NCBI GenBank assembly: GCA_025499705.1
Contig: JAFMVE010000013.1
Span: 1-64,000, forward strand
From: Carboxylicivirga caseinilyticus
GTDB taxonomy: Bacteria > Bacteroidota > Bacteroidia > Bacteroidales > Marinilabiliaceae
Reading direction: 5' to 3'
Length of the DNA: 64,000 nucleotides
Shown here: piece after piece, positions 1 to 64,000 of the stretch
Numbering within the stretch: the stretch's first letter is position 1
Layout: each line of letters opens with the position of its first letter
Notes under the pieces: model-generated
Databases searched by the model: none
The model's input: the letters and a program-made list of their open reading frames with translations, nothing else
Told to the model about the DNA's origin: nothing
Program-made: the position numbers and the translations under genes

Positions 1-28
1 GAATCAATATATTATTATGAAAAACAAA

Positions 29-54
29 GAGGCTAATCGGTAAAGATTAACCTC
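29..54 (-). terminator. terminator of the rRNA methyltransferase gene
   Basis: GAGGCTAATC (29-38) pairs with GATTAACCTC (45-54) with one mismatch around a 6-base loop. Read on the minus strand the hairpin is followed by a T-rich run (TTTGTTTTTC), as expected for intrinsic termination of the minus-strand gene ending at 102. It could also serve a plus-strand gene left of the window. Confidence 0.6.
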
Positions 55-101
55 ATATATTTTCCTTTTTAAGTATTACTTCTGAAATCGCCTAATTAAC
101 A

Positions 102-863
102 TTACTTTAAAATTCGTCTTCTGAATTCAGCGCACGTGATGGCTGTTGCTACTGCAACGTTTAACGATTCGCTGGTGGCTGAATCAGGAGGGTAGTTGGG
201 GATATTGAGTTTGGTGGTAACGTATTTTTCTACTTCAGAGCTGATACCATTGCCTTCATTTCCCATTACTATAATTCCGTTTGGCTGTAATTCAGTATCA
301 TAAAGGTTGCTGCCTTCTAAGAAAGTTCCATACACTTCCAGTTTATCGATAGATTTAAAAAATTTATCAACGTCAACATATTGTATTTTAACACGTGCAA
401 TGGCTCCCATAGTCGATTGAACCGTTTTTGAATTGAATATATCGGCACATCCTTTGGAACAAAATACATTCTCAATACCAAACCAATCGGCCATTCTGAC
501 AATTGTTCCAAGGTTTCCCGGGTCCTGTACATCATCCAGAAATATACTTAGTTTAGAAGAAAGATCTTTAAAATTTATAATGTTAGCTGGTTGTTCAAAT
601 ACAGCTAGAACCGGGGGTGTGCTTTTGAGGGTTGATATCTTTTTTAATTCATTTTCGGTAACAGAGATAAGTTCTGTTTTATTATTTGGAAGAGAATTAT
701 TTTTTATCCATTCATGAGTAGCAATCAGAAAAATGCATTTTAATGTTGTATTCAGCAGGTCTGTTACCAGTTTATGACCTTCGGCTACAAATAACTTTTC
801 CTGATCTCTATGCTTTTTTCGGGTTAAAGAGGTAATTAATTTTTGCTTATTCTTACTCAGCAT
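102..863 (-). CDS. TrmH/SpoU-family RNA 2'-O-ribose methyltransferase
   Basis: Predicted SPOUT-class enzyme that methylates a ribose 2'-OH in rRNA or tRNA using S-adenosylmethionine. The 253-residue protein has an N-terminal RNA-binding segment (about 1-90, with LTRKKHRD and FVAEGHK) and the three SpoU motifs: NLGTIVRMADW (about 117-127), VMGNEGNGIS (about 198-207) and SLNVAVATAI near the C-terminus, which form the trefoil knot. Length is normal for the RlmB/TsnR-like group. The target nucleotide cannot be told from sequence. It is transcribed away from tamL, with about 120 bases between the two starts. Confidence 0.88.
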   Translation of the reverse strand: MLSKNKQKLITSLTRKKHRDQEKLFVAEGHKLVTDLLNTTLKCIFLIATHEWIKNNSLPNNKTELISVTENELKKISTLKSTPPVLAVFEQPANIINFKDLSSKLSIFLDDVQDPGNLGTIVRMADWFGIENVFCSKGCADIFNSKTVQSTMGAIARVKIQYVDVDKFFKSIDKLEVYGTFLEGSNLYDTELQPNGIIVMGNEGNGISSEVEKYVTTKLNIPNYPPDSATSESLNVAVATAITCAEFRRRILK

Positions 864-983
864 AACTTAAATTGATGAATGTTGGCCGTAAAGTTAGAGC
901 TTATCAACCGAATTAAATATCTTTATCGCAAGTTTGTTTCAGACGACCACATTTCTAATGGTTCAATTACCGATTAAATTGTA

Positions 984-3341
984 TTGAGAACATTGTTTAA
1001 AAAATATCATACTGCGACAGTTTCAGTCGGAGCTTTTATTTGCAGGGGCTTACTGTTTTTTATTCTGGTATTTCTTTGGGGATGCAAAACTACCAAGTAT
1101 GTTCCGGAGGGTTCTTATTTATTAAATAAAGTTGAAATTGAAAATTCGGCCAAAGATTTATCTAAAGAAGAATTAAAGGGGTATTTACGTCAGAAAGAAA
1201 ATATCAGAATTCTAGGTTTCTGGAGATTTCACCTGGGTTTGTACAATTTATCGGGTAGCGATGAATCAAAAGGCTTTAACAAATGGATGAGACGAATAGG
1301 TGAAGAGCCTGTATTGTATGATGAAGTGTTGAAACTTAAATCCAATGAACAGTTGAATTTATATCTGAGAAACAAGGGATATTTCAATGGGGTTGTGTCG
1401 GATACAGTCATCCATAAGTCCTCCAAAAAGGTTAAAGTACGCTACGAGATTGAACCCGGAAAAAGATATAGTTTAAACAAAGTCTCATACAGGGTTGAGG
1501 ATCCTGAAATCAGGACGTTGGTTTATGAAGATACAATCAAATCCTTGTTAAAAACTGGTAAGCCATTTGATGCCACTTTGCATGATAGAGAAAGAGAACG
1601 AATCACACAAAAGGTTAGAAATAATGGTTATTTCGATTTTCGAAAAGAATATATCTATTTCTGGGCTGATAGTGCTTTTAATAATTACACCGTTAATGAT
1701 TCGTTGATTATAAACAATAACCGAATTAATCTTGGAAAGAATCGTGATACCATTATTAATCATCGTAAATCCAAAATAAAAGATGTGTTCTTTGTTGTTG
1801 GATATGATGCCCAGGAAGCTTTGGAGCAAAAAGATACCTACTTTCAACAGTTTGATACTTTAATGTATGAGGGCTGTCACATTTTATTTAATAAAGATCT
1901 TCATTTCAGAGCCGATGTATTGATTAACTCCAATTACATATTTCCTGGTCAGTTTTATAAAGAAGAATTGGTTGCAAAAACACAAAATCTACTTTCTGAT
2001 ATTCAGTTGTTTCGGTTTATTAATATCCGCTTTAAAATTGCTGATGAGCAAGTTGATGAAGATGGTAATCAGTTACTTGACTGTCTGATTCAATTATCGG
2101 CTTCTAAAATTCAGAGTTATACATTTGAGGTTGAAGGTACCAATTCATCAGGTAATTTGGGAGTTGCCGGTAATTTCAAATACAAGCATAAGAATATTGT
2201 TCGGGGAGGTGAGGTTTTTGAGTTTGGACTGAGAACAGCGACTGAATCACAAACACAGGTTGAAGGAAGTCAGTTTAATACTTTCGAATTGGGGTCAGAG
2301 TCATCTTTATCTATACCAAAATTTGTAGTTCCATTTAAGATTGAAAGTTTCAGAAAAAGATATAATCCTAAAACCAATATATCGGCAGCCTATAACTATC
2401 AGCGCCGACCCGATTATACCCGTATCATTCTTAATGGAAGATTAGGTTATAATTGGAGATCAAATCCTATGGTTAGTCATTTTCTATCTCCATTTGAATT
2501 AAGTTTGATTAATGTGCCCTATATGAATCCTGACTTTTACGACAGGATAAAGGATACTTATTTGATATACAGTTATCAGGATCAGTTGATTAGTAGTACT
2601 TCGTATTCTTATGTGTTTAATGATCAGCTTGGACCGGGTGAAAAACATTATTGGTATTTTCAATCTAATGTTGAACTGGCCGGTAATGTAATAAATGGAG
2701 TCACCAGTCTTTTTAATCTTGGCGGAAGTAAAGACTATAAAGAGGTTCTGGGTATTCGTTTCGCTCAATATGTGAAGTCAGATATTGATGTACGATATCA
2801 TTTTAATGTGAACAGGATCAATTCTTTTGCTTATCGATTCTTTGCAGGAGTTGCTTATCCATATGGCAACTCGCAAACCATGCCTTTTGTTAAGCAGTAT
2901 TTTTCAGGAGGTGCCAATAGTATCAGGGCCTGGCCGGTTAGAGGATTGGGACCGGGATCGCATAAAGAATCAGTTATTCAATATTATAATATGACGGCTG
3001 ATATTAAGCTTGAGGCTAATGCTGAATATCGATTCAAATTATTCTGGCTGCTCGAAGGAGCTTTGTTTGTGGATGTTGGTAATATTTGGGATATTACAAG
3101 CACTGGGGATGAAGAACGGGATGCTAATGGTCTGTTTCATTTTAATGAATTTTACAATCAACTGGCAATTGGCGTTGGAAGCGGTATTCGCCTTGATTTT
3201 AACTACTTCGTCTTTCGATTGGATATGGGAGTAAAGGCAAGAGATCCTTCATTGGAGTCTGGTCAAAGATGGATAATCGGACGAAGAGCATTAAAGTGGT
3301 CGGATACTGCATTTAATTTTGCAATTGGATATCCATTCTAA
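984..3341 (+). CDS. tamL: TamL-type Omp85 outer-membrane lipoprotein
   Basis: Outer-membrane protein of the BamA/TamA (Omp85) superfamily, of the lipoprotein form found in Bacteroidota. The N-terminus has a hydrophobic segment ending in a lipobox (LVFLWGC, Cys about residue 34) followed by KTTKYVPEGSYLL, the signature start of this family. POTRA-like repeats fill about 45-370, and a beta-barrel follows with GGANSIRAWPVRGLGPG (about 640-656) and a terminal Phe (AIGYPF). At 785 residues it is full length. No ATG is in frame near the start, so translation probably begins at TTG 984 or ATT 978. The usual partner tamB is not in the window. Likely role: insertion or transport of outer-membrane components. 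Confidence 0.85.
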   Translation: MRTLFKKYHTATVSVGAFICRGLLFFILVFLWGCKTTKYVPEGSYLLNKVEIENSAKDLSKEELKGYLRQKENIRILGFWRFHLGLYNLSGSDESKGFNKWMRRIGEEPVLYDEVLKLKSNEQLNLYLRNKGYFNGVVSDTVIHKSSKKVKVRYEIEPGKRYSLNKVSYRVEDPEIRTLVYEDTIKSLLKTGKPFDATLHDRERERITQKVRNNGYFDFRKEYIYFWADSAFNNYTVNDSLIINNNRINLGKNRDTIINHRKSKIKDVFFVVGYDAQEALEQKDTYFQQFDTLMYEGCHILFNKDLHFRADVLINSNYIFPGQFYKEELVAKTQNLLSDIQLFRFINIRFKIADEQVDEDGNQLLDCLIQLSASKIQSYTFEVEGTNSSGNLGVAGNFKYKHKNIVRGGEVFEFGLRTATESQTQVEGSQFNTFELGSESSLSIPKFVVPFKIESFRKRYNPKTNISAAYNYQRRPDYTRIILNGRLGYNWRSNPMVSHFLSPFELSLINVPYMNPDFYDRIKDTYLIYSYQDQLISSTSYSYVFNDQLGPGEKHYWYFQSNVELAGNVINGVTSLFNLGGSKDYKEVLGIRFAQYVKSDIDVRYHFNVNRINSFAYRFFAGVAYPYGNSQTMPFVKQYFSGGANSIRAWPVRGLGPGSHKESVIQYYNMTADIKLEANAEYRFKLFWLLEGALFVDVGNIWDITSTGDEERDANGLFHFNEFYNQLAIGVGSGIRLDFNYFVFRLDMGVKARDPSLESGQRWIIGRRALKWSDTAFNFAIGYPF

Positions 3342-3674
3342 AATAAAAAACAGGAGGCCTTTTGAGTCTTCTTATTTATTACTATTGTATTTGGATTAAG
3401 TTTTCTCAGCGGATCCTAATACATTGATGTTTTTCTACATGTAAAGCTATTTTGTTTCAATACAGGCTTTTATAACAGCTTACATTTAAGAAAGGTTGAT
3501 GAAGTTGCAACCATTAATTGCTTATTCGCCTAGAATTGCTTTTTTTGAATAGTTCAGGCATGACTGAAAGTTCAGGATCCTTCTAATTATTTACTATATG
3601 TCTGAATTTATAGCTTCAACTGTTGGTTTTAATCTATTGCAAAAACGTCAATATATCTAATGAAGCATAAGTAA

Positions 3675-3706
3675 TTTGTAAAATAAAGTTTATATATGTA
3701 ATTTTG
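3675..3706 (+). promoter_or_regulatory. candidate distal fbaA promoter
   Basis: TTTG (3675-3678) lies 20 bases before TAATTTTG (3699-3706), matching the Bacteroidota -33/-7 pattern. Initiation here would give a leader of about 250 bases. Confidence 0.45.
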
Positions 3707-3820
3707 CACCCGAAATAGTAGTCAATAGATGAGTCTCATCCAATATTCGCATTTTATTGTTTGCTGTTATTCTTAATTTTTAAAGATATTTTTCTTTAAT
3801 CTAAATTAAAGGCTAATAAT

Positions 3821-3853
3821 TTGTTGTAAGCTGTAAACATTTAGTACCTTTAC
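3821..3853 (+). promoter_or_regulatory. candidate proximal fbaA promoter
   Basis: TTG (3821-3823), 21 bases, then TACCTTTAC (3845-3853), one base off TAnnTTTG. It would give a leader of about 100 bases. Confidence 0.4.
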
Positions 3854-3959
3854 CGTTTGAATAGACTTTAGGTATTTATCAATGTTAATCGTTTAGATTT
3901 CTTGATTATAACCTTTTGATTTGATTATATTTTTATTCTAAATTTCATTATTTGATATT

Positions 3960-5036
3960 ATGGGAAAAGTTTTAGACGTGGTAAAACCTGGTGTTGTAAC
4001 TGGTGACGACGTAAGTAAATTATTTGCAGTAGCAAAAGCAGAAGGATTTGCAATGCCTGCAGTTAATGTTGTAGGAACAGACTCTATCAATGGTATTTTA
4101 GAAGCTGCTAAAGTGGTGAATTCACCAGTAATGATTCAGCTTTCTAACGGAGGTGCAGCTTTTTTTGCTGGTAAAGGATTAAAGTTGGAAGGTCAGCAAG
4201 CTCAGATTTTAGGAGCTATCTCAGCTGCAAAACATGTTCATACTTTAGCTGAAGCTTATGGTGTACCAGTGATTTTACACACCGACCACGCTGCTAAGAA
4301 ATTATTACCTTGGATCGACGGATTGTTGGATGCAAGTGAAAAGCACTTTGCTGAAACTGGTAAGCCATTGTTCAGCTCTCATATGTTAGATCTTTCTGAA
4401 GAGCCTCTTGAGGAGAATATTGAAATCTGTAAAGAGTATTTGACTCGTATGAGCAAAATGGGAATGACTCTTGAGATTGAGTTAGGAATTACTGGTGGTG
4501 AAGAAGATGGTGTTGATAACTCTGATGTTGATAACGCATTACTTTATACTCAGCCAGAAGAAGTTGCTTTTGCATACGAAGAATTATTGAAGATTTCTCC
4601 AAACTTCACAATTGCTGCTTCATTTGGTAACGTACATGGTGTTTATAAGCCAGGTAATGTTGTTTTGAAACCATCTATTTTGGATGCTTCTCAAAAGTAT
4701 ATTCAGGAAAAATACAATACAGCAGAAAAGCCTGTTAACTTTGTATTCCATGGTGGTTCTGGTTCTACTTTAGAAGAGATCCGTGAGGCTATCAGCTATG
4801 GTGTTATTAAAATGAACATCGATACTGATACACAATGGGCAACATGGGATGGTGTACGTCAGTTTGAAGCTGATAACCGTCCATACCTACAAGGTCAGAT
4901 TGGTAACCCAGAAGGTGACGATAAGCCAAATAAGAAGTATTACGATCCTCGTGTTTGGTTGCGTGCTGGTCAGGTAACTCTTGTTGATCGTTTGAAAGTT
5001 GCTTTCGAAGATCTAAACTGTATTGATCGTCTATAA
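3960..5036 (+). CDS. fbaA: class II fructose-bisphosphate aldolase
   Basis: Zinc-dependent aldolase that cleaves fructose 1,6-bisphosphate to glyceraldehyde 3-phosphate and dihydroxyacetone phosphate, and the reverse in gluconeogenesis; cytosolic. The 358 residues align closely from memory with E. coli FbaA: HTDHAAKKLLPWIDG (metal and catalytic Asp/His), EIELGITGGEEDGVDN, FGNVHGVYKPG, FHGGSGS and MNIDTDTQWATW are all present. Monocistronic: candidate promoters lie upstream and a strong terminator follows at 5056-5097. Confidence 0.97.
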   Translation: MGKVLDVVKPGVVTGDDVSKLFAVAKAEGFAMPAVNVVGTDSINGILEAAKVVNSPVMIQLSNGGAAFFAGKGLKLEGQQAQILGAISAAKHVHTLAEAYGVPVILHTDHAAKKLLPWIDGLLDASEKHFAETGKPLFSSHMLDLSEEPLEENIEICKEYLTRMSKMGMTLEIELGITGGEEDGVDNSDVDNALLYTQPEEVAFAYEELLKISPNFTIAASFGNVHGVYKPGNVVLKPSILDASQKYIQEKYNTAEKPVNFVFHGGSGSTLEEIREAISYGVIKMNIDTDTQWATWDGVRQFEADNRPYLQGQIGNPEGDDKPNKKYYDPRVWLRAGQVTLVDRLKVAFEDLNCIDRL

Positions 5037-5055
5037 AATTTTATAGAAAGATATA

Positions 5056-5097
5056 TTAAAAGAGGCGCTGGTTTTGTATCTTGTGCCTCTTTTTTTT
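5056..5097 (+). terminator. intrinsic terminator after fbaA
   Basis: AAAAGAGGC (about 5058-5066) pairs with GCCTCTTTT (5085-5093), followed by an uninterrupted T run to 5097. Confidence 0.85.
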
Positions 5098-5124
5098 AGG
5101 TATAATTCAAATTATCAAAATAAA

Positions 5125-6441
5125 ATGAGTATCGATACAAGAGATAGCTTTACAGGAAAATTCGGTGTAATTGCTGCAGCTGCCGGTTCTGCTGTTGGAT
5201 TAGGAAATATTTGGAGATTTCCATATGTTGTTGGTGAGAATGGTGGTGGAGCTTTTCTTTTGGTTTATATTTTATTTATTCTTGCAATAGGTATTCCAGT
5301 GATGATGTCTGAATTAATTATTGGTCGAAGAGCGCAAAAGAATGTGTTTGGAGCCTTTAAGGCATTGGCACCAAAACATCCTTATTTTATTATTGTTGGG
5401 ATAATGGGTGTAGGTGCTGCGTTTATGATTCTGGCGTTTTACTCTGTTGTAGCCGGTTGGACACTGGAATATACGTATCTGGCGGTGAGTAACAATCTTC
5501 TAACCAAGACTTCGTCAGAACTATCTGTTTTCTTCTCAGAATTTTCACAATCAACAACCGGGCCGGTAATTTGGATGGTTGTATTTATGTTTTTAACGGG
5601 TGCTATAGTTATTGGGGGAGTGCAAAAAGGTATTGAGCGTTATACAAAAATATTAATGCCTGTATTGTTCATTATTATTGTTATTCTTTGTATAAAGTCA
5701 GCAACACTCGATGGAGCAGGTAAAGGTTTTTCATTTTTATTTAAGCCTGATTTTTCGAAAGTTACAGGAAAAGTAATTTTAGAGGCACTTGGACAGGCAT
5801 TTTTCTCCCTCAGTATCGGTATGGGTGTAATTGCTACGTATGGTTCCTATATTCAGAAAAAGGAGAATCTATTTACGACGGCTGTTTCTGTATCATTTGC
5901 TGATACCTTAATTGCAGTATTGGCAGGAGTAGCAATTTTTCCGGCTGTTTTTGCATTTGGTATTGATCCTAGTTCTGGTCCTGGATTAGTATTTGAGACC
6001 CTTCCTAATGTTTTTAATCATATGGCAGGAGGATATTTCTTTTCTGTAGCTTTCTTTTTGTTGCTTGTAATTGCAGCATTAACATCTTCTGTCTCTTTAT
6101 TGGAAGTTGTGGTTGCATATTTTGCCGAAGAATTGGGAATGAAAAGGACTGTAGCAACTGTCATTGCGACAATTGCAATTACATTATTTGGCTTATTGGC
6201 TGTGTTCAGTTCAGAGATGTTTAATTTCTTTGACAAGACATCGTCAAATATTTTATTGCCATTAGGTGGAATTTTAATTTCAGTTTTTGTAGGTTGGGTA
6301 CTTGGAAAATTGCAAGTTAAAGATGAACTTTCTGCTCATGGAGGAAAGGTTCGTATGATTGGTCTTCTTATGATCATTCTGAAAATTATTGCTCCATTAG
6401 CTATTGGACTTGTGTTTTTAAATGGTATAGGTATAATATAA
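5125..6441 (+). CDS. sodium-dependent (SNF/NSS family) transporter
   Basis: Inner-membrane Na+-coupled symporter of the neurotransmitter:sodium symporter family (LeuT fold); bacterial members usually import amino acids. The 438-residue protein has the family hallmark in its first membrane segment (AAAGSAVGLGNIWRFPYVVG, with the GNIWRFP Na+/substrate site) and roughly 11-12 hydrophobic helices. The longer frame opens at TTG 5074, inside the fbaA terminator; ATG 5125 (MSIDTRDSF) is the credible start. The substrate is not predictable. It is followed 51 bases later by the HhH gene. Confidence 0.92.
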   Translation: MSIDTRDSFTGKFGVIAAAAGSAVGLGNIWRFPYVVGENGGGAFLLVYILFILAIGIPVMMSELIIGRRAQKNVFGAFKALAPKHPYFIIVGIMGVGAAFMILAFYSVVAGWTLEYTYLAVSNNLLTKTSSELSVFFSEFSQSTTGPVIWMVVFMFLTGAIVIGGVQKGIERYTKILMPVLFIIIVILCIKSATLDGAGKGFSFLFKPDFSKVTGKVILEALGQAFFSLSIGMGVIATYGSYIQKKENLFTTAVSVSFADTLIAVLAGVAIFPAVFAFGIDPSSGPGLVFETLPNVFNHMAGGYFFSVAFFLLLVIAALTSSVSLLEVVVAYFAEELGMKRTVATVIATIAITLFGLLAVFSSEMFNFFDKTSSNILLPLGGILISVFVGWVLGKLQVKDELSAHGGKVRMIGLLMIILKIIAPLAIGLVFLNGIGII

Positions 6442-6492
6442 AGCCTGTGATGTTGAACAGTTGAAGAAGGTAGGCTTTCAAAACTGTGAATC

Positions 6493-7551
6493 ATGTGGCG
6501 TGAATTTTTAACATTAACTAAACGGGAACAGACTGGTATTTTGAGTCTGTTCTTTTTGTTAGTAATACTTATAGGCTTGCTTTGGATTAAACCCGCCTTC
6601 AAGGAAGAGCAGGTGGACAAAGAATTACAAGCCTGTGCAGATCAGCTTAAACAGTCTAATTCTGTCATGGTATCAGAGGATAACTTCGAACCCCTTCAAT
6701 ATTTTAGTTTTGATCCGAACAATGTTTCTAAAAACGATATGCTAAGGTTGGGATTTTCTAATTATGCTTCTGATAATCTTATTAAATATAGAAACGCAGG
6801 AGGGAAGTTTAATAGCATTGAAAAATTAGCCCAGATTTATGGAATGGATTCAGTTCATTTAAAAAACATCGAACCTTATATTATATTTAATGTTGATCAA
6901 AGGCTTTCTGTTAATAACTTGAATAACTCTACTAAAGTCAATTTTAAAGTTGATCTTAATCTTCAGGATTCATTAGATCTGATTAAATTAAAACTAAATA
7001 GCTCTTTATTGAATGATATTCTTCAAATTAAAAAAGAGTTTTATTTTAATCAGCGAATTTCATTAAATGATTTGCAAAGCTGGAGTTTTAGTGAATGGAT
7101 TTCTATTAAAGATACATTAGTAGTAAGGAAAAGGGCAGATGTGGTTCAAACCGATTTGTTTCAAATAGAACTAAATTCAGCTGATACTGCCGAATTGGCT
7201 TTGCTAAAAGGTATTGGTAAAGTATTGGCAAGAAGGATAGTTTATTATCGCAATCGCCTGGGCGGATTTTATGAAATTAATCAATTGGCAGAAGTAGAAG
7301 GAATATCACCCATTGTAATCAATGATAATCAAAAATATATCTTAATTGATACGTCATTTATTAAGAAAATAAACATTAACAAAGCCAGTTTAAGAAGAAT
7401 GAAGGAGCATCCTTATATGGATTTTTACATGGCTAAAGATATTTACGAATCCAGAAAGGAATCAGTTGTAAATCTGAAAGATATCATCCAAATGAGATCT
7501 TTTGCAAAGGCTAACAAGAATAGGATTCGTCAGTATTTTACAGATAACTGA
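6493..7551 (+). CDS. membrane-anchored helix-hairpin-helix protein (ComEA-like)
   Basis: The 352-residue protein has a charged N-terminus, one membrane helix (about 16-34) and then several helix-hairpin-helix units: around LGFSNYASDNLIKYRNAGG, around LLKGIGKVLARRIVYYRN (about 236-253, the clearest GIGKxxAxxI motif) and a degenerate one near the C-terminus. HhH repeats bind DNA non-specifically, so an extracytoplasmic DNA-binding role such as DNA uptake is possible, but many Bacteroidota carry such proteins without known competence. The function is inference. Confidence 0.72.
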   Translation: MWREFLTLTKREQTGILSLFFLLVILIGLLWIKPAFKEEQVDKELQACADQLKQSNSVMVSEDNFEPLQYFSFDPNNVSKNDMLRLGFSNYASDNLIKYRNAGGKFNSIEKLAQIYGMDSVHLKNIEPYIIFNVDQRLSVNNLNNSTKVNFKVDLNLQDSLDLIKLKLNSSLLNDILQIKKEFYFNQRISLNDLQSWSFSEWISIKDTLVVRKRADVVQTDLFQIELNSADTAELALLKGIGKVLARRIVYYRNRLGGFYEINQLAEVEGISPIVINDNQKYILIDTSFIKKININKASLRRMKEHPYMDFYMAKDIYESRKESVVNLKDIIQMRSFAKANKNRIRQYFTDN

Positions 7552-7666
7552 TAAAAGTGTATTAAAAACTGCTAAAAAAGAGCTTCAAAATTTGTTGTAA
7601 TCAGTAAACTTCCTTTTCTTTGCACCTGCAAAATTTCAAGGTACAAAGTAATTGCTTCCGATTTGA

Positions 7667-7697
7667 TTGATTTTTTGCGATTTAATAGGTATTTTTG
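7667..7697 (+). promoter_or_regulatory. rpsU promoter
   Basis: TTG (7667-7669), 20 bases, TATTTTTG (7690-7697), a perfect TAnnTTTG. The start site would be about 7703, 25 bases before rpsU. A second weaker element (TTTCTTTGCA near 7615-7625) lies upstream. Confidence 0.7.
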
Positions 7698-7727
7698 CAG
7701 CCTAAATAAAAAATTAAAGAAAGCGTT

Positions 7728-7919
7728 ATGATAGTTATTCCAATTAAAGAAGGCGAAAACATTGAAAGAGCCTTGAAGAAGTTCAAAAGAAAATTTGAGA
7801 AGACTGGTACTATGCGTGAATTAAGATCACGTCAGGCATTCACAAAGCCTTCAATTGTTAGAAGAGAGCAAGTTAAAAAAGCAGCATACATTCAGCAATT
7901 GCAGCGCGAAGCTGAATAG
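7728..7919 (+). CDS. rpsU: 30S ribosomal protein S21
   Basis: Small-subunit ribosomal protein. 63 residues, Arg/Lys-rich, with the family pattern at the start (IPIKEGENIERALKKFKRK) and FEKTGTMRELRSRQAF in the middle. It heads a group with xerC and hpf. Confidence 0.95.
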   Translation: MIVIPIKEGENIERALKKFKRKFEKTGTMRELRSRQAFTKPSIVRREQVKKAAYIQQLQREAE

Positions 7920-7998
7920 ATTTTTTGCGTAGGAGGGCGTCGGTTTATTGCTGATTTTTTCGTATATTCGTTAGAGCATAAAAAGACTCCCTCTGTTG

Positions 7999-8883
7999 AT
8001 GCAAAATATTGATTCATTCTATAAATATCTTGAATTTGAAAAGCGTAGTTCGGTACATACCTTAACTGCGTACAAAAATGATGTTGGCCAGTTCTGTGAT
8101 TATCTCCAGGAGAAAGAGATTAACAACTGGCAACAGATTACTGCAAAAATCATCCGTCAGTGGATGGTTGAAATGCTCGACGAGGGCACCAAGGCCAGAA
8201 CGGTCACAAGAAAAATTTCAACACTTAAGGTTTTATTTCGGTTTTTGATTCGTGAAGAAGTGTTGGAAAGTAATCCTGCAGATAAAGTTACTACTCCAAA
8301 AATCCCTAAGCGCTTGCCTGTTTTTGTCAAGGAAAACGAAATGGATTTTTTATTGGATCAAATTGATTTTGGTAATGATTATTCCGGTATACGAAATAAA
8401 GTCATTATTGATCTTTTTTATTTTACCGGAATGCGATTATCTGAATTAGTTGAATTGAAAATATCACAAATTGATTTTTCCAATGAAGTTATCAAGGTTT
8501 TGGGTAAGAGAAATAAAGAGAGAATAATACCCATTACCCGAGAACTAAAAATGTCACTTGTTAGTTATATAAGTAGGAGAAACCAAACTTTTCCTGATAT
8601 AAAAAATAAAGTGCTTTTTCTTACAGATAAAGGAAATCCTGTGTATCAAAAGTTGGTTTATAGAGTAGTAAATCGTTATCTTAGTCAAGTGTCTACGGTC
8701 ACAAAAAAGAGCCCGCATGTTATTAGGCATTCATTTGCAACAGCTTTGCTTAATAAAGGTGCAGACTTAAATGCGATAAAGGAATTGTTAGGGCATGCTA
8801 ATTTAGCCGCTACCGAGGTTTATACTCACAATTCCTATGAGAAGTTAAATTCTATTTATAAACAGGCTCACCCGCGAGCCTAA
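7999..8883 (+). CDS. xerC: XerC/XerD-type tyrosine recombinase
   Basis: Site-specific recombinase of the Xer group, probably resolving chromosome dimers. The 294 residues contain a SAM-like core-binding domain (about 1-90) and a catalytic domain with Arg in TGMRLSEL (about 150), the HxxR box HVIRHSFATALL (about 244-255), His in LLGHANLAATEVYTH and the nucleophile Tyr of VYTH (about 277). ATG 7999 is preferred over TTG 7996. Its place between rpsU and hpf, with no attachment sites or phage genes, argues for the housekeeping enzyme rather than an integrase. XerC versus XerD cannot be settled here. Confidence 0.88.
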   Translation: MQNIDSFYKYLEFEKRSSVHTLTAYKNDVGQFCDYLQEKEINNWQQITAKIIRQWMVEMLDEGTKARTVTRKISTLKVLFRFLIREEVLESNPADKVTTPKIPKRLPVFVKENEMDFLLDQIDFGNDYSGIRNKVIIDLFYFTGMRLSELVELKISQIDFSNEVIKVLGKRNKERIIPITRELKMSLVSYISRRNQTFPDIKNKVLFLTDKGNPVYQKLVYRVVNRYLSQVSTVTKKSPHVIRHSFATALLNKGADLNAIKELLGHANLAATEVYTHNSYEKLNSIYKQAHPRA

Positions 8884-8900
8884 AAGAAGGAGGAATGCAT

Positions 8901-9200
8901 ATGAATGTTACAATTCAATCTGTACGCTTTACTGCTTCCGATCAATTGGAAGAGTTTATCCAACAAAAAGTTAGTAAGTTGGATCAGTTTTTTGATGGTA
9001 TTGTATCAGCAGAGGTGATTTTGAAGTTGGATAAGTCAGATTCAACAGAGAACAAAGTATCAGAAATAAGTCTTAACGTTCCCGGAGGAGATTTGTTTGC
9101 AAAAAAGCAAACCAAATCTTTTGAAGAAGGTGTTGACTTATGTGTCGATGCCTTGCGTAAACAGTTGATAAAATGGAAAGAAAAGGTACGTGCCAAATAA
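8901..9200 (+). CDS. hpf: ribosome hibernation promoting factor / RaiA family
   Basis: Short-form ribosome-associated stress factor that binds the 30S decoding region in slow growth and stops translation. The roughly 99-residue sequence has the family pattern (MNVTIQSVRFTASDQLEEFI at the start; KQTKSFEEGVDLCVDALRKQL at the end). Two in-frame ATGs exist (8895, 8901); the strong AAGGAGG at about 8887-8893 is 7 bases from 8901 and only 1 from 8895, so 8901 is preferred. Confidence 0.9.
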   Translation: MNVTIQSVRFTASDQLEEFIQQKVSKLDQFFDGIVSAEVILKLDKSDSTENKVSEISLNVPGGDLFAKKQTKSFEEGVDLCVDALRKQLIKWKEKVRAK

Positions 9201-9220
9201 CCAAAAAAAAAAGCGTTTTT

Positions 9221-9251
9221 TTTGTGTTGTTGAAAATAAATTATACATTTG
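9221..9251 (+). promoter_or_regulatory. promoter of the tRNA-tuf operon
   Basis: TTTG (9221-9224), 19 bases, TACATTTG (9244-9251): a very good Bacteroidota promoter. Initiation near 9258 leaves a leader of about 138 bases before tRNA-Tyr. Confidence 0.75.
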
Positions 9252-9299
9252 CACACCGTTTTTAGGGTAGTACGTACAGTGCTGCTTGAAAATGAACTT

Positions 9300-9366
9300 A
9301 ATAGGCTGATTGACCAAGGTAATCGGCCTATTGAAATGAAAAAAAGAAACCAAACGTGGTTTTTAG
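9300..9366 (+). promoter_or_regulatory. structured leader before tRNA-Tyr
   Basis: AATAGGCTGATT (9300-9311) pairs with AATCGGCCTATT (9321-9332) over 12 positions with one G-T wobble. A second small hairpin, AAACCA (9347-9352) with TGGTTT (9357-9362), is followed by TT and looks terminator-like. Possible attenuator or processing site. Confidence 0.4.
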
Positions 9367-9395
9367 TTAAAAAAAAAGTATTGAAAATATATGTT

Positions 9396-9478
9396 GGGGA
9401 GATACCAAAGTGGCCAACTGGGGCGGACTGTAACTCCGCTGTCGTACGACTTCGTAGGTTCGAATCCTGCTCTCCCCA
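9396..9478 (+). tRNA. tRNA-Tyr (GTA)
   Basis: Acceptor GGGGAGA (9396-9402) pairs with TCTCCCC (9471-9477), discriminator A. The anticodon loop CTGTAAC reads GTA. The long variable arm (GTCGTACGAC region) is the class II form typical of tRNA-Tyr. The T-loop is GGTTCGAATCC. Confidence 0.96.
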
Positions 9479-9501
9479 CTAATGGAATTATAGATTCTTA
9501 T

Positions 9502-9574
9502 GCGGAAGTAGCTCAGTTGATAGAGCATCAGCCTTCCAAGCTGAGGGTCGCGGGTTTGAGCCCCGTCTTCCGCT
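9502..9574 (+). tRNA. tRNA-Gly (TCC)
   Basis: Acceptor GCGGAAG (9502-9508) pairs with CTTCCGC (9567-9573), discriminator T. The anticodon loop CTTCCAA reads TCC. D-arm GCTCAGTTGATAGAGC is standard. Confidence 0.96.
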
Positions 9575-9600
9575 CACTTTTAGTGATAAGAATAAATTCC

Positions 9601-9639
9601 TTTTTGCATTGAAGATTAATTTTATTGACAATGCAAAAA
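9601..9639 (+). other. inverted repeat between tRNA-Gly and tuf
   Basis: TTTTTGCATTG (9601-9611) is the exact reverse complement of CAATGCAAAAA (9629-9639), with a 17-base loop. It is not a classical terminator (A run on the 3' side); perhaps an mRNA leader fold or processing site 54 bases before tuf. Confidence 0.5.
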
Positions 9640-9692
9640 AATAGAGTTAGTTTAAGATTCAATTTATATCTAATTGTCTAATATTTCGAGTT

Positions 9693-10880
9693 ATGGCTAA
9701 AGAAACATTTCAAAGGACGAAGCCTCACGTTAATATCGGTACCATTGGTCACGTTGACCACGGTAAAACTACTTTGACTGCTGCTATCACAAAAGTTTTG
9801 GCTGATGCAGGATTGAGTGAAGCAAAAGACTTCGACCAAATTGATAACGCTCCTGAAGAAAAAGAAAGGGGTATTACTATTAACACTGCTCACGTTGAGT
9901 ATCAAACAGAAAACCGTCACTACGCACACGTTGACTGTCCAGGTCACGCGGATTACGTAAAGAACATGGTAACTGGTGCTGCTCAGATGGACGGTGCAAT
10001 TCTTGTATGTGCTGCTACTGATGGTCCTATGCCTCAAACTCGCGAGCACATCCTACTTTGTCGTCAGGTAAACGTTCCTAAAATCGTTGTTTTCTTGAAT
10101 AAAGTTGACATGGTTGACGATGAGGAATTATTAGAGCTTGTTGAGATGGAAGTTCGTGACCTATTAAGCTTCTACGAGTTTGAAGGTGATGATTCTCCAG
10201 TAATCATGGGTTCTGCTCTTGGTGCATTGAATGGAGAAGCACAATGGGTAGAGAAAGTAATGGAATTAATGGCTGCTGTAGATGAGTGGATTCCACTTCC
10301 TCCACGTGACATTGAAAAGCCATTCTTGATGCCTGTTGAGGACGTATTCTCTATTACAGGTCGTGGTACTGTAGCAACTGGTCGTATCGAAACTGGTGTT
10401 ATCAAAACTGGTGAAGAAATGCAGATCATTGGTCTTGGTGCAGAAGGTAAGAAAACTGTATGTACTGGGGTAGAAATGTTCCGTAAGATTTTGGATACTG
10501 GTGAAGCTGGAGATAACGTAGGTTTATTGATGCGTGGTATCGACAAAAAAGAAATTAAGCGTGGTATGGTATTGGCTAAGCCAGGTTCAATCACTCCTCA
10601 CTCTAAATTTAAAGGTGAGATCTATGTGTTGAAGAAAGAAGAAGGTGGTCGTCACACTCCATTCCATAACAAATACCGTCCTCAGTTCTACTTACGTACA
10701 TTGGACGTAACTGGTGAGATCACTCTTCCAGAAGGAACTGAAATGGTAATGCCTGGTGATAACGTAACTATCACTGTAGATTTGATCTACCCAGTAGCAT
10801 TGAACCAAGGTCTTCGTTTCGCTATCCGCGAAGGTGGACGTACAGTTGGTGCTGGTCAGGTAACTGAAATTCTTGACTAA
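9693..10880 (+). CDS. tuf: elongation factor Tu
   Basis: GTPase that delivers aminoacyl-tRNA to the ribosome. 395 residues with G1 [10 protein letters not shown], switch [11 protein letters not shown]3 [10 protein letters not shown]4 NKVDM, and domains 2 and 3 complete to [10 protein letters not shown]. It sits between tRNA-Gly and tRNA-Trp, probably co-transcribed from 9221-9251, and a terminator-like hairpin follows. Confidence 0.99.
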
Positions 10881-10898
10881 TCATTGATTAGCATATAA

Positions 10899-10926
10899 AA
10901 CCGGAAGCGAAAGTTTCCGGTTCTTT
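10899..10926 (+). terminator. hairpin after tuf
   Basis: AACCGGAA (10899-10906) pairs perfectly with TTCCGGTT (10915-10922), followed by CTTTT. tRNA-Trp begins only two bases later, so it is probably a partial terminator or processing signal. Confidence 0.65.
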
Positions 10927-10927
10927 T

Positions 10928-11000
10928 ACGGGTGTAGCTCAGTTGGTAGAGCACTGGTCTCCAAAACCAGGTGTCGGGCGTTCGAGTCGCTCCTCCCGTG
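10928..11000 (+). tRNA. tRNA-Trp (CCA)
   Basis: Acceptor ACGGGTG (10928-10934) pairs with CTCCCGT (10993-10999) with one T-T mismatch at the sixth pair, discriminator G. The anticodon loop CTCCAAA reads CCA. A tRNA-Trp before secE is a common arrangement. Confidence 0.93.
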
Positions 11001-11008
11001 CTCAAAAA

Positions 11009-11041
11009 GCCGGTTTCAGGACAACAAGTTATGAAACCGGC
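11009..11041 (+). other. perfect hairpin between tRNA-Trp and secE
   Basis: GCCGGTTTCA (11009-11018) pairs exactly with TGAAACCGGC (11032-11041), 13-base loop, no T run after it. Probably a processing or stability hairpin in the tRNA-mRNA transcript. Confidence 0.5.
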
Positions 11042-11060
11042 ACATTAATGAAACAATATT

Positions 11061-11255
11061 ATGAGTAAACTAACAGCATATTTTAAAGACGTTCATAATG
11101 AGTTGATCAATAAGACGTCATGGCCAACTTGGTCGGAACTAACAAACAGTGCAATTGTTGTTATGGTAGCTTCCTTAATTATTGCTGCAATTATCTTTGG
11201 CATGGATTCTGCTTTTGATAATGGTATTGATTGGATTTACAGACGACTTTACTAA
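11061..11255 (+). CDS. secE: preprotein translocase subunit SecE
   Basis: Single-span inner-membrane subunit of the SecYEG channel. 64 residues: amphipathic start KDVHNELINKTSWPTWSELTNS (the conserved NKTSWPT-type stretch) and one membrane helix (about 29-48). Followed by nusG after 24 bases, as in most bacteria. Confidence 0.93.
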   Translation: MSKLTAYFKDVHNELINKTSWPTWSELTNSAIVVMVASLIIAAIIFGMDSAFDNGIDWIYRRLY

Positions 11256-11279
11256 TCATCATATAGAGGACTTTAATAA

Positions 11280-11825
11280 ATGGCCGAAGTCGAAAAAAAA
11301 TGGTATGTTCTCCGTGCAATCGGAGGAAAAGAAAAGAAGGTTAAAGAATATGTTGAAAGCGAGATTGCTGGCTTGAAACTTACTGACTATGTAAGTCAGG
11401 TTCTGATACCTACCGAGAAAGTATATCAAATACGTAATGGAAAAAAAGTAAGTAAGGAACGCCCTTATTTACCAGGTTATGTGTTGGTTGAAGCTGCTAT
11501 GGTAGGAGAGATTCCACATATTCTTCGAAATATACCTAATGTAATTGGTTTTCTGGGGGACAATGATTCAAACCCTATTCCGTTGCGTCAATCTGAAGTA
11601 AACCGTATCCTAGGCAAGGTTGATGAACTGAATGAAACAGATGAAGAAATCAATGTACCATACTTTGTTGGTGAAACAGTAAAAGTAATAGATGGTCCTT
11701 TTAGTGGATTCAACGGTTTAATCGAAGAGGTTAACGAAGAAAAGAAAAAGCTAAAAGTAATGGTGAAAATTTTCGGAAGAAAAACACCACTTGAATTAAG
11801 TTTTATGCAGGTAGAAAAAGAGTAG
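11280..11825 (+). CDS. nusG: transcription termination/antitermination factor NusG
   Basis: Binds RNA polymerase and couples or paces transcription. 181 residues with the NGN domain ([21 protein letters not shown] at the start, [12 protein letters not shown]) and a C-terminal KOW motif ([21 protein letters not shown]). The NGN region has a Bacteroidota-type insertion-free form. Lies between secE and rplK. Confidence 0.96.
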
Positions 11826-11926
11826 TTACTTAGTAGAAACAAGCTTCCATGTAGACTTAATGTTTGCATACTACAAGTGACATCTTTAATTATCTATATT
11901 TTAATAAATAAATACGAATTGCTACA

Positions 11927-12370
11927 ATGGCTAAAGAAGTAGAAGCTTTTATCAAACTTCAGATAAAAGGTGGTGCAGCTAATCCTTCACCTCCAGTTGG
12001 TCCTGCGTTAGGTGCCAAAGGGGTGAACATTATGGAGTTCTGCAAGCAATTCAATGCCAGAACACAGGAAAAAGCTGGTAAAGTTTTACCTGTGGTTATC
12101 TCGGTGTATAAAGACAAATCTTTTGAATTTGTTATTAAAACACCACCGGCAGCTGTTCAAATTATGGAAGCGGCTAAACTTAAAGGGGGTTCACCTGAAC
12201 CTAACCGTAAGAAAGTTGGTTCTATTACCTGGGATCAGGTGAAAGCTATTGCCGAAGATAAAATGGCTGACTTGAATTGTTTTACAGTTGAATCTGCAAT
12301 GAGGATGATCGCCGGTACCGCCAGAAGTATGGGAGTAACCGTATCGGGAGAATTCCCTGGTAGTAACTAA
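11927..12370 (+). CDS. rplK: 50S ribosomal protein L11
   Basis: Ribosomal GTPase-centre protein. 147 residues with [20 protein letters not shown] near the N-terminus and [10 protein letters not shown] at the C-terminus. First gene of the rplKAJL group, 20 bases before rplA. Confidence 0.98.
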
Positions 12371-12389
12371 TTAACACCTTTTTGCGAAA

Positions 12390-13085
12390 ATGACAAAACT
12401 AACAAAAAATAAAAAGTTAGCGTTAGAAAAAATCGATGCCTCAAAACTTTACTCTCTTGAGGAAGCAGCGAAATTGGTTAAGGAAGTAACCACTACCAAA
12501 TTCGACGCTTCGGTAGATATCGATGTTCGCTTAGGTGTTGATCCACGTAAAGCGAACCAGATGGTAAGAGGTGTTGTGACTTTGCCTCACGGAACAGGAA
12601 AAGAAACACGTGTTTTAGTGTTATGTACTCCTGATAAAGACGAAGAAGCAAAGGCAGCAGGCGCCGATTATGTTGGACTAGACGAATACATTGAGAAAAT
12701 CAAAGGTGGTTGGACTGATGTGGACGTGATTATAACCATGCCAAGTGTAATGGCGAAAGTAGGTGCTCTAGGTCGTATTTTAGGTCCTCGCGGCTTAATG
12801 CCAAACCCTAAGAGTGGTACTGTAACCATGGACATTGCTAAAGCGGTACAAGAAGTTAAAGCCGGTAAAATCGACTTTAAAGTAGACCGTTACGGTATTG
12901 TTCATACATCTGTTGGTAAGGTATCGTTTAGTGAAGATAAAATCGTTGATAACGTAAAAGAATTCATGAACACTATCATGAAACTTAAGCCTAGCGCGGC
13001 TAAAGGAACTTACGTTAAGAGTATTGGTCTTTCTAGCACCATGAGTCCGGGTCTTCGCATTGAACCTAAATCGGTTGATGCTTAA
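12390..13085 (+). CDS. rplA: 50S ribosomal protein L1
   Basis: L1-stalk protein; in many bacteria it also represses its own operon. 231 residues with the RNA-binding region [19 protein letters not shown] (about 122-140) and a normal C-terminus. 29 bases before rplJ. Confidence 0.98.
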
Positions 13086-13114
13086 TGTTTAATCTTTAAA
13101 AAGAAGAAGGAATC

Positions 13115-13633
13115 ATGAGAAAAGAAGATAAAAATACGGTCATCAATGATATTGTTGCGAGTATTAATGAGTATAGTCACTTTTATGTAACTGACGCAGC
13201 AGGATTAAATGCTGAAAAAAGTAGTAATCTGCGTCGTGAGTGTTTCAAAAAAGATGTAAAAATGGTGATGGTTAAAAACACCCTTTTACAAAAAGCTTTG
13301 GAACAGATCGAAGGTGATTTCGAAGAAATGTACGCAACATTTAAAGGAACAACTGCTGTTTTATTCTCCAACACAGGTAACGTTCCAGCTAAGTTGATTA
13401 AAGATTTTTCTAAAGCAAATGCTAAGCCTACGCTTAAGAGTGCTTATGTAGAAGAGTCGCTTTATATTGGCGAAAATCAACTTGAAGCATTGTGTAACAT
13501 CAAGTCAAAAGAAGAAGTTATTGCAGATGTTATCGCATTGCTACAATCTCCGATGAAAAACGTTGTTTCTGCCCTTCAATCAGGTGGATCGACCATTCAC
13601 GGACTATTAAAAACACTAGGAGAAAAAGAATAA
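13115..13633 (+). CDS. rplJ: 50S ribosomal protein L10
   Basis: Anchors L7/L12 dimers to the stalk. 172 residues with the conserved YSHFYVTDAAGLNAE start, MVKNTLLQKAL and FKGTTAVLFS. Preceded by an AAGAAGGA ribosome-binding sequence. 33 bases before rplL. Confidence 0.97.
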   Translation: MRKEDKNTVINDIVASINEYSHFYVTDAAGLNAEKSSNLRRECFKKDVKMVMVKNTLLQKALEQIEGDFEEMYATFKGTTAVLFSNTGNVPAKLIKDFSKANAKPTLKSAYVEESLYIGENQLEALCNIKSKEEVIADVIALLQSPMKNVVSALQSGGSTIHGLLKTLGEKE

Positions 13634-13666
13634 TTAAAGTAAAAACAATATTTAATAAATAGAAAA

Positions 13667-14041
13667 ATGGCTGATATCAAAAAGCTTGCAGAAGAATTAG
13701 TAAATTTGACTGTTAAAGAAGTTAACGAACTAGCTGAAGTTTTAAAAGAAGAATATGGTATCGAACCTGCTGCTGCAGCTGTTGCTGTAGCTGGCCCTGC
13801 TGCTGGTGGCGAAGCTGCTGCTGCTGAGCAAACTGAGTTTGACGTAATTTTGAAGTCTGCAGGTGGTTCTAAATTAGCTATCGTTAAGTTAGTTAAAGAA
13901 ATGACTGGCGTTGGTTTGAAAGAAGCTAAAGAATTAGTGGACAAAGCACCAGCTCCATTAAAGGAAAAAGTAACTAAAGAAGAAGCTGAAGCATTAAAAT
14001 CTCAATTAGAAGAGGCAGGAGCAGAAGTTGAACTTAAGTAA
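13667..14041 (+). CDS. rplL: 50S ribosomal protein L7/L12
   Basis: Stalk protein that recruits translation GTPases. 124 residues: N-terminal dimerisation helices, Ala/Gly-rich hinge (about 36-55) and C-terminal domain with [21 protein letters not shown]. The next element is the attenuator at 14067-14105. Confidence 0.98.
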
Positions 14042-14066
14042 TTTAAATTCCTATATAAGGATTTTC

Positions 14067-14105
14067 GGTTTAGGAAACCCGGTAACGGGTCTCCTAAACC
14101 TTTTT
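14067..14105 (+). terminator. attenuator/terminator between rplL and rpoB
   Basis: GGTTTAGGA (14067-14075) pairs with TCCTAAACC (14092-14100), enclosing a second stem ACCCG/CGGGT (14077-14081, 14086-14090) with loop GTAA, then five T. It matches the partial terminator known in this position in other bacteria, which lowers rpoBC relative to ribosomal protein synthesis. Confidence 0.8.
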
Positions 14106-14143
14106 GTGCTTTAATATTTTAGGTTCAATAAATTTGTTGATAG

Positions 14144-17100
14144 ATGACTCCAAATACTACCGAAAGGATTAGTTTTGCTTCCATTAAGAATAAGTTGGAT
14201 TACCCTGACTTACTGGAAGTTCAATTAAAATCTTTCCGCGAATTCTTCCAAATGGGTTCTACCCCAGAAGAGCGGAAATTGGAGGGGTTATATCAGGTTT
14301 TCAATGAGAATTTCCCCATTACGGATACAAGAAACAACTTCGTTCTGGAGTTTCTTGATTTCTCGATCGATCCACCACGATATAGCATCTCAGAGTGCAT
14401 AGAAAGAGGTTTAACATTCAGTGTGCCTCTAAAAGCCAAATTAAAGTTGTACTGTACCGATCCTGAGCACGAGGATTTTGATACGGTGGTACAAGATGTA
14501 TATTTGGGCACAATTCCTTACATGACCGATAAAGGTAGCTTTATCATAAATGGAGCAGAGCGTGTTGTAGTTAGTCAGTTGCACCGTTCTCCTGGTGTAT
14601 TCTTCGGACAAAGCGTTCATGCCAATGGTACTAAGTTGTATTCAGCTCGTATCATTCCATTTAAAGGATCATGGATTGAATTTGCTACCGATATAAACAG
14701 CGTGATGTATGCTTACATCGACCGTAAGAAAAAGCTTCCGGTAACTACGTTGTTAAGAGCAATTGGATATGAAGGTGACAAGGATATTCTTGAAATCTTC
14801 GACCTTGCTGATGAAATTAAAGTCAATAAGTCAAGCCTTAAGAAAGTGGTTGGCCGTAAATTGGCAGCCCGTGTTCTTAAATCATGGATTGAGGATTTCG
14901 TAGATGAAGATACCGGTGAAGTTGTTTCAATCGAACGTAACGAAGTTATTATCGATCGTGAAACAGTCCTTACCGATGAACACGTAGATGAGATTATTGA
15001 CTCTGGTACTAAAACAATTCTATTGCACAAGGAAAACCAAAACCTTTCCGATTTTGCAATTATTTATAATACTCTTCAGAAAGACCCTTGTAACTCTGAA
15101 AAAGAGGCAGTAGTTCATATCTATCGACAATTAAGAAATGCTGAGCCACCTGATGAGGCAACGGCTCGTGATGTTATCGACAAATTGTTCTTCTCTGACA
15201 AGCGTTATGACTTGGGAGATGTAGGACGTTATCGATTAAACAAAAAATTAAATCTAAGTACGGACTGGGAAAATAAAGTATTGACTCGCGAAGATATCAT
15301 TGCGATCATCAAGCACTTAATCCAGTTGATCAATTCAAAAACTGATGTTGATGATATTGACCACTTAAGTAACCGTCGTGTAAGAACCGTTGGCGAACAA
15401 ATGGCAAATCAGTTTGGTGTTGGTTTAGCACGTATGGCCCGCACCATTCGTGAACGTATGAATGTACGCGACAATGAGGTGTTTACTCCAATTGACTTAA
15501 TTAACAGTAAGACTTTGTCTTCAGTTATTAATAGTTTCTTTGGAACAAATGCTTTGTCTCAGTTTATGGATCAAACAAACCCATTGGCTGAGATTACACA
15601 CAAACGTCGTATGTCAGCTTTGGGTCCTGGTGGTTTATCACGTGAACGTGCAGGTTTCGAGGTTCGTGACGTACACTATACTCACTATGGTCGTTTGTGT
15701 CCGATTGAAACTCCTGAAGGTCCAAACATCGGTTTGATTTCTTCTTTATGTGTTTATGCTAAGATAAACGATCTAGGATTTATTGAAACTCCTTACCGTA
15801 AAGTAGAAAACGGACAAGTTGATTTATCCAATGAAGGTGTATCTTACTTAACCGCCGAAGAAGAAGAAGAAAAAATCATTGCTCAGGCAAATGCTCCGTT
15901 GCATGATGACGGTAAATTTGTTAACGACAGAGTAAAAGCTCGTGAAGAAGGTGACTTCCCAGTTGTAGAACCAGGAGAAGTACATATGATGGACGTTGCA
16001 CCAAACCAGATTGCGTCTGTTGCAGCCTCATTAATTCCTTTCCTTGAGCATGATGATGCGAACCGTGCTTTGATGGGATCTAACATGATGCGTCAGGCAG
16101 TACCTTTGATGCGTCCTGAGTCACCAATTGTTGGAACCGGATTAGAAGGTAAATTAATTCAGGATTCACGTACTCACGTCGTTGCTGAAGGCGAAGGTGT
16201 TGTTGAGTATGTTGATGCCGATGAGATTGTTATTCGTTATGATCAAACAGATGATGAACGTTTTGTAAGCTTCGATGGCGAAACTAAGCGTTACCGTTTG
16301 TTGAAGTATCAGAAGACGAACCAAAATACTAGTATTGACGTTAAGCCTTTGGTTACCAAAGGTCAGAGAGTGTCCAAAGGACAGATTTTGTCTGATGGTT
16401 ATTCTACTGAAAAAGGTGAACTTGGATTAGGACGTAACCTTAAAGTAGCATTTATGCCTTGGAAAGGGTATAACTTCGAGGATGCGATTGTAATTTCTGA
16501 GAAAGTTGTTCGCGATGACGTCTTTACATCAATTCATATTGATGAATATTCATTGGAAGTTCGTGATACTAAACGTGGATTAGAAGAATTAACTTCTGAT
16601 ATCCCTAACGTTAGTGAAGAAGCTACCAAGGATTTAGATGAGAATGGTTTGATTCGAATTGGAGCTCATGTTAAACCTGGAGATATCTTAATTGGTAAGA
16701 TTACTCCAAAAGGTGAAAGTGATCCAACTCCTGAAGAAAAACTATTACGCGCTATCTTCGGTGAAAAAGCTGGTGATGTTAAAGATGCATCATTAAAAGC
16801 CTCTCCATCATTGAAAGGTGTGGTTATCGATAAGAAGTTGTTCTCTCGTAACATCAAGGATCGTAAGTCACGTTCTTCTGAGAAGAGCATGATTGCCAAA
16901 ATTGATGAGGATTTCGCTAGATCAGCTGAGGAGTTAAAAGGAAGATTGATCGATAAATTATTCGTTCAGTTAAACGGTAAGACTTCTCAGGGAGTTAAAG
17001 ATTATTTAGAAGTGGATATCGTATCAAAAGGTACTAAGTTCACTCAAAAAATCCTTAACGACATTGATTATTTGAATGTTAATCCAAATGACTGGACAAC

Positions 17101-17953
17101 AGACAAAGATAAGAATGACCTTATTTCAAAGGTTATTCACAACTATCGTATGAAGTACAAAGAGTTGGAAGCAGTTGAAAAGCGCCAGAAGTACAACGTT
17201 ACTATTGGTGATGAGCTTCCTGCAGGTATTGTACAGTTAGCAAAAGTATATATTGCTAAAAAACGTAAGATTACGGTAGGTGATAAGATGGCAGGTCGTC
17301 ACGGTAACAAAGGTATTGTATCACGTATTGTACGTGCCGAAGATATGCCTTTCTTAGAAGACGGAACGCCAGTTGATATTGTTTTGAACCCATTAGGTGT
17401 ACCTTCAAGGATGAACCTTGGACAGATTTACGAAACTGTTCTTGGTTGGGCCGGTAAGAATTTGGGAGTTAAATTTGCTACTCCTATCTTCGATGGTGCT
17501 AAAATGGAAGATTTGAATGGTTGGACTGATAAAGCAGGCGTTCCTCGTTATGGTCGTACATATTTGTATGATGGAGGAACAGGTGAGCGTTTCCACCAGC
17601 CGGCAACAGTAGGTGTGATTTACATGCTGAAACTGGGCCACATGGTAGAAGACAAAATGCACGCCAGATCGATTGGTCCTTACTCATTAATTACGCAACA
17701 GCCATTAGGTGGTAAAGCACAGTTTGGTGGTCAGCGTTTTGGTGAGATGGAGGTATGGGCATTAGAAGCATTTGGTGCGGCTAATATCCTTCAAGAGATC
17801 TTAACTGTTAAGTCGGATGATGTAATTGGACGAGCTAAGGCTTATGAGGCAATAGTGAAAGGTGATGGACTTCCTCAAGCAGGTATTCCTGAGTCATTGA
17901 ATGTATTGCTTCATGAAATGCGTGGTCTCGGACTAAGTGTGAACTTAGATTAA
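14144..17953 (+). CDS. rpoB: RNA polymerase subunit beta
   Basis: Second-largest core RNA polymerase subunit. 1269 residues with the rifampicin-pocket region ([20 protein letters not shown] and [19 protein letters not shown], about 464-505), [10 protein letters not shown] (about 1050) and the C-terminal clamp contact ([20 protein letters not shown]). The rifampicin-site residues look wild type. Co-transcribed with rpoC 77 bases downstream. Confidence 0.99.
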
Positions 17954-17965
17954 TAATCTGATCGA

Positions 17966-17994
17966 AGAGAATGGTGCTTGCACTGTTCTCTTTA
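17966..17994 (+). other. hairpin in the rpoB-rpoC spacer
   Basis: AGAGAA (17966-17971) pairs with TTCTCT (17986-17991), with an inner GTG/CAC pairing and TTTAT after it. Weak for a terminator; may be an RNase site or mild attenuator. Confidence 0.35.
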
Positions 17995-18030
17995 TATCCA
18001 TATTTATAATTTTCAAATACTCTACGCTAT

Positions 18031-21000
18031 ATGGCATTTAGAAGAGATCAGAAAACAAAAACTAGTTTCAATAAGATCACTATTGGCTTGGCTTCACCGG
18101 AAGAAATTCTGGAGATGTCGAGTGGCGAAGTGCTTAAGCCTGAAACTATCAACTACCGTACATATAAGCCTGAGCGCGACGGATTATTCTGTGAAAGAAT
18201 TTTCGGTCCTGTAAAGGATTATGAATGTCACTGTGGTAAATATAAGCGTATCAGGTACCGTGGCATCGTCTGCGACCGATGTGGTGTTGAAGTAACCGAG
18301 AAGAAGGTACGTCGTGAGAGAATGGGACATATCTCATTAGTGGTTCCTGTTGCTCATATCTGGTATTTCAAGTCATTACCGAATAAAATTGGTTACTTAC
18401 TTGGTTTACCAACAAAAAAATTAGATACTATCATTTATTACGAGCGTTATGTTGTTATTAATGCTGGTGTTAAAGCTGAAGATGGTATTAACAAAATGGA
18501 TTTCTTAACAGAAGAGGAATATCTTGATATTTTAGAAACTCTTCCAAAAGATAATCAGCATCTTGATGATGATGATCCAAACAAATTCATTGCAAAAATG
18601 GGTGCCGATGCATTACATATGTTATTAGGCCGCATTGATTTGGATTCATTATCTTATGACTTACGTCATAAAGCGAGTACTGAAACATCACAACAACGTA
18701 AGAATGAAGCTTTAAAGCGTCTTCAGGTTGTTGAGTCATTCCGTGAGTCGCAAGGTATCAACCGTCCTGAATGGATGATTGTGAAAGTAGTTCCTGTTAT
18801 TCCACCAGAATTACGTCCTTTGGTACCATTGGATGGTGGTCGTTTTGCTACTTCCGACCTTAACGACTTGTATCGCCGTGTGATTATCCGTAACAATCGT
18901 TTGAAGCGATTAATTGAAATCAAAGCACCTGAAGTAATCTTACGTAACGAAAAACGTATGTTACAGGAAGCTGTGGATTCATTGTTCGATAACTCGCGTA
19001 AATCAAATGCTGTTAAAACTGATTCAAACCGTCCTTTAAAATCTTTAAGTGATAGTTTGAAAGGTAAGCAAGGACGTTTCCGTCAGAACTTATTGGGTAA
19101 GCGTGTTGACTACTCAGCTCGTTCTGTAATTGTTGTAGGTCCGGAGCTTAATATGCATGAGTGTGGTATTCCAAAAGATATGGCAGCTGAGCTGTTTAAA
19201 CCATTTGTTATCCGTAAGCTTATCGAGCGTGGGGTAGTAAAAACGGTTAAATCAGCAAAGAAAATTGTTGACCGTAAAGATCCTGTTGTTTGGGATATTT
19301 TGGAAAATGTAATGAAAGGTCACCCGGTATTATTAAACCGTGCCCCTACGCTTCACCGTTTAGGTATTCAGGCGTTTCAGCCTAAAATGATCGAAGGTAA
19401 AGCAATTCAGCTACATCCACTTGCTTGTTCTGCATTTAACGCTGACTTTGACGGTGACCAGATGGCGGTTCACTTACCATTAGGTAATGCTGCAATTTTG
19501 GAAGCCCAAATGTTAATGTTAGGATCTCAAAACATTTTGAACCCTGCTAACGGTGCACCTATTACTGTACCATCTCAGGATATGGTTTTGGGTCTCTATT
19601 ATATGACCAAAGCTCGTGAAGGTGCCAAAGGTGAAGGATTGATTTTCTATTCACCAGAGGAGACTAAAATTGCCTTTAACGAAAAACGTGTTGATTTACA
19701 TGCAATCGTAAAAGTTAAAACTAATGATTTAAATGCTGAAGGTGAGATTGTTAAAACAATAATCGAAACAACAGTTGGACGAATCTTATTTAATGAGTTT
19801 GTACCTTCTAAGGCAGGTTATATCAATAAAGTTTTGACCAAAAAGGCATTGCGCGACATTATTGGTGAAGTACATAAAGTTTGTGGTACACCACGTACTG
19901 CAGCTTTCCTTGATGATATTAAAAACCTTGGATACCGTATGGCATTCGAAGGTGGTCTGTCGTTTAACCTGGGTGACGTAATTATACCTGCTGAAAAAGA
20001 AACTCTTGTTCAGGAAGGATATGATGAAGTTGAAGAAGTAATGAATAACTATAACATGGGTTTCATTACCAACAACGAACGTTACAATCAGATTATCGAT
20101 ATCTGGACGCATGTTAATGCCCGATTGACTCAAACCTTAATGAATCAGTTGAGTTCTGACAGACAAGGTTTCAACTCAGTATACATGATGCTTGACTCTG
20201 GAGCGAGGGGTTCTAAGGAACAGATTCGTCAGTTGTCAGGTATGAGGGGGCTGATGGCAAAACCACAGAAATCTGGTGCTGAAGGAGGTCAGATTATTGA
20301 AAACCCAATTCTTTCGAACTTTAAAGAAGGACTGTCGGTATTAGAGTACTTTATCTCTACTCACGGTGCACGTAAAGGTTTGGCGGATACCGCTCTTAAA
20401 ACTGCGGATGCGGGATACCTTACTCGTCGTTTGGTTGACGTATCTCAGGATGTGGTTATTCTTGAAGAAGATTGTGGTACTCTAAGAGGTTTAACAGCAA
20501 CTGATATAAAAAATAACGAAGAAGTTGTTGCTTCTCTATACGAACGTATTCTTGGACGTGTTTCTGTTCACGATATTTATCACCCAAGTACTGGTGAAAA
20601 ACTGGTAAGCGCTGGTGAAGAGATTGTTGAAGATCAGGCAAGATTAATTGATGACTCACCAATAGAGCGTGTTGAGATTCGTTCAGTACTGACATGTGAA
20701 TCTAAACAAGGTGTTTGTGCTAAGTGTTACGGACGTAACCTGGCAACAGGCCGTATGGTTCAAATGGGTGAATCGGTTGGTGTAATTGCTGCACAATCAA
20801 TCGGAGAGCCGGGTACACAGTTAACACTTCGTACTTTCCACGTAGGGGGTACAGCAGGTAACATTACTTCAGAAAACAGTATCAACGCTAAATACGATGG
20901 TGTTGTTGAAATTGAAGAGTTACGTACTGTTCCATCAACTACGGAAGAAGGAACTGAAGTGGATGTGGTGATAGGTCGTTTGGCTGAATTGCGTATTATC

Positions 21001-22305
21001 GACAAGAATACCAATATTGCCTTAACTACACACCCAATTCCTTATGGTGCCAAACTCCACATTAAAAACGGAGCCGAAATTAAGAAAGGCGATGTGATTT
21101 GTGAATGGGACCCATATAACGCATTGATCATTACAGAAAAATCCGGTAAGGTTTCTTTCGAAAATATGATTGATGGTGTTACTTACAAAGAGGAATCGGA
21201 TGAACAAACTGGTTTCCGCGAAAAAGTAATCACTGAAACTCGTGATAAAACCAAGAACCCATCATTGCGTATCTTAAGTGCCGATGGTGAGATCTTAAAA
21301 ACATATAACTTACCTGTGGGAGCTCACCTTTCAGTAGATGAAGGTGATGAAGTGAAAATGGGTCAGATATTAGCTAAGATTCCTCGTGCTGTTGGTAAAG
21401 CAGGTGATATCACCGGTGGTCTTCCAAGGGTAACCGAATTATTCGAAGCTCGTAACCCAAGTAACCCTGCAGTAGTATCTGAAGTTGATGGTGAGGTAAC
21501 GTTTGGTAAAATCAAACGTGGTAACCGCGAAATCATGGTTACTTCTAAAATAGGTGAAGTAAAGAAGTATCTGGTATCACTTTCTAAGCAGATCCTCGTT
21601 CAGGAGAATGACTATGTACGTGCGGGTACTCCTCTTTCTGACGGAGCAACTACTCCATCAGACATCTTGAGTATTAAAGGTCCTACTGCTGTTCAGGAAT
21701 ATATTGTGAACGAAGTTCAGGATGTATATCGTCTACAGGGTGTGAAAATCAATGATAAGCACTTCGAAATTATCGTACGTCAGATGATGCGTAAGGTAGA
21801 TATCGATGATCCGGGAGATACTAAATTCCTTGAAAAGCAAATCGTTGATAAGATTGAGTTCATGGAAGAGAACGATAATATCTGGGGTAAAAAAGTAGTT
21901 GAAGATGCTGGTGATTCACAAACATTGAAAGCTGGTATGATTATTACAGCCCGTCGTTTGCGTGATGAGAACTCTCAGTTGAAGCGTCGTGACTTGAAAC
22001 TGGTAACAGCTCGTGAAGCAATTCCGGCTACATCAAGTCAGGTATTACAGGGTATTACCCGTGCCGCACTTCAAACTAAGAGTTTCATGTCAGCTGCATC
22101 CTTCCAGGAAACAACTAAAGTGTTAAATGAAGCAGCTATCCAGGGTAAAGTCGACAGACTTGAAGGATTGAAGGAAAATGTGATCTGTGGTCACTTGATT
22201 CCTGCCGGTACTGGTGTGCGTTCATATAACAAAGTTGTTGTAGGATCACGAGAAGAATTTGACCGCTTGGTAGGTAAAGAAGTGGTTGAAGAGAATCAAG
22301 ACTAA
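18031..22305 (+). CDS. rpoC: RNA polymerase subunit beta'
   Basis: Largest core subunit, carrying the catalytic Mg2+ site. 1424 residues with the N-terminal zinc finger ([20 protein letters not shown], Cys around 70-88), the active-site loop [12 protein letters not shown] (about 470), the trigger-loop region [20 protein letters not shown] and the second zinc site ([16 protein letters not shown]). Complete and normal for Bacteroidota. Confidence 0.99.
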
Positions 22306-22330
22306 ACAAATTATTTTGAGATAAGGAGAG

Positions 22331-22362
22331 AGGGGGAGCACGTTAGTGACTTCCCCTTTTTT
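22331..22362 (+). terminator. terminator after rpoC
   Basis: AGGGGGAG (22331-22338) pairs with CTTCCCCT (22350-22357; one G-T wobble), followed by TTTTT. It sits 14 bases before the DUF3467 gene. Confidence 0.75.
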
Positions 22363-22376
22363 GAAAAAATATTGCT

Positions 22377-22703
22377 ATGGAAGATAAGAAGAATCAGAAT
22401 CAGTTGAATATCGAGCTTAAGGAAGATGTTGCACAAGGTGTTTACTCAAACCTTGCTGTAATAACACATTCACCTTCGGAGTTTGTGCTCGATTTTGTGA
22501 GAGTTATGCCAGGTGTGCCTAAAGCACAGGTGAAATCGCGCGTTATCATTACACCTGAGCATGCTAAACGTTTGATGAATGCACTGAATGACAATATAAA
22601 GCGTTATGAGTCGATTCATGGTCCAATTAAACAATCGGTACCGCAAGGACCTGACGGTGGACCGGTGATGCCAATGAATTTTGGACCAACAGGACAAGCT
22701 TAA
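22377..22703 (+). CDS. DUF3467-family protein
   Basis: 108 residues matching the small DUF3467 family (VYSNLAVITHSPSEFVLDFVRVMPG; VIITPEHAKRLMNAL), commonly next to rpoC in Bacteroidota. The molecular function is unknown. No signal peptide or membrane segment. It is flanked by terminators on both sides; whether it is read by leak-through from rpoC or from its own start cannot be told. Confidence 0.85.
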   Translation: MEDKKNQNQLNIELKEDVAQGVYSNLAVITHSPSEFVLDFVRVMPGVPKAQVKSRVIITPEHAKRLMNALNDNIKRYESIHGPIKQSVPQGPDGGPVMPMNFGPTGQA

Positions 22704-22709
22704 AGAATA

Positions 22710-22737
22710 AAACGGGGCAATTTGCTCCGTTTTTTTT
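22710..22737 (+). terminator. terminator after the DUF3467 gene
   Basis: AAACGGGGC (22710-22718) pairs with GCTCCGT (22724-22730; one G-T wobble) with loop AATTT, then eight T. Confidence 0.85.
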
Positions 22738-22757
22738 ATTTTTAAATAAAAAATCAA

Positions 22758-23924
22758 ATGTCCATTCGTCTCCTGCTGTTTAGCCTCTTGGCTATTTTTA
22801 TTTCTTCATGTTCTGCTCAGACTGAAAAATCACGGATTATATTAGGTGCTGAGCAATTTGAATCCTACTTGCCATTGCTAAAAGACAAAAAAGTTGGATT
22901 ATTGGTTAATCACACTTCACTTGTAAATTCGACACATTTGTTAGATACCTTATTAGCATTAAATATTGATGTTCAAAAAGTATTTGCTCCCGAACATGGT
23001 TTCAGGGGAAATGCTGATGCAGGTGAGTTGATTAAAAGTGATGTTGATATAAAAACAGGAATTCCAATTGTTTCGATGTATGGTAAAAGTAAGAAACCGT
23101 CAAAGGAAACAATGGCAGGATTAGATGCTGTTGTATTTGATATACAGGATGTAGGAGTAAGGTTTTACACTTATGTTTCTTCGATGCATTACATGATGGA
23201 AGCATGTGCTGAGAATAATGTTCAGTTGATTGTGTTGGATCGTCCAAATCCGAATGGCGACTATTTTGATGGTCCGGTTTTACAAAAGAAATTTCAATCT
23301 TTTGTTGGGATGCATCCTATCCCTGTGGTGCATGGTCTTACGGTTGGTGAACTGGCAAAAATGATAAATGATGAGTATTGGTTAAAGGATAGCCTGAAGA
23401 CTAGTTTGACGGTAATTCCAATGCAGCATTATAGCCATGATACTTTTTATTCCTTACCGGTTAAACCTTCGCCCAATTTACCCAATGATATATCAATTAG
23501 ATTATATCCTTCCTTATGCTTTTTCGAAGCAACAACAATCAGTGTTGGACGTGGCACCTATATGCCGTTTCAGGTGATTGGTTATCCTGATTCCTGCATG
23601 GGAGATTTTACATTTACTCCGGTATCCATTGAAGGAATGTCAAAATATCCGTCACAACAGAATCAGTTATGTTATGGGATTGATCTCAGACAAGAGCCAT
23701 TAAGTCATATGTTTACACTGAAGTACTTTGTTGATTTTATGAATAAATGTGTTCCTTCAGATACATTAATCGACAGGGTTAGATGGTTTAATCTTCTTGC
23801 CGGCAACGATATGCTTTTAAAAAAAATAAAGGACGGATGGTCGGAAGAACAGATTAAAGAAAGCTGGCATGATGAATTAAATAACTATGCTATTTTAAGA
23901 CAAAAGTATTTGTTATATCCATGA
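22758..23924 (+). CDS. namZ: exo-beta-N-acetylmuramidase NamZ (DUF1343) lipoprotein
   Basis: Predicted to release N-acetylmuramic acid from the non-reducing end of peptidoglycan fragments (GH171 family). 388 residues; lipoprotein signal ending in AIFISSC (Cys about 18). Family features: GLLVNHTSLV, FAPEHGFRG (about 78-86), DIQDVGVRFYTYVSSM, DRPNPNGDYFDGP, EATTISVGRGTYMPFQVIG. The next gene, 10 bases on, is a NagZ-like GH3 enzyme; alternating NamZ and NagZ action dismantles the glycan chain from its end, so the two probably recover cell-wall sugars, acting outside the inner membrane. Confidence 0.9.
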   Translation: MSIRLLLFSLLAIFISSCSAQTEKSRIILGAEQFESYLPLLKDKKVGLLVNHTSLVNSTHLLDTLLALNIDVQKVFAPEHGFRGNADAGELIKSDVDIKTGIPIVSMYGKSKKPSKETMAGLDAVVFDIQDVGVRFYTYVSSMHYMMEACAENNVQLIVLDRPNPNGDYFDGPVLQKKFQSFVGMHPIPVVHGLTVGELAKMINDEYWLKDSLKTSLTVIPMQHYSHDTFYSLPVKPSPNLPNDISIRLYPSLCFFEATTISVGRGTYMPFQVIGYPDSCMGDFTFTPVSIEGMSKYPSQQNQLCYGIDLRQEPLSHMFTLKYFVDFMNKCVPSDTLIDRVRWFNLLAGNDMLLKKIKDGWSEEQIKESWHDELNNYAILRQKYLLYP

Positions 23925-23934
23925 TAAACATTGT

Positions 23935-26829
23935 ATGAAATCTATTATAAAAATTCTTCTTGTACTGGTATTACCATTCAATATTACTGCTCAATCTAAT
24001 TTTCCGTTTTATGCAGATGAAACAGCAAATCAATGGGTAGATAGTATTTATCAAACATTGTCTGTTGATGAGCAAATAGCACAATTGTTTTGGATAGCCA
24101 TTGAAAATACTGCTGATGAGAATGCTATATTGAAAAATGAGAACCTGATTCGCGAAACTAAACCGGGAGGAATCATATTTTTTGAGAGCCAATCTTCAGA
24201 AGTCATAGATTTGATTAGTCGTTTAAATCATTTATCAGAGGTTCCATTAATTGTGGCAATAGATGGAGAGTGGGGTTTAGGTATGCGTTTAAAAGATGCA
24301 AATTCTTTTCCTTATCAAATGACTTTAGGTGCTATTCAAAATGATAGTTTGATTTATGAAATGGGTAGGGAAATAGGTCGTCAGATGAAACAAATGGGTA
24401 TTAATGTTAATCTGGCTCCAGTAGTTGATGTTAATAACAATCCGGATAACCCTGTAATTGGAAAACGATCGTTTGGAGAGGATCCTGAAAATGTTGCCCG
24501 TAAATCATGGGCTTATGCCAAGGAACTGCAGGATGCCGGTATTCTGGCAGTTGCCAAGCATTTTCCGGGACATGGTGATACAAATAAAGATTCGCATCTT
24601 ACTTTACCTGTTATTTCGCACACTAAAGAAAGACTGGACAGTATTGAGCTGGTGCCTTTCCGGTATGTTATTGAAAAAGGAATCAAGGGTGTTATGACTG
24701 CTCATTTAGCTGTTACATCTCTGGAGGATAATGAACAGTTACCATCAAGTTTATCAAAATCGATTTCAACCGATTTGTTACAGACCCAAATGGGATTTAC
24801 AGGGCTGGTTATTACAGATGCTATGAATATGAAAGGTGTATCAGACTATTCGGGTGTTGGTGAAAATGAATTACAGGCTTTAATTGCTGGAAACGATATA
24901 ATCGAATTTAGTCCTGATCTGAAGAAATCAATTGAAACCATAAAAAAGGCTCTTCAATCTGGTAAAATATCTCAAAAAACAATAGAAGCTAAGTGTAAGA
25001 AAGCTTTATTGGCAAAATATGATTGTGGTCTGAGTAATGCCAGAACAGATTCTTTTAATTATAGTAATGACCATCCCAAAGCTGATTATTTGAAATCAAG
25101 CTTATATAAAGAAGCCATTACAGTAATAAAGAATGATGCTGGTATTCCGTTCAAAAAACTGGATGATATTAAAATATCAGTAGTTTGTTTTGAGAATGCT
25201 GTAGAATGGAAAAACAATTTTTTAAGGTATCTGGATGTTGAAATAATAGATGGGACTATAAGTAAGATTGATTTATTAGATAGTGCATCTAAGGTATTGG
25301 TAATTCCCGACAGTAAGGTTTATAAAAAATATCAGCAACAAATTGATCAGCTTTTGTTAAAAGACAATTGTATTTTAGTTTACCAGGGAAACCCATATCA
25401 ATTGGCTGAAATAGAAAATTTTGATAAGGCAGAAAGTATTATTCTAACCTATGAAAACAATCCTATTACCAGGGATTGGGTATCTCAACTTTTATTTGGA
25501 GCTATTGAAGCCAATGGTACTTTACCGGTTAGTATTAATGAAAAGTACAGAGCAGGTTATGGACTGAATATTGAATCATTAAACAGGCTATCGTATACAC
25601 AACCTGAAGAGTTTGATTTAGATTCTCGTTTTATTACAACAAAGGTTGATTCGGTTGTGAATGCAGGATTAACAATGAAGGCATTTCCGGGCTGCAGGGT
25701 TTTTGTAGCTATTGATGGAAAGGTGATATTCAATAAATGTTATGGTTTTCATACATATGACAGTATATCTCCTGTTCAGGAACACGATGTATACGATTTG
25801 GCATCAGTTACCAAAATATCTGGGCCATTACCTCTTATTATGAAGGGAGTGGATGATGGATTGATTGATTTGGATCAGTCTTTCTCAACTTATTGGCCTG
25901 ACTGGCAGAAAAAGCTTTTTCACAGCTCAAATAAGGAGGAGCTGATCTTTAGAGAAGTCTTAGCTCATCAAGCAGCTTTAACACCTTATATCAACTATTA
26001 TCCATTCACCTTAAAAAATGGTGTTTATAATAGTCGTTTTTATGATGATCATTTTTCAGATAAGTTTTCGTTGCAGATAGATGATAATGTGTTCCTGAAA
26101 ACATCGTTTAAAAAGAAGATTTATAAAGAAATACGTAAGTCACCTTTGTTGAATGAGCATAAATACACCTATAGTGGATTATCTTATATTATTTATCCAG
26201 AGCTGTTAACCAATCTTTTTCATCACAACTACGAAGAATGTCTTTATAGTCAGTTTTATAAACCTCTGGGAGCATCATCTCTTTGCTATCTGCCCCTTTC
26301 GAAGATGGATACCTGCAGAATTCTTCCTACAGAGATGGATAATAATTATCGGCATAAACTGGTTAAGGGATGGGTGCATGATGAAGCAGCTGCTGTAATG
26401 GGTGGAGTTTCAGGAAATGCAGGTTTATTTGCTTCTGTTCATGACTTGGCAAAGCTAATGCAGATGTATCTTCAGAATGGTGAATACGGGGGAGAAAGAT
26501 ACATAAGTGCCGATGTATTGAAACAATTCAGTCAGGTTCAATATCCTGAAAATGAAAACAGGAGAGGCCTGGGATTTGATAAGCCTATATTTGGTAATGA
26601 TACTTTATCTATTGATCAATCTTACCCTGCACCAGGAGTAAGTGCTGACAGTTTTGGACACAGTGGTTTTACCGGCACTTTTGTATGGATGGATCCCCAA
26701 TATAAAATGTTGTATATATTCTTGTCAAACAGAGTTTATCCAACAAGGGATAACAGACTTCTTTATCAAAAGAATATAAGACCTTCGATACAACAAGTAT
26801 TTTACGATGCTTTAAAATCCAAGAATTAA
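23935..26829 (+). CDS. GH3 beta-N-acetylhexosaminidase fused to a beta-lactamase-fold domain
   Basis: 964 residues with a signal peptide (to about 20). The GH3 domain (about 35-350) carries the NagZ signature KHFPGHGDT (208-216, with the Asp/His dyad that follows), KRSFGEDP and TDAMNMKG; a GH3 C-terminal-like region follows. From about 580 there is a serine beta-lactamase/esterase-like domain: Ser624-Val-Thr-Lys627 (SxxK), Tyr746 in YSG, and HSGFTG from His909 in place of KTG. The Tyr motif normally ends in Asn, so this domain may be a variant amidase/esterase. Such fusions are known in Bacteroidota; what the second domain cuts is not known. Ends overlapping the next, convergent gene by 4 bases. 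Confidence 0.9.
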   Translation: MKSIIKILLVLVLPFNITAQSNFPFYADETANQWVDSIYQTLSVDEQIAQLFWIAIENTADENAILKNENLIRETKPGGIIFFESQSSEVIDLISRLNHLSEVPLIVAIDGEWGLGMRLKDANSFPYQMTLGAIQNDSLIYEMGREIGRQMKQMGINVNLAPVVDVNNNPDNPVIGKRSFGEDPENVARKSWAYAKELQDAGILAVAKHFPGHGDTNKDSHLTLPVISHTKERLDSIELVPFRYVIEKGIKGVMTAHLAVTSLEDNEQLPSSLSKSISTDLLQTQMGFTGLVITDAMNMKGVSDYSGVGENELQALIAGNDIIEFSPDLKKSIETIKKALQSGKISQKTIEAKCKKALLAKYDCGLSNARTDSFNYSNDHPKADYLKSSLYKEAITVIKNDAGIPFKKLDDIKISVVCFENAVEWKNNFLRYLDVEIIDGTISKIDLLDSASKVLVIPDSKVYKKYQQQIDQLLLKDNCILVYQGNPYQLAEIENFDKAESIILTYENNPITRDWVSQLLFGAIEANGTLPVSINEKYRAGYGLNIESLNRLSYTQPEEFDLDSRFITTKVDSVVNAGLTMKAFPGCRVFVAIDGKVIFNKCYGFHTYDSISPVQEHDVYDLASVTKISGPLPLIMKGVDDGLIDLDQSFSTYWPDWQKKLFHSSNKEELIFREVLAHQAALTPYINYYPFTLKNGVYNSRFYDDHFSDKFSLQIDDNVFLKTSFKKKIYKEIRKSPLLNEHKYTYSGLSYIIYPELLTNLFHHNYEECLYSQFYKPLGASSLCYLPLSKMDTCRILPTEMDNNYRHKLVKGWVHDEAAAVMGGVSGNAGLFASVHDLAKLMQMYLQNGEYGGERYISADVLKQFSQVQYPENENRRGLGFDKPIFGNDTLSIDQSYPAPGVSADSFGHSGFTGTFVWMDPQYKMLYIFLSNRVYPTRDNRLLYQKNIRPSIQQVFYDALKSKN

Positions 26830-27551
26830 AAATCTTCAGGAAGTTCTTGCTGAGTCATTTCAGGGTAAACAGGGTTTGGATTCATTTTGTAAAAAATCTG
26901 TTTTTCAGTGATGTCCATTACAAGTACCTTCATGTGAATCAGATTGATCAGTATTTTTTCTGCTTTTCGTGGACTGATACGAGCCATTCCGCAAAATCTT
27001 GAGAAGGTGATATAACCATGAATTTCAAGATAGGAGAGAAGTTTGCTCTCGGCATATTTGATTTTTAACATGCCTCCACTTCCTTCTTTCTCCTTTTGCC
27101 ATACCTCCAATAAAATTCGGTTGGCCATAATGTTTTGATCCTTAACACGTACGTATGCTTTGGGCTTACCATCTTTATCTGGAGCACGGTGTGGACGTTT
27201 ATTGCTCTTGGGAATAATGATTTCAAGAACTGTTTTACCTTCTACTTCCCATTTTCTGGTTTCGAAAGGAACCTGTGGTTTGCAATGAATTTTAGCTGCT
27301 GCCTCAATCATGTAATATTCCTCATCAGATTCAACACCCGCAATTCTGCCATTGTCTTTTACGCCCAATAACAATCTACCACCATCGGTATTGGCAAAAG
27401 CAGATAATGAGCGGGCTATCTTTTTTGAGTCATTAACAGCGAATTTAAAATCCTGTGTCTGATGCTCACCTTCGGCAATCATATTTAATAGTTCTTTCCC
27501 TTCCACAACTAAAATTCTTTTGCGCAAAGGTCGGAAAAAAGTTGTCATCAA
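26826..27551 (-). CDS. AlbA_2 (Schlafen-like) ATP-binding domain protein with winged helix
   Basis: 241 residues. The N-terminal domain (about 20-140) matches the AlbA_2/divergent AAA family: EHQTQDFKFAV, KIARSLSAFANTDGGRLLLGVKDNG, and KPKAYVRVKDQNIMAN. The C-terminal 90 residues (SKLLSYLEIHGYITFSRF...) look like a winged helix, so a regulatory role is plausible. The exact start (ATG at 27551 or 27548) is open. Convergent with the GH3 gene and divergent from hydC1. Confidence 0.75.
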   Translation of the reverse strand: MMTTFFRPLRKRILVVEGKELLNMIAEGEHQTQDFKFAVNDSKKIARSLSAFANTDGGRLLLGVKDNGRIAGVESDEEYYMIEAAAKIHCKPQVPFETRKWEVEGKTVLEIIIPKSNKRPHRAPDKDGKPKAYVRVKDQNIMANRILLEVWQKEKEGSGGMLKIKYAESKLLSYLEIHGYITFSRFCGMARISPRKAEKILINLIHMKVLVMDITEKQIFYKMNPNPVYPEMTQQELPEDF

Positions 27552-27770
27552 CGAAATATTACTTTATTTCCAGAATTGGGCATCAATCAAGCAAATGCTT
27601 TACCTAATAGTATGTAGTGTGTTGATAAATAGTTATTAAGAATAAGTCTTTATAATACTTAAATAGGAAAATAGTGATATTTATCATGTGACAAAATCGT
27701 TAAAAAATATTAAATTACTGAAAAATATCTCTAATAAATAGAGCAGTGATCACCCTTAAATTTCGCAATT
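27552..27770 (+). promoter_or_regulatory. hydC1BA1 control region with FNR/CRP-like site
   Basis: At 27675-27686 there is TGAT-ATTT-ATCA, the core TGAT-N4-ATCA arrangement of FNR/CRP-family sites, and at 27746-27753 the palindrome GTGATCAC. No clean TTG/TAnnTTTG promoter is visible. This is the only upstream region of the first hydrogenase operon. Confidence 0.4.
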
Positions 27771-28250
27771 ATGACAGAAGTGAAACAACTGGTTCAAGAC
27801 CTTGCTGATCAATATGGCAGAAACCAGGAAAGTCTGTTACCAATTCTGCAAGGTATTGTAAACAGAGAGCAACACATTTCAGAAGATGCGATGATTGAAG
27901 TAGCCCGGGAATTGAATATTTCGGCAGCTCAGGTTTATGGAACTGCAACGTTTTATTCTTTTCTAAACACCAAACCCCTAGGCAAGTATGTCATTCGTGT
28001 TTGTAAAACAATTACGTGCATGATGCACGGAAAAAATCAGATTATAAAAGAACTTGAAACCGTTCTGAAGGTGAATCTGGGAGAAACCACACACGATGGC
28101 AAATTTACCCTGCTCGAAACAAACTGCCTTGGTCAATGTCATAAAGGGCCGGCAATGTTAATTAACGATAAACCATACACTGAACTTACTCCTGATAAGG
28201 TGAGAGAGATTATAATGATGTATCGTGATAAGGAATTACGAGTAAACTAA
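27771..28250 (+). CDS. hydC: HydC/NuoE-type [2Fe-2S] subunit, set 1
   Basis: Thioredoxin-fold electron-transfer subunit of an NAD-linked hydrogenase. 159 residues with an N-terminal helical bundle and four Cys ligands in the NuoE spacing: C78, C83, C119, C123 (VCKTITC and CLGQC). TATFYSFLNTKPLGKYVIRVC is typical. It starts an operon with hydB1 (19 bases) and hydA1 (17 bases) that ends at the terminator 31310-31335. Confidence 0.9.
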   Translation: MTEVKQLVQDLADQYGRNQESLLPILQGIVNREQHISEDAMIEVARELNISAAQVYGTATFYSFLNTKPLGKYVIRVCKTITCMMHGKNQIIKELETVLKVNLGETTHDGKFTLLETNCLGQCHKGPAMLINDKPYTELTPDKVREIIMMYRDKELRVN

Positions 28251-28269
28251 CCATTAACATCTTTCAACT

Positions 28270-29451
28270 ATGAAAAAGAAACATCTGCAACGACTGGATC
28301 TTATTTTTAAGAACGAACACGATATAGAAGATATTCTAACCAAAACATTCAAAAAAAGCAATGAGGAGCTTGTTAATGATTTGATAAGTTCAGGATTAAA
28401 AGGCCGAGGAGGTGCTGGATTTCCTACGGGTTTAAAATGGAAGCTGGCTTCAGAAGAAGAATCTGATTCTAAATACATTATTTGTAATGCCGATGAGGGT
28501 GAGCCCGGAACCTTTAAAGATCGTGAGATACTATCGAGAGTTCCCCATAAAGTTTTAACCGGAATGGCAGTTTGCGCCCGTATTATTGGAGCCAAAAAAG
28601 GATTTATTTATCTGCGGGGAGAATATGTTTTTCTGAAACCTCAATTAATGGAGGTAATTAAAGAATTTCATCAGTTATTGGATAAGCTCAAACTGGATTT
28701 CAGGGTTGAAATTTTCTTAGGTAGTGGAGCATATATCTGTGGGGAGGAAAGTGCCTTATTTGAAAGTATGGAAGGTAAAAGAGGAGAACCACGGAATAAA
28801 CCTCCTTTTCCAACACAGCATGGCTATAAAAGTAAACCAACCGTAATAAATAATGTAGAAACACTGGCTCATACATATTCGATTTTTAAATATGGTGCCG
28901 ATAAATTTAAAGATTTGGGAGTTCAGGATTCACGTGGGTCAAAAGTATTTTCTGTATCCGGAGATACTCCTATTCCTGGAATTTATGAACTGGAATTTGG
29001 TATGTCGTTACAAAAATTTGTAGAAGATTTTGGTGATGGGGATGCCAAAGCTGTTCAGGTCGGTGGTGCTTCCGGTTTTTGTGTACCCCGCAAAAAGTTT
29101 GACAAAACGGTTATAGGTTATCAGGGTAAACTAAGAGGTACTTCTTTGCCAACAGGAGGCTCCATGATGATTTTCAATTCGTCGCGTTCCATGTATAATG
29201 TCCTGCATAATTATCTTGATTTTTTTGTGGAAGAATCATGTGGGCAATGCACACCCTGCAGGGTTGGAACTCAACAATTATTGTTAGGTATTGAAGCCGT
29301 TAAAAAAGGAGAACAACCCTCTTCTTATCTTGAAAAGTTAATGGAACTGGCTGAAGCAATGCGGATAACTGCTAAATGTGGTTTAGGGCAATCAGTTGCT
29401 AATTCTTTCTCTTCAATTGTTGAGAACTTCAAAGAAGAAATGATCTACTAA
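28270..29451 (+). CDS. hydB: HydB/NuoF-type flavoprotein subunit, short form, set 1
   Basis: FMN/NAD(H)-binding subunit. 393 residues: GLKGRGGAGFPTGLKW (43-58, FMN/NADH site), ICNADEGEPGTFKDRE, GAYICGEESALFESMEGKRG, and the [4Fe-4S] site ESCGQCTPCRVG (C324, C327, C330) with a later Cys (KCGLG). Unlike HydB2 in this window it lacks both the N-terminal [2Fe-2S] thioredoxin-like domain and the C-terminal pair of [4Fe-4S] clusters, which in bifurcating HydB enzymes take part in electron routing. The complex may therefore be a simpler NAD-linked enzyme. Confidence 0.9.
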   Translation: MKKKHLQRLDLIFKNEHDIEDILTKTFKKSNEELVNDLISSGLKGRGGAGFPTGLKWKLASEEESDSKYIICNADEGEPGTFKDREILSRVPHKVLTGMAVCARIIGAKKGFIYLRGEYVFLKPQLMEVIKEFHQLLDKLKLDFRVEIFLGSGAYICGEESALFESMEGKRGEPRNKPPFPTQHGYKSKPTVINNVETLAHTYSIFKYGADKFKDLGVQDSRGSKVFSVSGDTPIPGIYELEFGMSLQKFVEDFGDGDAKAVQVGGASGFCVPRKKFDKTVIGYQGKLRGTSLPTGGSMMIFNSSRSMYNVLHNYLDFFVEESCGQCTPCRVGTQQLLLGIEAVKKGEQPSSYLEKLMELAEAMRITAKCGLGQSVANSFSSIVENFKEEMIY

Positions 29452-29468
29452 CCCTTAAATCGAAAATC

Positions 29469-31259
29469 ATGTCAGATAAGATTAATCTACGAATTGATAA
29501 TATCGCCGTAAGTGTTGAAGAAGGTACAACTATTCTGGAGGCTGCACGAAAGGTAAATATCAGAATTCCTACTTTATGTCATCACGAGGATTTATGTGTT
29601 GCCGGAAATTGCCGGGTTTGTATGGTTGAACAAACCGGAGCTGATAGATTATTGCCATCTTGCGCAATGCCTGTTTCAGAAGGTATGGAGATTCAAACCA
29701 ATAGCTTGAAAGTCAGAAGTGCTCGCAGGCAAATTATTGAATTGCTGGTAAGTGAACACCGAGCCGATTGTACCAGATGTTATAAAAACGGTAAGTGTGA
29801 ATTGCAGGAGCTCTCTTCGGAATATATTATTGGTGAAAGCGGTTTTATTGATTTGGTTCCCTTAAAGGTGATGACCATCGATAATTTTTCACCATCAATC
29901 ATAAAAGATGACAGTAAATGTATTCGTTGCCAACGTTGTGTTCGGACCTGCGATCAACTGCAAAATATAGGCGCTTTAACGGTAGCATACAAAGGGAAAA
30001 ATATGAAGATTTCATCTTTCTATGAAAAGCCAATGTATGAAGTGGTTTGTACCAATTGTGGTCAGTGTGTGAATCGTTGCCCAACAGGTGCTTTAACCGA
30101 GAAGACCTATGTCGAACAGGTGTGGACAGCCATCAACAATGATAAAAAGCATGTGGTTGTACAAACAGCTCCTGCTGTACGTATTGCTTTGGGAGAGGCA
30201 TTGGGTATGCCAGCCGGTGAAATTGTGACTGGTAAAATGGTTTCCGCTTTGCGTCGTTTAGGCTTTGATTCTGTTTTGGATACTGATTTTACAGCTGACT
30301 TAACCATTATTGAAGAGGGTAATGAGTTATTGCAACGTTTGAAAAAAGTGTTGGTTGATGGCGATACTTCGGTTAAAATTCCAATGACAACTTCGTGCTC
30401 ACCAGGATGGGTGAAGTTCATTGAACATACCTTTCCGGAATATCTAGAAAATGTTTCCACTGCAAAATCACCACAGCAAATGTTTGGTGCTTTGGCTAAG
30501 ACGTTCTATGCCAAAAAAGTTAATGTTGAACCGGAGGATATGGTAAGTGTATCCATTATGCCTTGTACAGCTAAGAAATATGAAGCTGACCGTCCTGAGA
30601 TGCGTAGCAGCGGATACAAAGATGTTGATTTTGTTTTAACAACACGTGAGTTGGCTTTGATGATTAAGCAGGCCGGAATCGACTTTGCTTCATTGCCCGA
30701 AGATGAGTACGATAGTTTTATGGGTGAATCCTCAGGTGCAGCAGTAATCTTTGGCGCCACTGGCGGAGTAATGGAAGCTGCCTTGCGCACAGCTTATGAA
30801 GTGGTAACAGGACGCGAGGTTCCATTTGATAATTTGAATATTACGCCTGTTAGAGGTATGGATAGCATAAAAGAGGCAAGTGTTAAAATTGAAAATCCTT
30901 TACCTGAATGGAGCTTTTTGGATGGTGTTGAGCTTAAAACCTGCGTAGCACATGGACTTAGTAATGCTAAGCAAGTTATGGAAGCTGTTAAGTCTGGTAA
31001 AGCCGATTATCATTTTATTGAGATTATGGCATGTCCGGGTGGATGTTTAGGTGGTGGAGGTCAGCCAATTCCAACTTCTCCTGCCATAAGAGAAAAGCGT
31101 AGTAAGGCTATTTACAAAGAAGATAGTTTGAAACCTATCAGAAAATCGCACGAAAATCCTGAGATAGCACAAATCTATGATGAGTTTTTAAAAGAACCAT
31201 TGGGTAAGAAGTCACACCAATTATTACATACTCATTATACAGAAAGAAACAGATACTAA
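29469..31259 (+). CDS. hydA: [FeFe]-hydrogenase HydA, set 1 (variant active-site motif)
   Basis: Catalytic subunit of a multimeric [FeFe]-hydrogenase. 596 residues: [2Fe-2S] domain (C37, C48, C51, C65), His-Cys cluster (H97, C101, C104, C110), two [4Fe-4S] clusters (C151/154/157/161 and C194/197/200/204) and the H-cluster domain. H-cluster motifs: L1 reads TSCSPGW (C310, S311), L2 MPCTAKKYE (C366), L3 EIMACPGGC (C522, C526). In the canonical L1, TSCCPxW, the second Cys is a ligand of the H-cluster cubane; here it is Ser311. The paralogue HydA2 has both Cys at the same numbers. Ends with the usual KSHENP...HTHY tail. Confidence 0.93.
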   Translation: MSDKINLRIDNIAVSVEEGTTILEAARKVNIRIPTLCHHEDLCVAGNCRVCMVEQTGADRLLPSCAMPVSEGMEIQTNSLKVRSARRQIIELLVSEHRADCTRCYKNGKCELQELSSEYIIGESGFIDLVPLKVMTIDNFSPSIIKDDSKCIRCQRCVRTCDQLQNIGALTVAYKGKNMKISSFYEKPMYEVVCTNCGQCVNRCPTGALTEKTYVEQVWTAINNDKKHVVVQTAPAVRIALGEALGMPAGEIVTGKMVSALRRLGFDSVLDTDFTADLTIIEEGNELLQRLKKVLVDGDTSVKIPMTTSCSPGWVKFIEHTFPEYLENVSTAKSPQQMFGALAKTFYAKKVNVEPEDMVSVSIMPCTAKKYEADRPEMRSSGYKDVDFVLTTRELALMIKQAGIDFASLPEDEYDSFMGESSGAAVIFGATGGVMEAALRTAYEVVTGREVPFDNLNITPVRGMDSIKEASVKIENPLPEWSFLDGVELKTCVAHGLSNAKQVMEAVKSGKADYHFIEIMACPGGCLGGGGQPIPTSPAIREKRSKAIYKEDSLKPIRKSHENPEIAQIYDEFLKEPLGKKSHQLLHTHYTERNRY

Positions 31260-31280
31260 TTACCTCGGTCGTTTCAAAAA

Positions 31281-31306
31281 TGTAATTGCTTCGGCTTGCA
31301 ATTACA
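31281..31306 (+). other. hairpin in the hydA1 3' region
   Basis: TGTAATTGC (31281-31289) pairs exactly with GCAATTACA (31298-31306) around TTCGGCTT, directly before the terminator. It may protect the 3' end of the hydCBA1 message. Confidence 0.5.
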
Positions 31307-31309
31307 ACT

Positions 31310-31335
31310 AAACCGGGACGAGTTCCCGGTTTTTT
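31310..31335 (+). terminator. terminator after hydA1
   Basis: AAACCGGGA (31310-31318) pairs perfectly with TCCCGGTTT (31324-31332), loop CGAGT, followed by further T. Separates set 1 from the regulatory genes. Confidence 0.88.
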
Positions 31336-31468
31336 ATAGCTTATTTTTTAATGTTTTAATAATGAGTGTTATAGCTCATGTGCATTGGTCAACTTATTAT
31401 TTAGTATTGATATAAATTACCGTTTTAAAGGGGACAGGAAATCTAATTACGGATAAATTTATATAATT

Positions 31469-31484
31469 TAATATTTAAATATTA
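31469..31484 (+). promoter_or_regulatory. 16-base perfect palindrome before the sensor operon
   Basis: TAATATTTAAATATTA reads the same on both strands, ending 9 bases before the ATG at 31494. It could be an operator or a weak RNA fold; AT-rich palindromes also occur by chance in this genome. Confidence 0.3.
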
Positions 31485-31493
31485 TGCTGAGTC

Positions 31494-31754
31494 ATGGATA
31501 ACAAAGTAGAAATTACCATTTGTTTAGGGAGTTCCTGTTTCTCAAGAGGAAATAAGGAAGTACTTCAAGTGATTAAAAGCTTTATTGCCGAACACCAACT
31601 GGAAGCAAAAGTTTTTTTTCATGGTGACTTATGCGGAGGAAGATGTGAAGAGGGGCCTGTATTAAAGATTGATAATACATTGTATAAAAAGGTTAGTGTT
31701 GATAATGTATATGAAATCTTACGTAGCTTTTTTGATATTAATGATAATGTCTAG
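31494..31754 (+). CDS. thioredoxin-like [2Fe-2S] ferredoxin
   Basis: 86-residue NuoE-C-terminal-like ferredoxin with four Cys in the expected places: C10, C15, C47, C51 (CLGSSC and CGGRC). Likely carries one [2Fe-2S] cluster and passes electrons to or from the sensor hydrogenase encoded 12 bases downstream. A 16-base AT palindrome (31469-31484) lies just upstream of its start. Confidence 0.85.
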   Translation: MDNKVEITICLGSSCFSRGNKEVLQVIKSFIAEHQLEAKVFFHGDLCGGRCEEGPVLKIDNTLYKKVSVDNVYEILRSFFDINDNV

Positions 31755-31766
31755 AATATAGAATCT

Positions 31767-33626
31767 ATGGCTCAACTTATTGTTGCAGATAAGGATAAGT
31801 GTAATCTGAGTTATACATGTGTTCGGGTTTGTCCGTCAAAAGCGATTAAAATAGCCGACCGGCATGCACAGATTTTACCCGATCGTTGTATTGGTTGCGG
31901 ACATTGTGTTACAATGTGTTCGCAAGAAGCTATCAGTTACCGCGATGAACAGACTATTGTACAGGAATTACTGGCTTCTAAAATGAAAGTGGCAGCCATT
32001 TGTGATTCTGCCATATCAGGTGAATTCAATGATGTAACTGATTACAGAAAATTTGTGGCAATGATTCGTGCCTTAGGTTTTGATTATGTAACAGAAATGT
32101 CCTTTGCAGTTGACTTAATTGCCTATCGCTACAAAGATTTGGTTGATAACTTTCAGGGCAAACATTTTATATCATCCAAATGTCCGGCGACAGTCAAATA
32201 CATTGAACGACATGAGCCGGAACTTGTTGAGAATCTCGCAGGTATTGTTCCTCCTTATGTTGCAATGAGTAAGGTTGTGCATCAACGTTATGGAGCGGAT
32301 ACCAAAATAGTTTATATTACAGCATGTACTGCTGCTAAAGATGATACCAAGCGGTTTCATGGTAGTGATGGTAGTATAGAATCGGTTCTCACTTTTGTTG
32401 AATTAAGGAAATTATTCAAGAAAAAAAGAATCACAGAGAATACAGTTGAATACAGTGAATTTGATCCTCCACTTGGAAGAAAAGGAGGTCTTTTCCCAAT
32501 CTCGCATGGCTTATTTCAGGCAGTTGATATCAATCAGGGCTTGCTAGAGGGAAATATTCTAATTACCGAAGGAAGAACCAATTTTTTACAATCTATTAAG
32601 GAATTTAAAGAAGAGAAGGATATGCATCAGCATCTTGATCTTTTTTATTGCAGGGGGTGTATCATGGCACCAGGAATGACACCCGGAGGTAAAAAATTTA
32701 CACGTCGTTCGCAAGTGATTGAATATGTAGATAAAAGGATGAAGGCCATAGATGTTTACCAGTGGCGGCTTGATGTTGAGGAATTTAAAACCTTGGATCT
32801 GAGTCGTTCATTCAAATCTGTTGACTTACGTCTTTCTCAACCGAGCGAGGAGGATATTGATCGTGTTTTGCTGGAAATGGGGAAAGGAAAACGTGAAGAT
32901 CAATTGGGGTGTGGAGCATGTGGTTATCCTTCCTGTCGTGAGTTTGCTGTAGCTCATTTGCAAGGATTGACGAATTTTGAACAATGTTATACCTATTCTA
33001 TAAAATCACTTAGAAGCTATGTTAAAAAACTAAATGCTTCCAACGAAAAATATAAGCAATCTCAAGATGCTTTATTGAAAAGTGAAGAGAGGGCAAGATA
33101 TGAAGAACGATCGGCCAAAGAGGCTGCAGAAACTACAACAGCAATGCTTAATAAACTAAGAGCCGGAGTGGTTATGGTCGATGCCAATTTAAAGGTGGTA
33201 GAGGCTAACCGCCGGTTCATAGAGATGTTGGGTGAAGACGCCAGAGAAATTTCAATGCTTATCCCAGGTTTGAAAGGTGCCGAATTGAGTAAATTAATTG
33301 ATTTTCATCGAGTGTTTACAACTGTATTACAATCCGGTCAGGATGTGCTGGACAGAGATGTTACATATGGTAATTCTATACTTAATGTTTCGGTATTTAC
33401 CATTAAGAAAAACGAAGTTGTTGGTGGCATTATCCGTGATCTGGTAACACCTGAAGTTCGAAAAGAGGAAGTAATTAAGCGGGCCCGTGATGTTATCAAA
33501 GAAAACCTGCAAACAGTTCAGCAAATAGCCTTTTTACTAGGTGAAAGTGCCTCAAAAACAGAAAAAACGCTTAATAGTATCATAGAAGCACAGCAGTTGG
33601 GAGAATCCAATGAATCAGGAAAATAA
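31767..33626 (+). CDS. sensory [FeFe]-hydrogenase-like protein with Fes4 and PAS domains (HsfB type)
   Basis: 619 residues. Order: two ferredoxin clusters (first C12, C18, C22 with Ser15 in the usual second Cys place; second C41/44/47/51); a hydrogenase H-domain (about 75-330) with altered motifs SSKCPAT (C139; Lys138 where the proton-relay Cys should be), TACTAAKDD (C187) and YCRGC (C295, C298, CxxC instead of CxxxC); an Fes4 cluster GCGACGYPSC (C382, C385, C390); a coiled coil (about 408-465); and a PAS domain (about 465-560, VVMVDANLKVVEANRRF). This is the layout of the putative sensory group D/HsfB hydrogenases. Probable role: senses H2 or redox state and passes it to the phosphatase, whose gene overlaps its last 17 bases. 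Confidence 0.85.
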   Translation: MAQLIVADKDKCNLSYTCVRVCPSKAIKIADRHAQILPDRCIGCGHCVTMCSQEAISYRDEQTIVQELLASKMKVAAICDSAISGEFNDVTDYRKFVAMIRALGFDYVTEMSFAVDLIAYRYKDLVDNFQGKHFISSKCPATVKYIERHEPELVENLAGIVPPYVAMSKVVHQRYGADTKIVYITACTAAKDDTKRFHGSDGSIESVLTFVELRKLFKKKRITENTVEYSEFDPPLGRKGGLFPISHGLFQAVDINQGLLEGNILITEGRTNFLQSIKEFKEEKDMHQHLDLFYCRGCIMAPGMTPGGKKFTRRSQVIEYVDKRMKAIDVYQWRLDVEEFKTLDLSRSFKSVDLRLSQPSEEDIDRVLLEMGKGKREDQLGCGACGYPSCREFAVAHLQGLTNFEQCYTYSIKSLRSYVKKLNASNEKYKQSQDALLKSEERARYEERSAKEAAETTTAMLNKLRAGVVMVDANLKVVEANRRFIEMLGEDAREISMLIPGLKGAELSKLIDFHRVFTTVLQSGQDVLDRDVTYGNSILNVSVFTIKKNEVVGGIIRDLVTPEVRKEEVIKRARDVIKENLQTVQQIAFLLGESASKTEKTLNSIIEAQQLGESNESGK

Positions 33627-34800
33627 ATTCTACATCGATATCGAATGCCGGCAGAATAATCATGTTGGTGAGCTTATTTGCGGCGATGTTTTTCTTTCAA
33701 AACGCATCAAAGAAGAAGGAAGAACAATTGCTGTATTATCTGATGGAATGGGTAGTGGGGTTAAAGCTAATGTATTGGCAACATTAACCGCTTCGATGGC
33801 GCTTAATTTTACGGTTGAACATCGTGAGGTAAGAAGAACAGCAGAAATAATTATGAATACTCTGCCGGTTTGTAGTGTTCGAAAGGTGAGCTACAGCACA
33901 TTTACCATTATTGATATTGAAGATGATGGCACAACCACAATTGTGGAGTATGATAATCCAACATGTACCATCACCCGTGGAGCTGAAATATACGATGCCA
34001 AATGGGATTATATTGAGCTGGAAGGAGAACAAAACAGAGGTAAGAAAATACGTATCTGTCGTTTTATTGCCAGGCGTGAAGACCGCATCTTTTTTTGGTC
34101 TGATGGAATAATGCAGTCAGGTATGGGTACAAAGGCATTTCCATTTGGCTGGGGCGAAGATGGTATGCGCGACTATGTGAAAAGTTTGGTTAGATATACT
34201 CCATTCGCATCCTCGGGTAAGTTGGCTCAAAAGGTTCTGAATATGGCACTTCTACATGATGGAGATAAGCCTAAAGATGATTCTTCATGCGGGGTTATTT
34301 ATTTCAGAGAACCAAGAAAATTATTATTGGTTACCGGGCCTCCGTATGAGGATAGTAAAGACTTTCAATTTGCATTAAAGGTGCAGCATTTCAAGGGTAA
34401 AAAAATAATAGCAGGTGGCACCACAGCAGAAGTGGTTTCCAGGGAACTGGCATTGAAATTTGATGCAGGTTTGGAATCTGACGATCCGGATTTGCCACCT
34501 ATATCATTTATGCAGGAAATAAACCTGGTGACAGAAGGCATTCTTACACTTGGCAAAGTGGCACGCTTACTTGAACAATATAATATGGATACAAGGCTGG
34601 GTAAAGGTCCTGCAGATCAGATTATAAAAATGCTTTTTGAGAGTGATAAAATACACATTATCAATGGTACACGCATTAATGTGGCGCATCAGGATCCGAA
34701 TCTTCCGGTAGAGTTGGAAATTAGAAGAACGGTAGTTAAAAGGATTATCAGATTACTGGAAGAAAAGTTTTTGAAAGATGTAGATGTCGAGTATATATAA
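33610..34800 (+). CDS. SpoIIE/PP2C-type serine phosphatase
   Basis: 396 residues. The N-terminal two thirds is a SpoIIE-type PP2C domain: CGDVFLSKR (G25-D26), VLSDGMGSGVKAN (D45-G46, metal site), FFWSDGIMQSGMG and DDSSCGVIYF, all in order. The C-terminal 150 residues (from about ITGPPYEDSKDF) are unassigned. The gene starts 17 bases inside the sensor hydrogenase gene, so the two are translationally coupled. Such phosphatases act on Ser-phosphorylated partner proteins; the target here is unknown and no STAS-domain protein is encoded nearby. Confidence 0.85.
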   Translation: MNQENKFYIDIECRQNNHVGELICGDVFLSKRIKEEGRTIAVLSDGMGSGVKANVLATLTASMALNFTVEHREVRRTAEIIMNTLPVCSVRKVSYSTFTIIDIEDDGTTTIVEYDNPTCTITRGAEIYDAKWDYIELEGEQNRGKKIRICRFIARREDRIFFWSDGIMQSGMGTKAFPFGWGEDGMRDYVKSLVRYTPFASSGKLAQKVLNMALLHDGDKPKDDSSCGVIYFREPRKLLLVTGPPYEDSKDFQFALKVQHFKGKKIIAGGTTAEVVSRELALKFDAGLESDDPDLPPISFMQEINLVTEGILTLGKVARLLEQYNMDTRLGKGPADQIIKMLFESDKIHIINGTRINVAHQDPNLPVELEIRRTVVKRIIRLLEEKFLKDVDVEYI

Positions 34801-35049
34801 TTGACGAAAATCATGATCTTATGATTCCTTACAGAATGGAATTACAGAATGTTCTATTCTTATATTTTATAAGTGGTTACGTTGTTTTTATAACTTGATT
34901 ATTGAACATTAATTTAGATTTGATATGTATTATAGAAAATCAAGATCTTCATTTTTTTTTTTCATATTATTAGTATTCATTTGTTAAAGAATCATGAAAA
35001 ATTTCTTTAATCGAGAAGCTTGATTCTGAATACTAAAGGCTGATCCAAC
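34801..35049 (+). promoter_or_regulatory. spacer with possible promoter of the DRTGG operon
   Basis: No ORF. AATCAT/ATGATT (about 34810-34827) forms a short hairpin after the phosphatase gene. TTG (34895-34897), 17 bases, TAGATTTG (34915-34922) is promoter-like though its spacing is shorter than usual. Confidence 0.35.
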
Positions 35050-35394
35050 ATGAAAATAAAAGAGATTGCAGAAATATTAGAGGCAAAGGTGGTTTGTGGA
35101 GAGGACGACATTGATAGAGACATACGATGTGGCTTTGCCAGTGACCTGATGAGCGACGTATTAACATTAGACTCAGAAAACCTGGCCCTCATTACGGGTT
35201 TAGCCAATATGCAGGTTATCAGAACAGCCGAAATGGCTGATGTTAACTGTATTGTTTTTGTGCGCGATAAGCATGTGAGTAATGAAATGATTGAGGTTGC
35301 CAAAGAAAATGATATGGTACTTCTCGAGTGCAAATATTCAATGTTCAACACGATAGGTAAATTGTTCCAGGCAGGATTAGCACCTGTTTACTGA
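35050..35394 (+). CDS. DRTGG-domain protein 1
   Basis: 114 residues, a single DRTGG domain (PF07085-type fold) with MKIKEIAEILEAKVVCG at the start and GFASDLMSDVL...LALITGLAN in the middle. DRTGG domains occur in phosphotransacetylases and regulatory proteins; the function of stand-alone versions beside hydrogenases is not known. First of a tight group of six genes; the GHKL ATPase follows 9 bases later. Confidence 0.82.
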   Translation: MKIKEIAEILEAKVVCGEDDIDRDIRCGFASDLMSDVLTLDSENLALITGLANMQVIRTAEMADVNCIVFVRDKHVSNEMIEVAKENDMVLLECKYSMFNTIGKLFQAGLAPVY

Positions 35395-35403
35395 TTTATA
35401 GAT

Positions 35404-35820
35404 ATGGAGTTTAATTACGAAGTAGAGGGTGGAAATTTCGCAAAGGCGGGTTATGCAGCAAGTAGCGTAAAAAAGGTGCTGAAGGAACTTAATGTTGATC
35501 CGAAAATTATTAAGCGTGTGGTTGTGGCATTGTACGAAGGAGAAGTAAACGTTGTAGCACATGCTTACAGGGGCAATATTAAAGTCGACATTGATACAGA
35601 ACGCATTTTTATTGAGATTAAAGATGAAGGACCTGGAATACCGGACATCAATCTTGCCATGCAGGTGGGGTATTCAACAGCCTCGGCAATGGTACGCGAA
35701 ATGGGGTTTGGTGCTGGTATGGGACTTCCGAATATGAAACGAAATGCTGATACTTTAGATATTTCCAGTTCAGTAGGAAAAGGTACAGTAGTTGAATTAA
35801 CAACTTACCTGGTTAAATGA
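35404..35820 (+). CDS. GHKL ATPase, anti-sigma-factor-kinase-like (RsbW/RsbT type)
   Basis: 138 residues, a lone HATPase_c domain with N-box YEGEVNVVAHA (Asn49), G1 DEGPGIPD (Asp74) and G2 GFGAGMGLPNMKRN (101-114). The resemblance is to serine kinases of partner-switching systems, which phosphorylate STAS antagonists. It lacks the phospho-accepting His domain of two-component kinases. Together with the SpoIIE-type phosphatase it suggests a Ser-phosphorylation switch; the substrate is not identified. Confidence 0.83.
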   Translation: MEFNYEVEGGNFAKAGYAASSVKKVLKELNVDPKIIKRVVVALYEGEVNVVAHAYRGNIKVDIDTERIFIEIKDEGPGIPDINLAMQVGYSTASAMVREMGFGAGMGLPNMKRNADTLDISSSVGKGTVVELTTYLVK

Positions 35821-35827
35821 AAATTGT

Positions 35828-37210
35828 ATGAGCGAACAACAGTTTTATCATGCTTTAAAAGTAGACCGCGACAAATGCTTCGGGTGTGTTCATTGTATGA
35901 ATGAATGCCCGACTGATGCAATTCGTATTCGTGATGGAATTGCCACAATTCGTAAGGATTGGTGCATTGATTGCGGGGAGTGCATGAAAGCCTGTCCGGT
36001 TGATGCAATATATGTTGAGCAGGATGACTTTGATGATATCTTTCGTTACAAATACAGGGTAGCCATATTACCATCTGTTTTTATTGGTCAGTTTTCGAAA
36101 GTCATCAGTGTAGATGAAATCATAGAAATATTAAAAGGATTAGGTTTCACTCATATTGTGCCGGCTGAGGCAACTGTGGATGTAATTAATGAAGCAATGC
36201 TTGAAGCCTATGATTCAGATATTGAGAAACCTTTAATTAGTACTTTCTGTCCTTCAATTGTCCGTTTGATTCAGGTTCGTTTTCCCGGATTGGTTCACAA
36301 TATTATGCCTATCAAACCACCCATTGACACTACTGCAATTTATTACCGTAAGCGTTTGATTGATGAAGGAAACAATCCGGAAGAGATTGGAATATTTTAC
36401 GTAACACCTTGTGCATCTAAAATTGCAACTGTTAAAGCTCCGGTTGGAGAGGACGAGTCTTTTGTGGATGGAGTCATTAACATGGATTTTTTATACAACA
36501 AGGTTTACCACATCTTAAAAAATCGAAATGTAGCCAGAGAAGCTAATGAGACTGATGCATTTGAATACATTAGCCCTAAGGCACTACGCTGGAGTCTTAC
36601 AGAAGGTGAATCTTCCAGCATGAAAGGCCGTTGTTTGGCTATCGATGAAATTCATAATGTTATTAAATTTCTGAATAAGGTTGAGAATGATGAAATCATT
36701 AATGTTGATTTTATCGAATTAAGAGCTTGCGACCAGAGTTGTGCCGGAGGTGTACTGCTTAGCGAAAATCGTTTCCTTACGGTTGAGCGTATGAAAAAAA
36801 GGGCAGAAAACCTTGAGCAAATGCAAATAAAAGCCAAAGAGATCAGCTTTGATCATCATCAATATATAAAAGAAAGATTATCCATTAAGCCAATAGAACC
36901 CCGTTCGATGATGGGTTTGGATAACGATATGGCCACTGCCATTAAGAAAATGGAACGAGTGCGTCGTATCATGTGTTTTTTACCTGGTATTGACTGCGGA
37001 GCCTGCGGTTCGCCGAGTTGCGAAGGTCTGGCACGTGATATTGTATTAAAGGATGCAAATCTTTCGAGCTGTGTGTTTATGCAGCGAATGATGGAAAAAA
37101 GTAAAAAACTGGATCCGCAGCATTCCATTCGAATTATTGAGAAAACATGGGGAAAAGATCGATTGGATAAGGATTGTTATAAAAAAGGAGCAAAAAATGA
37201 AGGTAACTGA
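35828..37210 (+). CDS. [FeFe]-hydrogenase-like protein with Fes4 cluster (second sensor)
   Basis: 460 residues: two complete [4Fe-4S] ferredoxin motifs (C17/20/23/27 and C46/49/52/56), an H-domain (about 75-310) and an Fes4 site (C390, C393, C398, C415). The H-motifs are STFCPSI (C141, Phe140 at the proton-relay position), VTPCASKIA (C195) and ELRACDQSC (C301, C305): all four cubane ligands remain, while the catalytic surroundings are altered. No PAS domain, unlike the first sensor. A close kind of gene sits beside hydABC in Thermotoga and clostridia from memory. Overlaps the next gene by 14 bases. Confidence 0.85.
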   Translation: MSEQQFYHALKVDRDKCFGCVHCMNECPTDAIRIRDGIATIRKDWCIDCGECMKACPVDAIYVEQDDFDDIFRYKYRVAILPSVFIGQFSKVISVDEIIEILKGLGFTHIVPAEATVDVINEAMLEAYDSDIEKPLISTFCPSIVRLIQVRFPGLVHNIMPIKPPIDTTAIYYRKRLIDEGNNPEEIGIFYVTPCASKIATVKAPVGEDESFVDGVINMDFLYNKVYHILKNRNVAREANETDAFEYISPKALRWSLTEGESSSMKGRCLAIDEIHNVIKFLNKVENDEIINVDFIELRACDQSCAGGVLLSENRFLTVERMKKRAENLEQMQIKAKEISFDHHQYIKERLSIKPIEPRSMMGLDNDMATAIKKMERVRRIMCFLPGIDCGACGSPSCEGLARDIVLKDANLSSCVFMQRMMEKSKKLDPQHSIRIIEKTWGKDRLDKDCYKKGAKNEGN

Positions 37211-37532
37211 TATAATTGAAAAACTTAATCTGAAGGTTATTGCAGGTGCAGAAGGCTTGCAAAATAAAGTGACAGGAGGCTACACTTCAGATTTGTTAAG
37301 CGATGTAATGGGAAATGCAGATGAAGGTCAGGTTTGGATTACCCTGCAAACACATCGCAATGTGATGGCTGTGGCATCGCTTAAAGAAGTGGCTGCCGTT
37401 ATTATCGTCAAAGGCTTGGAAGCAGAGGAAAGCACCATCAGTCAAAGTAATAATGAAGGGATTCCTTTGTTAAGTTCCGATTTGGAAACATTTGAATTGT
37501 CGGGCCAGCTGTATCAGTTATTGCATCCGTAA
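37197..37532 (+). CDS. DRTGG-domain protein 2
   Basis: 111 residues, paralogue of the protein at 35050-35394 (KVTDIIEKLNLKVIAG; GGYTSDLLSDVMGNA; VWITLQTHRNVMAVA). ATG 37197 has AAAGGAG just upstream and is preferred to the longer frame from 37137. Overlaps the sensor gene before it and ends one base before the PHP gene, so it is surely in the same operon. Confidence 0.82.
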   Translation: MKVTDIIEKLNLKVIAGAEGLQNKVTGGYTSDLLSDVMGNADEGQVWITLQTHRNVMAVASLKEVAAVIIVKGLEAEESTISQSNNEGIPLLSSDLETFELSGQLYQLLHP

Positions 37533-37533
37533 G

Positions 37534-38277
37534 ATGAATCTTTTCAAAGCTGATCTACATATTCATACGGTCCTTTCTCCATGCGGAAGTCTGGAAATGA
37601 GTCCGAAAGTGATTGTAGAACGTGCTTTGGAAATGGGGTTAGATATTATTGGTATTACCGATCATAACTCAACACTGCAGTGTGAAGTAGTTGTGAAATT
37701 AGCCGGTAAAAAAGGATTGACGGTTCTTTGTGGAGCTGAAGTAACCACCAAAGAAGAAGTCCATTGCCTAACGTTCTTTGAAACTTTTGAAAAACTTGAA
37801 ACTTTTCAGCAATATCTGGATCAACATCTTCCGGATATTCCAAATGATACTGAAATGTTTGGACACCAGGTTTGGGTTGATGAAGATGAAAATATACTGG
37901 GTGAAGAAAGTCGATTGTTGATTAGTGCCATTGATCAGAGCATAGAAGAGGTGGAAGCAATGGTGCGGAGTCTGGATGGTTTGTTTATTCCAGCTCATGT
38001 TGATCGGGGGCGATTCAGTTTATACAGTCAGTTGGGTTTTATGCCTTCTGATTTAAAACCGGATGCCGTGGGTGCGACTTTCAGAGCCAACATGGATGAG
38101 ATGATTAAAAGTCATCCAGAGTTGAAAAAGCTTGCTATACTAAGGTCATCCGATGCACATTTTCCGGAGGCAATTGGTACTCACTACACTGTTTTAGAAA
38201 TGGAACAATGTAATTTTAGTGAAATTCGGTTGGCCCTTCATCAAAAGGATGGTCGAAAAGTAAAGGAACTGGTATGA
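37534..38277 (+). CDS. PHP-domain metal-dependent phosphoesterase
   Basis: 247 residues with the PHP metal-binding motifs ADLHIHTVLSPCG (near residue 6), GITDHNS, PAHVDRG and RSSDAHFPEAIG. PHP proteins hydrolyse phosphate esters with a trinuclear metal site. ATG 37534 directly follows the upstream stop; the longer frame from 37492 would overlap the DRTGG gene. Could dephosphorylate a protein or nucleotide in the hydrogenase signal pathway; substrate unknown. Overlaps the next gene by ATGA. Confidence 0.85.
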   Translation: MNLFKADLHIHTVLSPCGSLEMSPKVIVERALEMGLDIIGITDHNSTLQCEVVVKLAGKKGLTVLCGAEVTTKEEVHCLTFFETFEKLETFQQYLDQHLPDIPNDTEMFGHQVWVDEDENILGEESRLLISAIDQSIEEVEAMVRSLDGLFIPAHVDRGRFSLYSQLGFMPSDLKPDAVGATFRANMDEMIKSHPELKKLAILRSSDAHFPEAIGTHYTVLEMEQCNFSEIRLALHQKDGRKVKELV

Positions 38278-38816
38278 GAGATCTTTCGATGCATATCACC
38301 GATATCGTTCAAAACTCGGTACGAGCGAAGGCTAAACTTATTCAGCTTACGATTGAAGAAAAAGGAGAATGGCTGGTTTTTACTTTTGAGGATGATGGTA
38401 CTGGAATGGATGCGGAAACGGTGAAAAAAGTAACAGATCCATTTTATACCTCACGCACAACCCGCAAAGTTGGGTTAGGATTACCACTTTTTAAGCAAAA
38501 TGCAGAACTAACAGGTGGCACTCTGGAGATATATTCTCAATTAGGAGAAGGTACAACTGTAAAGGCTGATTTTGGAAAGGACCATATCGATCGTCCACCA
38601 ATGGGTGATTTAAAATCAACAGTAGCTATGCTGATCACCGGGAATCCCGAAGTTGATATGGTATTCACCTATCGAACAAAGGATGATGAGTTTAGATTGG
38701 ATAGCAGAGAAGTTAAGGAAGTGTTGGATGGAATGGATATCAGAATGCCTCAGGTGACAAGTTTTTTGAAAGAAATGATTGATGAAAATTTAAAAGAGAT
38801 AAAAGCAGACTTATAA
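38274..38816 (+). CDS. GHKL ATPase 2 (histidine-kinase-like)
   Basis: 180 residues: HATPase_c domain with N-box HITDIVQNSVRAKA (Asn14), G1 DDGTGMD (40-46), DPFYTSRTTRKVGLGLPLFKQN (F and G2 boxes, about 56-76). No sensor or dimerisation domain, and a C-terminal extension (about 105-180) unlike common kinases. Genes of this kind accompany hydABC in several anaerobes from memory. It may be a kinase or simply an ATP-dependent partner protein. Confidence 0.82.
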   Translation: MRDLSMHITDIVQNSVRAKAKLIQLTIEEKGEWLVFTFEDDGTGMDAETVKKVTDPFYTSRTTRKVGLGLPLFKQNAELTGGTLEIYSQLGEGTTVKADFGKDHIDRPPMGDLKSTVAMLITGNPEVDMVFTYRTKDDEFRLDSREVKEVLDGMDIRMPQVTSFLKEMIDENLKEIKADL

Positions 38817-38896
38817 AGTGTACTTGTTGAGGCTAATGAGTTAAAGCAAGCACATATCAGCTAAACAAAAATGTGTAATAATTATATCCAATTGCT

Positions 38897-39304
38897 ATGA
38901 CTAAAGTGAAATCCCTTGCCGACCTTCGAAAAATGAAGGAAGAATTGGCAAACAAAGTCCAGCTGAGAGAAAAGAGCGATCATCCTGATAAAATCGTTCA
39001 GGTGAAAGTTTCGATGGCTACATGTGGAATTGCCTCAGGTGCCAAAGAAGTGATGAACCATATTATTGAAGAGCTGGACAGACAGGCAATAGATGCAGTC
39101 GTAACCCAGACCGGCTGCATGGGTTATTGCTATGCCGAGCCTACTATTGAGGTAACTTTGCCCAGCTCCAATCCGGTTGTGTTTGGGTATGTAGATTTTA
39201 AAAAAGCCAACGAAATAATTGCAAAGTACATTATTAGGGGTGAGTTGGTAGATGGAATCATCCCCGTAAATTACGAAACAGTTAACGATAAAAAGAACGA
39301 CTAG
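38897..39304 (+). CDS. (2Fe-2S) ferredoxin-domain protein
   Basis: 135 residues, thioredoxin-like ferredoxin fold with SMATCGIASGAKE (C43) and TGCMGYC (C74, C78). Only three Cys occur in the whole protein, one fewer than HydC-type subunits, so the fourth ligand of any [2Fe-2S] cluster is unclear. It precedes hydB2 by 10 bases, as the equivalent gene does in Thermotoga-type hydrogenase loci from memory, and may be an extra electron carrier of the complex. Confidence 0.8.
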   Translation: MTKVKSLADLRKMKEELANKVQLREKSDHPDKIVQVKVSMATCGIASGAKEVMNHIIEELDRQAIDAVVTQTGCMGYCYAEPTIEVTLPSSNPVVFGYVDFKKANEIIAKYIIRGELVDGIIPVNYETVNDKKND

Positions 39305-39314
39305 GTATAACGCT

Positions 39315-41108
39315 ATGGCAAAATATAAAAATCATGTTCTTGTGTGTGGCGGTACAGGATGTCGCGCATCGCAAGGAGAAGAGATTGTACAAAACCTGAA
39401 TCGTATTCTTGAGGAGAATGGTCTCGAGCAGGAAGTTCAGGTGGTAAGAACAGGATGTTTTGGTTTCTGTGAAAAAGGTCCTGTGGTAAAAATGGTTCCC
39501 GATAACACTTTTTATGTGCAGGTTAGCCCTAAAGACGCAGAAGAGATTGTTAAAGAGCATCTGGTTAAAGGCCGTCAGGTTGAAAGACTTTTATACATCG
39601 ATCCGGAAACAAAAAAACAAGTTTCAGAATCGAAAAACATGGGCTTCTACAAAAAACAGATTCGGATTGCTTTACGAAATTGTGGATTTATCAACCCTGA
39701 AAATATAGATGAATATATTGCCCGCGATGGGTATGCTTCATTAGGTAAAGCTCTTACTGAGATGAAACCTGAAGAGGTAATCAAAATTATTATTGATTCC
39801 GGATTACGTGGTCGTGGTGGAGGTGGATTCCCTACCGGATTAAAATGGGATATTACCCGCAAAGTAGAATCAGATCAGAAATACGTAGTATGTAATGCAG
39901 ACGAAGGAGATCCGGGAGCCTTTATGGATCGTTCCATTCTGGAAGGTGATCCGCATTCAGTTTTGGAGGCAATGGCTATCAATGCCTATTGTACAGGTGC
40001 CGACAAAGGTCTGATTTATATCCGTGCAGAGTATCCGCTTGCTATTAAACGTTTGAAAATTGCCATTGAACAGGCTCGTGAATATGGCTTGTTGGGTAGT
40101 GATATATTTGGTACCGGTTTTAATTTTGATGTCGAATTACGTTTTGGTGCCGGTGCTTTTGTTTGTGGTGAAGAAACTTCGTTGATTCACTCCATGGAAG
40201 GATTACGAGGAGAACCTACAGTTAAACCTCCTTTCCCTTCAGAAAGCGGATACAAAGGCAAGCCTACCAACGTAAATAATGTTGAGACTTACGCCAACAT
40301 TCCGGTTATCCTGATGAAAGGTGCTGAATGGTTTAGCAGTATCGGAACCGAGAAAAGTAAAGGAACCAAGGTGTTTGCCCTGGCAGGAAAGGTAAATAAC
40401 GTTGGTTTGATTGAAGTACCGATGGGTACCACTCTTCGGGAAGTAATTTTTGATATTGGTGGTGGTATTAAAGACGGTAAGAAATTTAAAGCTGTTCAAA
40501 CAGGTGGGCCATCGGGTGGGTGTTTAACCGATAAACACCTTGATATACCTATTGATTACGATAACTTGCTGGCCAGTGGATCAATGATGGGATCTGGTGG
40601 TATGATCGTGATGGATGAAAGCGATTGTATGGTATCAATGGCTAAGTTTTATCTTGATTTTACTGTTGAAGAATCATGTGGTAAGTGCGCTCCATGTCGA
40701 ATCGGTAACAAGCGTTTGTACGAAATGCTTCATAAAATTACCGAAGGAAAAGGTACTGAGGCCGACCTTGATAACCTTCGCAATTTGAGTAATGTTATTA
40801 AGGATACCTCGCTTTGTGGTTTGGGGCAAACCTCTCCAAATCCGGTTTTATCAACCATGGAAAATTTCTGGGATGAATATATCGCACACGTGAAAAACGA
40901 TAACTGTCCGGCTGGTCAGTGTAAAGCGTTAATGCAATATGTTATTGACGAAGAAAAATGTGTGGGTTGTACTTTATGCTCACGTGTTTGTCCGGTTGAT
41001 GCCATTGCAGGTGAGAAAAAAGCACCGCATGTGATCAATCCAACAACATGTATTAAGTGTGGAGCGTGTTATGAAAAATGTAAGTTCGGAGCGATCAGCA
41101 TCCAGTAA
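39315..41108 (+). CDS. hydB: HydB/NuoF-type flavoprotein subunit, full length, set 2
   Basis: 597 residues: N-terminal thioredoxin-like [2Fe-2S] domain (C11, C16, C48, C52), NuoF core with GLRGRGGGGFPTGLKW (about 163-178), GAFVCGEETSLIHSMEG, [4Fe-4S] motif ESCGKCAPCRIG (about 452-463) and a C-terminal pair of [4Fe-4S] motifs (CVGCTLCSRVC and CIKCGACYEKC). This domain set is that of HydB of electron-bifurcating hydrogenases, where NAD(H), ferredoxin and H2 are coupled at the FMN. Followed 36 bases later by hydA2. Confidence 0.94.
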   Translation: MAKYKNHVLVCGGTGCRASQGEEIVQNLNRILEENGLEQEVQVVRTGCFGFCEKGPVVKMVPDNTFYVQVSPKDAEEIVKEHLVKGRQVERLLYIDPETKKQVSESKNMGFYKKQIRIALRNCGFINPENIDEYIARDGYASLGKALTEMKPEEVIKIIIDSGLRGRGGGGFPTGLKWDITRKVESDQKYVVCNADEGDPGAFMDRSILEGDPHSVLEAMAINAYCTGADKGLIYIRAEYPLAIKRLKIAIEQAREYGLLGSDIFGTGFNFDVELRFGAGAFVCGEETSLIHSMEGLRGEPTVKPPFPSESGYKGKPTNVNNVETYANIPVILMKGAEWFSSIGTEKSKGTKVFALAGKVNNVGLIEVPMGTTLREVIFDIGGGIKDGKKFKAVQTGGPSGGCLTDKHLDIPIDYDNLLASGSMMGSGGMIVMDESDCMVSMAKFYLDFTVEESCGKCAPCRIGNKRLYEMLHKITEGKGTEADLDNLRNLSNVIKDTSLCGLGQTSPNPVLSTMENFWDEYIAHVKNDNCPAGQCKALMQYVIDEEKCVGCTLCSRVCPVDAIAGEKKAPHVINPTTCIKCGACYEKCKFGAISIQ

Positions 41109-41144
41109 TTTACACCAGTATTTTTGAACAGAAAAAGATAAGAA

Positions 41145-42911
41145 ATGGATATCGTTCAATTAACCATAGATAATAAAAAGGTAGTCGTTGAAAAAGGAAC
41201 TACCATCTTAGAAGCGGCAAAGACAATCGGGGTAGATATACCTTCGCTTTGCTATATGAAGTTGGAAGACACCAACTTTGAAAATAAGCCCGGCGGATGT
41301 CGCGTATGTGTTGTTGAGGTAGAAGGTCGTCGTAACCTTGCTCCGGCATGTAAAACGGAGTGCTCTGAAGGTATGACAGTTAATACGCACTCGGTGAGAG
41401 TGGTTAACGCACGTCGCACAGTTATGGAGTTGATTCTTTCAGATCACCCTTTTGAATGTCTGGTTTGTGCAAAATCAGGTGATTGTGAATTGCAGAGTCT
41501 GGCTCAAAAACTGGGTATTCGTGAGATAAAATACACGGGTGCCAAGAGTACTTACAAAGGTGATGAATCGCCCGCTATTATCCGTGATATGGATAAGTGT
41601 ATTATGTGTCGCCGTTGCGAAACAGCATGTAATGATGTACAGACAGTAGGGGTTCTTTCAGCTATTAACAGAGGCTTTGAATCAGTGGTTGCACCAGCCT
41701 TCGAAATGGATCTTGACCACTCAACCTGTACCTTCTGCGGGCAATGTGTGGCAGTTTGTCCTACCGGTGCACTAACCGAACGCGATAGTTCATCCAAAGT
41801 GATGGATGCGATTGTAAATCCAACCAAAACTGTAATAGTTCAGACAGCTCCGGCTGTGAGAGCTGCATTGGGTGAAGAATTTGGAATGGAACCAGGAACA
41901 TCTGTAACAGGTAAGATGGTTTCTGCTTTGCGCAAACTGGGATTCGATTATGTATTTGATACTGATTTTGCTGCTGACCTTACCATTATGGAAGAAGGCA
42001 CTGAATTGTTAGATCGCTTAAGCAAGCATCTGGCAGGAGATAAGGATGTTAAATTGCCAATTCTTACTTCCTGTTGTCCTGGATGGGTAAATTTCTTTGA
42101 GCATCAGTTCCCTGAAATGATTGATATTCCTTCAACAGCCAAATCACCTCAACAGATGTTTGGTGCTATTGCCAAAACGTATTTTGCAGATCAGTTAAAA
42201 CAGAAGCGTGAAGATGTAGTGGTTGTTTCTGTAATGCCATGTTTGGCTAAGAAATATGAATGTTCACGCGAAGAGTTTGCGGTAAATGGCGATCCGGATG
42301 TGAATATTTCCATCTCTACCCGTGAGTTGGCTCAGATGATACGCAATGCCAACCTTAATTTTGAGGCATTGGATGATGAAGATTTTGATAAACCATTAGG
42401 AGAATCAACAGGTGCAGCTGTGATATTTGGTACAACCGGAGGAGTGATAGAAGCAGCTGTTCGTACAGCTTACGAGGTGCATACTAAAAAGCCTTTGGAA
42501 CGACTTGATTTTGAAGAGTTGCGTGGTATGGAAGGTATCCGTTCTGCAACCATTGATTTCGACGGGTTACCTATTAATATTGGTATTGCTCACGGCTTAG
42601 GTAATGCGCGTAAATTACTCGAAGACATCAAAGCCGGTAAATCAGAGTTTCATGCAATTGAAATAATGGCTTGTCCCGGCGGTTGTATTGGTGGCGGTGG
42701 TCAACCTTATCATCATGGCAATGTTGATATCTTGAAAAAGCGTCAGCGTGCTATATACGAAGAGGACAAAGGCAAAGTATTGCGTAAATCACATGAGAAT
42801 CCGTTTATACAAAAACTGTATGCCGAGTTCCTGGGTGAACCATGTGGACATAAGTCTCATGAGTTGTTGCATACGCATTATTACGATAAGAAAAAGAAGA
42901 TTGAAATCTGA
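41145..42911 (+). CDS. hydA: [FeFe]-hydrogenase HydA, set 2
   Basis: 588 residues, same domain order as HydA1: [2Fe-2S] domain, His-Cys cluster (HPFECLVCAKSGDCELQ), two [4Fe-4S] motifs (CIMCRRCETAC, CTFCGQCVAVC) and a canonical H-cluster domain with L1 TSCCPGW (C310, C311), L2 MPCLAKKYE (C366) and L3 EIMACPGGC (C510, C514). All catalytic residues are present, so this is the most likely working hydrogenase: H2 evolution from NADH plus reduced ferredoxin, or the reverse. Confidence 0.96.
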   Translation: MDIVQLTIDNKKVVVEKGTTILEAAKTIGVDIPSLCYMKLEDTNFENKPGGCRVCVVEVEGRRNLAPACKTECSEGMTVNTHSVRVVNARRTVMELILSDHPFECLVCAKSGDCELQSLAQKLGIREIKYTGAKSTYKGDESPAIIRDMDKCIMCRRCETACNDVQTVGVLSAINRGFESVVAPAFEMDLDHSTCTFCGQCVAVCPTGALTERDSSSKVMDAIVNPTKTVIVQTAPAVRAALGEEFGMEPGTSVTGKMVSALRKLGFDYVFDTDFAADLTIMEEGTELLDRLSKHLAGDKDVKLPILTSCCPGWVNFFEHQFPEMIDIPSTAKSPQQMFGAIAKTYFADQLKQKREDVVVVSVMPCLAKKYECSREEFAVNGDPDVNISISTRELAQMIRNANLNFEALDDEDFDKPLGESTGAAVIFGTTGGVIEAAVRTAYEVHTKKPLERLDFEELRGMEGIRSATIDFDGLPINIGIAHGLGNARKLLEDIKAGKSEFHAIEIMACPGGCIGGGGQPYHHGNVDILKKRQRAIYEEDKGKVLRKSHENPFIQKLYAEFLGEPCGHKSHELLHTHYYDKKKKIEI

Positions 42912-42913
42912 TT

Positions 42914-42972
42914 AGTATCAAGATGAAAGTATCAAGATGAAAGTATCAAGATTCATGATTGTCTTGATACTT
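42914..42972 (+). repeat. 14-base tandem repeat merging into a hairpin, hydA2-hydC2 spacer
   Basis: AGTATCAAGATGA occurs at 42914-42926 and 42928-42940, and a third partial copy starts at 42942. The third copy forms a perfect 11-base stem: AAGTATCAAGA (42941-42951) with TCTTGATACTT (42962-42972), followed shortly by a run of T. May tune hydA2 versus hydC2 expression. Confidence 0.6.
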
Positions 42973-43007
42973 GATACTTTTTATCTTATGTCTTAAAAAA
43001 TAATAAA

Positions 43008-43484
43008 ATGGCAAATATAAAATTACCCGCTGCAAAAGTAGATGAATTAAAAGAGGTATGTAAGAAGTTCGATAACGATGGTGGCGAACTGATTAATGTG
43101 CTTCATGCAGCACAGGAAATGTTTGGCTATCTGCCTGCCGAGGTTCAGGAACTGGTTGCCGAGGAATTAAATGTTTCAGTGGCACATGTTTATGGTGTCG
43201 TCACTTTTTACTCTTTCTTTTCAATGATACCCAAAGGACAGCATCCTATTTCCATTTGTATGGGAACAGCATGTTATGTACGTGGTGCTGAGAAGGTGTT
43301 GGATGAGTTTAAAAAACATCTGAACGTAAAAGTGGGAGAGACAACCGATGACGGTAAATTCTCTATCAGCTGCCTGCGTTGCGTAGGAGCCTGCGGATTG
43401 GCACCAGTGGTTACTGTAGGTGAGCGTGTTTACGGACGAGTTGCTCCCGAAGATGTAAAAGGTATTATTGAAGAGTACCTGTGA
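43008..43484 (+). CDS. hydC: HydC/NuoE-type [2Fe-2S] subunit, set 2
   Basis: 158 residues with the NuoE fold and ligands C84, C89, C125, C129 (CMGTAC and CVGAC). VYGVVTFYSFFSMIPKG is the family hallmark. Completes the second hydBAC set; unusually it lies after hydA rather than before hydB, as it does in set 1, and is separated by the repeat/hairpin at 42914-42972. Confidence 0.92.
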   Translation: MANIKLPAAKVDELKEVCKKFDNDGGELINVLHAAQEMFGYLPAEVQELVAEELNVSVAHVYGVVTFYSFFSMIPKGQHPISICMGTACYVRGAEKVLDEFKKHLNVKVGETTDDGKFSISCLRCVGACGLAPVVTVGERVYGRVAPEDVKGIIEEYL

Positions 43485-43737
43485 TTAGCTTGTTAGGCAG
43501 TAGTCAGAAGGAAGTAGCTTTTTATGATGTGATTATCAATGTGCTGATAAGTTGATTGATTAGACGAAGTGCTAACTCCGGAGGAGTTAAATAGTGAGAG
43601 CCCCGGGTGATTGAGCGTAGCGAATGAACCTGGGGAATTATAGAATAAGAAGCCTGCCGCACTCACTGCACAAAATTGAATCGCAACTCTTTTTGCGGCA
43701 ACAAGGAGAGGTTAAAATTATTAATTTAAGATTATAT
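43485..43737. repeat. gene-free spacer with two hairpin repeats
   Basis: No ORF. TAACTCC-GGA-GGAGTTA (43573-43589) is a perfect stem with a 3-base loop. CCCCGGGT (43601-43608) pairs with ACCTGGGG (43628-43635; one G-T wobble) around a 19-base loop. Both look like dispersed hairpin repeats of the kind seen again at 50740-51155. Confidence 0.55.
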
Positions 43738-43769
43738 AAAGCCGCTTTCTAAAATCAGAAGGTGGCTTT
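43738..43769. terminator. bidirectional terminator between hydC2 and the LytTR gene
   Basis: AAAGCCGCTTTCT (43738-43750) pairs with AGAAGGTGGCTTT (43757-43769) over 13 positions with two wobbles and a 6-base loop. T-rich on the far side in both directions. It serves the converging hydC2 and LytTR transcripts. Confidence 0.78.
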
Positions 43770-43770
43770 A

Positions 43771-44520
43771 TTATTTGGTTAAAAGATCCATCACTGTATT
43801 TTTTCGTTGACGAGATACAGGTATGGAAGTTCCGTCATTCATTTTAAGGTAACCTCCATCATATTTTTCAAATGAACGGACATACTTTAAATTTACCAGG
43901 TGAGACTGGTGAACACGAGTAAAACCTTTGTCGCACAATAATTCATCAAATTCTTTTAGTGTTTTTGAGATTAAAATACTTTTGCCATCCATCAGATATA
44001 CATGTGTATAATTACTTTCCCCTACACATCGTGTTATTTCATGCAGTTCAACAAAAAGGATACGCTCTGCAGTAGGTAATCCTATTTTTTGTTTGTTGGC
44101 TTCTTGTTTCCGGTTTTCGATAAATTGTTGAGGTGCATGAATCTGATTCTTTTCCTGAAGATTTCGAATAGCTCGCTGAACGGCTTGTTGTAAATCCAGA
44201 ATATCAACTGGCTTCAATAAATAGTCAATGGCACAGAAACGAATGGCTCGAATAGCATATTGATCAAAAGCAGTTACAAAAATTACCTGGAAGGTGATAG
44301 GAGAGAGTGCTTCCAATAGTTCAAAGCCGGTTCCTCCTGGCATTTGAACATCCAGAAATACTAATTCGGGTTGAACAGCTTTAATTTTTTTGATGCCTTC
44401 AGCTGCATTTTGAGCTGTATCGCATATCTCAACTTCAGGACAGTAGTATTGTAATAAATCCTTAAGATTGTTGATGTTGTTTTCTTCGTCGTCGATAATC
44501 AGGGCTCGTATCGATTTCAT
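43771..44520 (-). CDS. LytTR-family response regulator
   Basis: 249 residues: receiver domain (about 1-120; IIDDEENN acidic pair, phospho-acceptor Asp in FLDVQMPGG, Lys in LLKPVD) and a LytTR DNA-binding domain (about 145-249; CVGESNYTHVYLMDG, FTRVHQSHLVNL). Two bases downstream of its kinase gene. LytTR regulators bind paired short direct repeats; a matching pair lies upstream of the kinase at 47474-47505. Confidence 0.93.
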   Translation of the reverse strand: MKSIRALIIDDEENNINNLKDLLQYYCPEVEICDTAQNAAEGIKKIKAVQPELVFLDVQMPGGTGFELLEALSPITFQVIFVTAFDQYAIRAIRFCAIDYLLKPVDILDLQQAVQRAIRNLQEKNQIHAPQQFIENRKQEANKQKIGLPTAERILFVELHEITRCVGESNYTHVYLMDGKSILISKTLKEFDELLCDKGFTRVHQSHLVNLKYVRSFEKYDGGYLKMNDGTSIPVSRQRKNTVMDLLTK

Positions 44521-44522
44521 TT

Positions 44523-47396
44523 TTAGGCTTCGGTTTCAATGTGAATATTTACCAGGGTTCCTTTTTGATTAGGATCGTGTTGTTTACGGTCGCTGACTTC
44601 AAAAGTAATTCCCTTTTGGTATTTCTGCATTAACAGTTCCATCCTTTTTTGGGTTAAATTAATTCCTTTTCCATTCGATTGAACTGATGAATTGGATTTA
44701 TTTAAACCTGCACCGTTATCGCAAATGCAGATCTTTAATTGATTCTGATTAAACTGTTTAATTGAAATTTCGATAATTCCTTTGTCTTTTAATTCAGCAA
44801 TGCCATGTATGATTGCATTTTCAACAAATGGCTGTATAAGCATCACTGGAATTTCGGTATTATAGGCATCAATGGCAGGATCAACATTAATATTGAATGT
44901 AAATTTATGACGAAGCTGCTCCAGTTCAAGGTATTTTTGAATAGTATCCAGTTCATTATTGAGCGAAGTATATTCCTCTTCCGCCTGATACAGAACTTTA
45001 CGCATTAATTTGGCAAAACTGGATAAAAACAGGTTGGCTTTTTTATTCTCATTCTGATTCACCAAAAACTGGATAGAGTTCATGGCGTTAAACAAGAAAT
45101 GAGGGTTAAGTTGAGAACGAACGGCACTTATTTGCCACTCCAGTTGCTGGCGTTGTAAAGCATCTTTCCGTTTGATATTTCGTGTAACCATAATGCTCAC
45201 AAATACAATTATTAGTATAACCAATAAAGCAACCAAAAGAACACTGTACAGTGTTCTTTTGGATATTGCTGCTTCATAGGTAGAGAAGTCGGTTTGTTGA
45301 ATGACTTTCTTTACTTCATTTAAAAAATATTCGAGTCCATCATCTGCTATTGCACCACTAAATATTATTACTCCATCCGGATTGACAAGAAAATAGGGTA
45401 AGCCATATTCCATATTAAATTGGTTTAGCTCATCAATATGCCAATCGGGATTCGAAACTAAAATGCCTTTAGGTTGGTGTTCTTTAATGTATTCGTTAAT
45501 CTTATTTTCATCGGGTGTTACAAATACTGTAATAAGTTCAAACTGCTTGCTATCCATTTCGGTTTTAAATTTTTGATAAGCCTCCATGGTTTTATCCCTA
45601 TCATTAAATTCAATATTTATAAATAATAGTTGCACATATTTTCCTCTTAAATCATTGGTTGAGATATGTTTGCCGTCAATAGTAGTAAAAGTAACTTCGG
45701 GTAATGATTGGTTTGGTCCAAGATTTACACGGTTAGTATGTAAATTATACAACAATTTGTAAAACTCCGATTGCCAATAATGTTTTTTGTATTCCTGAAA
45801 AAGATGATTGCCGATTTGTGTATCGTTGCTTTTAAGCGCTTGCCAAACAATATCGGTTTGAGCCATGTATTTAGCTTCGCCTGATAATAACATCTCAGCC
45901 AGATAGAATTCTTCCTGTTCGGGTATGACCATGTTTTGATTATGCCCTTTCATAATCAGTGCTTTTCTGTATAGATAGTCTTTAACAACTGTCCGATTGT
46001 AAAAAGAAGTGATACATGAGTGTATTGTTAAATCTACATCATTAAACAGCAGATCAAAAGAGGAAGCATTTACCTTACCATCATTGTGATAATAGTAATA
46101 GTGCATTAAATGAAACAAACTACCATAATAAATATCGGCTTCTAAATGTTGACTTGCCCAATCACTAATCAGCGCTTTAAATTTATTGATATAGGCAAAA
46201 TGTTCAATGTTTTTTTGTTCACATATTTGTTTAATTTTTTGTTCATCCCATTCCTTATCTATCTTCAAATCATGGTCTATTAAATATCTTTTTAGTTTGT
46301 TTTTTAAAGCTCCTTTTCCGGTAAAATAAATGCTATCATTATTGATGTTTATTGTAATACTATCACCAGGTTCCAATAGGAGATTACAAAAAGAAGAACC
46401 CATAGCCGGACCCTCTTTTAAAACTAAATTAAGAGCTAAGGGGCGCAACAGATCTTGAGTGGTCGAATAGGTCTTTCCTTTTTCCAGATCAATTCTCCAT
46501 TTAAAAAGGTCTCGCTCAAAAAAGTAGTTGTTAACCAAATAAGCATGTAATTCACTACCATTGTAATCATCTGCAACCTTGGCTATGAGTGTAACGCTTT
46601 TGTTTGGCGTATATGGTTGTATGGTAACAATTTGATTTATGTCATATGATTCAACATACATCTTTTGTGTTAAAGCAATACTGTAAGAAATTTCAGTTGA
46701 GAGTCCTGTTTTCGGGTTAACTATGAAAGTGCCTTCTATATTTTCTTTTTCCGGATAACTAATGTATGGGGTTGTCTCAATTTTCTTTGAGAGCAACACG
46801 CTGTCTGCTTCAAAAATATACTTAACCTTGTACTGGTTATTAGTTGTTGAGTTGTAATAGGCTAAATCATTGTTTTTGGCATCAGGCATATTCCAGCATG
46901 CAAAAACACTTTCAATCAACTTTTTTAACTTAATTTCATGCTGTTGATAATACATCGACAGCTGCATCTTCTTTAGTAGATCTTCTGCAGCAAAATCATC
47001 ACTTCGCTTATTAATAACCTCTCTCGGAAGCTGAAGATCAGATATTTTCCTATCCTTGCTTATCTGAAATGGAACAGGTATCTGTATTAATGGTGATTCA
47101 AACTCATTATAGCACCCAAACTGGGTATCAAGGTTCTGAGATGCACTGTTTGTTTTGTATCGATCGATTTCGACTTCCATTGAGTAAACATCTTTATTTA
47201 TGTCTATTACTTGAAAGGTTAACCAATAGATTTGCTCACTTTTATTATCATCGTTATTTGTGGTATTACATTGATACGAAAATGTATCTCCTTTTTTTAG
47301 TTTTAGGGGCGGTAGCTTTATGGGTTTTGCCTGAACACTTACAAACAGAGTTAGAAAACAAAGAAGTAAACTAGTTTTGAGAATTAGGTTTTTCAT
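44523..47396 (-). CDS. LytS-type histidine kinase with periplasmic thioredoxin-like domain
   Basis: About 957 residues. Signal peptide (to about 23, FVSVQA), a long unassigned periplasmic region (about 24-560), a TlpA-like thioredoxin fold (about 560-690: SLPEVTFTTIDGKHISTNDLRGKYVQLLFI, LPYFLVNPDGVIIFSG), one membrane helix (about 710-735), then His_kinase (QLNPHFLFNAMNSIQFL) and HATPase_c (DNGAGLN). The active-site CxxC of thioredoxins is missing (FINIEFNDRDKT), so that domain probably senses rather than reduces. ATG 47396 gives the natural signal peptide; 47405 is also possible. Confidence 0.88.
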   Translation of the reverse strand: MKNLILKTSLLLCFLTLFVSVQAKPIKLPPLKLKKGDTFSYQCNTTNNDDNKSEQIYWLTFQVIDINKDVYSMEVEIDRYKTNSASQNLDTQFGCYNEFESPLIQIPVPFQISKDRKISDLQLPREVINKRSDDFAAEDLLKKMQLSMYYQQHEIKLKKLIESVFACWNMPDAKNNDLAYYNSTTNNQYKVKYIFEADSVLLSKKIETTPYISYPEKENIEGTFIVNPKTGLSTEISYSIALTQKMYVESYDINQIVTIQPYTPNKSVTLIAKVADDYNGSELHAYLVNNYFFERDLFKWRIDLEKGKTYSTTQDLLRPLALNLVLKEGPAMGSSFCNLLLEPGDSITININNDSIYFTGKGALKNKLKRYLIDHDLKIDKEWDEQKIKQICEQKNIEHFAYINKFKALISDWASQHLEADIYYGSLFHLMHYYYYHNDGKVNASSFDLLFNDVDLTIHSCITSFYNRTVVKDYLYRKALIMKGHNQNMVIPEQEEFYLAEMLLSGEAKYMAQTDIVWQALKSNDTQIGNHLFQEYKKHYWQSEFYKLLYNLHTNRVNLGPNQSLPEVTFTTIDGKHISTNDLRGKYVQLLFINIEFNDRDKTMEAYQKFKTEMDSKQFELITVFVTPDENKINEYIKEHQPKGILVSNPDWHIDELNQFNMEYGLPYFLVNPDGVIIFSGAIADDGLEYFLNEVKKVIQQTDFSTYEAAISKRTLYSVLLVALLVILIIVFVSIMVTRNIKRKDALQRQQLEWQISAVRSQLNPHFLFNAMNSIQFLVNQNENKKANLFLSSFAKLMRKVLYQAEEEYTSLNNELDTIQKYLELEQLRHKFTFNINVDPAIDAYNTEIPVMLIQPFVENAIIHGIAELKDKGIIEISIKQFNQNQLKICICDNGAGLNKSNSSVQSNGKGINLTQKRMELLMQKYQKGITFEVSDRKQHDPNQKGTLVNIHIETEA

Positions 47397-47473
47397 AAGT
47401 AACAATTTTAATAAATATTTAGAATTATCACTTACGAAACTGCCTATTTCGCTACATTAAATAGGAGGTAAAC

Positions 47474-47505
47474 TAGAATTTGGTTGGGGTAGGTTAGAAT
47501 TTGGT
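47474..47505 (-). promoter_or_regulatory. direct-repeat pair, candidate LytTR binding site
   Basis: TAGAATTTGGT occurs at 47474-47484 and 47495-47505 on the plus strand, 21 bases start to start, i.e. two helical turns. That is the geometry LytTR regulators use. It lies about 80 bases upstream of the kinase start, suggesting autoregulation. Confidence 0.5.
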
Positions 47506-47550
47506 GTTTTTAATTGCTTAAAGACATCTGAGTGGCTATTTGTAAAAAGT

Positions 47551-47850
47551 TTAGCTTTTCATTTTATCGGGATCTTGTCTTGTATCGAAAATATCGGTAA
47601 TGTAGATATATTCACCAATAACTCTATAAATAATTTTATAATTCCCATCGATTATTCGTCGATGACCAAGAGAAAGATGTTTGAGGTATGGTTCTTCTGC
47701 TCCTTGCAGAGGTTGTTTAAGAAGTGTGTCAGCTGCATCAAGAATGCGGTTACGTATTAAAGACAATTTTTTACGTGATACTTTAGATGCCATAAAGTAA
47801 AGTATATCTTCCAAGCTGTTTAAAGCTTGTTCGGTATATACAAGCTTCAT
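47551..47850 (-). CDS. ParE/RelE-superfamily toxin
   Basis: 99 residues with the family pattern: EQALNSLEDILYFMASKVSRKK, LGHRRIIDGNYKIIYRVIGEYIYITDIFDTRQDP. Closest in look to ParE-type plasmid stabilisation toxins, which block DNA gyrase, but RelE-type RNase activity cannot be ruled out. Two bases after the antitoxin gene, same strand. Confidence 0.86.
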   Translation of the reverse strand: MKLVYTEQALNSLEDILYFMASKVSRKKLSLIRNRILDAADTLLKQPLQGAEEPYLKHLSLGHRRIIDGNYKIIYRVIGEYIYITDIFDTRQDPDKMKS

Positions 47851-47852
47851 AA

Positions 47853-48062
47853 TTAAAAGAAACCAGAGGTTCGATCTTCAAGCTCAGAGCGTGAATATAT
47901 TTTACCTTCAGAAATATCTTTCTCGGATTTTTTAGCTCTGGCAGATAATTTTTCTTTTAATATTTCTGATTTTTGAAGTATTTCATAAAACTCATTTATT
48001 ATGTTTTCGTCTGCCTGATTCAAATACTTTTGAATAAAATCTCTTTTCTTAGTAATATCCAT
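47853..48062 (-). CDS. antitoxin of the ParE/RelE-type toxin
   Basis: 69 residues (MDITKKRDFIQKYLNQADEN...), helical and highly charged, followed immediately by the toxin gene. The order and size fit an antitoxin; I do not recognise the DNA-binding family. ATG 48062 is preferred to 48089, which adds nine residues lacking conserved look. Confidence 0.7.
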   Translation of the reverse strand: MDITKKRDFIQKYLNQADENIINEFYEILQKSEILKEKLSARAKKSEKDISEGKIYSRSELEDRTSGFF

Positions 48063-48146
48063 AGTATTAATAGTTTGATTGTTATACAAATTTAACGATT
48101 AAGATCGAGTATACAATCTGATTAAGTAGTTCAATTCTTTTCAATA

Positions 48147-49016
48147 TTACTCCCTTACCACTTTAAAACCCAATGCCCGGTTGAGTTTGCCCGAAATTAA
48201 ACCCTCTTTATCAATTTCAATATTGCTGAAACCCATTTTTATAAAGAGTGGTTGAAGCTCGTCAAACAATGATAAGAGTTTCTCCACCTCTTCGGGTTGA
48301 ACTTCCAGTTTGGCAACTCCATTGTAATAGCGAACCCTACAATCAGCAAAACCATAAGAGTTTAACAGGTTTTCGCCTTCTTCCACCATATTCAGTTTTT
48401 TAATAGTGATGGCAGTTCCATACGGAAAACGGCTACTCAAACATGGAGAGGCTGGTTTATCCCAGATTTTCAACTGGTAATGTCGGGCAATTTCTCTGAT
48501 GGTGTCTTTATTGATGTTGCAATCCATTAAGGGACTCAGTGCATTGTTTTCTTTTGCTGCTTCCAGTCCCGGGCGGTAATCTCCTTTGTCATCAGCATTG
48601 TTTCCGTTAACCATGGTAAAGGAAGGATATTTTTCATTCCGCAATTGAATCATGGCCTCGTATAAAAAGCTTTTACAGTAATAGCATCGATTATCCGGAT
48701 TGGCTGCATAATTAGTATCTACTATAGGGTCGGATTCCAGAATATGATATTCTATATCATACAACTTACAAAATTCAATGGCTTCCTGTAAGTCTTTTCG
48801 CTTCAGACTGGTTGAGTCGGAAATGACAGCCAATACATCTTCCTTATTTTTAAATAATCGTGCCAGATAAGCCGCTAAACTGGAATCAACGCCTCCTGAT
48901 AAAGCAATCATTATCTGTTGATGGTTTTCAAACCATTTCTGTAGTTCCGAAATTGAATTAGCAATCATATCTGTTACACTTTTTTTAAATAAGGTTCGAT
49001 ATTGAAGTTTGTTCAA
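48147..49016 (-). CDS. larE: LarE-type ATP-dependent sulfur transferase
   Basis: 289 residues (or 273 from ATG 48968). PP-loop ATPase motif SGGVDSS (40-46) and PASPCLSSRFPYG with Cys192, the position of the sacrificial Cys of LarE. It also has CYYC (C111, C114), giving the three-Cys set thought to bind a [4Fe-4S] cluster in the non-sacrificial LarE type. LarE sulfurates the pyridinium precursor of the nickel-pincer cofactor; larB and larC are not in the window. Transcribed divergently from hydG. Confidence 0.88.
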   Translation of the reverse strand: MNKLQYRTLFKKSVTDMIANSISELQKWFENHQQIMIALSGGVDSSLAAYLARLFKNKEDVLAVISDSTSLKRKDLQEAIEFCKLYDIEYHILESDPIVDTNYAANPDNRCYYCKSFLYEAMIQLRNEKYPSFTMVNGNNADDKGDYRPGLEAAKENNALSPLMDCNINKDTIREIARHYQLKIWDKPASPCLSSRFPYGTAITIKKLNMVEEGENLLNSYGFADCRVRYYNGVAKLEVQPEEVEKLLSLFDELQPLFIKMGFSNIEIDKEGLISGKLNRALGFKVVRE

Positions 49017-49086
49017 AGATGTGATAAATCTCCTGTTTTATATCCATATAAATGAAGAAATTTATCCCTATTAATTAGGTAGTTTA

Positions 49087-49118
49087 TTGCTTGAATTAGC
49101 AGAATAATCCTAAATTTA
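49087..49118 (+). promoter_or_regulatory. candidate hydG promoter
   Basis: TTG (49087-49089), 21 bases, TAAATTTA (49111-49118), one base off TAnnTTTG. Initiation near 49124 leaves a 36-base leader. Confidence 0.5.
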
Positions 49119-49159
49119 CAGAGCTATTCAGGCAAAATTTTTTCTTTAAAAACAGCATC

Positions 49160-50593
49160 ATGTCCATAATATATCATCCTCAACAATATGCTCTTGCAGA
49201 CCGACCAATGGAAAATTTCATCGATGCAGATGAGATATGGAGTTACATTTCGAAGAATGAAAATCCAACCATGGAGCAGGTTGAGGCTGTTATTGGCCGA
49301 TCGTTGCAGAAAAACAGATTGACGCTTGAAGAAACGGCCATTTTGGTGAATGCCAGAGAGCCTGAAATGATCGAACGCATTAAAGCTGCAGCCCGTGAAT
49401 TGAAAGAAAGGGTATATGGTAAGCGTATTGTGCTGTTCGCCCCTTTGTACATTGGTAATTTATGTATTAACGATTGTACATACTGTGGTTTCCGAACCTC
49501 CAATAAAAAACAGGAACGCATGACACTGACCAATCAGGATTTGATCGATCAGGTCACAGCCCTGGAGGATCATGGTCATAAACGGTTGATTCTGGTTTAT
49601 GGCGAGCATCCGAAATATAATGCTGGGTTTATTGCAGATACAGTAAAGACGGTATATAGTGTAAAGCATAAAAATGGTGAAATTCGAAGGGTTAATATCA
49701 ATGCTGCACCATTGGATATTGAAGGTTTCAAAACCGTGAAAGAGGCTGGTATTGGAACCTATCAGATTTTTCAGGAGACATATCACAAAGAAACCTATGA
49801 GAAGGTACATAAATCAGGAACCAAGAAACACTACGATTGGCGAATAACAGGTCTTGACAGAGCTCAGGAGGCTGGTATTGATGATGTGGGTATTGGTGCT
49901 TTACTGGGTTTGTACGACTGGCGCTTTGAAGTATTGAGTTTGCTGCGTCATGTAAATCATTTTGAGGCCGTTTATAATGTTGGACCACATACGATCTCTT
50001 TTCCACGTATTAAATCGGCTTCGGGCTTTGAAGTGGATAAAAAATACGATGTGAGTGATGAGGATTTTACCCGACTGGTAGCCATTCTGCGATTGGCTGT
50101 GCCTTATACCGGATTGATTCTAACAGCCCGGGAACCCGGACATATTCGCGATGAGATTATGGAGTTTGGTGTTTCGCAAATTGATGGCGGTACCAATATT
50201 GAGATGAAAGGCTACACCAACAAAAAAGATCAACAGGATCTGGATCTGGAGCAGTTTGAAATTGGCGATAACCGATCATTGAATGAAATAATGGAAGATC
50301 TGGTGGGCAAGGGATATATACCTTCTTTTTGTACAGCCTGCTATCGGTTAAAAAGAACCGGTGAACACTTTATGGAATTTTCGGTACCGGGTTTTATCAA
50401 ACGATTCTGCCAACCCAATGCCATGCTTACCTTAGCTGAGTATCTAGAAGATTATGCACCTTCAGAAACCAAAGAAAAGGGTTATCAGTTGATTGAAGAT
50501 AATCTAACATCCTATGAAGATGAGCAGTTTAAAGATAAATTAGTTGATCGCCTGGAAAGAATCAAAAAAGGAGAGAGGGATTTGTATTTTTAG
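49160..50593 (+). CDS. hydG: [FeFe]-hydrogenase maturase HydG (radical SAM)
   Basis: 477 residues. Cleaves tyrosine to supply CO and cyanide as an Fe synthon for the H-cluster. Radical SAM motif CINDCTYC (C102, C106, C109: CxxxCxxC), TIM-barrel region, and the HydG-specific C-terminal auxiliary cluster CX2CX22C (C391, C394, C417). Full length. The partner maturases hydE and hydF are not in the window, so they lie elsewhere. Confidence 0.96.
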   Translation: MSIIYHPQQYALADRPMENFIDADEIWSYISKNENPTMEQVEAVIGRSLQKNRLTLEETAILVNAREPEMIERIKAAARELKERVYGKRIVLFAPLYIGNLCINDCTYCGFRTSNKKQERMTLTNQDLIDQVTALEDHGHKRLILVYGEHPKYNAGFIADTVKTVYSVKHKNGEIRRVNINAAPLDIEGFKTVKEAGIGTYQIFQETYHKETYEKVHKSGTKKHYDWRITGLDRAQEAGIDDVGIGALLGLYDWRFEVLSLLRHVNHFEAVYNVGPHTISFPRIKSASGFEVDKKYDVSDEDFTRLVAILRLAVPYTGLILTAREPGHIRDEIMEFGVSQIDGGTNIEMKGYTNKKDQQDLDLEQFEIGDNRSLNEIMEDLVGKGYIPSFCTACYRLKRTGEHFMEFSVPGFIKRFCQPNAMLTLAEYLEDYAPSETKEKGYQLIEDNLTSYEDEQFKDKLVDRLERIKKGERDLYF

Positions 50594-50738
50594 TGATTAG
50601 TCAGTAGTCTATAGTTTTTAGTCTGCAGTCCTTTAGGGATTTGATTGTTGAGATTTTGAATATTGTGCATTAATCTTCAATTCAACACTTTAATACATTA
50701 CCAATTTGAACAAATAAGCCTGGATAGACATTTCTGCT

Positions 50739-50895
50739 AGTCCCGAAGGGACGTTTGTGCCAGCATTGAACATGATAGTTATGTTCTTTTTAACAATTAT
50801 ATGACAGTCCCGGAGGGACGCCTGTACCAGCATAGTACGTGAGTGCTATGTGTATTTAACGAAGATGCTCATCAAAGCCCGGAGGGCTGTCTGTA
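50739..50895. repeat. multi-hairpin repeat, copy 1
   Basis: Five small hairpins in a row: GTCCC-GAA-GGGAC (50740-50752), GAACAT/ATGTTC (50768-50786) with a T run, GTCCC-GGA-GGGAC (50807-50819), CATAGTAC/GTGCTATG (about 50832-50851; one wobble), AGCCC-GGA-GGGCT (50876-50888). Confidence 0.75.
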
Positions 50896-51004
50896 TATGA
50901 TGTTGGATTGATAGATTATAATTTTCGATTCATTAAATTAACAATCAAATACTTCAATCCATCAGCAATTCGACAAAAATATGTGTTGAAAGAATATGCT
51001 TAAT

Positions 51005-51162
51005 AGTCCCGTCAGGGACGTTTGTGAGAGCATTGAACATGATAGTTATGTTCTTTTTAACAATTGTATGACAGTCCCGGAGGGACGCCTGTACCAGCAT
51101 AGTACGTGAGTGCTATGTGTATTTAACGAAGCTGTTCATCAAAGCCCGAAGGGCTGTCTGTA
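51005..51162. repeat. multi-hairpin repeat, copy 2
   Basis: Nearly identical to copy 1, 266 bases on. Hairpins GTCCC-GTCA-GGGAC (51006-51019), GTCCC-GGA-GGGAC (51074-51086) and AGCCC-GAA-GGGCT (51143-51155) are kept; changes fall in loops more than in stems. Confidence 0.75.
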
Positions 51163-51232
51163 AATAATGTTGAATTGTTAGCGGCATAATATTCAACTCT
51201 TCAAATTAACAACTCAACACAATTAAACACCT

Positions 51233-53683
51233 TTAAAACTCCACCGCCAGCTTTAAATTAATTCGTCTCGATGTCAGATAATTTGGAACCGCATACTGGC
51301 GATTAAAAACATCGTTAACCCAAGTGTAAGAAATAGTGTTGTTAATGTTAAACAGGTTAAATATTTCAACACTTAACCATGCATTCTTAATCGTTTTGCT
51401 TCGAGTCATATTGTGATAAATATTCATCAGATCTTTCGAAAATCCAATATCAACACGTCGATAGCTGGGCATTCGTTGTGTGGCCTTGTATCTTTCTGAT
51501 TGCGGCGGTCCGAATGGTAATCCGGTTCCATATAAAACACTCAGCTGAACCGTAAAGGTTGGGTTGTTAGGCAAATAATCCTGAAAAAACAACGAAAAAT
51601 TCACTCTCTGGTCAGACGGGCGAGGTATATAACCAGGATAAACAACCTGTTCTAAACCATTCTCATCTGTCACGGTATATGAATCATCCAGAATATCTTC
51701 TTCTGTTTTCATAATTGACAGGTTAGCCCACGATTCAATACCTTTTACAAACTCGCCATTAATTTTGAAATCAAGTCCTGTTGCATAGCCTTGTGCATTA
51801 TTTTCACCTGCATATCTTATTCTTACGTTATCAATCTGATAAGGATTAATGTCAGTCAAATGCTTGTAATAGGCTTCTGTTGTAAAAGTAAAAGAGCGCT
51901 CCTTTACATCAAAAATCTTATCATATCCGGCTACAAACTGCACCGATTTCTGCGACTTGATATCATAATTCAATTCACCCTTAGGTGTTCGTATTTCGCG
52001 ATAAAAAGGCGATTGATAATATATTCCGGTAGCAAAGCGATAACGTGTTTTATTGTTTTCGGCAGGATGATATAAAGTGTTCAACCGTGGACTAAAAATC
52101 AATTCGTTGTTAAAATCCCAGTAACTGGCTCGTATTCCGGCATTAATAATAAAAATTCCACGGTTGGTTTCCAGTTTAAATTCATCCTGAAGATAGCCTG
52201 TAACCCGGTTCGAGTTTGTTTCAAGATTTGAGTTTAGCGCATATTTTAAAATAAGCTCAGTATTGGTAACAGGAATCGAGTAACCAGCTGAGTCGCGCAT
52301 TTCCCATTCATTGATACGGTCTTTGAAACGTTCGTGCTGATACTTTGCTTCCCATGATAATAAGTGATTGTCCAATTGGTGTTTGCCTTGTACAGCAATG
52401 TTTTGAATAAGACCAAATAAATCGTTTCGGGCATGTTCAATGTTGGTTCCTATTCCAATATTTTCAGCTGGATCAGTTATGGCCGGAGTGGATCCGTCTG
52501 TTGATTCGAGATCCTGTAACCAATATTGCCCCATAATATCATAGGTTTCCTCTTCATAGGTTCTGTAACCCATGGCAGTAACCTTCAGTTGGTTGTATGC
52601 GTCAGGATTGTATTTAAAAGTGATGGCTCCTAATCCGGTTTGGAAATTATCGTGTTCCTGTCCTTCAAAATATATTCTTAAACTTTTTGCTTCATTGATG
52701 GTACCAAAAACGGTATTTCTGTCAACAGGCATAAAATCATATGCGTTGAACGAATAGTAACCCAAAGCTTCCAGTTTAATTTTATCACTTAACCGATAAG
52801 TAATAAATGTTTGGGCATCAAAAAATGTAGGATTATAATCACCACTTACATCCAGGGTGCCAAGCAGGTATTTATTGGTTTTGTAACGTACACCGGCTAT
52901 AGCAGTTAATTTATTGTCTTTGGAGCTGCCTTCTATATGGCCCGATGCGCCTAATAAACTGGCAGACAGGCTTCCCTTTAGTTCTTTGGGTTGTTTGTAC
53001 TGAACATCCAGCACCGAAGACATCTTATCTCCGTATTGAGCTTCGAAGCCTCCCGGTGAGAATTTTAATGACGAAATCAGTTTGGGATTGACAAAACTCA
53101 AACCTTCCTGTTGGCCGGAACGAATCAAAAAGGGGCGATAGATTTCTATATCATTGACATAAACCAGATTTTCGTCGTAGTTACCACCTCGTACCCGGTA
53201 TTGCGAGCTTAATTCATTATTGGAAGAAACACCAATCTGACTTTTTACCAAGCCTTCAATACCTCCTCCAGATGCATCCGGTAAACGGTCAATTAACTTT
53301 GGGTCTATTTTAGTAAACGATTGATCTTTAATGTTACCTTCTACTTCAACCTGACCAATTTCTTCGGTTTTTGATTCGAGTGTTATTTTAAGATTATTCA
53401 GATCTTCAGCCCTTTTTACTTCCATCTCCAGTTCTGCAAAACCAATGGAAGAAATCTTCAGAACAAAGGGAGGCTGAGTGAGAGTGGAAAACGAAAAATT
53501 ACCTGTCTCATCACTTACGCTTCCTTCGTTTGTTTTGGTTATAACAATATTGGCAAATGGAATAGGCGAACCTGTTGAATCAACAATGTTACCTTTGATT
53601 TCAATTTGCTTTTGCTGGGCAATTATTTGATGACTTACAAAGAGTTGTAAGATAATAGATATTAACAGTAGACGATTTTTCAT
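51233..53683 (-). CDS. TonB-dependent outer-membrane receptor
   Basis: 816 residues: signal peptide (to about 22), carboxypeptidase-regulatory-like domain (about 24-110, KGNIVDSTGSPIPFANIVI), plug domain (about 120-235, RVRGGNYDENLVYVNDIEIYRP and GGFEAQYGDKMSSV) and a beta-barrel ending in Phe (LKLAVEF). Energised by TonB, it imports a ligand that cannot be inferred. No SusD-like partner, so it is not a typical polysaccharide-use pair. Confidence 0.92.
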   Translation of the reverse strand: MKNRLLLISIILQLFVSHQIIAQQKQIEIKGNIVDSTGSPIPFANIVITKTNEGSVSDETGNFSFSTLTQPPFVLKISSIGFAELEMEVKRAEDLNNLKITLESKTEEIGQVEVEGNIKDQSFTKIDPKLIDRLPDASGGGIEGLVKSQIGVSSNNELSSQYRVRGGNYDENLVYVNDIEIYRPFLIRSGQQEGLSFVNPKLISSLKFSPGGFEAQYGDKMSSVLDVQYKQPKELKGSLSASLLGASGHIEGSSKDNKLTAIAGVRYKTNKYLLGTLDVSGDYNPTFFDAQTFITYRLSDKIKLEALGYYSFNAYDFMPVDRNTVFGTINEAKSLRIYFEGQEHDNFQTGLGAITFKYNPDAYNQLKVTAMGYRTYEEETYDIMGQYWLQDLESTDGSTPAITDPAENIGIGTNIEHARNDLFGLIQNIAVQGKHQLDNHLLSWEAKYQHERFKDRINEWEMRDSAGYSIPVTNTELILKYALNSNLETNSNRVTGYLQDEFKLETNRGIFIINAGIRASYWDFNNELIFSPRLNTLYHPAENNKTRYRFATGIYYQSPFYREIRTPKGELNYDIKSQKSVQFVAGYDKIFDVKERSFTFTTEAYYKHLTDINPYQIDNVRIRYAGENNAQGYATGLDFKINGEFVKGIESWANLSIMKTEEDILDDSYTVTDENGLEQVVYPGYIPRPSDQRVNFSLFFQDYLPNNPTFTVQLSVLYGTGLPFGPPQSERYKATQRMPSYRRVDIGFSKDLMNIYHNMTRSKTIKNAWLSVEIFNLFNINNTISYTWVNDVFNRQYAVPNYLTSRRINLKLAVEF

Positions 53684-53742
53684 TGCTGTAAAAATAGGAA
53701 GTTAATCCATATAAAAAAAGCAACGTTTGAAGGTAAATTGTA

Positions 53743-53776
53743 TTGCTTAAAACGAGGAGTTTAGGGTAATTTTTTG
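53743..53776 (+). promoter_or_regulatory. candidate promoter of the VbhA-like gene
   Basis: TTG (53743-53745), 21 bases, TAATTTTTTG (53767-53776), a stretched TAnnTTTG. Initiation would fall almost at ATG 53784, so translation may begin at ATG 53790 or 53805. Confidence 0.35.
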
Positions 53777-53783
53777 TAATTTT

Positions 53784-53975
53784 ATGTATATGAAGAAGAG
53801 CGTGATGGATAGCCACCCTGATTTAAATGAGGAAGATGTAAGGTTCAATAAAACAGTTAATTCTGTTGTTTCGTCTTTTCAAATAGAAGGCATTGAATTC
53901 AGTTCAGATGAACTGGATGAAATGATATCTAATGTTAAAGAGGAATTGAAGCTGAAAGAATCTAAACGTTCTTAA
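53784..53975 (+). CDS. VbhA-like Fic antitoxin
   Basis: 63 residues. Contains SFQIEG (31-36), matching the inhibitory motif (S/T)xxxE(G/N) by which VbhA-type antitoxins block the ATP site of Fic enzymes, followed by FSSDELDEMISNVKEEL, the usual helical tail. The neighbour is a Fic gene, but on the opposite strand: the two stop codons overlap (53972-53975). VbhA genes normally lie just upstream of, and on the same strand as, their Fic partner. Start uncertain (53784, 53790 or 53805). Confidence 0.72.
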   Translation: MYMKKSVMDSHPDLNEEDVRFNKTVNSVVSSFQIEGIEFSSDELDEMISNVKEELKLKESKRS

Positions 53976-54574
53976 AAAATGGACTTTATTATTTTGTACA
54001 TGGGTTCATAATTTTGTTCTGCTGCCGACTGAACCGCAAATATGTATTGTTGAAATTGCCTTTGTGTGATTTTGTAAAACCCAAGAAAATCATATCCCTG
54101 TTTAACAGCCATCAGATTAGCCAGCACTCTGGCAACTCTGCCATTTGCTTCTCTAAAGGGGTGGATAAATAGTAGTTCGGCATGAACCTTGGCAATGTCG
54201 TAAATCAGAGCTTCCTTATCGGCATAGATATGAGGTAGTTTAGCTAATACTTCTTCTTCAAATTGGTGTAGGATAGTTGGAAGGAACTTGGCAGTGGGAA
54301 ACAAAAAACCACCCTTGGTCATATTTACGTGTCTTAGTTGACCGGCAAAGTCATATACATCCTTTAAGGCAATTTTATGAATTCCCTGAATGTATTTAAT
54401 GTTGAATATGGTTTTGGTATGTAGTTGTTCCAGAAGAATATACTGCGCTTTTAAGAATCCTTCAAATTCAACTTTATAAATGGATTTTAAATCGGTAATG
54501 CCCAGCTTGTTTGGAAGAACTTCGTGTGAGTTCCTTTCTTCGGGTACATCATATCTGGAATGCATTACCGCCAT
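53972..54574 (-). CDS. Fic-family protein (AMP transferase type)
   Basis: About 200 residues. Fic core with NKLGITD near the start, DVYDFAGQLR and the active-site loop HPFREANGRVAR (catalytic His; Ala where Gly is usual in HPFxEGNGR). No internal (S/T)xxxE(G/N) helix is obvious, which fits a class I Fic held in check by a separate antitoxin. Predicted to transfer AMP to a target protein such as a gyrase subunit, by analogy with VbhT/FicT. ATG 54574 is chosen; 54613 and 54565 are alternatives. Confidence 0.85.
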   Translation of the reverse strand: MAVMHSRYDVPEERNSHEVLPNKLGITDLKSIYKVEFEGFLKAQYILLEQLHTKTIFNIKYIQGIHKIALKDVYDFAGQLRHVNMTKGGFLFPTAKFLPTILHQFEEEVLAKLPHIYADKEALIYDIAKVHAELLFIHPFREANGRVARVLANLMAVKQGYDFLGFYKITQRQFQQYIFAVQSAAEQNYEPMYKIIKSIF

Positions 54575-54745
54575 GCTGTTATTTTTAAGAAAGGAAAAGA
54601 AAATTACATTCAAATTTTTAATAATGCAAGTCTAACCGATTAGTTTATAGTAAATCTTAATTGAAAATATATTTTGGTGAGCTATTAAATGGAGTTTTTT
54701 TGCCTAGACTCATTAACTTTATCTCATCAATAAATAAATATTGAA

Positions 54746-55699
54746 ATGAATAAAAAGGTATTAGTAATGCTGGCAGTTCCAAAAGATGAAATTCAAAAGG
54801 TTTTGCCAGACTGGAATTTAATATATCCTGAGAATGAAAAGTTTTCTCAGGAGGAGCTGATAGAAAAAGTCGTTGATTGTGATGCAATTATTACAGTTTA
54901 TGGTAATAAGATCGTTAATGAGGTAATTGATGCAGCTCCCAACCTTAAAATGATTGCCAACTTTGGTGCAGGATATGATAATATTGATGTTGCCCATGCA
55001 AAGTCGAAAGGTATTATTATAACCAATAGTCCCGATCCGGTAACTGAGCCAACAGCTGAGCTGGCGATGGGCTTGATGATTTCGGTTGCCCGTAGAATGG
55101 CTGAAATGGATCGAAAGCTACGCGAAAAGCAGGTTACCTGGGGAGTGATGCGTAACTTAAGTACTACACTGGTTGGTAAAACGCTTGGGATTATAGGTAT
55201 GGGTGCCATTGGAAAAGCCCTGGCAAGAAGAGCTATTGCATCTGGTATGAAAGTGGTGTATCATAACCGAAATCGAGTGGATGAGGTGATAGAAAAAAGT
55301 TTTAGTGCTCAGTATTTAGCATTGGATGAATTATTGAAGCTGTCTGATGTGGTTTCGTTGAACATGCCTTTAACAGCTGAAACAAAGGGAATGATTGGCA
55401 AGGAGGAACTGGCTTTGATGAAGTCGTCAGCATACTTAATTAACACGGCACGTGGACCTGTTATTGATCAGCAGGCACTGATAGAAGCTTTGCATTCTGG
55501 CAGAATAGCCGGAGCTGGACTGGATGTGTATGAGAATGAACCAACAGTTCCTGATGAATTATTAGCTATGGATAATGTGGTGTTGATCCCGCATCTGGGA
55601 ACTGCTACACACGAAACCCGAAAGGAAATGTCGACGTTGGTGGCTGAAAATATAAAAGCTTTTTTTAATGGCGAAACTCCTCCAAACCGGGTGGTGTAG
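54746..55699 (+). CDS. D-isomer-specific 2-hydroxyacid dehydrogenase
   Basis: 317 residues. NAD(P)-dependent oxidoreductase of the D-2-hydroxyacid family, cytosolic. Nucleotide fold GKTLGIIGMGAIGKALARR (about 144-162), catalytic Arg in NTARGPVID (about 232-240), Glu in LDVYENEP (about 257-264) and His in LIPHLGTATHE. Could reduce hydroxypyruvate, glyoxylate, pyruvate or an aryl 2-oxoacid; the nearby iorAB genes make an aromatic 2-oxoacid link conceivable, but that is inference. Confidence 0.92.
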   Translation: MNKKVLVMLAVPKDEIQKVLPDWNLIYPENEKFSQEELIEKVVDCDAIITVYGNKIVNEVIDAAPNLKMIANFGAGYDNIDVAHAKSKGIIITNSPDPVTEPTAELAMGLMISVARRMAEMDRKLREKQVTWGVMRNLSTTLVGKTLGIIGMGAIGKALARRAIASGMKVVYHNRNRVDEVIEKSFSAQYLALDELLKLSDVVSLNMPLTAETKGMIGKEELALMKSSAYLINTARGPVIDQQALIEALHSGRIAGAGLDVYENEPTVPDELLAMDNVVLIPHLGTATHETRKEMSTLVAENIKAFFNGETPPNRVV

Positions 55700-55741
55700 C
55701 AAGATTAGTTATAATTTGTAAGTAAAAATAAATTTTTCAAG

Positions 55742-56152
55742 ATGATTGATCAATATGAGATAACATTATCGGAATATAGAAGAGGTTTTCATTTGGTAAC
55801 CAATGATATTTTGCGTCATATTCCAACTCTTCCCGAAAAAGGTATTATGAATGTTTTTATTAAACATTCATCGGCTGGATTAACATTGAATGAAAATGCG
55901 GATTATACAGTTCGTGAAGATTTTGAAACGGTGTTTAATAAATTGGTTCCTGAACGGGATCCTGATTATAACCATGTTTTAGAAGGTGATGATGATATGC
56001 CGGCTCATATAAAATCTTCACTAGTGGGCGTGTCATTAAATATTCCTATTACAAATCACAGATTAAATCTCGGAACCTGGCAAGGCATCTATCTTTGCGA
56101 ATTCAGGAATTATGGAGGTCGTCGAAAGATAGTTGTTACTATTTATCATTAA
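55742..56152 (+). CDS. YjbQ/UPF0047-family protein
   Basis: 136 residues of the YjbQ family: GIMNVFIKHSSAGLTLNENAD, DYNHVLEGDDDMPAHIKSSLVG, LGTWQGIYLCEFRNYGGRRKI. Members are annotated as having secondary thiamine-phosphate synthase activity and carry a metal-binding His cluster (H33, H64, H71-type positions). The physiological role is uncertain. 42 bases after the dehydrogenase gene, so possibly co-transcribed. Confidence 0.88.
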   Translation: MIDQYEITLSEYRRGFHLVTNDILRHIPTLPEKGIMNVFIKHSSAGLTLNENADYTVREDFETVFNKLVPERDPDYNHVLEGDDDMPAHIKSSLVGVSLNIPITNHRLNLGTWQGIYLCEFRNYGGRRKIVVTIYH

Positions 56153-56171
56153 AATAGGTTTTAAATTGTAA

Positions 56172-56262
56172 GCGTTGATTTTTATCATAGTGATTGAAGT
56201 CGTAACTTTATTACTTAGTGAGTGGATTACATGAGGTAATAAATTATAACTTAAATCAACGC
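56172..56262 (+). promoter_or_regulatory. structured iorA leader (candidate cis-regulatory RNA or operator)
   Basis: GCGTTGATTT (56172-56181) is the exact reverse complement of AAATCAACGC (56253-56262), which ends one base before the iorA ATG. Inside, TTTATTACTT (56207-56216) pairs with AGGTAATAAA (56234-56243; one wobble). If transcribed, the outer stem would hide the translation start. No clear promoter is seen. Confidence 0.45.
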
Positions 56263-56263
56263 A

Positions 56264-57877
56264 ATGCATAAGTTACTTTTATTAGGAGACGAGGCAATTG
56301 CCCAGGGAGCAATTGATGCCGGGTTGTCGGGTGTTTATGCCTACCCGGGAACACCATCAACCGAAATTACCGAATATATACAGGGATCGAAACTTGCCCG
56401 CGAACGAAATATCCATAGTAAATGGTCGGCTAACGAAAAAACTGCTATGGAAACTGCTTTGGGCATGAGTTATGCAGGCAAACGAGCCATGACATGTATG
56501 AAGCATGTTGGTTTGAATGTGGCTGCCGATGCATTTATAAATGCTGCCATTACGGGTGTGAATGGTGGTCTTGTGGTTGTAGTGGCTGATGATCCATCAA
56601 TGCACTCAAGTCAGAATGAGCAAGATAGCAGGGTTTATGGTAAGTTTGCCATGATTTCGATTTTGGAGCCGCACAATCAACAGGAAGCATACGATATGGC
56701 ATATCATGCCTTTGAGTTGTCTGAAAAGCATGCTTTACCTGTTATGATTCGTTTAACAACGCGATTGGCTCATTCAAGAGCAGGAGTGATTCGCAAACCG
56801 TTGCTTGATCAAAACAATAGTTCGTTACCGAAAGATCCTACTCAGTTTGTTTTGCTACCAGCCTTCGCCCGAAGGAATTATAAACATCTTTTGTCGACAC
56901 GTCCCGATCTGGAACAAGTATCAACTGAATCTCCTTATAACTGGATGATTGATGGGCATGACAAATCCCTTGGTATTGTGGCTTGTGGTATCACTTATAA
57001 TTACCTGATGGAGAATTTTAAGGATCGGGAGTTGAATCATCCTGTTTTAAAATTATCTCAGTATCCTATGCCTCGTAGCATTATTAATCAGCTGATAAAT
57101 GAATGTGATGAAATACTGGTTCTTGAAGATGGTTACCCTGTTATTGAGGAACTGTTGAAAGGATACCAGGAAGCGGGTACACCAATTCATGGTCGTCTGG
57201 ATGGTACCTTACCCCGCGATGGTGAATTAAATCCAAATATTGTTGCCAGTGCATTTAATCTTCCGGTAGAGGAAGGATTTCCAGTACCTGATCTGGTTAA
57301 ATCAAGACCACCTGCTATGTGTAAAGGATGCGGTCATATTGATGCTTATAAAGCTTTAAATATTGCTTTGGAAGAATATGGTCCGGGCCGTGTTTTTGCC
57401 GATATAGGCTGCTATACCTTAGGTGCTTTACCTCCGTACAATGCAATTAATTCGTGCGTGGACATGGGAGCTTCAATCACCATGGCTAAAGGTGCCACAG
57501 ATGCCGGATTAAATCCTTCGGTTGCTGTTATTGGAGATTCAACTTTTACTCATTCTGGTATGACAGGTTTATTGGATGCTGTAAGTGAGAAGACTCCTAT
57601 AACGGTTATCATCTCTGATAATTTCACTACCGGAATGACAGGTGGTCAGGACTCTCAGGCTTTAGGTCATCTCGAAAGTATTATTCAAGGAATTGGTGTT
57701 GAACCTGAACATATCAGGGTGTTTAAACCAACTTCAGCCAACCTGGATGAGATGGTTGAAATAATGCGCGAAGAACTTAAATATCAAGGGGTTTCTGTGA
57801 TCATTCCTCGTCGTCAGTGTATTCAAACTTTAAGAAATAAGAGTCTGGTACATAAAGTGAAAGAGCTTGGATTGTAA
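56264..57877 (+). CDS. iorA: indolepyruvate:ferredoxin oxidoreductase alpha subunit
   Basis: 537 residues. Thiamine-diphosphate enzyme that oxidatively decarboxylates aryl pyruvates to aryl-acyl-CoA with reduction of ferredoxin. Pyrimidine-binding domain at the N-terminus (YAYPGTPSTEITEY, WSANEKTAMETALG) and PP-binding domain at the C-terminus (CKGCGHIDAY, GDSTFTHSGMTGLLDAV, DNFTTGMTGGQDS). It ends at KVKELGL without the two C-terminal [4Fe-4S] motifs of archaeal IorA, so an external ferredoxin would take the electrons directly. Works with iorB, 103 bases on. Confidence 0.93.
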   Translation: MHKLLLLGDEAIAQGAIDAGLSGVYAYPGTPSTEITEYIQGSKLARERNIHSKWSANEKTAMETALGMSYAGKRAMTCMKHVGLNVAADAFINAAITGVNGGLVVVVADDPSMHSSQNEQDSRVYGKFAMISILEPHNQQEAYDMAYHAFELSEKHALPVMIRLTTRLAHSRAGVIRKPLLDQNNSSLPKDPTQFVLLPAFARRNYKHLLSTRPDLEQVSTESPYNWMIDGHDKSLGIVACGITYNYLMENFKDRELNHPVLKLSQYPMPRSIINQLINECDEILVLEDGYPVIEELLKGYQEAGTPIHGRLDGTLPRDGELNPNIVASAFNLPVEEGFPVPDLVKSRPPAMCKGCGHIDAYKALNIALEEYGPGRVFADIGCYTLGALPPYNAINSCVDMGASITMAKGATDAGLNPSVAVIGDSTFTHSGMTGLLDAVSEKTPITVIISDNFTTGMTGGQDSQALGHLESIIQGIGVEPEHIRVFKPTSANLDEMVEIMREELKYQGVSVIIPRRQCIQTLRNKSLVHKVKELGL

Positions 57878-57906
57878 TAGTCTGAAGTCTTAAATTTAAT
57901 CTTAAG

Positions 57907-57949
57907 GGAACGGTTCTCTCTTAAAGTGATGTAAATAAAGAACCGTTCC
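57907..57949 (+). other. perfect hairpin between iorA and iorB
   Basis: GGAACGGTTCT (57907-57917) pairs exactly with AGAACCGTTCC (57939-57949), 21-base loop. Not followed by a T run; probably an mRNA stability or processing element. Confidence 0.5.
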
Positions 57950-57980
57950 GTAATTTACCTTATAGTTAAATATTTAAATT

Positions 57981-58574
57981 ATGAAATCAGATATAGTATT
58001 AGCAGGTGTAGGAGGTCAGGGAATCTTATCAATCGCAGCAACTCTGGGAATGGCTGCAGTGGAAAATCATCTTTATCTCAAGCAGGCTGAAGTACACGGA
58101 ATGAGTCAGAGAGGCGGAGATGTTCAGTCGCATTTAAGATTGAGTTCCGAACCTGTTGCCTCAGATCTTATTCCAAAAGGTAAAGCTGATATAATCTTGT
58201 CTGTTGAACCAATGGAATCGTTACGTTATCTTCCGTTTCTTTCCCGTAAAGGATGGTTGGTGACAAACATTACGCCTTTTGAAAATATTCCTGAATATCC
58301 GGATATGGAGAAAGTAATGGCAGAAATTGAAAAATTGCCTCATCATATCGCCATTGATGCTGACCAAATAGCAAGTGAAGTGGGTAATCGCAGAGCTTCT
58401 AATATTGTTATGTTGGGTGCCGCATCTCCATTTATCGATATACCTTATGATGCATTGGAAGAAGGTATTCGTAAGATTTTTAGTCGCAAAGGTGAGGGTG
58501 TGGTAGAAGTTAATCTTAAAGCATTACGCGCCGGAAGACAGGCCGCTGAGGAATCATTGGCTCATATGAATTGA
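57981..58574 (+). CDS. iorB: indolepyruvate:ferredoxin oxidoreductase beta subunit
   Basis: 197 residues of the gamma-type (POR_gamma) fold: VLAGVGGQGILSIAATLG (about 5-22) and EVHGMSQRGGDVQSHLRL. Forms the oxidoreductase with IorA. A terminator follows at 58606-58630. Confidence 0.94.
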   Translation: MKSDIVLAGVGGQGILSIAATLGMAAVENHLYLKQAEVHGMSQRGGDVQSHLRLSSEPVASDLIPKGKADIILSVEPMESLRYLPFLSRKGWLVTNITPFENIPEYPDMEKVMAEIEKLPHHIAIDADQIASEVGNRRASNIVMLGAASPFIDIPYDALEEGIRKIFSRKGEGVVEVNLKALRAGRQAAEESLAHMN

Positions 58575-58605
58575 ATGAAAATATGTAGTACTCCTTCTGA
58601 AGTCG

Positions 58606-58630
58606 GCCGGCAATTGCGGTCGGCTTTTTT
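58606..58630 (+). terminator. terminator after iorB
   Basis: GCCGGC (58606-58611) pairs with GTCGGC (58619-58624; one G-T wobble), then six T. Confidence 0.8.
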
Positions 58631-58665
58631 ATGTGTAAATAATTATGAAATTAAGAATGAATTCA

Positions 58666-58692
58666 TACCTTTGTTCGGTAATTAACGAACAA
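58666..58692 (+). promoter_or_regulatory. arsR promoter with overlapping operator
   Basis: -7 element TACCTTTG (58666-58673). Overlapping it, half-sites TTGTTCG (58671-58677) and CGAACAA (58686-58692) around TAATTA form a 22-base palindrome with one mismatched pair. The repressor bound here would block RNA polymerase. The ATG at 58698 is close, so the leader is very short. Confidence 0.7.
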
Positions 58693-58697
58693 TATTT

Positions 58698-58997
58698 ATG
58701 TATAAAGAAGTGCTGACAGAAAAGCAAAAGAAGGTTGCCCGTTATGCAAAGGCTATGGGGCATCCTATTCGTGTTTATATACTTGAATTATTGTCAAAAC
58801 AAAGTTGTTGCTATAGTGGTGATCTTACCGATGATTTGCCGATTGTAAAATCTACCCTGTCACAGCATCTGAAAGAATTAAAAGACGCCGGTTTGATTCA
58901 GGGAGAGATTGAGGCGCCTAAAATTAAATACTGTGTTAATAAGGAAAACTGGAAAGAAGCTCAGGATTTATTTCGTGAATTTTTAAAGTTGGAATAA
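58698..58997 (+). CDS. arsR: ArsR-family metalloregulator
   Basis: 99-residue winged-helix repressor: MGHPIRVYILELLSKQSCC, recognition helix region VKSTLSQHLKELKDAGLIQGE. Cys37-Cys38 in the alpha-helical region and Cys79 near the wing could bind trivalent arsenic. It sits between two TTCG/CGAA operators, consistent with autorepression and control of the ars genes. Confidence 0.9.
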   Translation: MYKEVLTEKQKKVARYAKAMGHPIRVYILELLSKQSCCYSGDLTDDLPIVKSTLSQHLKELKDAGLIQGEIEAPKIKYCVNKENWKEAQDLFREFLKLE

Positions 58998-59014
58998 AAT
59001 TTTTTGAATTATAT

Positions 59015-59041
59015 GTTCGTTGTTTTACGAACTGCGAACAA
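59015..59041 (+). promoter_or_regulatory. second ArsR-type operator
   Basis: GTTCGT (59015-59020), 6 bases, ACGAAC (59027-59032) is a perfect inverted repeat; an extra half-site CGAACAA follows at 59035-59041. Same half-site as at 58671-58692, 25 bases before the thioredoxin-like gene. Confidence 0.65.
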
Positions 59042-59065
59042 ACTAAACTATTAACGAAAAAAGTT

Positions 59066-59311
59066 ATGGAAATTAAAGTTTTAGGAACCGGTTGCAAAAA
59101 GTGTAAGACACTTGAAGCTGTAACAAAACAGGCTGTAGAAGAACTTCAATTAGATGCTGTTGTTGAAAAAGTGGAGGATATTCAGCAGATAATGTCGTAT
59201 GGCATTATGCAAACACCGGGTTTAGTTGTAGATGGTAAGGTCGTTTTGTCTGGGCAATTACCGGATATTACTTTAATGAAAGGAATTCTTACTCAACAAC
59301 AGTCAAAATGA
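59066..59311 (+). CDS. small thioredoxin-like protein of the ars operon
   Basis: 81 residues of the MTH895/TM0996 glutaredoxin-like group: VLGTGCKKCKT (CxxC at C10, C13), IMQTPGLVVDGKVVLSG (cis-Pro loop). Cytosolic thiol-disulfide protein. In Bacteroides ars operons a small thioredoxin-like ArsE precedes arsF and arsG; this gene holds that place. Overlaps arsF by ATGA. Confidence 0.85.
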   Translation: MEIKVLGTGCKKCKTLEAVTKQAVEELQLDAVVEKVEDIQQIMSYGIMQTPGLVVDGKVVLSGQLPDITLMKGILTQQQSK

Positions 59312-59718
59312 GAAGAATACAATTTCTTGCAATTGCGTTAGCATTCATTTTATTAAATGTTAACTGTTCCTCAAAAAGTGCTAAAAGTAATGCTACCGAA
59401 AGTATTGCTAAGGCTGATAAAGTGGAAGTGTTCTATTTCCATTTTAACCGCAGATGCGCAACCTGCAATGCAGTTGAGGAAGTAAGTAAATTAGCTATTG
59501 CTGAGACTTATGACGATAAGGTAAGTTTTGAGAGTTGCAATCTGGATGAGAAAGAAGGTAAAGAGAAAGGAAATAATCTCGGTGTTTCGGCTCAGACCTT
59601 GTTAATTGTTTCGGGTGACACAAAAATCAATATTACCAGTCAGGCATTTATGAATGCCCGCAGTAATCCTGAAAAGCTAAAAGCTTTGATTAAAGAAAAA
59701 ATCGATCCTTTATTGTAA
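59308..59718 (+). CDS. arsF: ArsF-family lipoprotein with thioredoxin-like fold
   Basis: 136 residues: lipoprotein signal ending LLNVNC (Cys20), then a thioredoxin-like domain with CATC (C50-C53) in FYFHFNRRCATCNAVEE and a later Cys in SFESCNLDE. Matches the family named nitrophenyl-compound nitroreductase subunit ArsF, part of arsEFG, which with the ArsG permease gives resistance to reduced aromatic arsenicals in Bacteroides. The biochemical step is not established here. Confidence 0.82.
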   Translation: MRRIQFLAIALAFILLNVNCSSKSAKSNATESIAKADKVEVFYFHFNRRCATCNAVEEVSKLAIAETYDDKVSFESCNLDEKEGKEKGNNLGVSAQTLLIVSGDTKINITSQAFMNARSNPEKLKALIKEKIDPLL

Positions 59719-59824
59719 TTGTTTGCGAGTGAATGTGTAAGGTTAGTTTTTGTTGTTATTGAGTCAATAAGAATTTGCAAAATTAACTACTGTCTTCTGC
59801 CTAAATAACTAATAAGCTAAGTTT

Positions 59825-60526
59825 ATGGAGGAGTTTCTTAATAATCTCTATAGTAACAGTTCTGCACCTGTTTGGTCGGCACTGCTATTGGGTTTAATGA
59901 CTGCCATCAGCCCTTGTCCCCTGGCTAGCAATATTACAGCCATTGGATTTATCAGTAAGGATATTGAAAACCGGAATAAGGTGTTTATAAATGGTATTGT
60001 TTATACACTTGGAAGGGTTTTTTCGTATTCGTTGCTGGCAGCTGTATTGGTTTTAAGTGCCGACCAGATAAAGATTGCAGGTGTTTTTCAGCAGTATGGA
60101 GAAAAGATTTTAGGACCTGCTCTCATCATTATAGGGCTCATCATGTTGGGTGTTATTAATCTAAGGTTTTGGGGTGGTGGTGGATTGACCTCATATTTTC
60201 AGAATAAACAAAGACATAGTTATAGGGATGCTTTTTTATTGGGTGTATTGTTTGCATTAACTTTTTGCCCGTATAGTGGGGTACTTTTCTTTGGCATGCT
60301 TATACCTATGACTATCGAAAGTTCTTCAGGAATGCTTTTACCACCGGTTTTTGCTTTCGCCACGGGCATACCGGTAGTTGTATTCGCCTGGTTACTGGCT
60401 TACACCGTTTCAGGTGTGGGGACTTTATACAACAAAATCAAGGCTTTCGAAATATGGTTTCGACGGGTGGTGGCTATCACCTTTGTTGGAATAGGAATTT
60501 ATTATACAATTGCTGTTTGGATATAA
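59825..60526 (+). CDS. arsG: ArsG-family aromatic arsenical efflux permease
   Basis: 233 residues, about six membrane helices with the CcdA/DsbD-like motifs GLMTAISPCPLASNITAIG (Cys31-type) and FALTFCPYSGVLFFG. In Bacteroides the ArsG family exports aminobenzylarsenicals. 106 bases after arsF, with no terminator between them; overlaps the window's ArsP-like gene region closely (1-base gap). Confidence 0.85.
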   Translation: MEEFLNNLYSNSSAPVWSALLLGLMTAISPCPLASNITAIGFISKDIENRNKVFINGIVYTLGRVFSYSLLAAVLVLSADQIKIAGVFQQYGEKILGPALIIIGLIMLGVINLRFWGGGGLTSYFQNKQRHSYRDAFLLGVLFALTFCPYSGVLFFGMLIPMTIESSSGMLLPPVFAFATGIPVVVFAWLLAYTVSGVGTLYNKIKAFEIWFRRVVAITFVGIGIYYTIAVWI

Positions 60527-60527
60527 A

Positions 60528-61553
60528 ATGAAGACAAAAAGAATTATTACACTGATTTTATCCCTTATTTCCTGGGTGATCATCTATCATTACCTGAAAC
60601 CTATTTCAGATTTTATAGTCGATGATGTATTTAAGATGAAAGCTGAAACGCATCTTACCGAATCAGTACGTTTCTTTATTTTTGAAGTGCCAAAGGTCTT
60701 ATTATTACTGGTGTTGATCATATTTCTGGTAGGTATTGTCCGATCCTATTTTTCTGCTGAGAAAACCCGTAAAGCACTGGAAGGAAAACCACTTTTTGTA
60801 GGTAATATAATGGCATCGTTGTTAGGTATAGTAACTCCTTTCTGTTCCTGTTCAGCTATACCACTATTTCTTGGATTCGTAGAAGCCGGTATTCCTGTGG
60901 GGGTAACTTTTTCATTTTTAATTGCTGCTCCAATGATTAATGAGGTGGCTCTGGTTATGCTGGTTGGTTTGTTTGGATGGAAAGTGGCCTTAATATATGT
61001 GGCAACAGGACTGATCGTGGCTATTTCGGCCGGGTATATTCTGGAGAAATTAAAACTTCAAAAGTACGTGGCTGATTGGGTTTTTACAGTTAAATCACAA
61101 CAAAATGGTCTGGAATTACCTCAATTGACTTTTAATGACAGGATTATAGCTGGTCTTACCTCAGTTAAAGAGATTGTTGGAAAAATCTGGATTTATGTGT
61201 TGGCAGGTATTGCCATTGGAGCAGGGGCTCATGGTTATGTACCCGATGATTTTCTGGCACGTGTATTAGGAGCCGATAATTGGTATTCGGTATTGTTGGC
61301 AATTGTGGTTGGTGTGCCGCTTTATTCCAATGCTGCCGGTATAATTCCAATTGTAAGTGTTTTGATTGAAAAGGGTGTTTCGTTAGGAACTGCTTTAGCT
61401 TTTATGATGTCGGTTATAGGTCTTTCTTTACCCGAGATAATTATTCTGAAAAAAGTGTTGAAATGGCAACTGATAGCTGTTTTTGTAGGTGTGGTGGCAA
61501 CAGGAATTATAATTGTAGGTTATGTATTTAATTATTGGGTGTTTGCAGTGTGA
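60528..61553 (+). CDS. arsP: ArsP-type permease
   Basis: 341 residues, eight or more membrane helices. Motif TPFCSCSAIPLF (C106, C108) and GIPVGVTFSFLIAAPMINEVA are those of the ArsP/DUF318 permeases, which export trivalent organoarsenicals. ATG 60528 directly follows the arsG stop. Last gene of the ars operon. Some members of this superfamily have other substrates, so the assignment leans on context. Confidence 0.85.
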   Translation: MKTKRIITLILSLISWVIIYHYLKPISDFIVDDVFKMKAETHLTESVRFFIFEVPKVLLLLVLIIFLVGIVRSYFSAEKTRKALEGKPLFVGNIMASLLGIVTPFCSCSAIPLFLGFVEAGIPVGVTFSFLIAAPMINEVALVMLVGLFGWKVALIYVATGLIVAISAGYILEKLKLQKYVADWVFTVKSQQNGLELPQLTFNDRIIAGLTSVKEIVGKIWIYVLAGIAIGAGAHGYVPDDFLARVLGADNWYSVLLAIVVGVPLYSNAAGIIPIVSVLIEKGVSLGTALAFMMSVIGLSLPEIIILKKVLKWQLIAVFVGVVATGIIIVGYVFNYWVFAV

Positions 61554-61658
61554 GATTTGTTATTTTGACAATTCATATTATTTTTAATGATGTGATGACA
61601 TTCTGTTTAGGATAATGTTGTCTGCATAATGTTTGTATCGTAATATTAACCTTAACAA

Positions 61659-62285
61659 ATGGCAATGATAATTTTTGGCAGACGAAAAGTCAGGATTAAA
61701 AAGTATAATAATTCACATATAAAATGTGAGGAATGTGGTAGTTTTCAGCAACAGTTTTCTGTGTATCAGGAATACTTTCATATATTTTTTATTCCTGTAT
61801 TCCCAACAAGTGTTAAAACCATTCGAACAGTTTGCTTGAATTGCAAAGATACTTTTAATCAGGAAAAGGTAAATCATTATCTTTCTATTACAAAAACTCC
61901 AATTTATATGTATTCAGGCCTTATTCTGTTTGCATTATTAATTATTACAGGAGTGTATGCAAATAATGAGAGTCAGAAAAAGAGGGTTGAATATGTCTCT
62001 AGTCCAAAGGTTAGCGATGTTTATCTGATACAACAAAATGATGATGGGCCGACGTTTTATTATTTCTTGAAAATTATCAGTATTGATTCAGATACAGTTG
62101 AATTATTACATAGTTCTCTCCAATATAACCAATTTGTTACCAATATGACGGATTCTGACTTCTTTGTTTTGGATGATGGATTTAAGGTTCTGAAATCCGA
62201 CTTGAAAGTTTTTCTCGATGATGGAATGATTCGTTCTGTTGAAAGGGATTATGATGCTGCAAGTCAATTTATGATTGAAAAATAA
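61659..62285 (+). CDS. zinc-ribbon membrane protein of unknown function
   Basis: 208 residues. N-terminal zinc ribbon (C23xxC26 and C59xxC62), one membrane helix (about 82-99) and a C-terminal soluble domain (about 110-208) rich in Asp and Val that I do not recognise. Similar zinc-ribbon/one-span proteins are common in Bacteroidota without known role. Confidence 0.72.
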   Translation: MAMIIFGRRKVRIKKYNNSHIKCEECGSFQQQFSVYQEYFHIFFIPVFPTSVKTIRTVCLNCKDTFNQEKVNHYLSITKTPIYMYSGLILFALLIITGVYANNESQKKRVEYVSSPKVSDVYLIQQNDDGPTFYYFLKIISIDSDTVELLHSSLQYNQFVTNMTDSDFFVLDDGFKVLKSDLKVFLDDGMIRSVERDYDAASQFMIEK

Positions 62286-62385
62286 ACATGTTCAATTGTA
62301 GAGTAATATTATTCATAAGAGCAGATTTGTTCTCAGTACATTAATCAATTAATGTATGTTGCTCAATCAATTAAACCTCTCAAAA

Positions 62386-62553
62386 ATGAAAAAAATCTAC
62401 TTCGATTTGATTTTTATAGTTTTAGCTTCTGTATTGTTGATAATAACTATTAGTACCGGCTTGCTGGAAAAGTATTTAGGATTTGCATTAATCCCACTTT
62501 TATTGGCTTATTATTTGGGGCAGTTGGTACAGAAAAAAGCTAAGAATAAATAA
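62386..62553 (+). CDS. small two-span membrane protein
   Basis: 55 residues: MKKIYFDL, two hydrophobic stretches (about 8-24 and 30-46) and a basic tail KKAKNK. ATG 62386 is preferred over 62356, which lies in spacer-like sequence. Function unknown. Confidence 0.55.
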   Translation: MKKIYFDLIFIVLASVLLIITISTGLLEKYLGFALIPLLLAYYLGQLVQKKAKNK

Positions 62554-62560
62554 TCCTAAT

Positions 62561-62686
62561 TTAATTCTCTTTGTTTTTCAACTTGCATAACTCCTTCAAT
62601 CTTGCAACTTCTTTGGCCTCTTCGTCAAATTCCCAGTAATCAGGGTGTTCTATTATGAATTTTTCAAGTAGTTGTTCTGCACTCAT
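62561..62686 (-). CDS. 41-residue acidic small protein
   Basis: Frame from ATG (62686) to TAA (62561): MSAEQLLEKFIIEHPDYWEF then DEEAKEVARLKELCKLKNKEN. A good -7 element, TATTTTTG on the minus strand (plus 62716-62723), would start transcription about 23 bases upstream. The composition is protein-like and helical. Function unknown. Confidence 0.5.
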   Translation of the reverse strand: MSAEQLLEKFIIEHPDYWEFDEEAKEVARLKELCKLKNKEN

Positions 62687-62715
62687 AATCTTGTTATTTA
62701 GATATTATTCCATAA

Positions 62716-62723
62716 CAAAAATA
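62716..62723 (-). promoter_or_regulatory. -7 element of the 41-residue gene
   Basis: Minus-strand TATTTTTG, a perfect TAnnTTTG; the -33 partner is poor. Confidence 0.4.
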
Positions 62724-62778
62724 ATGTGCGCTAATACTAAAGGAGTTAAATGAATAATAAGTTGATATTAAGTTAAGG

Positions 62779-63453
62779 TTATAACTCTATTTTCATTAAC
62801 TCATCCGCTAAAAGTTGAGTGTTGCTGAATAGCTTATCTGCACCGGCATCCAATAAGACCTGATCGTTAAGTTTACCTGTATTTACCGCAATGGTATAAA
62901 TTCCGGCAGCTTTTGCTGATTCAACACCCAATGGAGCATTTTCAACTACCATGCATTCATCTTTCTTCATTCCCGATTTTTCAAGAGCTATAAGATATGG
63001 TTCAGGATGTGGTTTTCCTTGTTTGACATCACGCCCCGATACAATGTTATCTTTCAAAACCCCAAAGTGAGCATCCAGCTTATCGACCAAGCTGGGTTGT
63101 TTTGATCCGGTAACCACAAAGACTTTTACTCCATTTTCATTCAAATACTTCAGCAGTTCTTTCATGCCCAGAAGGATAGGGGCTTCGGGACATTCTTTCA
63201 TTAAGCGTGTTTTTTCCCCATACACTTTATCGATGTCCTCTTCTGTTGCCTGACGATGCAAAAATTTATCAAAAGCGTATTTGATAGTTGAAAAACCCGG
63301 ACGCCCTTCATTCATGTAGGCTTCTTCAGCAGGAAAATCAATCCCAATAGTTTTAAAACTTTCTTTCCAGGTATATTCATGGTTGGGCATTGAATCGTAA
63401 AGCACTCCATCCATATCAAAAAACACAGCTTTAATTGTCTCCGGCATCATCAT
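62779..63453 (-). CDS. HAD-superfamily sugar phosphatase / beta-phosphoglucomutase-like
   Basis: About 224 residues. HAD motifs: FFDMDGVLYDS (motif I, nucleophile Asp), VVTGSKQPSL (motif II, Thr), Lys in GRDVKQGKPHPEPY (motif III) and VVENAPLGVESAKAAG (motif IV). The cap domain is of the helical type seen in beta-phosphoglucomutases and phosphatases of small phospho-sugars. The frame reaches back to 63474, but that overlaps the promoter -7 box, so ATG 63453, 63450 or 63447 is the true start. Confidence 0.88.
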   Translation of the reverse strand: MMMPETIKAVFFDMDGVLYDSMPNHEYTWKESFKTIGIDFPAEEAYMNEGRPGFSTIKYAFDKFLHRQATEEDIDKVYGEKTRLMKECPEAPILLGMKELLKYLNENGVKVFVVTGSKQPSLVDKLDAHFGVLKDNIVSGRDVKQGKPHPEPYLIALEKSGMKKDECMVVENAPLGVESAKAAGIYTIAVNTGKLNDQVLLDAGADKLFSNTQLLADELMKIEL

Positions 63454-63471
63454 GGTTTTTGTTTTGAGCTG

Positions 63472-63503
63472 CAAAAATGTGGAAAATATGGTTAGGAGGC
63501 AAA
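63472..63503 (-). promoter_or_regulatory. promoter of the HAD gene
   Basis: On the minus strand TTTG (plus 63500-63503), 20 bases, CATTTTTG (plus 63472-63479), one base off TAnnTTTG. Places the start site near 63465. Confidence 0.55.
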
Positions 63504-63931
63504 AAAAGCTGAAGGACAGAAGTTAGGAATTAGAAGTTAGGATTGGTCTTTGGACTATGGACTTCGGATTAAATTAACAATTCAATAGTTCAACATTAAA
63601 AGCTTATGGCCATTGGCTAATAGCTGACAGCTTTTCTCTGACTGATTGCCTCCAGTTAGGATCATTTCATGTTGTCCGAAATTTGTTTAGTTGTCGAATT
63701 GTCAATTTGGTTAACTGTATGTCAACTCAACAATTCAACAAAAAGCCATCAGCCAGTAGCTATCAGCTATCAGCTTTTTTTCGGACTTCGGACTAAAGCA
63801 CCAACTCAACACCTTACCAGTTCTACAATTCAACAAAAAAAGCAATCAGCCATTAGCTAGAAGCCATCAGCTTTCTAAAAGATCAGGAGAAAATTTCCTT
63901 TCTTTGTAATACAGAACCAATTTGCCTGAAT
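63504..63931. repeat. repeat-rich spacer with AGC/GCT-bounded elements
   Basis: No gene. Three related segments run from an A-run plus AGC to GCTTT: about 63598-63635, 63740-63781 and 63834-63876, with inner CATCAGC/TAGCTATCAGC words, each preceded by a TTCAACA-type sequence. GGACTTCGGACTAAA-like words recur at about 63558 and 63783. Decayed dispersed repeats are likely. Confidence 0.6.
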
Positions 63932-64000
63932 ATGAATATTAGCATTGAGAAAACGGTTAGTGAGCTTTTGCCTTCAATCATTCTGGGAGGTTTTTTAATT
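63932..64000 (+). CDS. start of a gene cut by the window end
   Basis: ATG 63932 opens a frame MNISIEKTVSELLPSIILGG that runs on to the edge at 64000 (23 codons). Hydrophobic after residue 13, so perhaps a membrane protein. A promoter-like TTTCTTTG lies about 30 bases upstream. Product unknown. Confidence 0.55.
   Translation, partial: MNISIEKTVSELLPSIILGGFLI

Follow-up and report, generated by a model that had tools for sequence, protein, structure and literature searches.

A probable three-unit hydrogen-metabolism locus of Carboxylicivirga caseinilyticus combining two sensory-type hydrogenases with two predicted kinds of [FeFe] hydrogenase

It is not settled how fermenters choose one form of H2 output over another, and the available text of PMC8163306 and PMC13104023 still terms putative what the group C and group D 'sensory' [FeFe] hydrogenases do. 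Both matters meet in a 16-gene array of Carboxylicivirga caseinilyticus, located in a window of 64,000 nucleotides (positions 1-64,000 of contig JAFMVE010000013.1). The array, which belongs to cultured anaerobes, brings a sensor of each type, kinase-like partners and a phosphatase together with two hydrogenases of opposite predicted ferredoxin need, and since all of these parts and a named, mutable DNA element lie together, the sensing question becomes directly testable in one place. Searches of the open-licence PMC literature gave no paper that describes the array or treats H2 signalling in Carboxylicivirga.

The sixteen genes were all on the + strand, and the content and order listed by an earlier, sequence-only reading were borne out by the open reading frames, translations, Pfam and NCBIfam, except that its 'ferredoxin' at 31494-31754 was a thioredoxin-like [2Fe-2S] protein. 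A first hydrogenase set, hydC1-hydB1-hydA1 (27771-31259), was followed by the signalling genes (31494-38816) and then by a [2Fe-2S] protein with hydB2-hydA2-hydC2 (38897-43484). The features of the region were as follows.

26826-27551, - strand: AlbA_2/Schlafen-domain protein, divergent to hydC1 (PF04326, 80.9 bits)
27632-27656, no strand assigned: candidate operator before hydC1 (12.9 bits, matrix trained only on DRTGG1 upstream regions)
27771-28250, + strand: hydC1, NuoE-like [2Fe-2S] subunit (PF01257, 164 bits)
28270-29451, + strand: hydB1, compact 393-aa NuoF-like subunit, predicted non-bifurcating (NADH-only) (T/K, Tyr, GGASG; without B2 ligands or N- and C-terminal cluster domains)
29469-31259, + strand: hydA1, catalytic [FeFe] subunit, L1 motif TSCSPGW (NF040763, 885.7 bits; set-1 clade)
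31396-31420, + strand: candidate operator before trxFd1-sensor1-spoIIE (19.0 bits)
31494-31754, + strand: thioredoxin-like [2Fe-2S] protein 1 (trxFd1), 86 aa (PF01257, 37.7 bits)
31767-33626, + strand: sensor 1, group C/M2f-like sensory [FeFe] hydrogenase (PF02906, 119 bits; PF04060; PAS_8)
33610-34800, + strand: SpoIIE/PP2C-type phosphatase (PF07228, 26.9 bits)
34909-34933, + strand: candidate operator before DRTGG1 to hydC2 (25.4 bits, the region itself being in the matrix training set)
35050-35394, + strand: DRTGG-domain protein 1 (PF07085, 32.8 bits)
35404-35820, + strand: GHKL ATPase 1, SpoIIAB/RsbW-like serine-kinase type (PF13581, 47.5 bits; TIGR01925, 63.6 bits, below the cut-off of 135)
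35828-37210, + strand: sensor 2, group D/M2e-like sensory [FeFe] hydrogenase without PAS (PF02906, 77 bits; PF04060, 41.5 bits)
37197-37532, + strand: DRTGG-domain protein 2 (PF02603, 31.5 bits; PF07085, 26.1 bits)
37534-38277, + strand: PHP-domain protein (PF02811, 40.4 bits; PF13263)
38274-38816, + strand: GHKL ATPase 2 (PF02518, 63.6 bits)
38897-39304, + strand: thioredoxin-like [2Fe-2S] protein 2 (trxFd2) (PF01257, 19.9 bits, below its cut-off; position upstream of hydB2 kept in relatives)
39315-41108, + strand: hydB2, full-length bifurcating-type subunit, 597 aa (diagnostic residues; 869 bits over 1-594 to 7t2r_B)
41145-42911, + strand: hydA2, catalytic [FeFe] subunit (NF040763, 911 bits)
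43008-43484, + strand: hydC2 (PF01257, 172 bits)
49160-50593, + strand: HydG, H-cluster maturase, outside the array in the same window (TIGR03955, 519 bits)

The AlbA_2/Schlafen-domain gene adjoined hydC1 in 14 of the 17 loci with the exact gene order, and its loosely linked product is a candidate regulator only. A LytTR/LytS pair at 43771-47405 was rejected as part of the system, with matches of at least 60 bits by the array in just 2 of 80 loci, many of which stop a few kb past hydC2.

The sequence-only reading had taken the two hydrogenases to be of differing kind, and the HydB subunits agreed. Bifurcating HydB subunits are described in the available text of PMC7311640 and PMC9304861 as having Ala/Met near the NADH site, Phe at T. 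maritima position 367, GGPSG, His/Cys B2 ligands, an N-terminal [2Fe-2S] and two C-terminal [4Fe-4S] clusters, while non-bifurcating subunits have Thr/Ser plus Lys/Ser/Ala at the NADH site, Tyr 367 and neither GGPSG nor clusters B2-B5. HydB2, with 597 aa and added cluster domains at both ends, had A202/M204, the Phe, GGPSG, B2 ligands C438-H525-C531-C536, four N-terminal Cys and eight C-terminal Cys, which is every bifurcating feature scored, F182 of PMC9304861 not being among them. HydB1, a 393-aa NuoF core without terminal domains, had TK, Tyr, GGASG and Ser replacing C438, ended before H525 and showed every NADH-only feature scored. HydCBA1 is predicted to be NADH-only and HydBAC2 to be electron-bifurcating with a need for ferredoxin too, so that their predicted electron donors differ. 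NADH-only output is limited to low H2 in the available text of PMC5626996 (17-40 Pa for the Syntrophomonas enzyme, about 70 Pa at equilibrium), and output from NADH and ferredoxin can pass 1000 Pa H2.

Sets 1 and 2 were separate in trees (SH-aLRT 99 and 99 for HydA, 100 and 87 for HydB), with HydA identity of 47-55% between the sets, at least 62% inside set 1 and at least 71% inside set 2. As judged from sequence the two hydrogenases are old, distinct enzymes, and a local hydABC duplication was ruled out by the separate clades. HydA1 and HydA2 both passed the NCBIfam model 'NADH-dependent, group A6', which does not tell them apart. The TSCSPGW motif of HydA1 was dismissed as a sign of a damaged H-cluster, as the same letters occur in the Acetobacterium chain 7q4v_A.

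Sensor 1 consisted of two [4Fe-4S] clusters, the H-domain, a Cx2Cx4Cx16C motif and PAS, with C382, C385, C390 and C407 invariant in a 10-sequence alignment. Its third H-cluster motif, CxxC, was a residue short of those in sensor 2 and the HydA subunits, and in sixty homologues of 600-645 aa the first Cys of this third motif was C in 50, N in 7 and unparsed in 3. Sensor 2, upstream of hydBAC2, had the same layout without PAS; C390, C393, C398 and C415 were invariant in a 6-sequence alignment and CxxxC was present in 80 of 80 sensor-2 matches. By domains and motif, sensor 1 has the architecture of group C (M2f) and is classed as group C/M2f-like, and sensor 2, with the cassette known for it, is group D/M2e-like, which agrees with PMC8163306 and PMC6776011 so far as their text was available. 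By analogy with the homologues in these sources, both sensors may sense H2.

The phosphatase model (AlphaFold pLDDT 87.4) had a PP2C fold with a best Foldseek E of 9.2e-13 and SpoIIE at 1.3e-12, and its C-terminal domain (from about residue 233) had no Pfam match and no PDB match at E <= 0.001. The GHKL ATPases and the SpoIIE-type protein would provide the kinase and phosphatase chemistry. The DRTGG proteins, which might serve as a phospho-switch, have a nearly invariant Ser-Asp-Leu-x-Ser-Asp-Val stretch, which in DRTGG1 was SDLMSDV with at least 95% conservation per column in 78 sequences.

A neighbourhood comparison showed that the order was not unique to the strain, with the identical 16-gene order in 17 of 80 named relatives including Carboxylicivirga, Alkaliflexus, Labilibacter and Marinilabilia. 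This upheld the earlier proposal of a single locus in which two different hydrogenases are joined with two sensors and a kinase-like/phosphatase pair. Within the family of the window, 40 of 71 genomes had a full-length hydB1 match (with a fragment in a 41st) and 38 of these 40 also had a hydB2-type match. In 29 of these 38 genomes a single contig carried both on one strand, with hydB2 11.3-15.1 kb downstream, and in the other 9 they were on separate contigs. The pairing occurred in more than one arrangement: in 11 of 80 loci the phosphatase unit was absent and hydCBA1 immediately preceded the sensor-2/hyd2 cassette, and in 3 of 40 fetched stretches it immediately preceded trxFd2-hydB2. Modules were recombined in other Bacteroidales, and Parabacteroides kept a six-gene sensor-2 block with no hydrogenase adjoining; in the Parabacteroides gordonii genome, where the block is present, HydE, HydF and HydG gave no match over cut-off, so H2 may not be what the block reads in every case. 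Among 295 sampled genomes of the order, 117 had a match to the compact HydB1 at E <= 1e-120, a few of the matches being partial, and NADH-only H2 production may therefore be common in Bacteroidales.

A 23-bp dyad, new in this analysis, was located before hydC1, the sensor-1 unit and the sensor-2/hyd2 unit, and these were the sole sites of at least 12 bits in the window. The hydC1 site was one of two exact TWATTWAGANNNNNTMTNNATWA matches in the 5.65-Mb genome, and an exact match was present at the place of the DRTGG1 site in 13 of 14 genomes of the genus, its own included. A matrix trained on DRTGG1 upstream regions reached 12 bits upstream of hydC1 in 17 of 36 genomes (0.28 expected from 50 dinucleotide shuffles) and a matrix trained on Marinilabiliaceae alone did so in 19 of 52 DRTGG1 upstream regions of other families (0.1 expected), while the controls gave 0 of 356 unrelated ORF upstream regions and 0 of 167 upstream regions of GHKL1 and PHP. 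The element was common to the two hydrogenase units in many relatives. Sites of at least 12 bits were absent from 14 of 77 DRTGG1, 19 of 36 hydC1 and 45 of 50 trxFd1 upstream regions, just 5 of the latter having one. The dyad was also found in relatives before nrfH, between permease-like and methyltransferase-like genes, and elsewhere, so its use extends beyond hydrogen metabolism, and given its rarity before the sensor-1 unit in other genomes the putative factor that binds it is probably a wider regulator. Sites with up to one mismatch were at background in the own genome (15+15 against 15+18) and were not accepted as its regulon.

Known regulatory patterns were searched for too. Rex-type sites with up to 3 mismatches were at chance (15 against 14.7 expected and 8 against 8.7), some weak ones lying near the array, and a Rex regulon was rejected. 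The HcpR2 operator GTAACnnnnGTTAC had no exact match in the window and 40 matches with up to 2 mismatches (21 expected), and since none of these was in the gaps upstream of hydC1, trxFd1 or DRTGG1 an HcpR2 regulon was also rejected, as was the Bacteroidetes promoter pattern TTTG-N17..23-TAnnTTTG (5 matches against 5.0 expected, none in the array).

We hold with moderate confidence that this is a conserved, modular hydrogen-metabolism locus of three joined units, its hydrogenases being expressed together and its sensors tuning output by phosphorylation. The first unit would be HydCBA1, a predicted NADH-only [FeFe] hydrogenase. In the second a SpoIIE-type phosphatase would accompany a group C-like sensory hydrogenase, and in the third a group D-like sensor, a PHP protein and pairs of GHKL ATPases and DRTGG proteins would stand ahead of HydBAC2, predicted to be electron-bifurcating. 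Sharing the cis element, the units would most likely be expressed together under an anaerobic or redox transcription factor. The two sensors would act on output by way of protein phosphorylation, with the SpoIIE phosphatase opposing the GHKL kinase, and the two enzymes would span two ranges of H2 pressure, HydCBA1 being limited to low H2 and HydBAC2 able to reach higher H2. The DNA and its translations show which genes are present, their order and how far it is conserved, the classes of HydB, the separate clades and the shared element; the electron donors, H2 as the signal, the kinase/phosphatase chemistry and the sign of control we infer.

Reciprocal control, in which H2-reading sensors would work through opposite arms of a phospho-switch to favour HydCBA1 when H2 is low and HydBAC2 when it is high, is unlikely. 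It would suit two sensor classes, one encoded next to a phosphatase and the other next to kinase-like ATPases, the differing H2 limits of the two enzyme types noted above, and the 111-fold down-regulation of a sensor-bearing hydrogenase cluster of R. albus in co-culture with an H2 consumer (available text of PMC6776011). However, the same dyad was placed 128 and 130 bp from the start codons of the two hydrogenase units in the window, which predicts co-regulation by one factor; this placement suggests co-regulation of both hydrogenases and argues against simple reciprocal promoter switching, and the switch between hydrogenases of the sequence-only reading did not stand as worded. In addition, of 51 loci that span at least 20 kb, 27 had the group D cassette with hydB2 and no hydB1 within the locus, so choosing between two enzymes is hardly its main purpose. 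A two-input H2/redox integrator, with sensor 1 plus phosphatase and sensor 2 plus kinase-like ATPases acting in opposite directions on one DRTGG phospho-switch that would set the electron share of the NADH-only and ferredoxin-coupled enzymes by H2 pressure, is rather doubtful.

Internal H2 cycling is distinctly improbable; one hydrogenase would produce and the other consume H2, together amounting to a ferredoxin:NAD+ oxidoreductase balanced by both sensors, as would fit a linked, probably co-expressed pair with differing predicted donors and as proposed, in the available text of PMC11837493, for Thermoanaerobacterium with HfsD, HydABCD and NfnAB, but this predicts waste when both enzymes run freely. 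Least probable is a loose pooling of hydrogen genes in an order inherited within one family, with sensors acting on other targets such as fermentation genes. The recombined modules, the Parabacteroides block and the rise of adhE transcripts on hfsA or hfsB deletion in Thermoanaerobacterium (available text of PMC5707799) would fit it, and the repeated hydCBA1 pairing and the shared cis element tell against it.

The favoured three-unit locus resembles several known systems in part. The group D (M2e) TamHydS of Thermoanaerobacter mathranii is found with HydABC in the available text of PMC8163306, whereas here the cassette shares the locus with a further hydrogenase, predicted to be NADH-only, and with a group C-like sensor and its phosphatase, and no AraC-type gene was among the array proteins. 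According to the available text of PMC5707799, PMC11837493 and PMC6776011, hfsABCD of Thermoanaerobacterium and the HydS/HydA2 cluster of R. albus likewise have a PAS sensor hydrogenase and a serine/threonine phosphatase by a catalytic hydrogenase, sensor 1 and the SpoIIE-type phosphatase being paired as in hfsBC, but the neighbour there is a ferredoxin hydrogenase (hfsD/HydA2). An hfs-like arrangement was also present on contig C55 of the genome (sensor of 574 aa, phosphatase of 395 aa, hydrogenase-like protein of 484 aa). HydB1 had the diagnostic residues described for the NADH-dependent, non-bifurcating Hyd1ABC of Syntrophomonas wolfei and HydAB of Syntrophus, and the HydB of S. wolfei is, by its description, likewise compact without N-terminal [2Fe-2S] and C-terminal [4Fe-4S] domains (available text of PMC5626996 and PMC7311640). 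HydCBA1 differs in having a bifurcating-type hydrogenase and sensory hydrogenases as gene neighbours. HydB2 aligned almost full length, with the B2 ligand positions kept, to HydABC of Acetobacterium, Thermoanaerobacter kivui and Thermotoga and to NiFe-Bfu of A. mobile, and differed from these bifurcating enzymes in gene context and in none of the items scored (F182 left out).

Partner switching by SpoIIAB/RsbW has a STAS antagonist and a sigma factor as partners. The array, like SpoIIAB/SpoIIE and RsbW/RsbU, combines a SpoIIAB-like GHKL ATPase with a SpoIIE-type phosphatase of PP2C fold, but neither a STAS protein nor a sigma factor was found by Pfam among the array proteins, leaving the textbook partner switch incomplete; PF01740 had five matches elsewhere in the genome, three of them in short frames of 111-123 aa. 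The place of the STAS antagonist may be filled by the DRTGG proteins.

The sixteen-gene array at 27771-43484 lies entirely on the plus strand, and ORF listing, translation, Pfam and NCBIfam returned the gene order given by the sequence-only reading. The gene which that reading had named a ferredoxin matched PF01257 and encodes a thioredoxin-like [2Fe-2S] protein rather than a classical ferredoxin.

27771-31259, plus strand: hydC1-hydB1-hydA1 (set 1)
31494-31754, plus strand: trxFd1, thioredoxin-like [2Fe-2S] protein
31767-33626, plus strand: sensor 1, followed by the phosphatase gene spoIIE
34306-34800, plus strand: C-terminal domain of the phosphatase
downstream of spoIIE, plus strand: DRTGG1, GHKL1, sensor 2, DRTGG2, PHP, GHKL2 (six-gene block)
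38897-39304, plus strand: trxFd2, thioredoxin-like [2Fe-2S] protein
ending at 43484, plus strand: hydB2-hydA2-hydC2 (set 2), closing the ten-gene cassette DRTGG1-hydC2

Intergenic gaps inside units were mostly short, with longer ones preceding hydC1, 31494 (234 bp) and 35050 (249 bp); trxFd2 follows a gap of 80 bp and hydC2 one of 96 bp. These lengths suggest three main transcription units. The genome itself comprises 5.65 Mb in 145 contigs. Its closest named relative by sensor 2, among the matches listed, was Carboxylicivirga linearis (87% identity), in a listing that may omit records very near the window.

Named genomes were scanned with a sensor-2 alignment, which confirmed at least 485 relatives, and the best 80 were kept and annotated with the proteins of the window. 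The exact sixteen-gene order was present in 17 of these 80 loci, including 15 of the 51 that were at least 20 kb long, so it is not peculiar to this strain. Of these longer loci 48 carried the ten-gene cassette without deviation, as did 74 of the 80 for the six-gene block, several others ending at a contig edge. Set 1 lay directly 5' of DRTGG1 without the sensor-1/phosphatase unit in 11 of the 80, and hydB2 occurred with no hydB1 nearby in 27 of the 51 longer loci. In 40 fetched stretches (39 from relatives of the family and order, one from the same genome) the trxFd1-sensor1-spoIIE unit was found in other arrangements too, and set 1 ran straight into trxFd2-hydB2-hydA2-hydC2 in three (L068, L070 and L071). 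Within the stretches examined, set 1 was not found in Thermophagus (L095), and the six-gene block was the only part of the array in Parabacteroides (L097, L098). A full-length HydB1 match was present in 40 of 71 genomes of the family, 38 of which also had a HydB2-type match; in 29 of the 38 the two genes shared a contig and strand at a distance of 11.3-15.1 kb, and in nine they were on separate contigs.

Bifurcating and NADH-only beta subunits can be told apart by criteria in PMC7311640 and PMC9304861, and the HydB comparison covered these other than residue F182 of the latter. HydB2, the predicted bifurcating subunit, has Ala/Met, Phe and GGPSG, the B2 ligands C438, H525, C531 and C536, and four N-terminal and eight C-terminal cysteines, and aligned with 7t2r_B over residues 1-594 (869 bits). 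HydB1, the predicted NADH-only subunit, has Thr/Lys, Tyr and GGASG with Ser in the place of C438, and stops before H525; six further short HydB1 proteins had the same states (GGASG or GGAAG). An NCBIfam model called NADH-dependent group A6 accepts HydA1 and HydA2 alike, so that this name cannot separate them. The TSCSPGW motif of HydA1 was ruled out as a sign of damage as the Acetobacterium chain 7q4v_A carries it too. Trees of HydA and HydB (56 rows each, from the window and 31 of 120 annotated loci, with one outlying HydA row excluded) split off three sets by one branch each, namely set 1, set 2 and M4, with SH-aLRT values of 99, 99 and 100 for HydA and 100, 87 and 99 for HydB. The program flags long branches in M4 and, in the HydB tree, further long branches that join M4 and set 1.

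A third HydABC-like set occurred in many fetched Bacteroidales stretches (L041-L075, for example L063:13865-15820), divergent from sensor1-spoIIE and encoding a HydB (about 650 aa), a HydA (about 574 aa) and, after these, a sensor (about 665 aa). Among nine inspected rows of its HydA, the L1 motif was frequently unlike the usual one, so the set may not be a hydrogenase. On contig C55 of the same genome (L037) another sensor-phosphatase pair precedes a hydrogenase-like protein of 484 aa, in a layout like hfsB-hfsC-hfsD.

Group C/M2f sensors are described in PMC8163306 as having two [4Fe-4S] sites, an H-domain, Cx2Cx4Cx16C and PAS, and group D/M2e as the same without PAS. Sensor 1 fits the former description and sensor 2, which has every feature except PAS, the latter. 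When its last spacing was allowed to range over 14-18, the four-cysteine motif occurred in all 60 sensor-1 proteins of 600-645 aa. The third H-cluster motif of sensor 2 keeps CxxxC in all 80 matches listed, while that of sensor 1 is CxxC. Of 60 sensor-1 homologues, 50 have C at the first position of this motif and 7 have N, with 3 left unparsed. The genome was positive for the maturases HydG (in the window), HydF and HydE. Parabacteroides gordonii (L097, genome G362) has the six-gene block and three Fe_hyd proteins with none of HydE, HydF and HydG over the cut-off; either three loci are missing from the assembly or its Fe_hyd proteins function without a standard H-cluster.

The region upstream of DRTGG1 is conserved across Carboxylicivirga and contains a dyad. 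A 25-bp matrix (about 20 bits) was trained on 77 DRTGG1 upstreams, of which 65 exceeded the 98% shuffle threshold and 63 reached at least 12 bits. Set-1 hydC1 upstreams reached 12 bits in 17 of 36 cases against 0.28 expected (50 dinucleotide shuffles, maximum 3), and 8 bits in 27 of 36 against 1.24 expected. No control reached 12 bits among 356 unrelated ORF upstreams or 167 GHKL1 and PHP upstreams, and a matrix built from Marinilabiliaceae only found 19 of 52 DRTGG1 upstreams in other families at 12 bits or more (0.1 expected). The element was less well supported elsewhere, with 5 of 50 trxFd1 and 4 of 81 trxFd2 upstreams at this level, none of nine for sensor 1 without trxFd1, and two of 24 for the third HydABC-like set, both in a region common to an already counted trxFd1. 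Where the block lacks an adjoining set 2 (the longer loci L097, L098, L140 and L152, not independent of one another), none of four had a site of 12 bits or more before DRTGG1; the remaining DRTGG1 loci had one in 63 of 73 and lacked it in ten.

Across the 64-kb window, three places reached 12 bits, 128 bp upstream of the start codon of hydC1, 87 bp upstream of that of trxFd1 and 130 bp upstream of that of DRTGG1. The strict dyad pattern matched exactly at two places genome-wide, both within this window; at up to one mismatch the match count equalled that of the reversed-pattern control. The hydC1 dyad sits between hydC1 and a divergent AlbA_2/Schlafen-domain gene (26826-27551), which adjoins hydC1. 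Of the 17 loci with the exact order among the best 80 of at least 485 relatives, 14 have this gene. Its product is a candidate regulator.

Fourteen genomes of the genus held 47 exact dyad matches against 12 with the reversed pattern, two palindromic places being counted on both strands. Nineteen of the 47 were array sites by distance to hydB1, the DRTGG1 site in 13 of the 14 genomes and the hydC1 site in six. The dyad recurs at two further kinds of place in same-genus genomes (L184-L194). In four genomes it stands roughly 90 bp upstream of an nrfH-like gene, and in one of these Pfam confirmed NrfH, NrfA and Hcp; the corresponding site in the genome of the window carries a single mismatch, and Pfam identified NrfH and Hcp there. 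In seven genomes it lies between permease-like and methyltransferase-like genes, these names being a reading to which Pfam gave no match. Because of these recurrences the predicted dyad-binding factor probably has a wider role, as a regulator of anaerobic or nitrogen-oxide type. The element is explained by neither Rex nor the HcpR2 motif. HcpR2-like partial matches (GTAACnnnnGTTAC, up to two mismatches) numbered 40 in window positions 1-64000 against 21 in shuffles and were mostly intragenic.

The phosphatase model (pLDDT 87.4, 40-sequence alignment) matched SpoIIE-, RsbX- and RsbU-type serine phosphatases, with a best E of 9.2e-13. Its highly conserved C-terminal domain of about 165 aa was confidently modelled with AlphaFold (pLDDT 88.6, 34-sequence alignment). 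The domain matched nothing in Pfam, nor any PDB fold at E <= 0.001, and may be a new one that binds a ligand or partner. GHKL1 was similar to SpoIIAB at 63.6 bits, below the cut-off. Pfam found no STAS protein and no sigma factor among the array proteins; elsewhere in the genome there were five STAS matches, three of them in short frames. SDLMSDV or SDLLSDV is conserved at 95% or more per column in the DRTGG proteins (78 and 80 sequences), and we infer that these are the phospho-target.

The array would most likely be a co-regulated regulon in which two sensor branches and two hydrogenases serve different H2 pressures. According to PMC5626996, H2 production from NADH alone stalls at tens of Pa and ferredoxin-coupled production can pass 1000 Pa. 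Cycling of H2 between the two hydrogenases is another option (PMC11837493). A reciprocal switch between them is possible but not favoured, as the element is common to both hydrogenase units; of the earlier proposal, two sensors, a kinase-like/phosphatase pair and two different hydrogenases in one conserved locus stand. No account was found in the literature searched of an array that combines both kinds of sensor with both kinds of hydrogenase, or of the dyad as a cis element. Each module already has a known relative: TamHydS-HydABC, hfsBC or R. albus HydS with a phosphatase, and S. wolfei Hyd1ABC.
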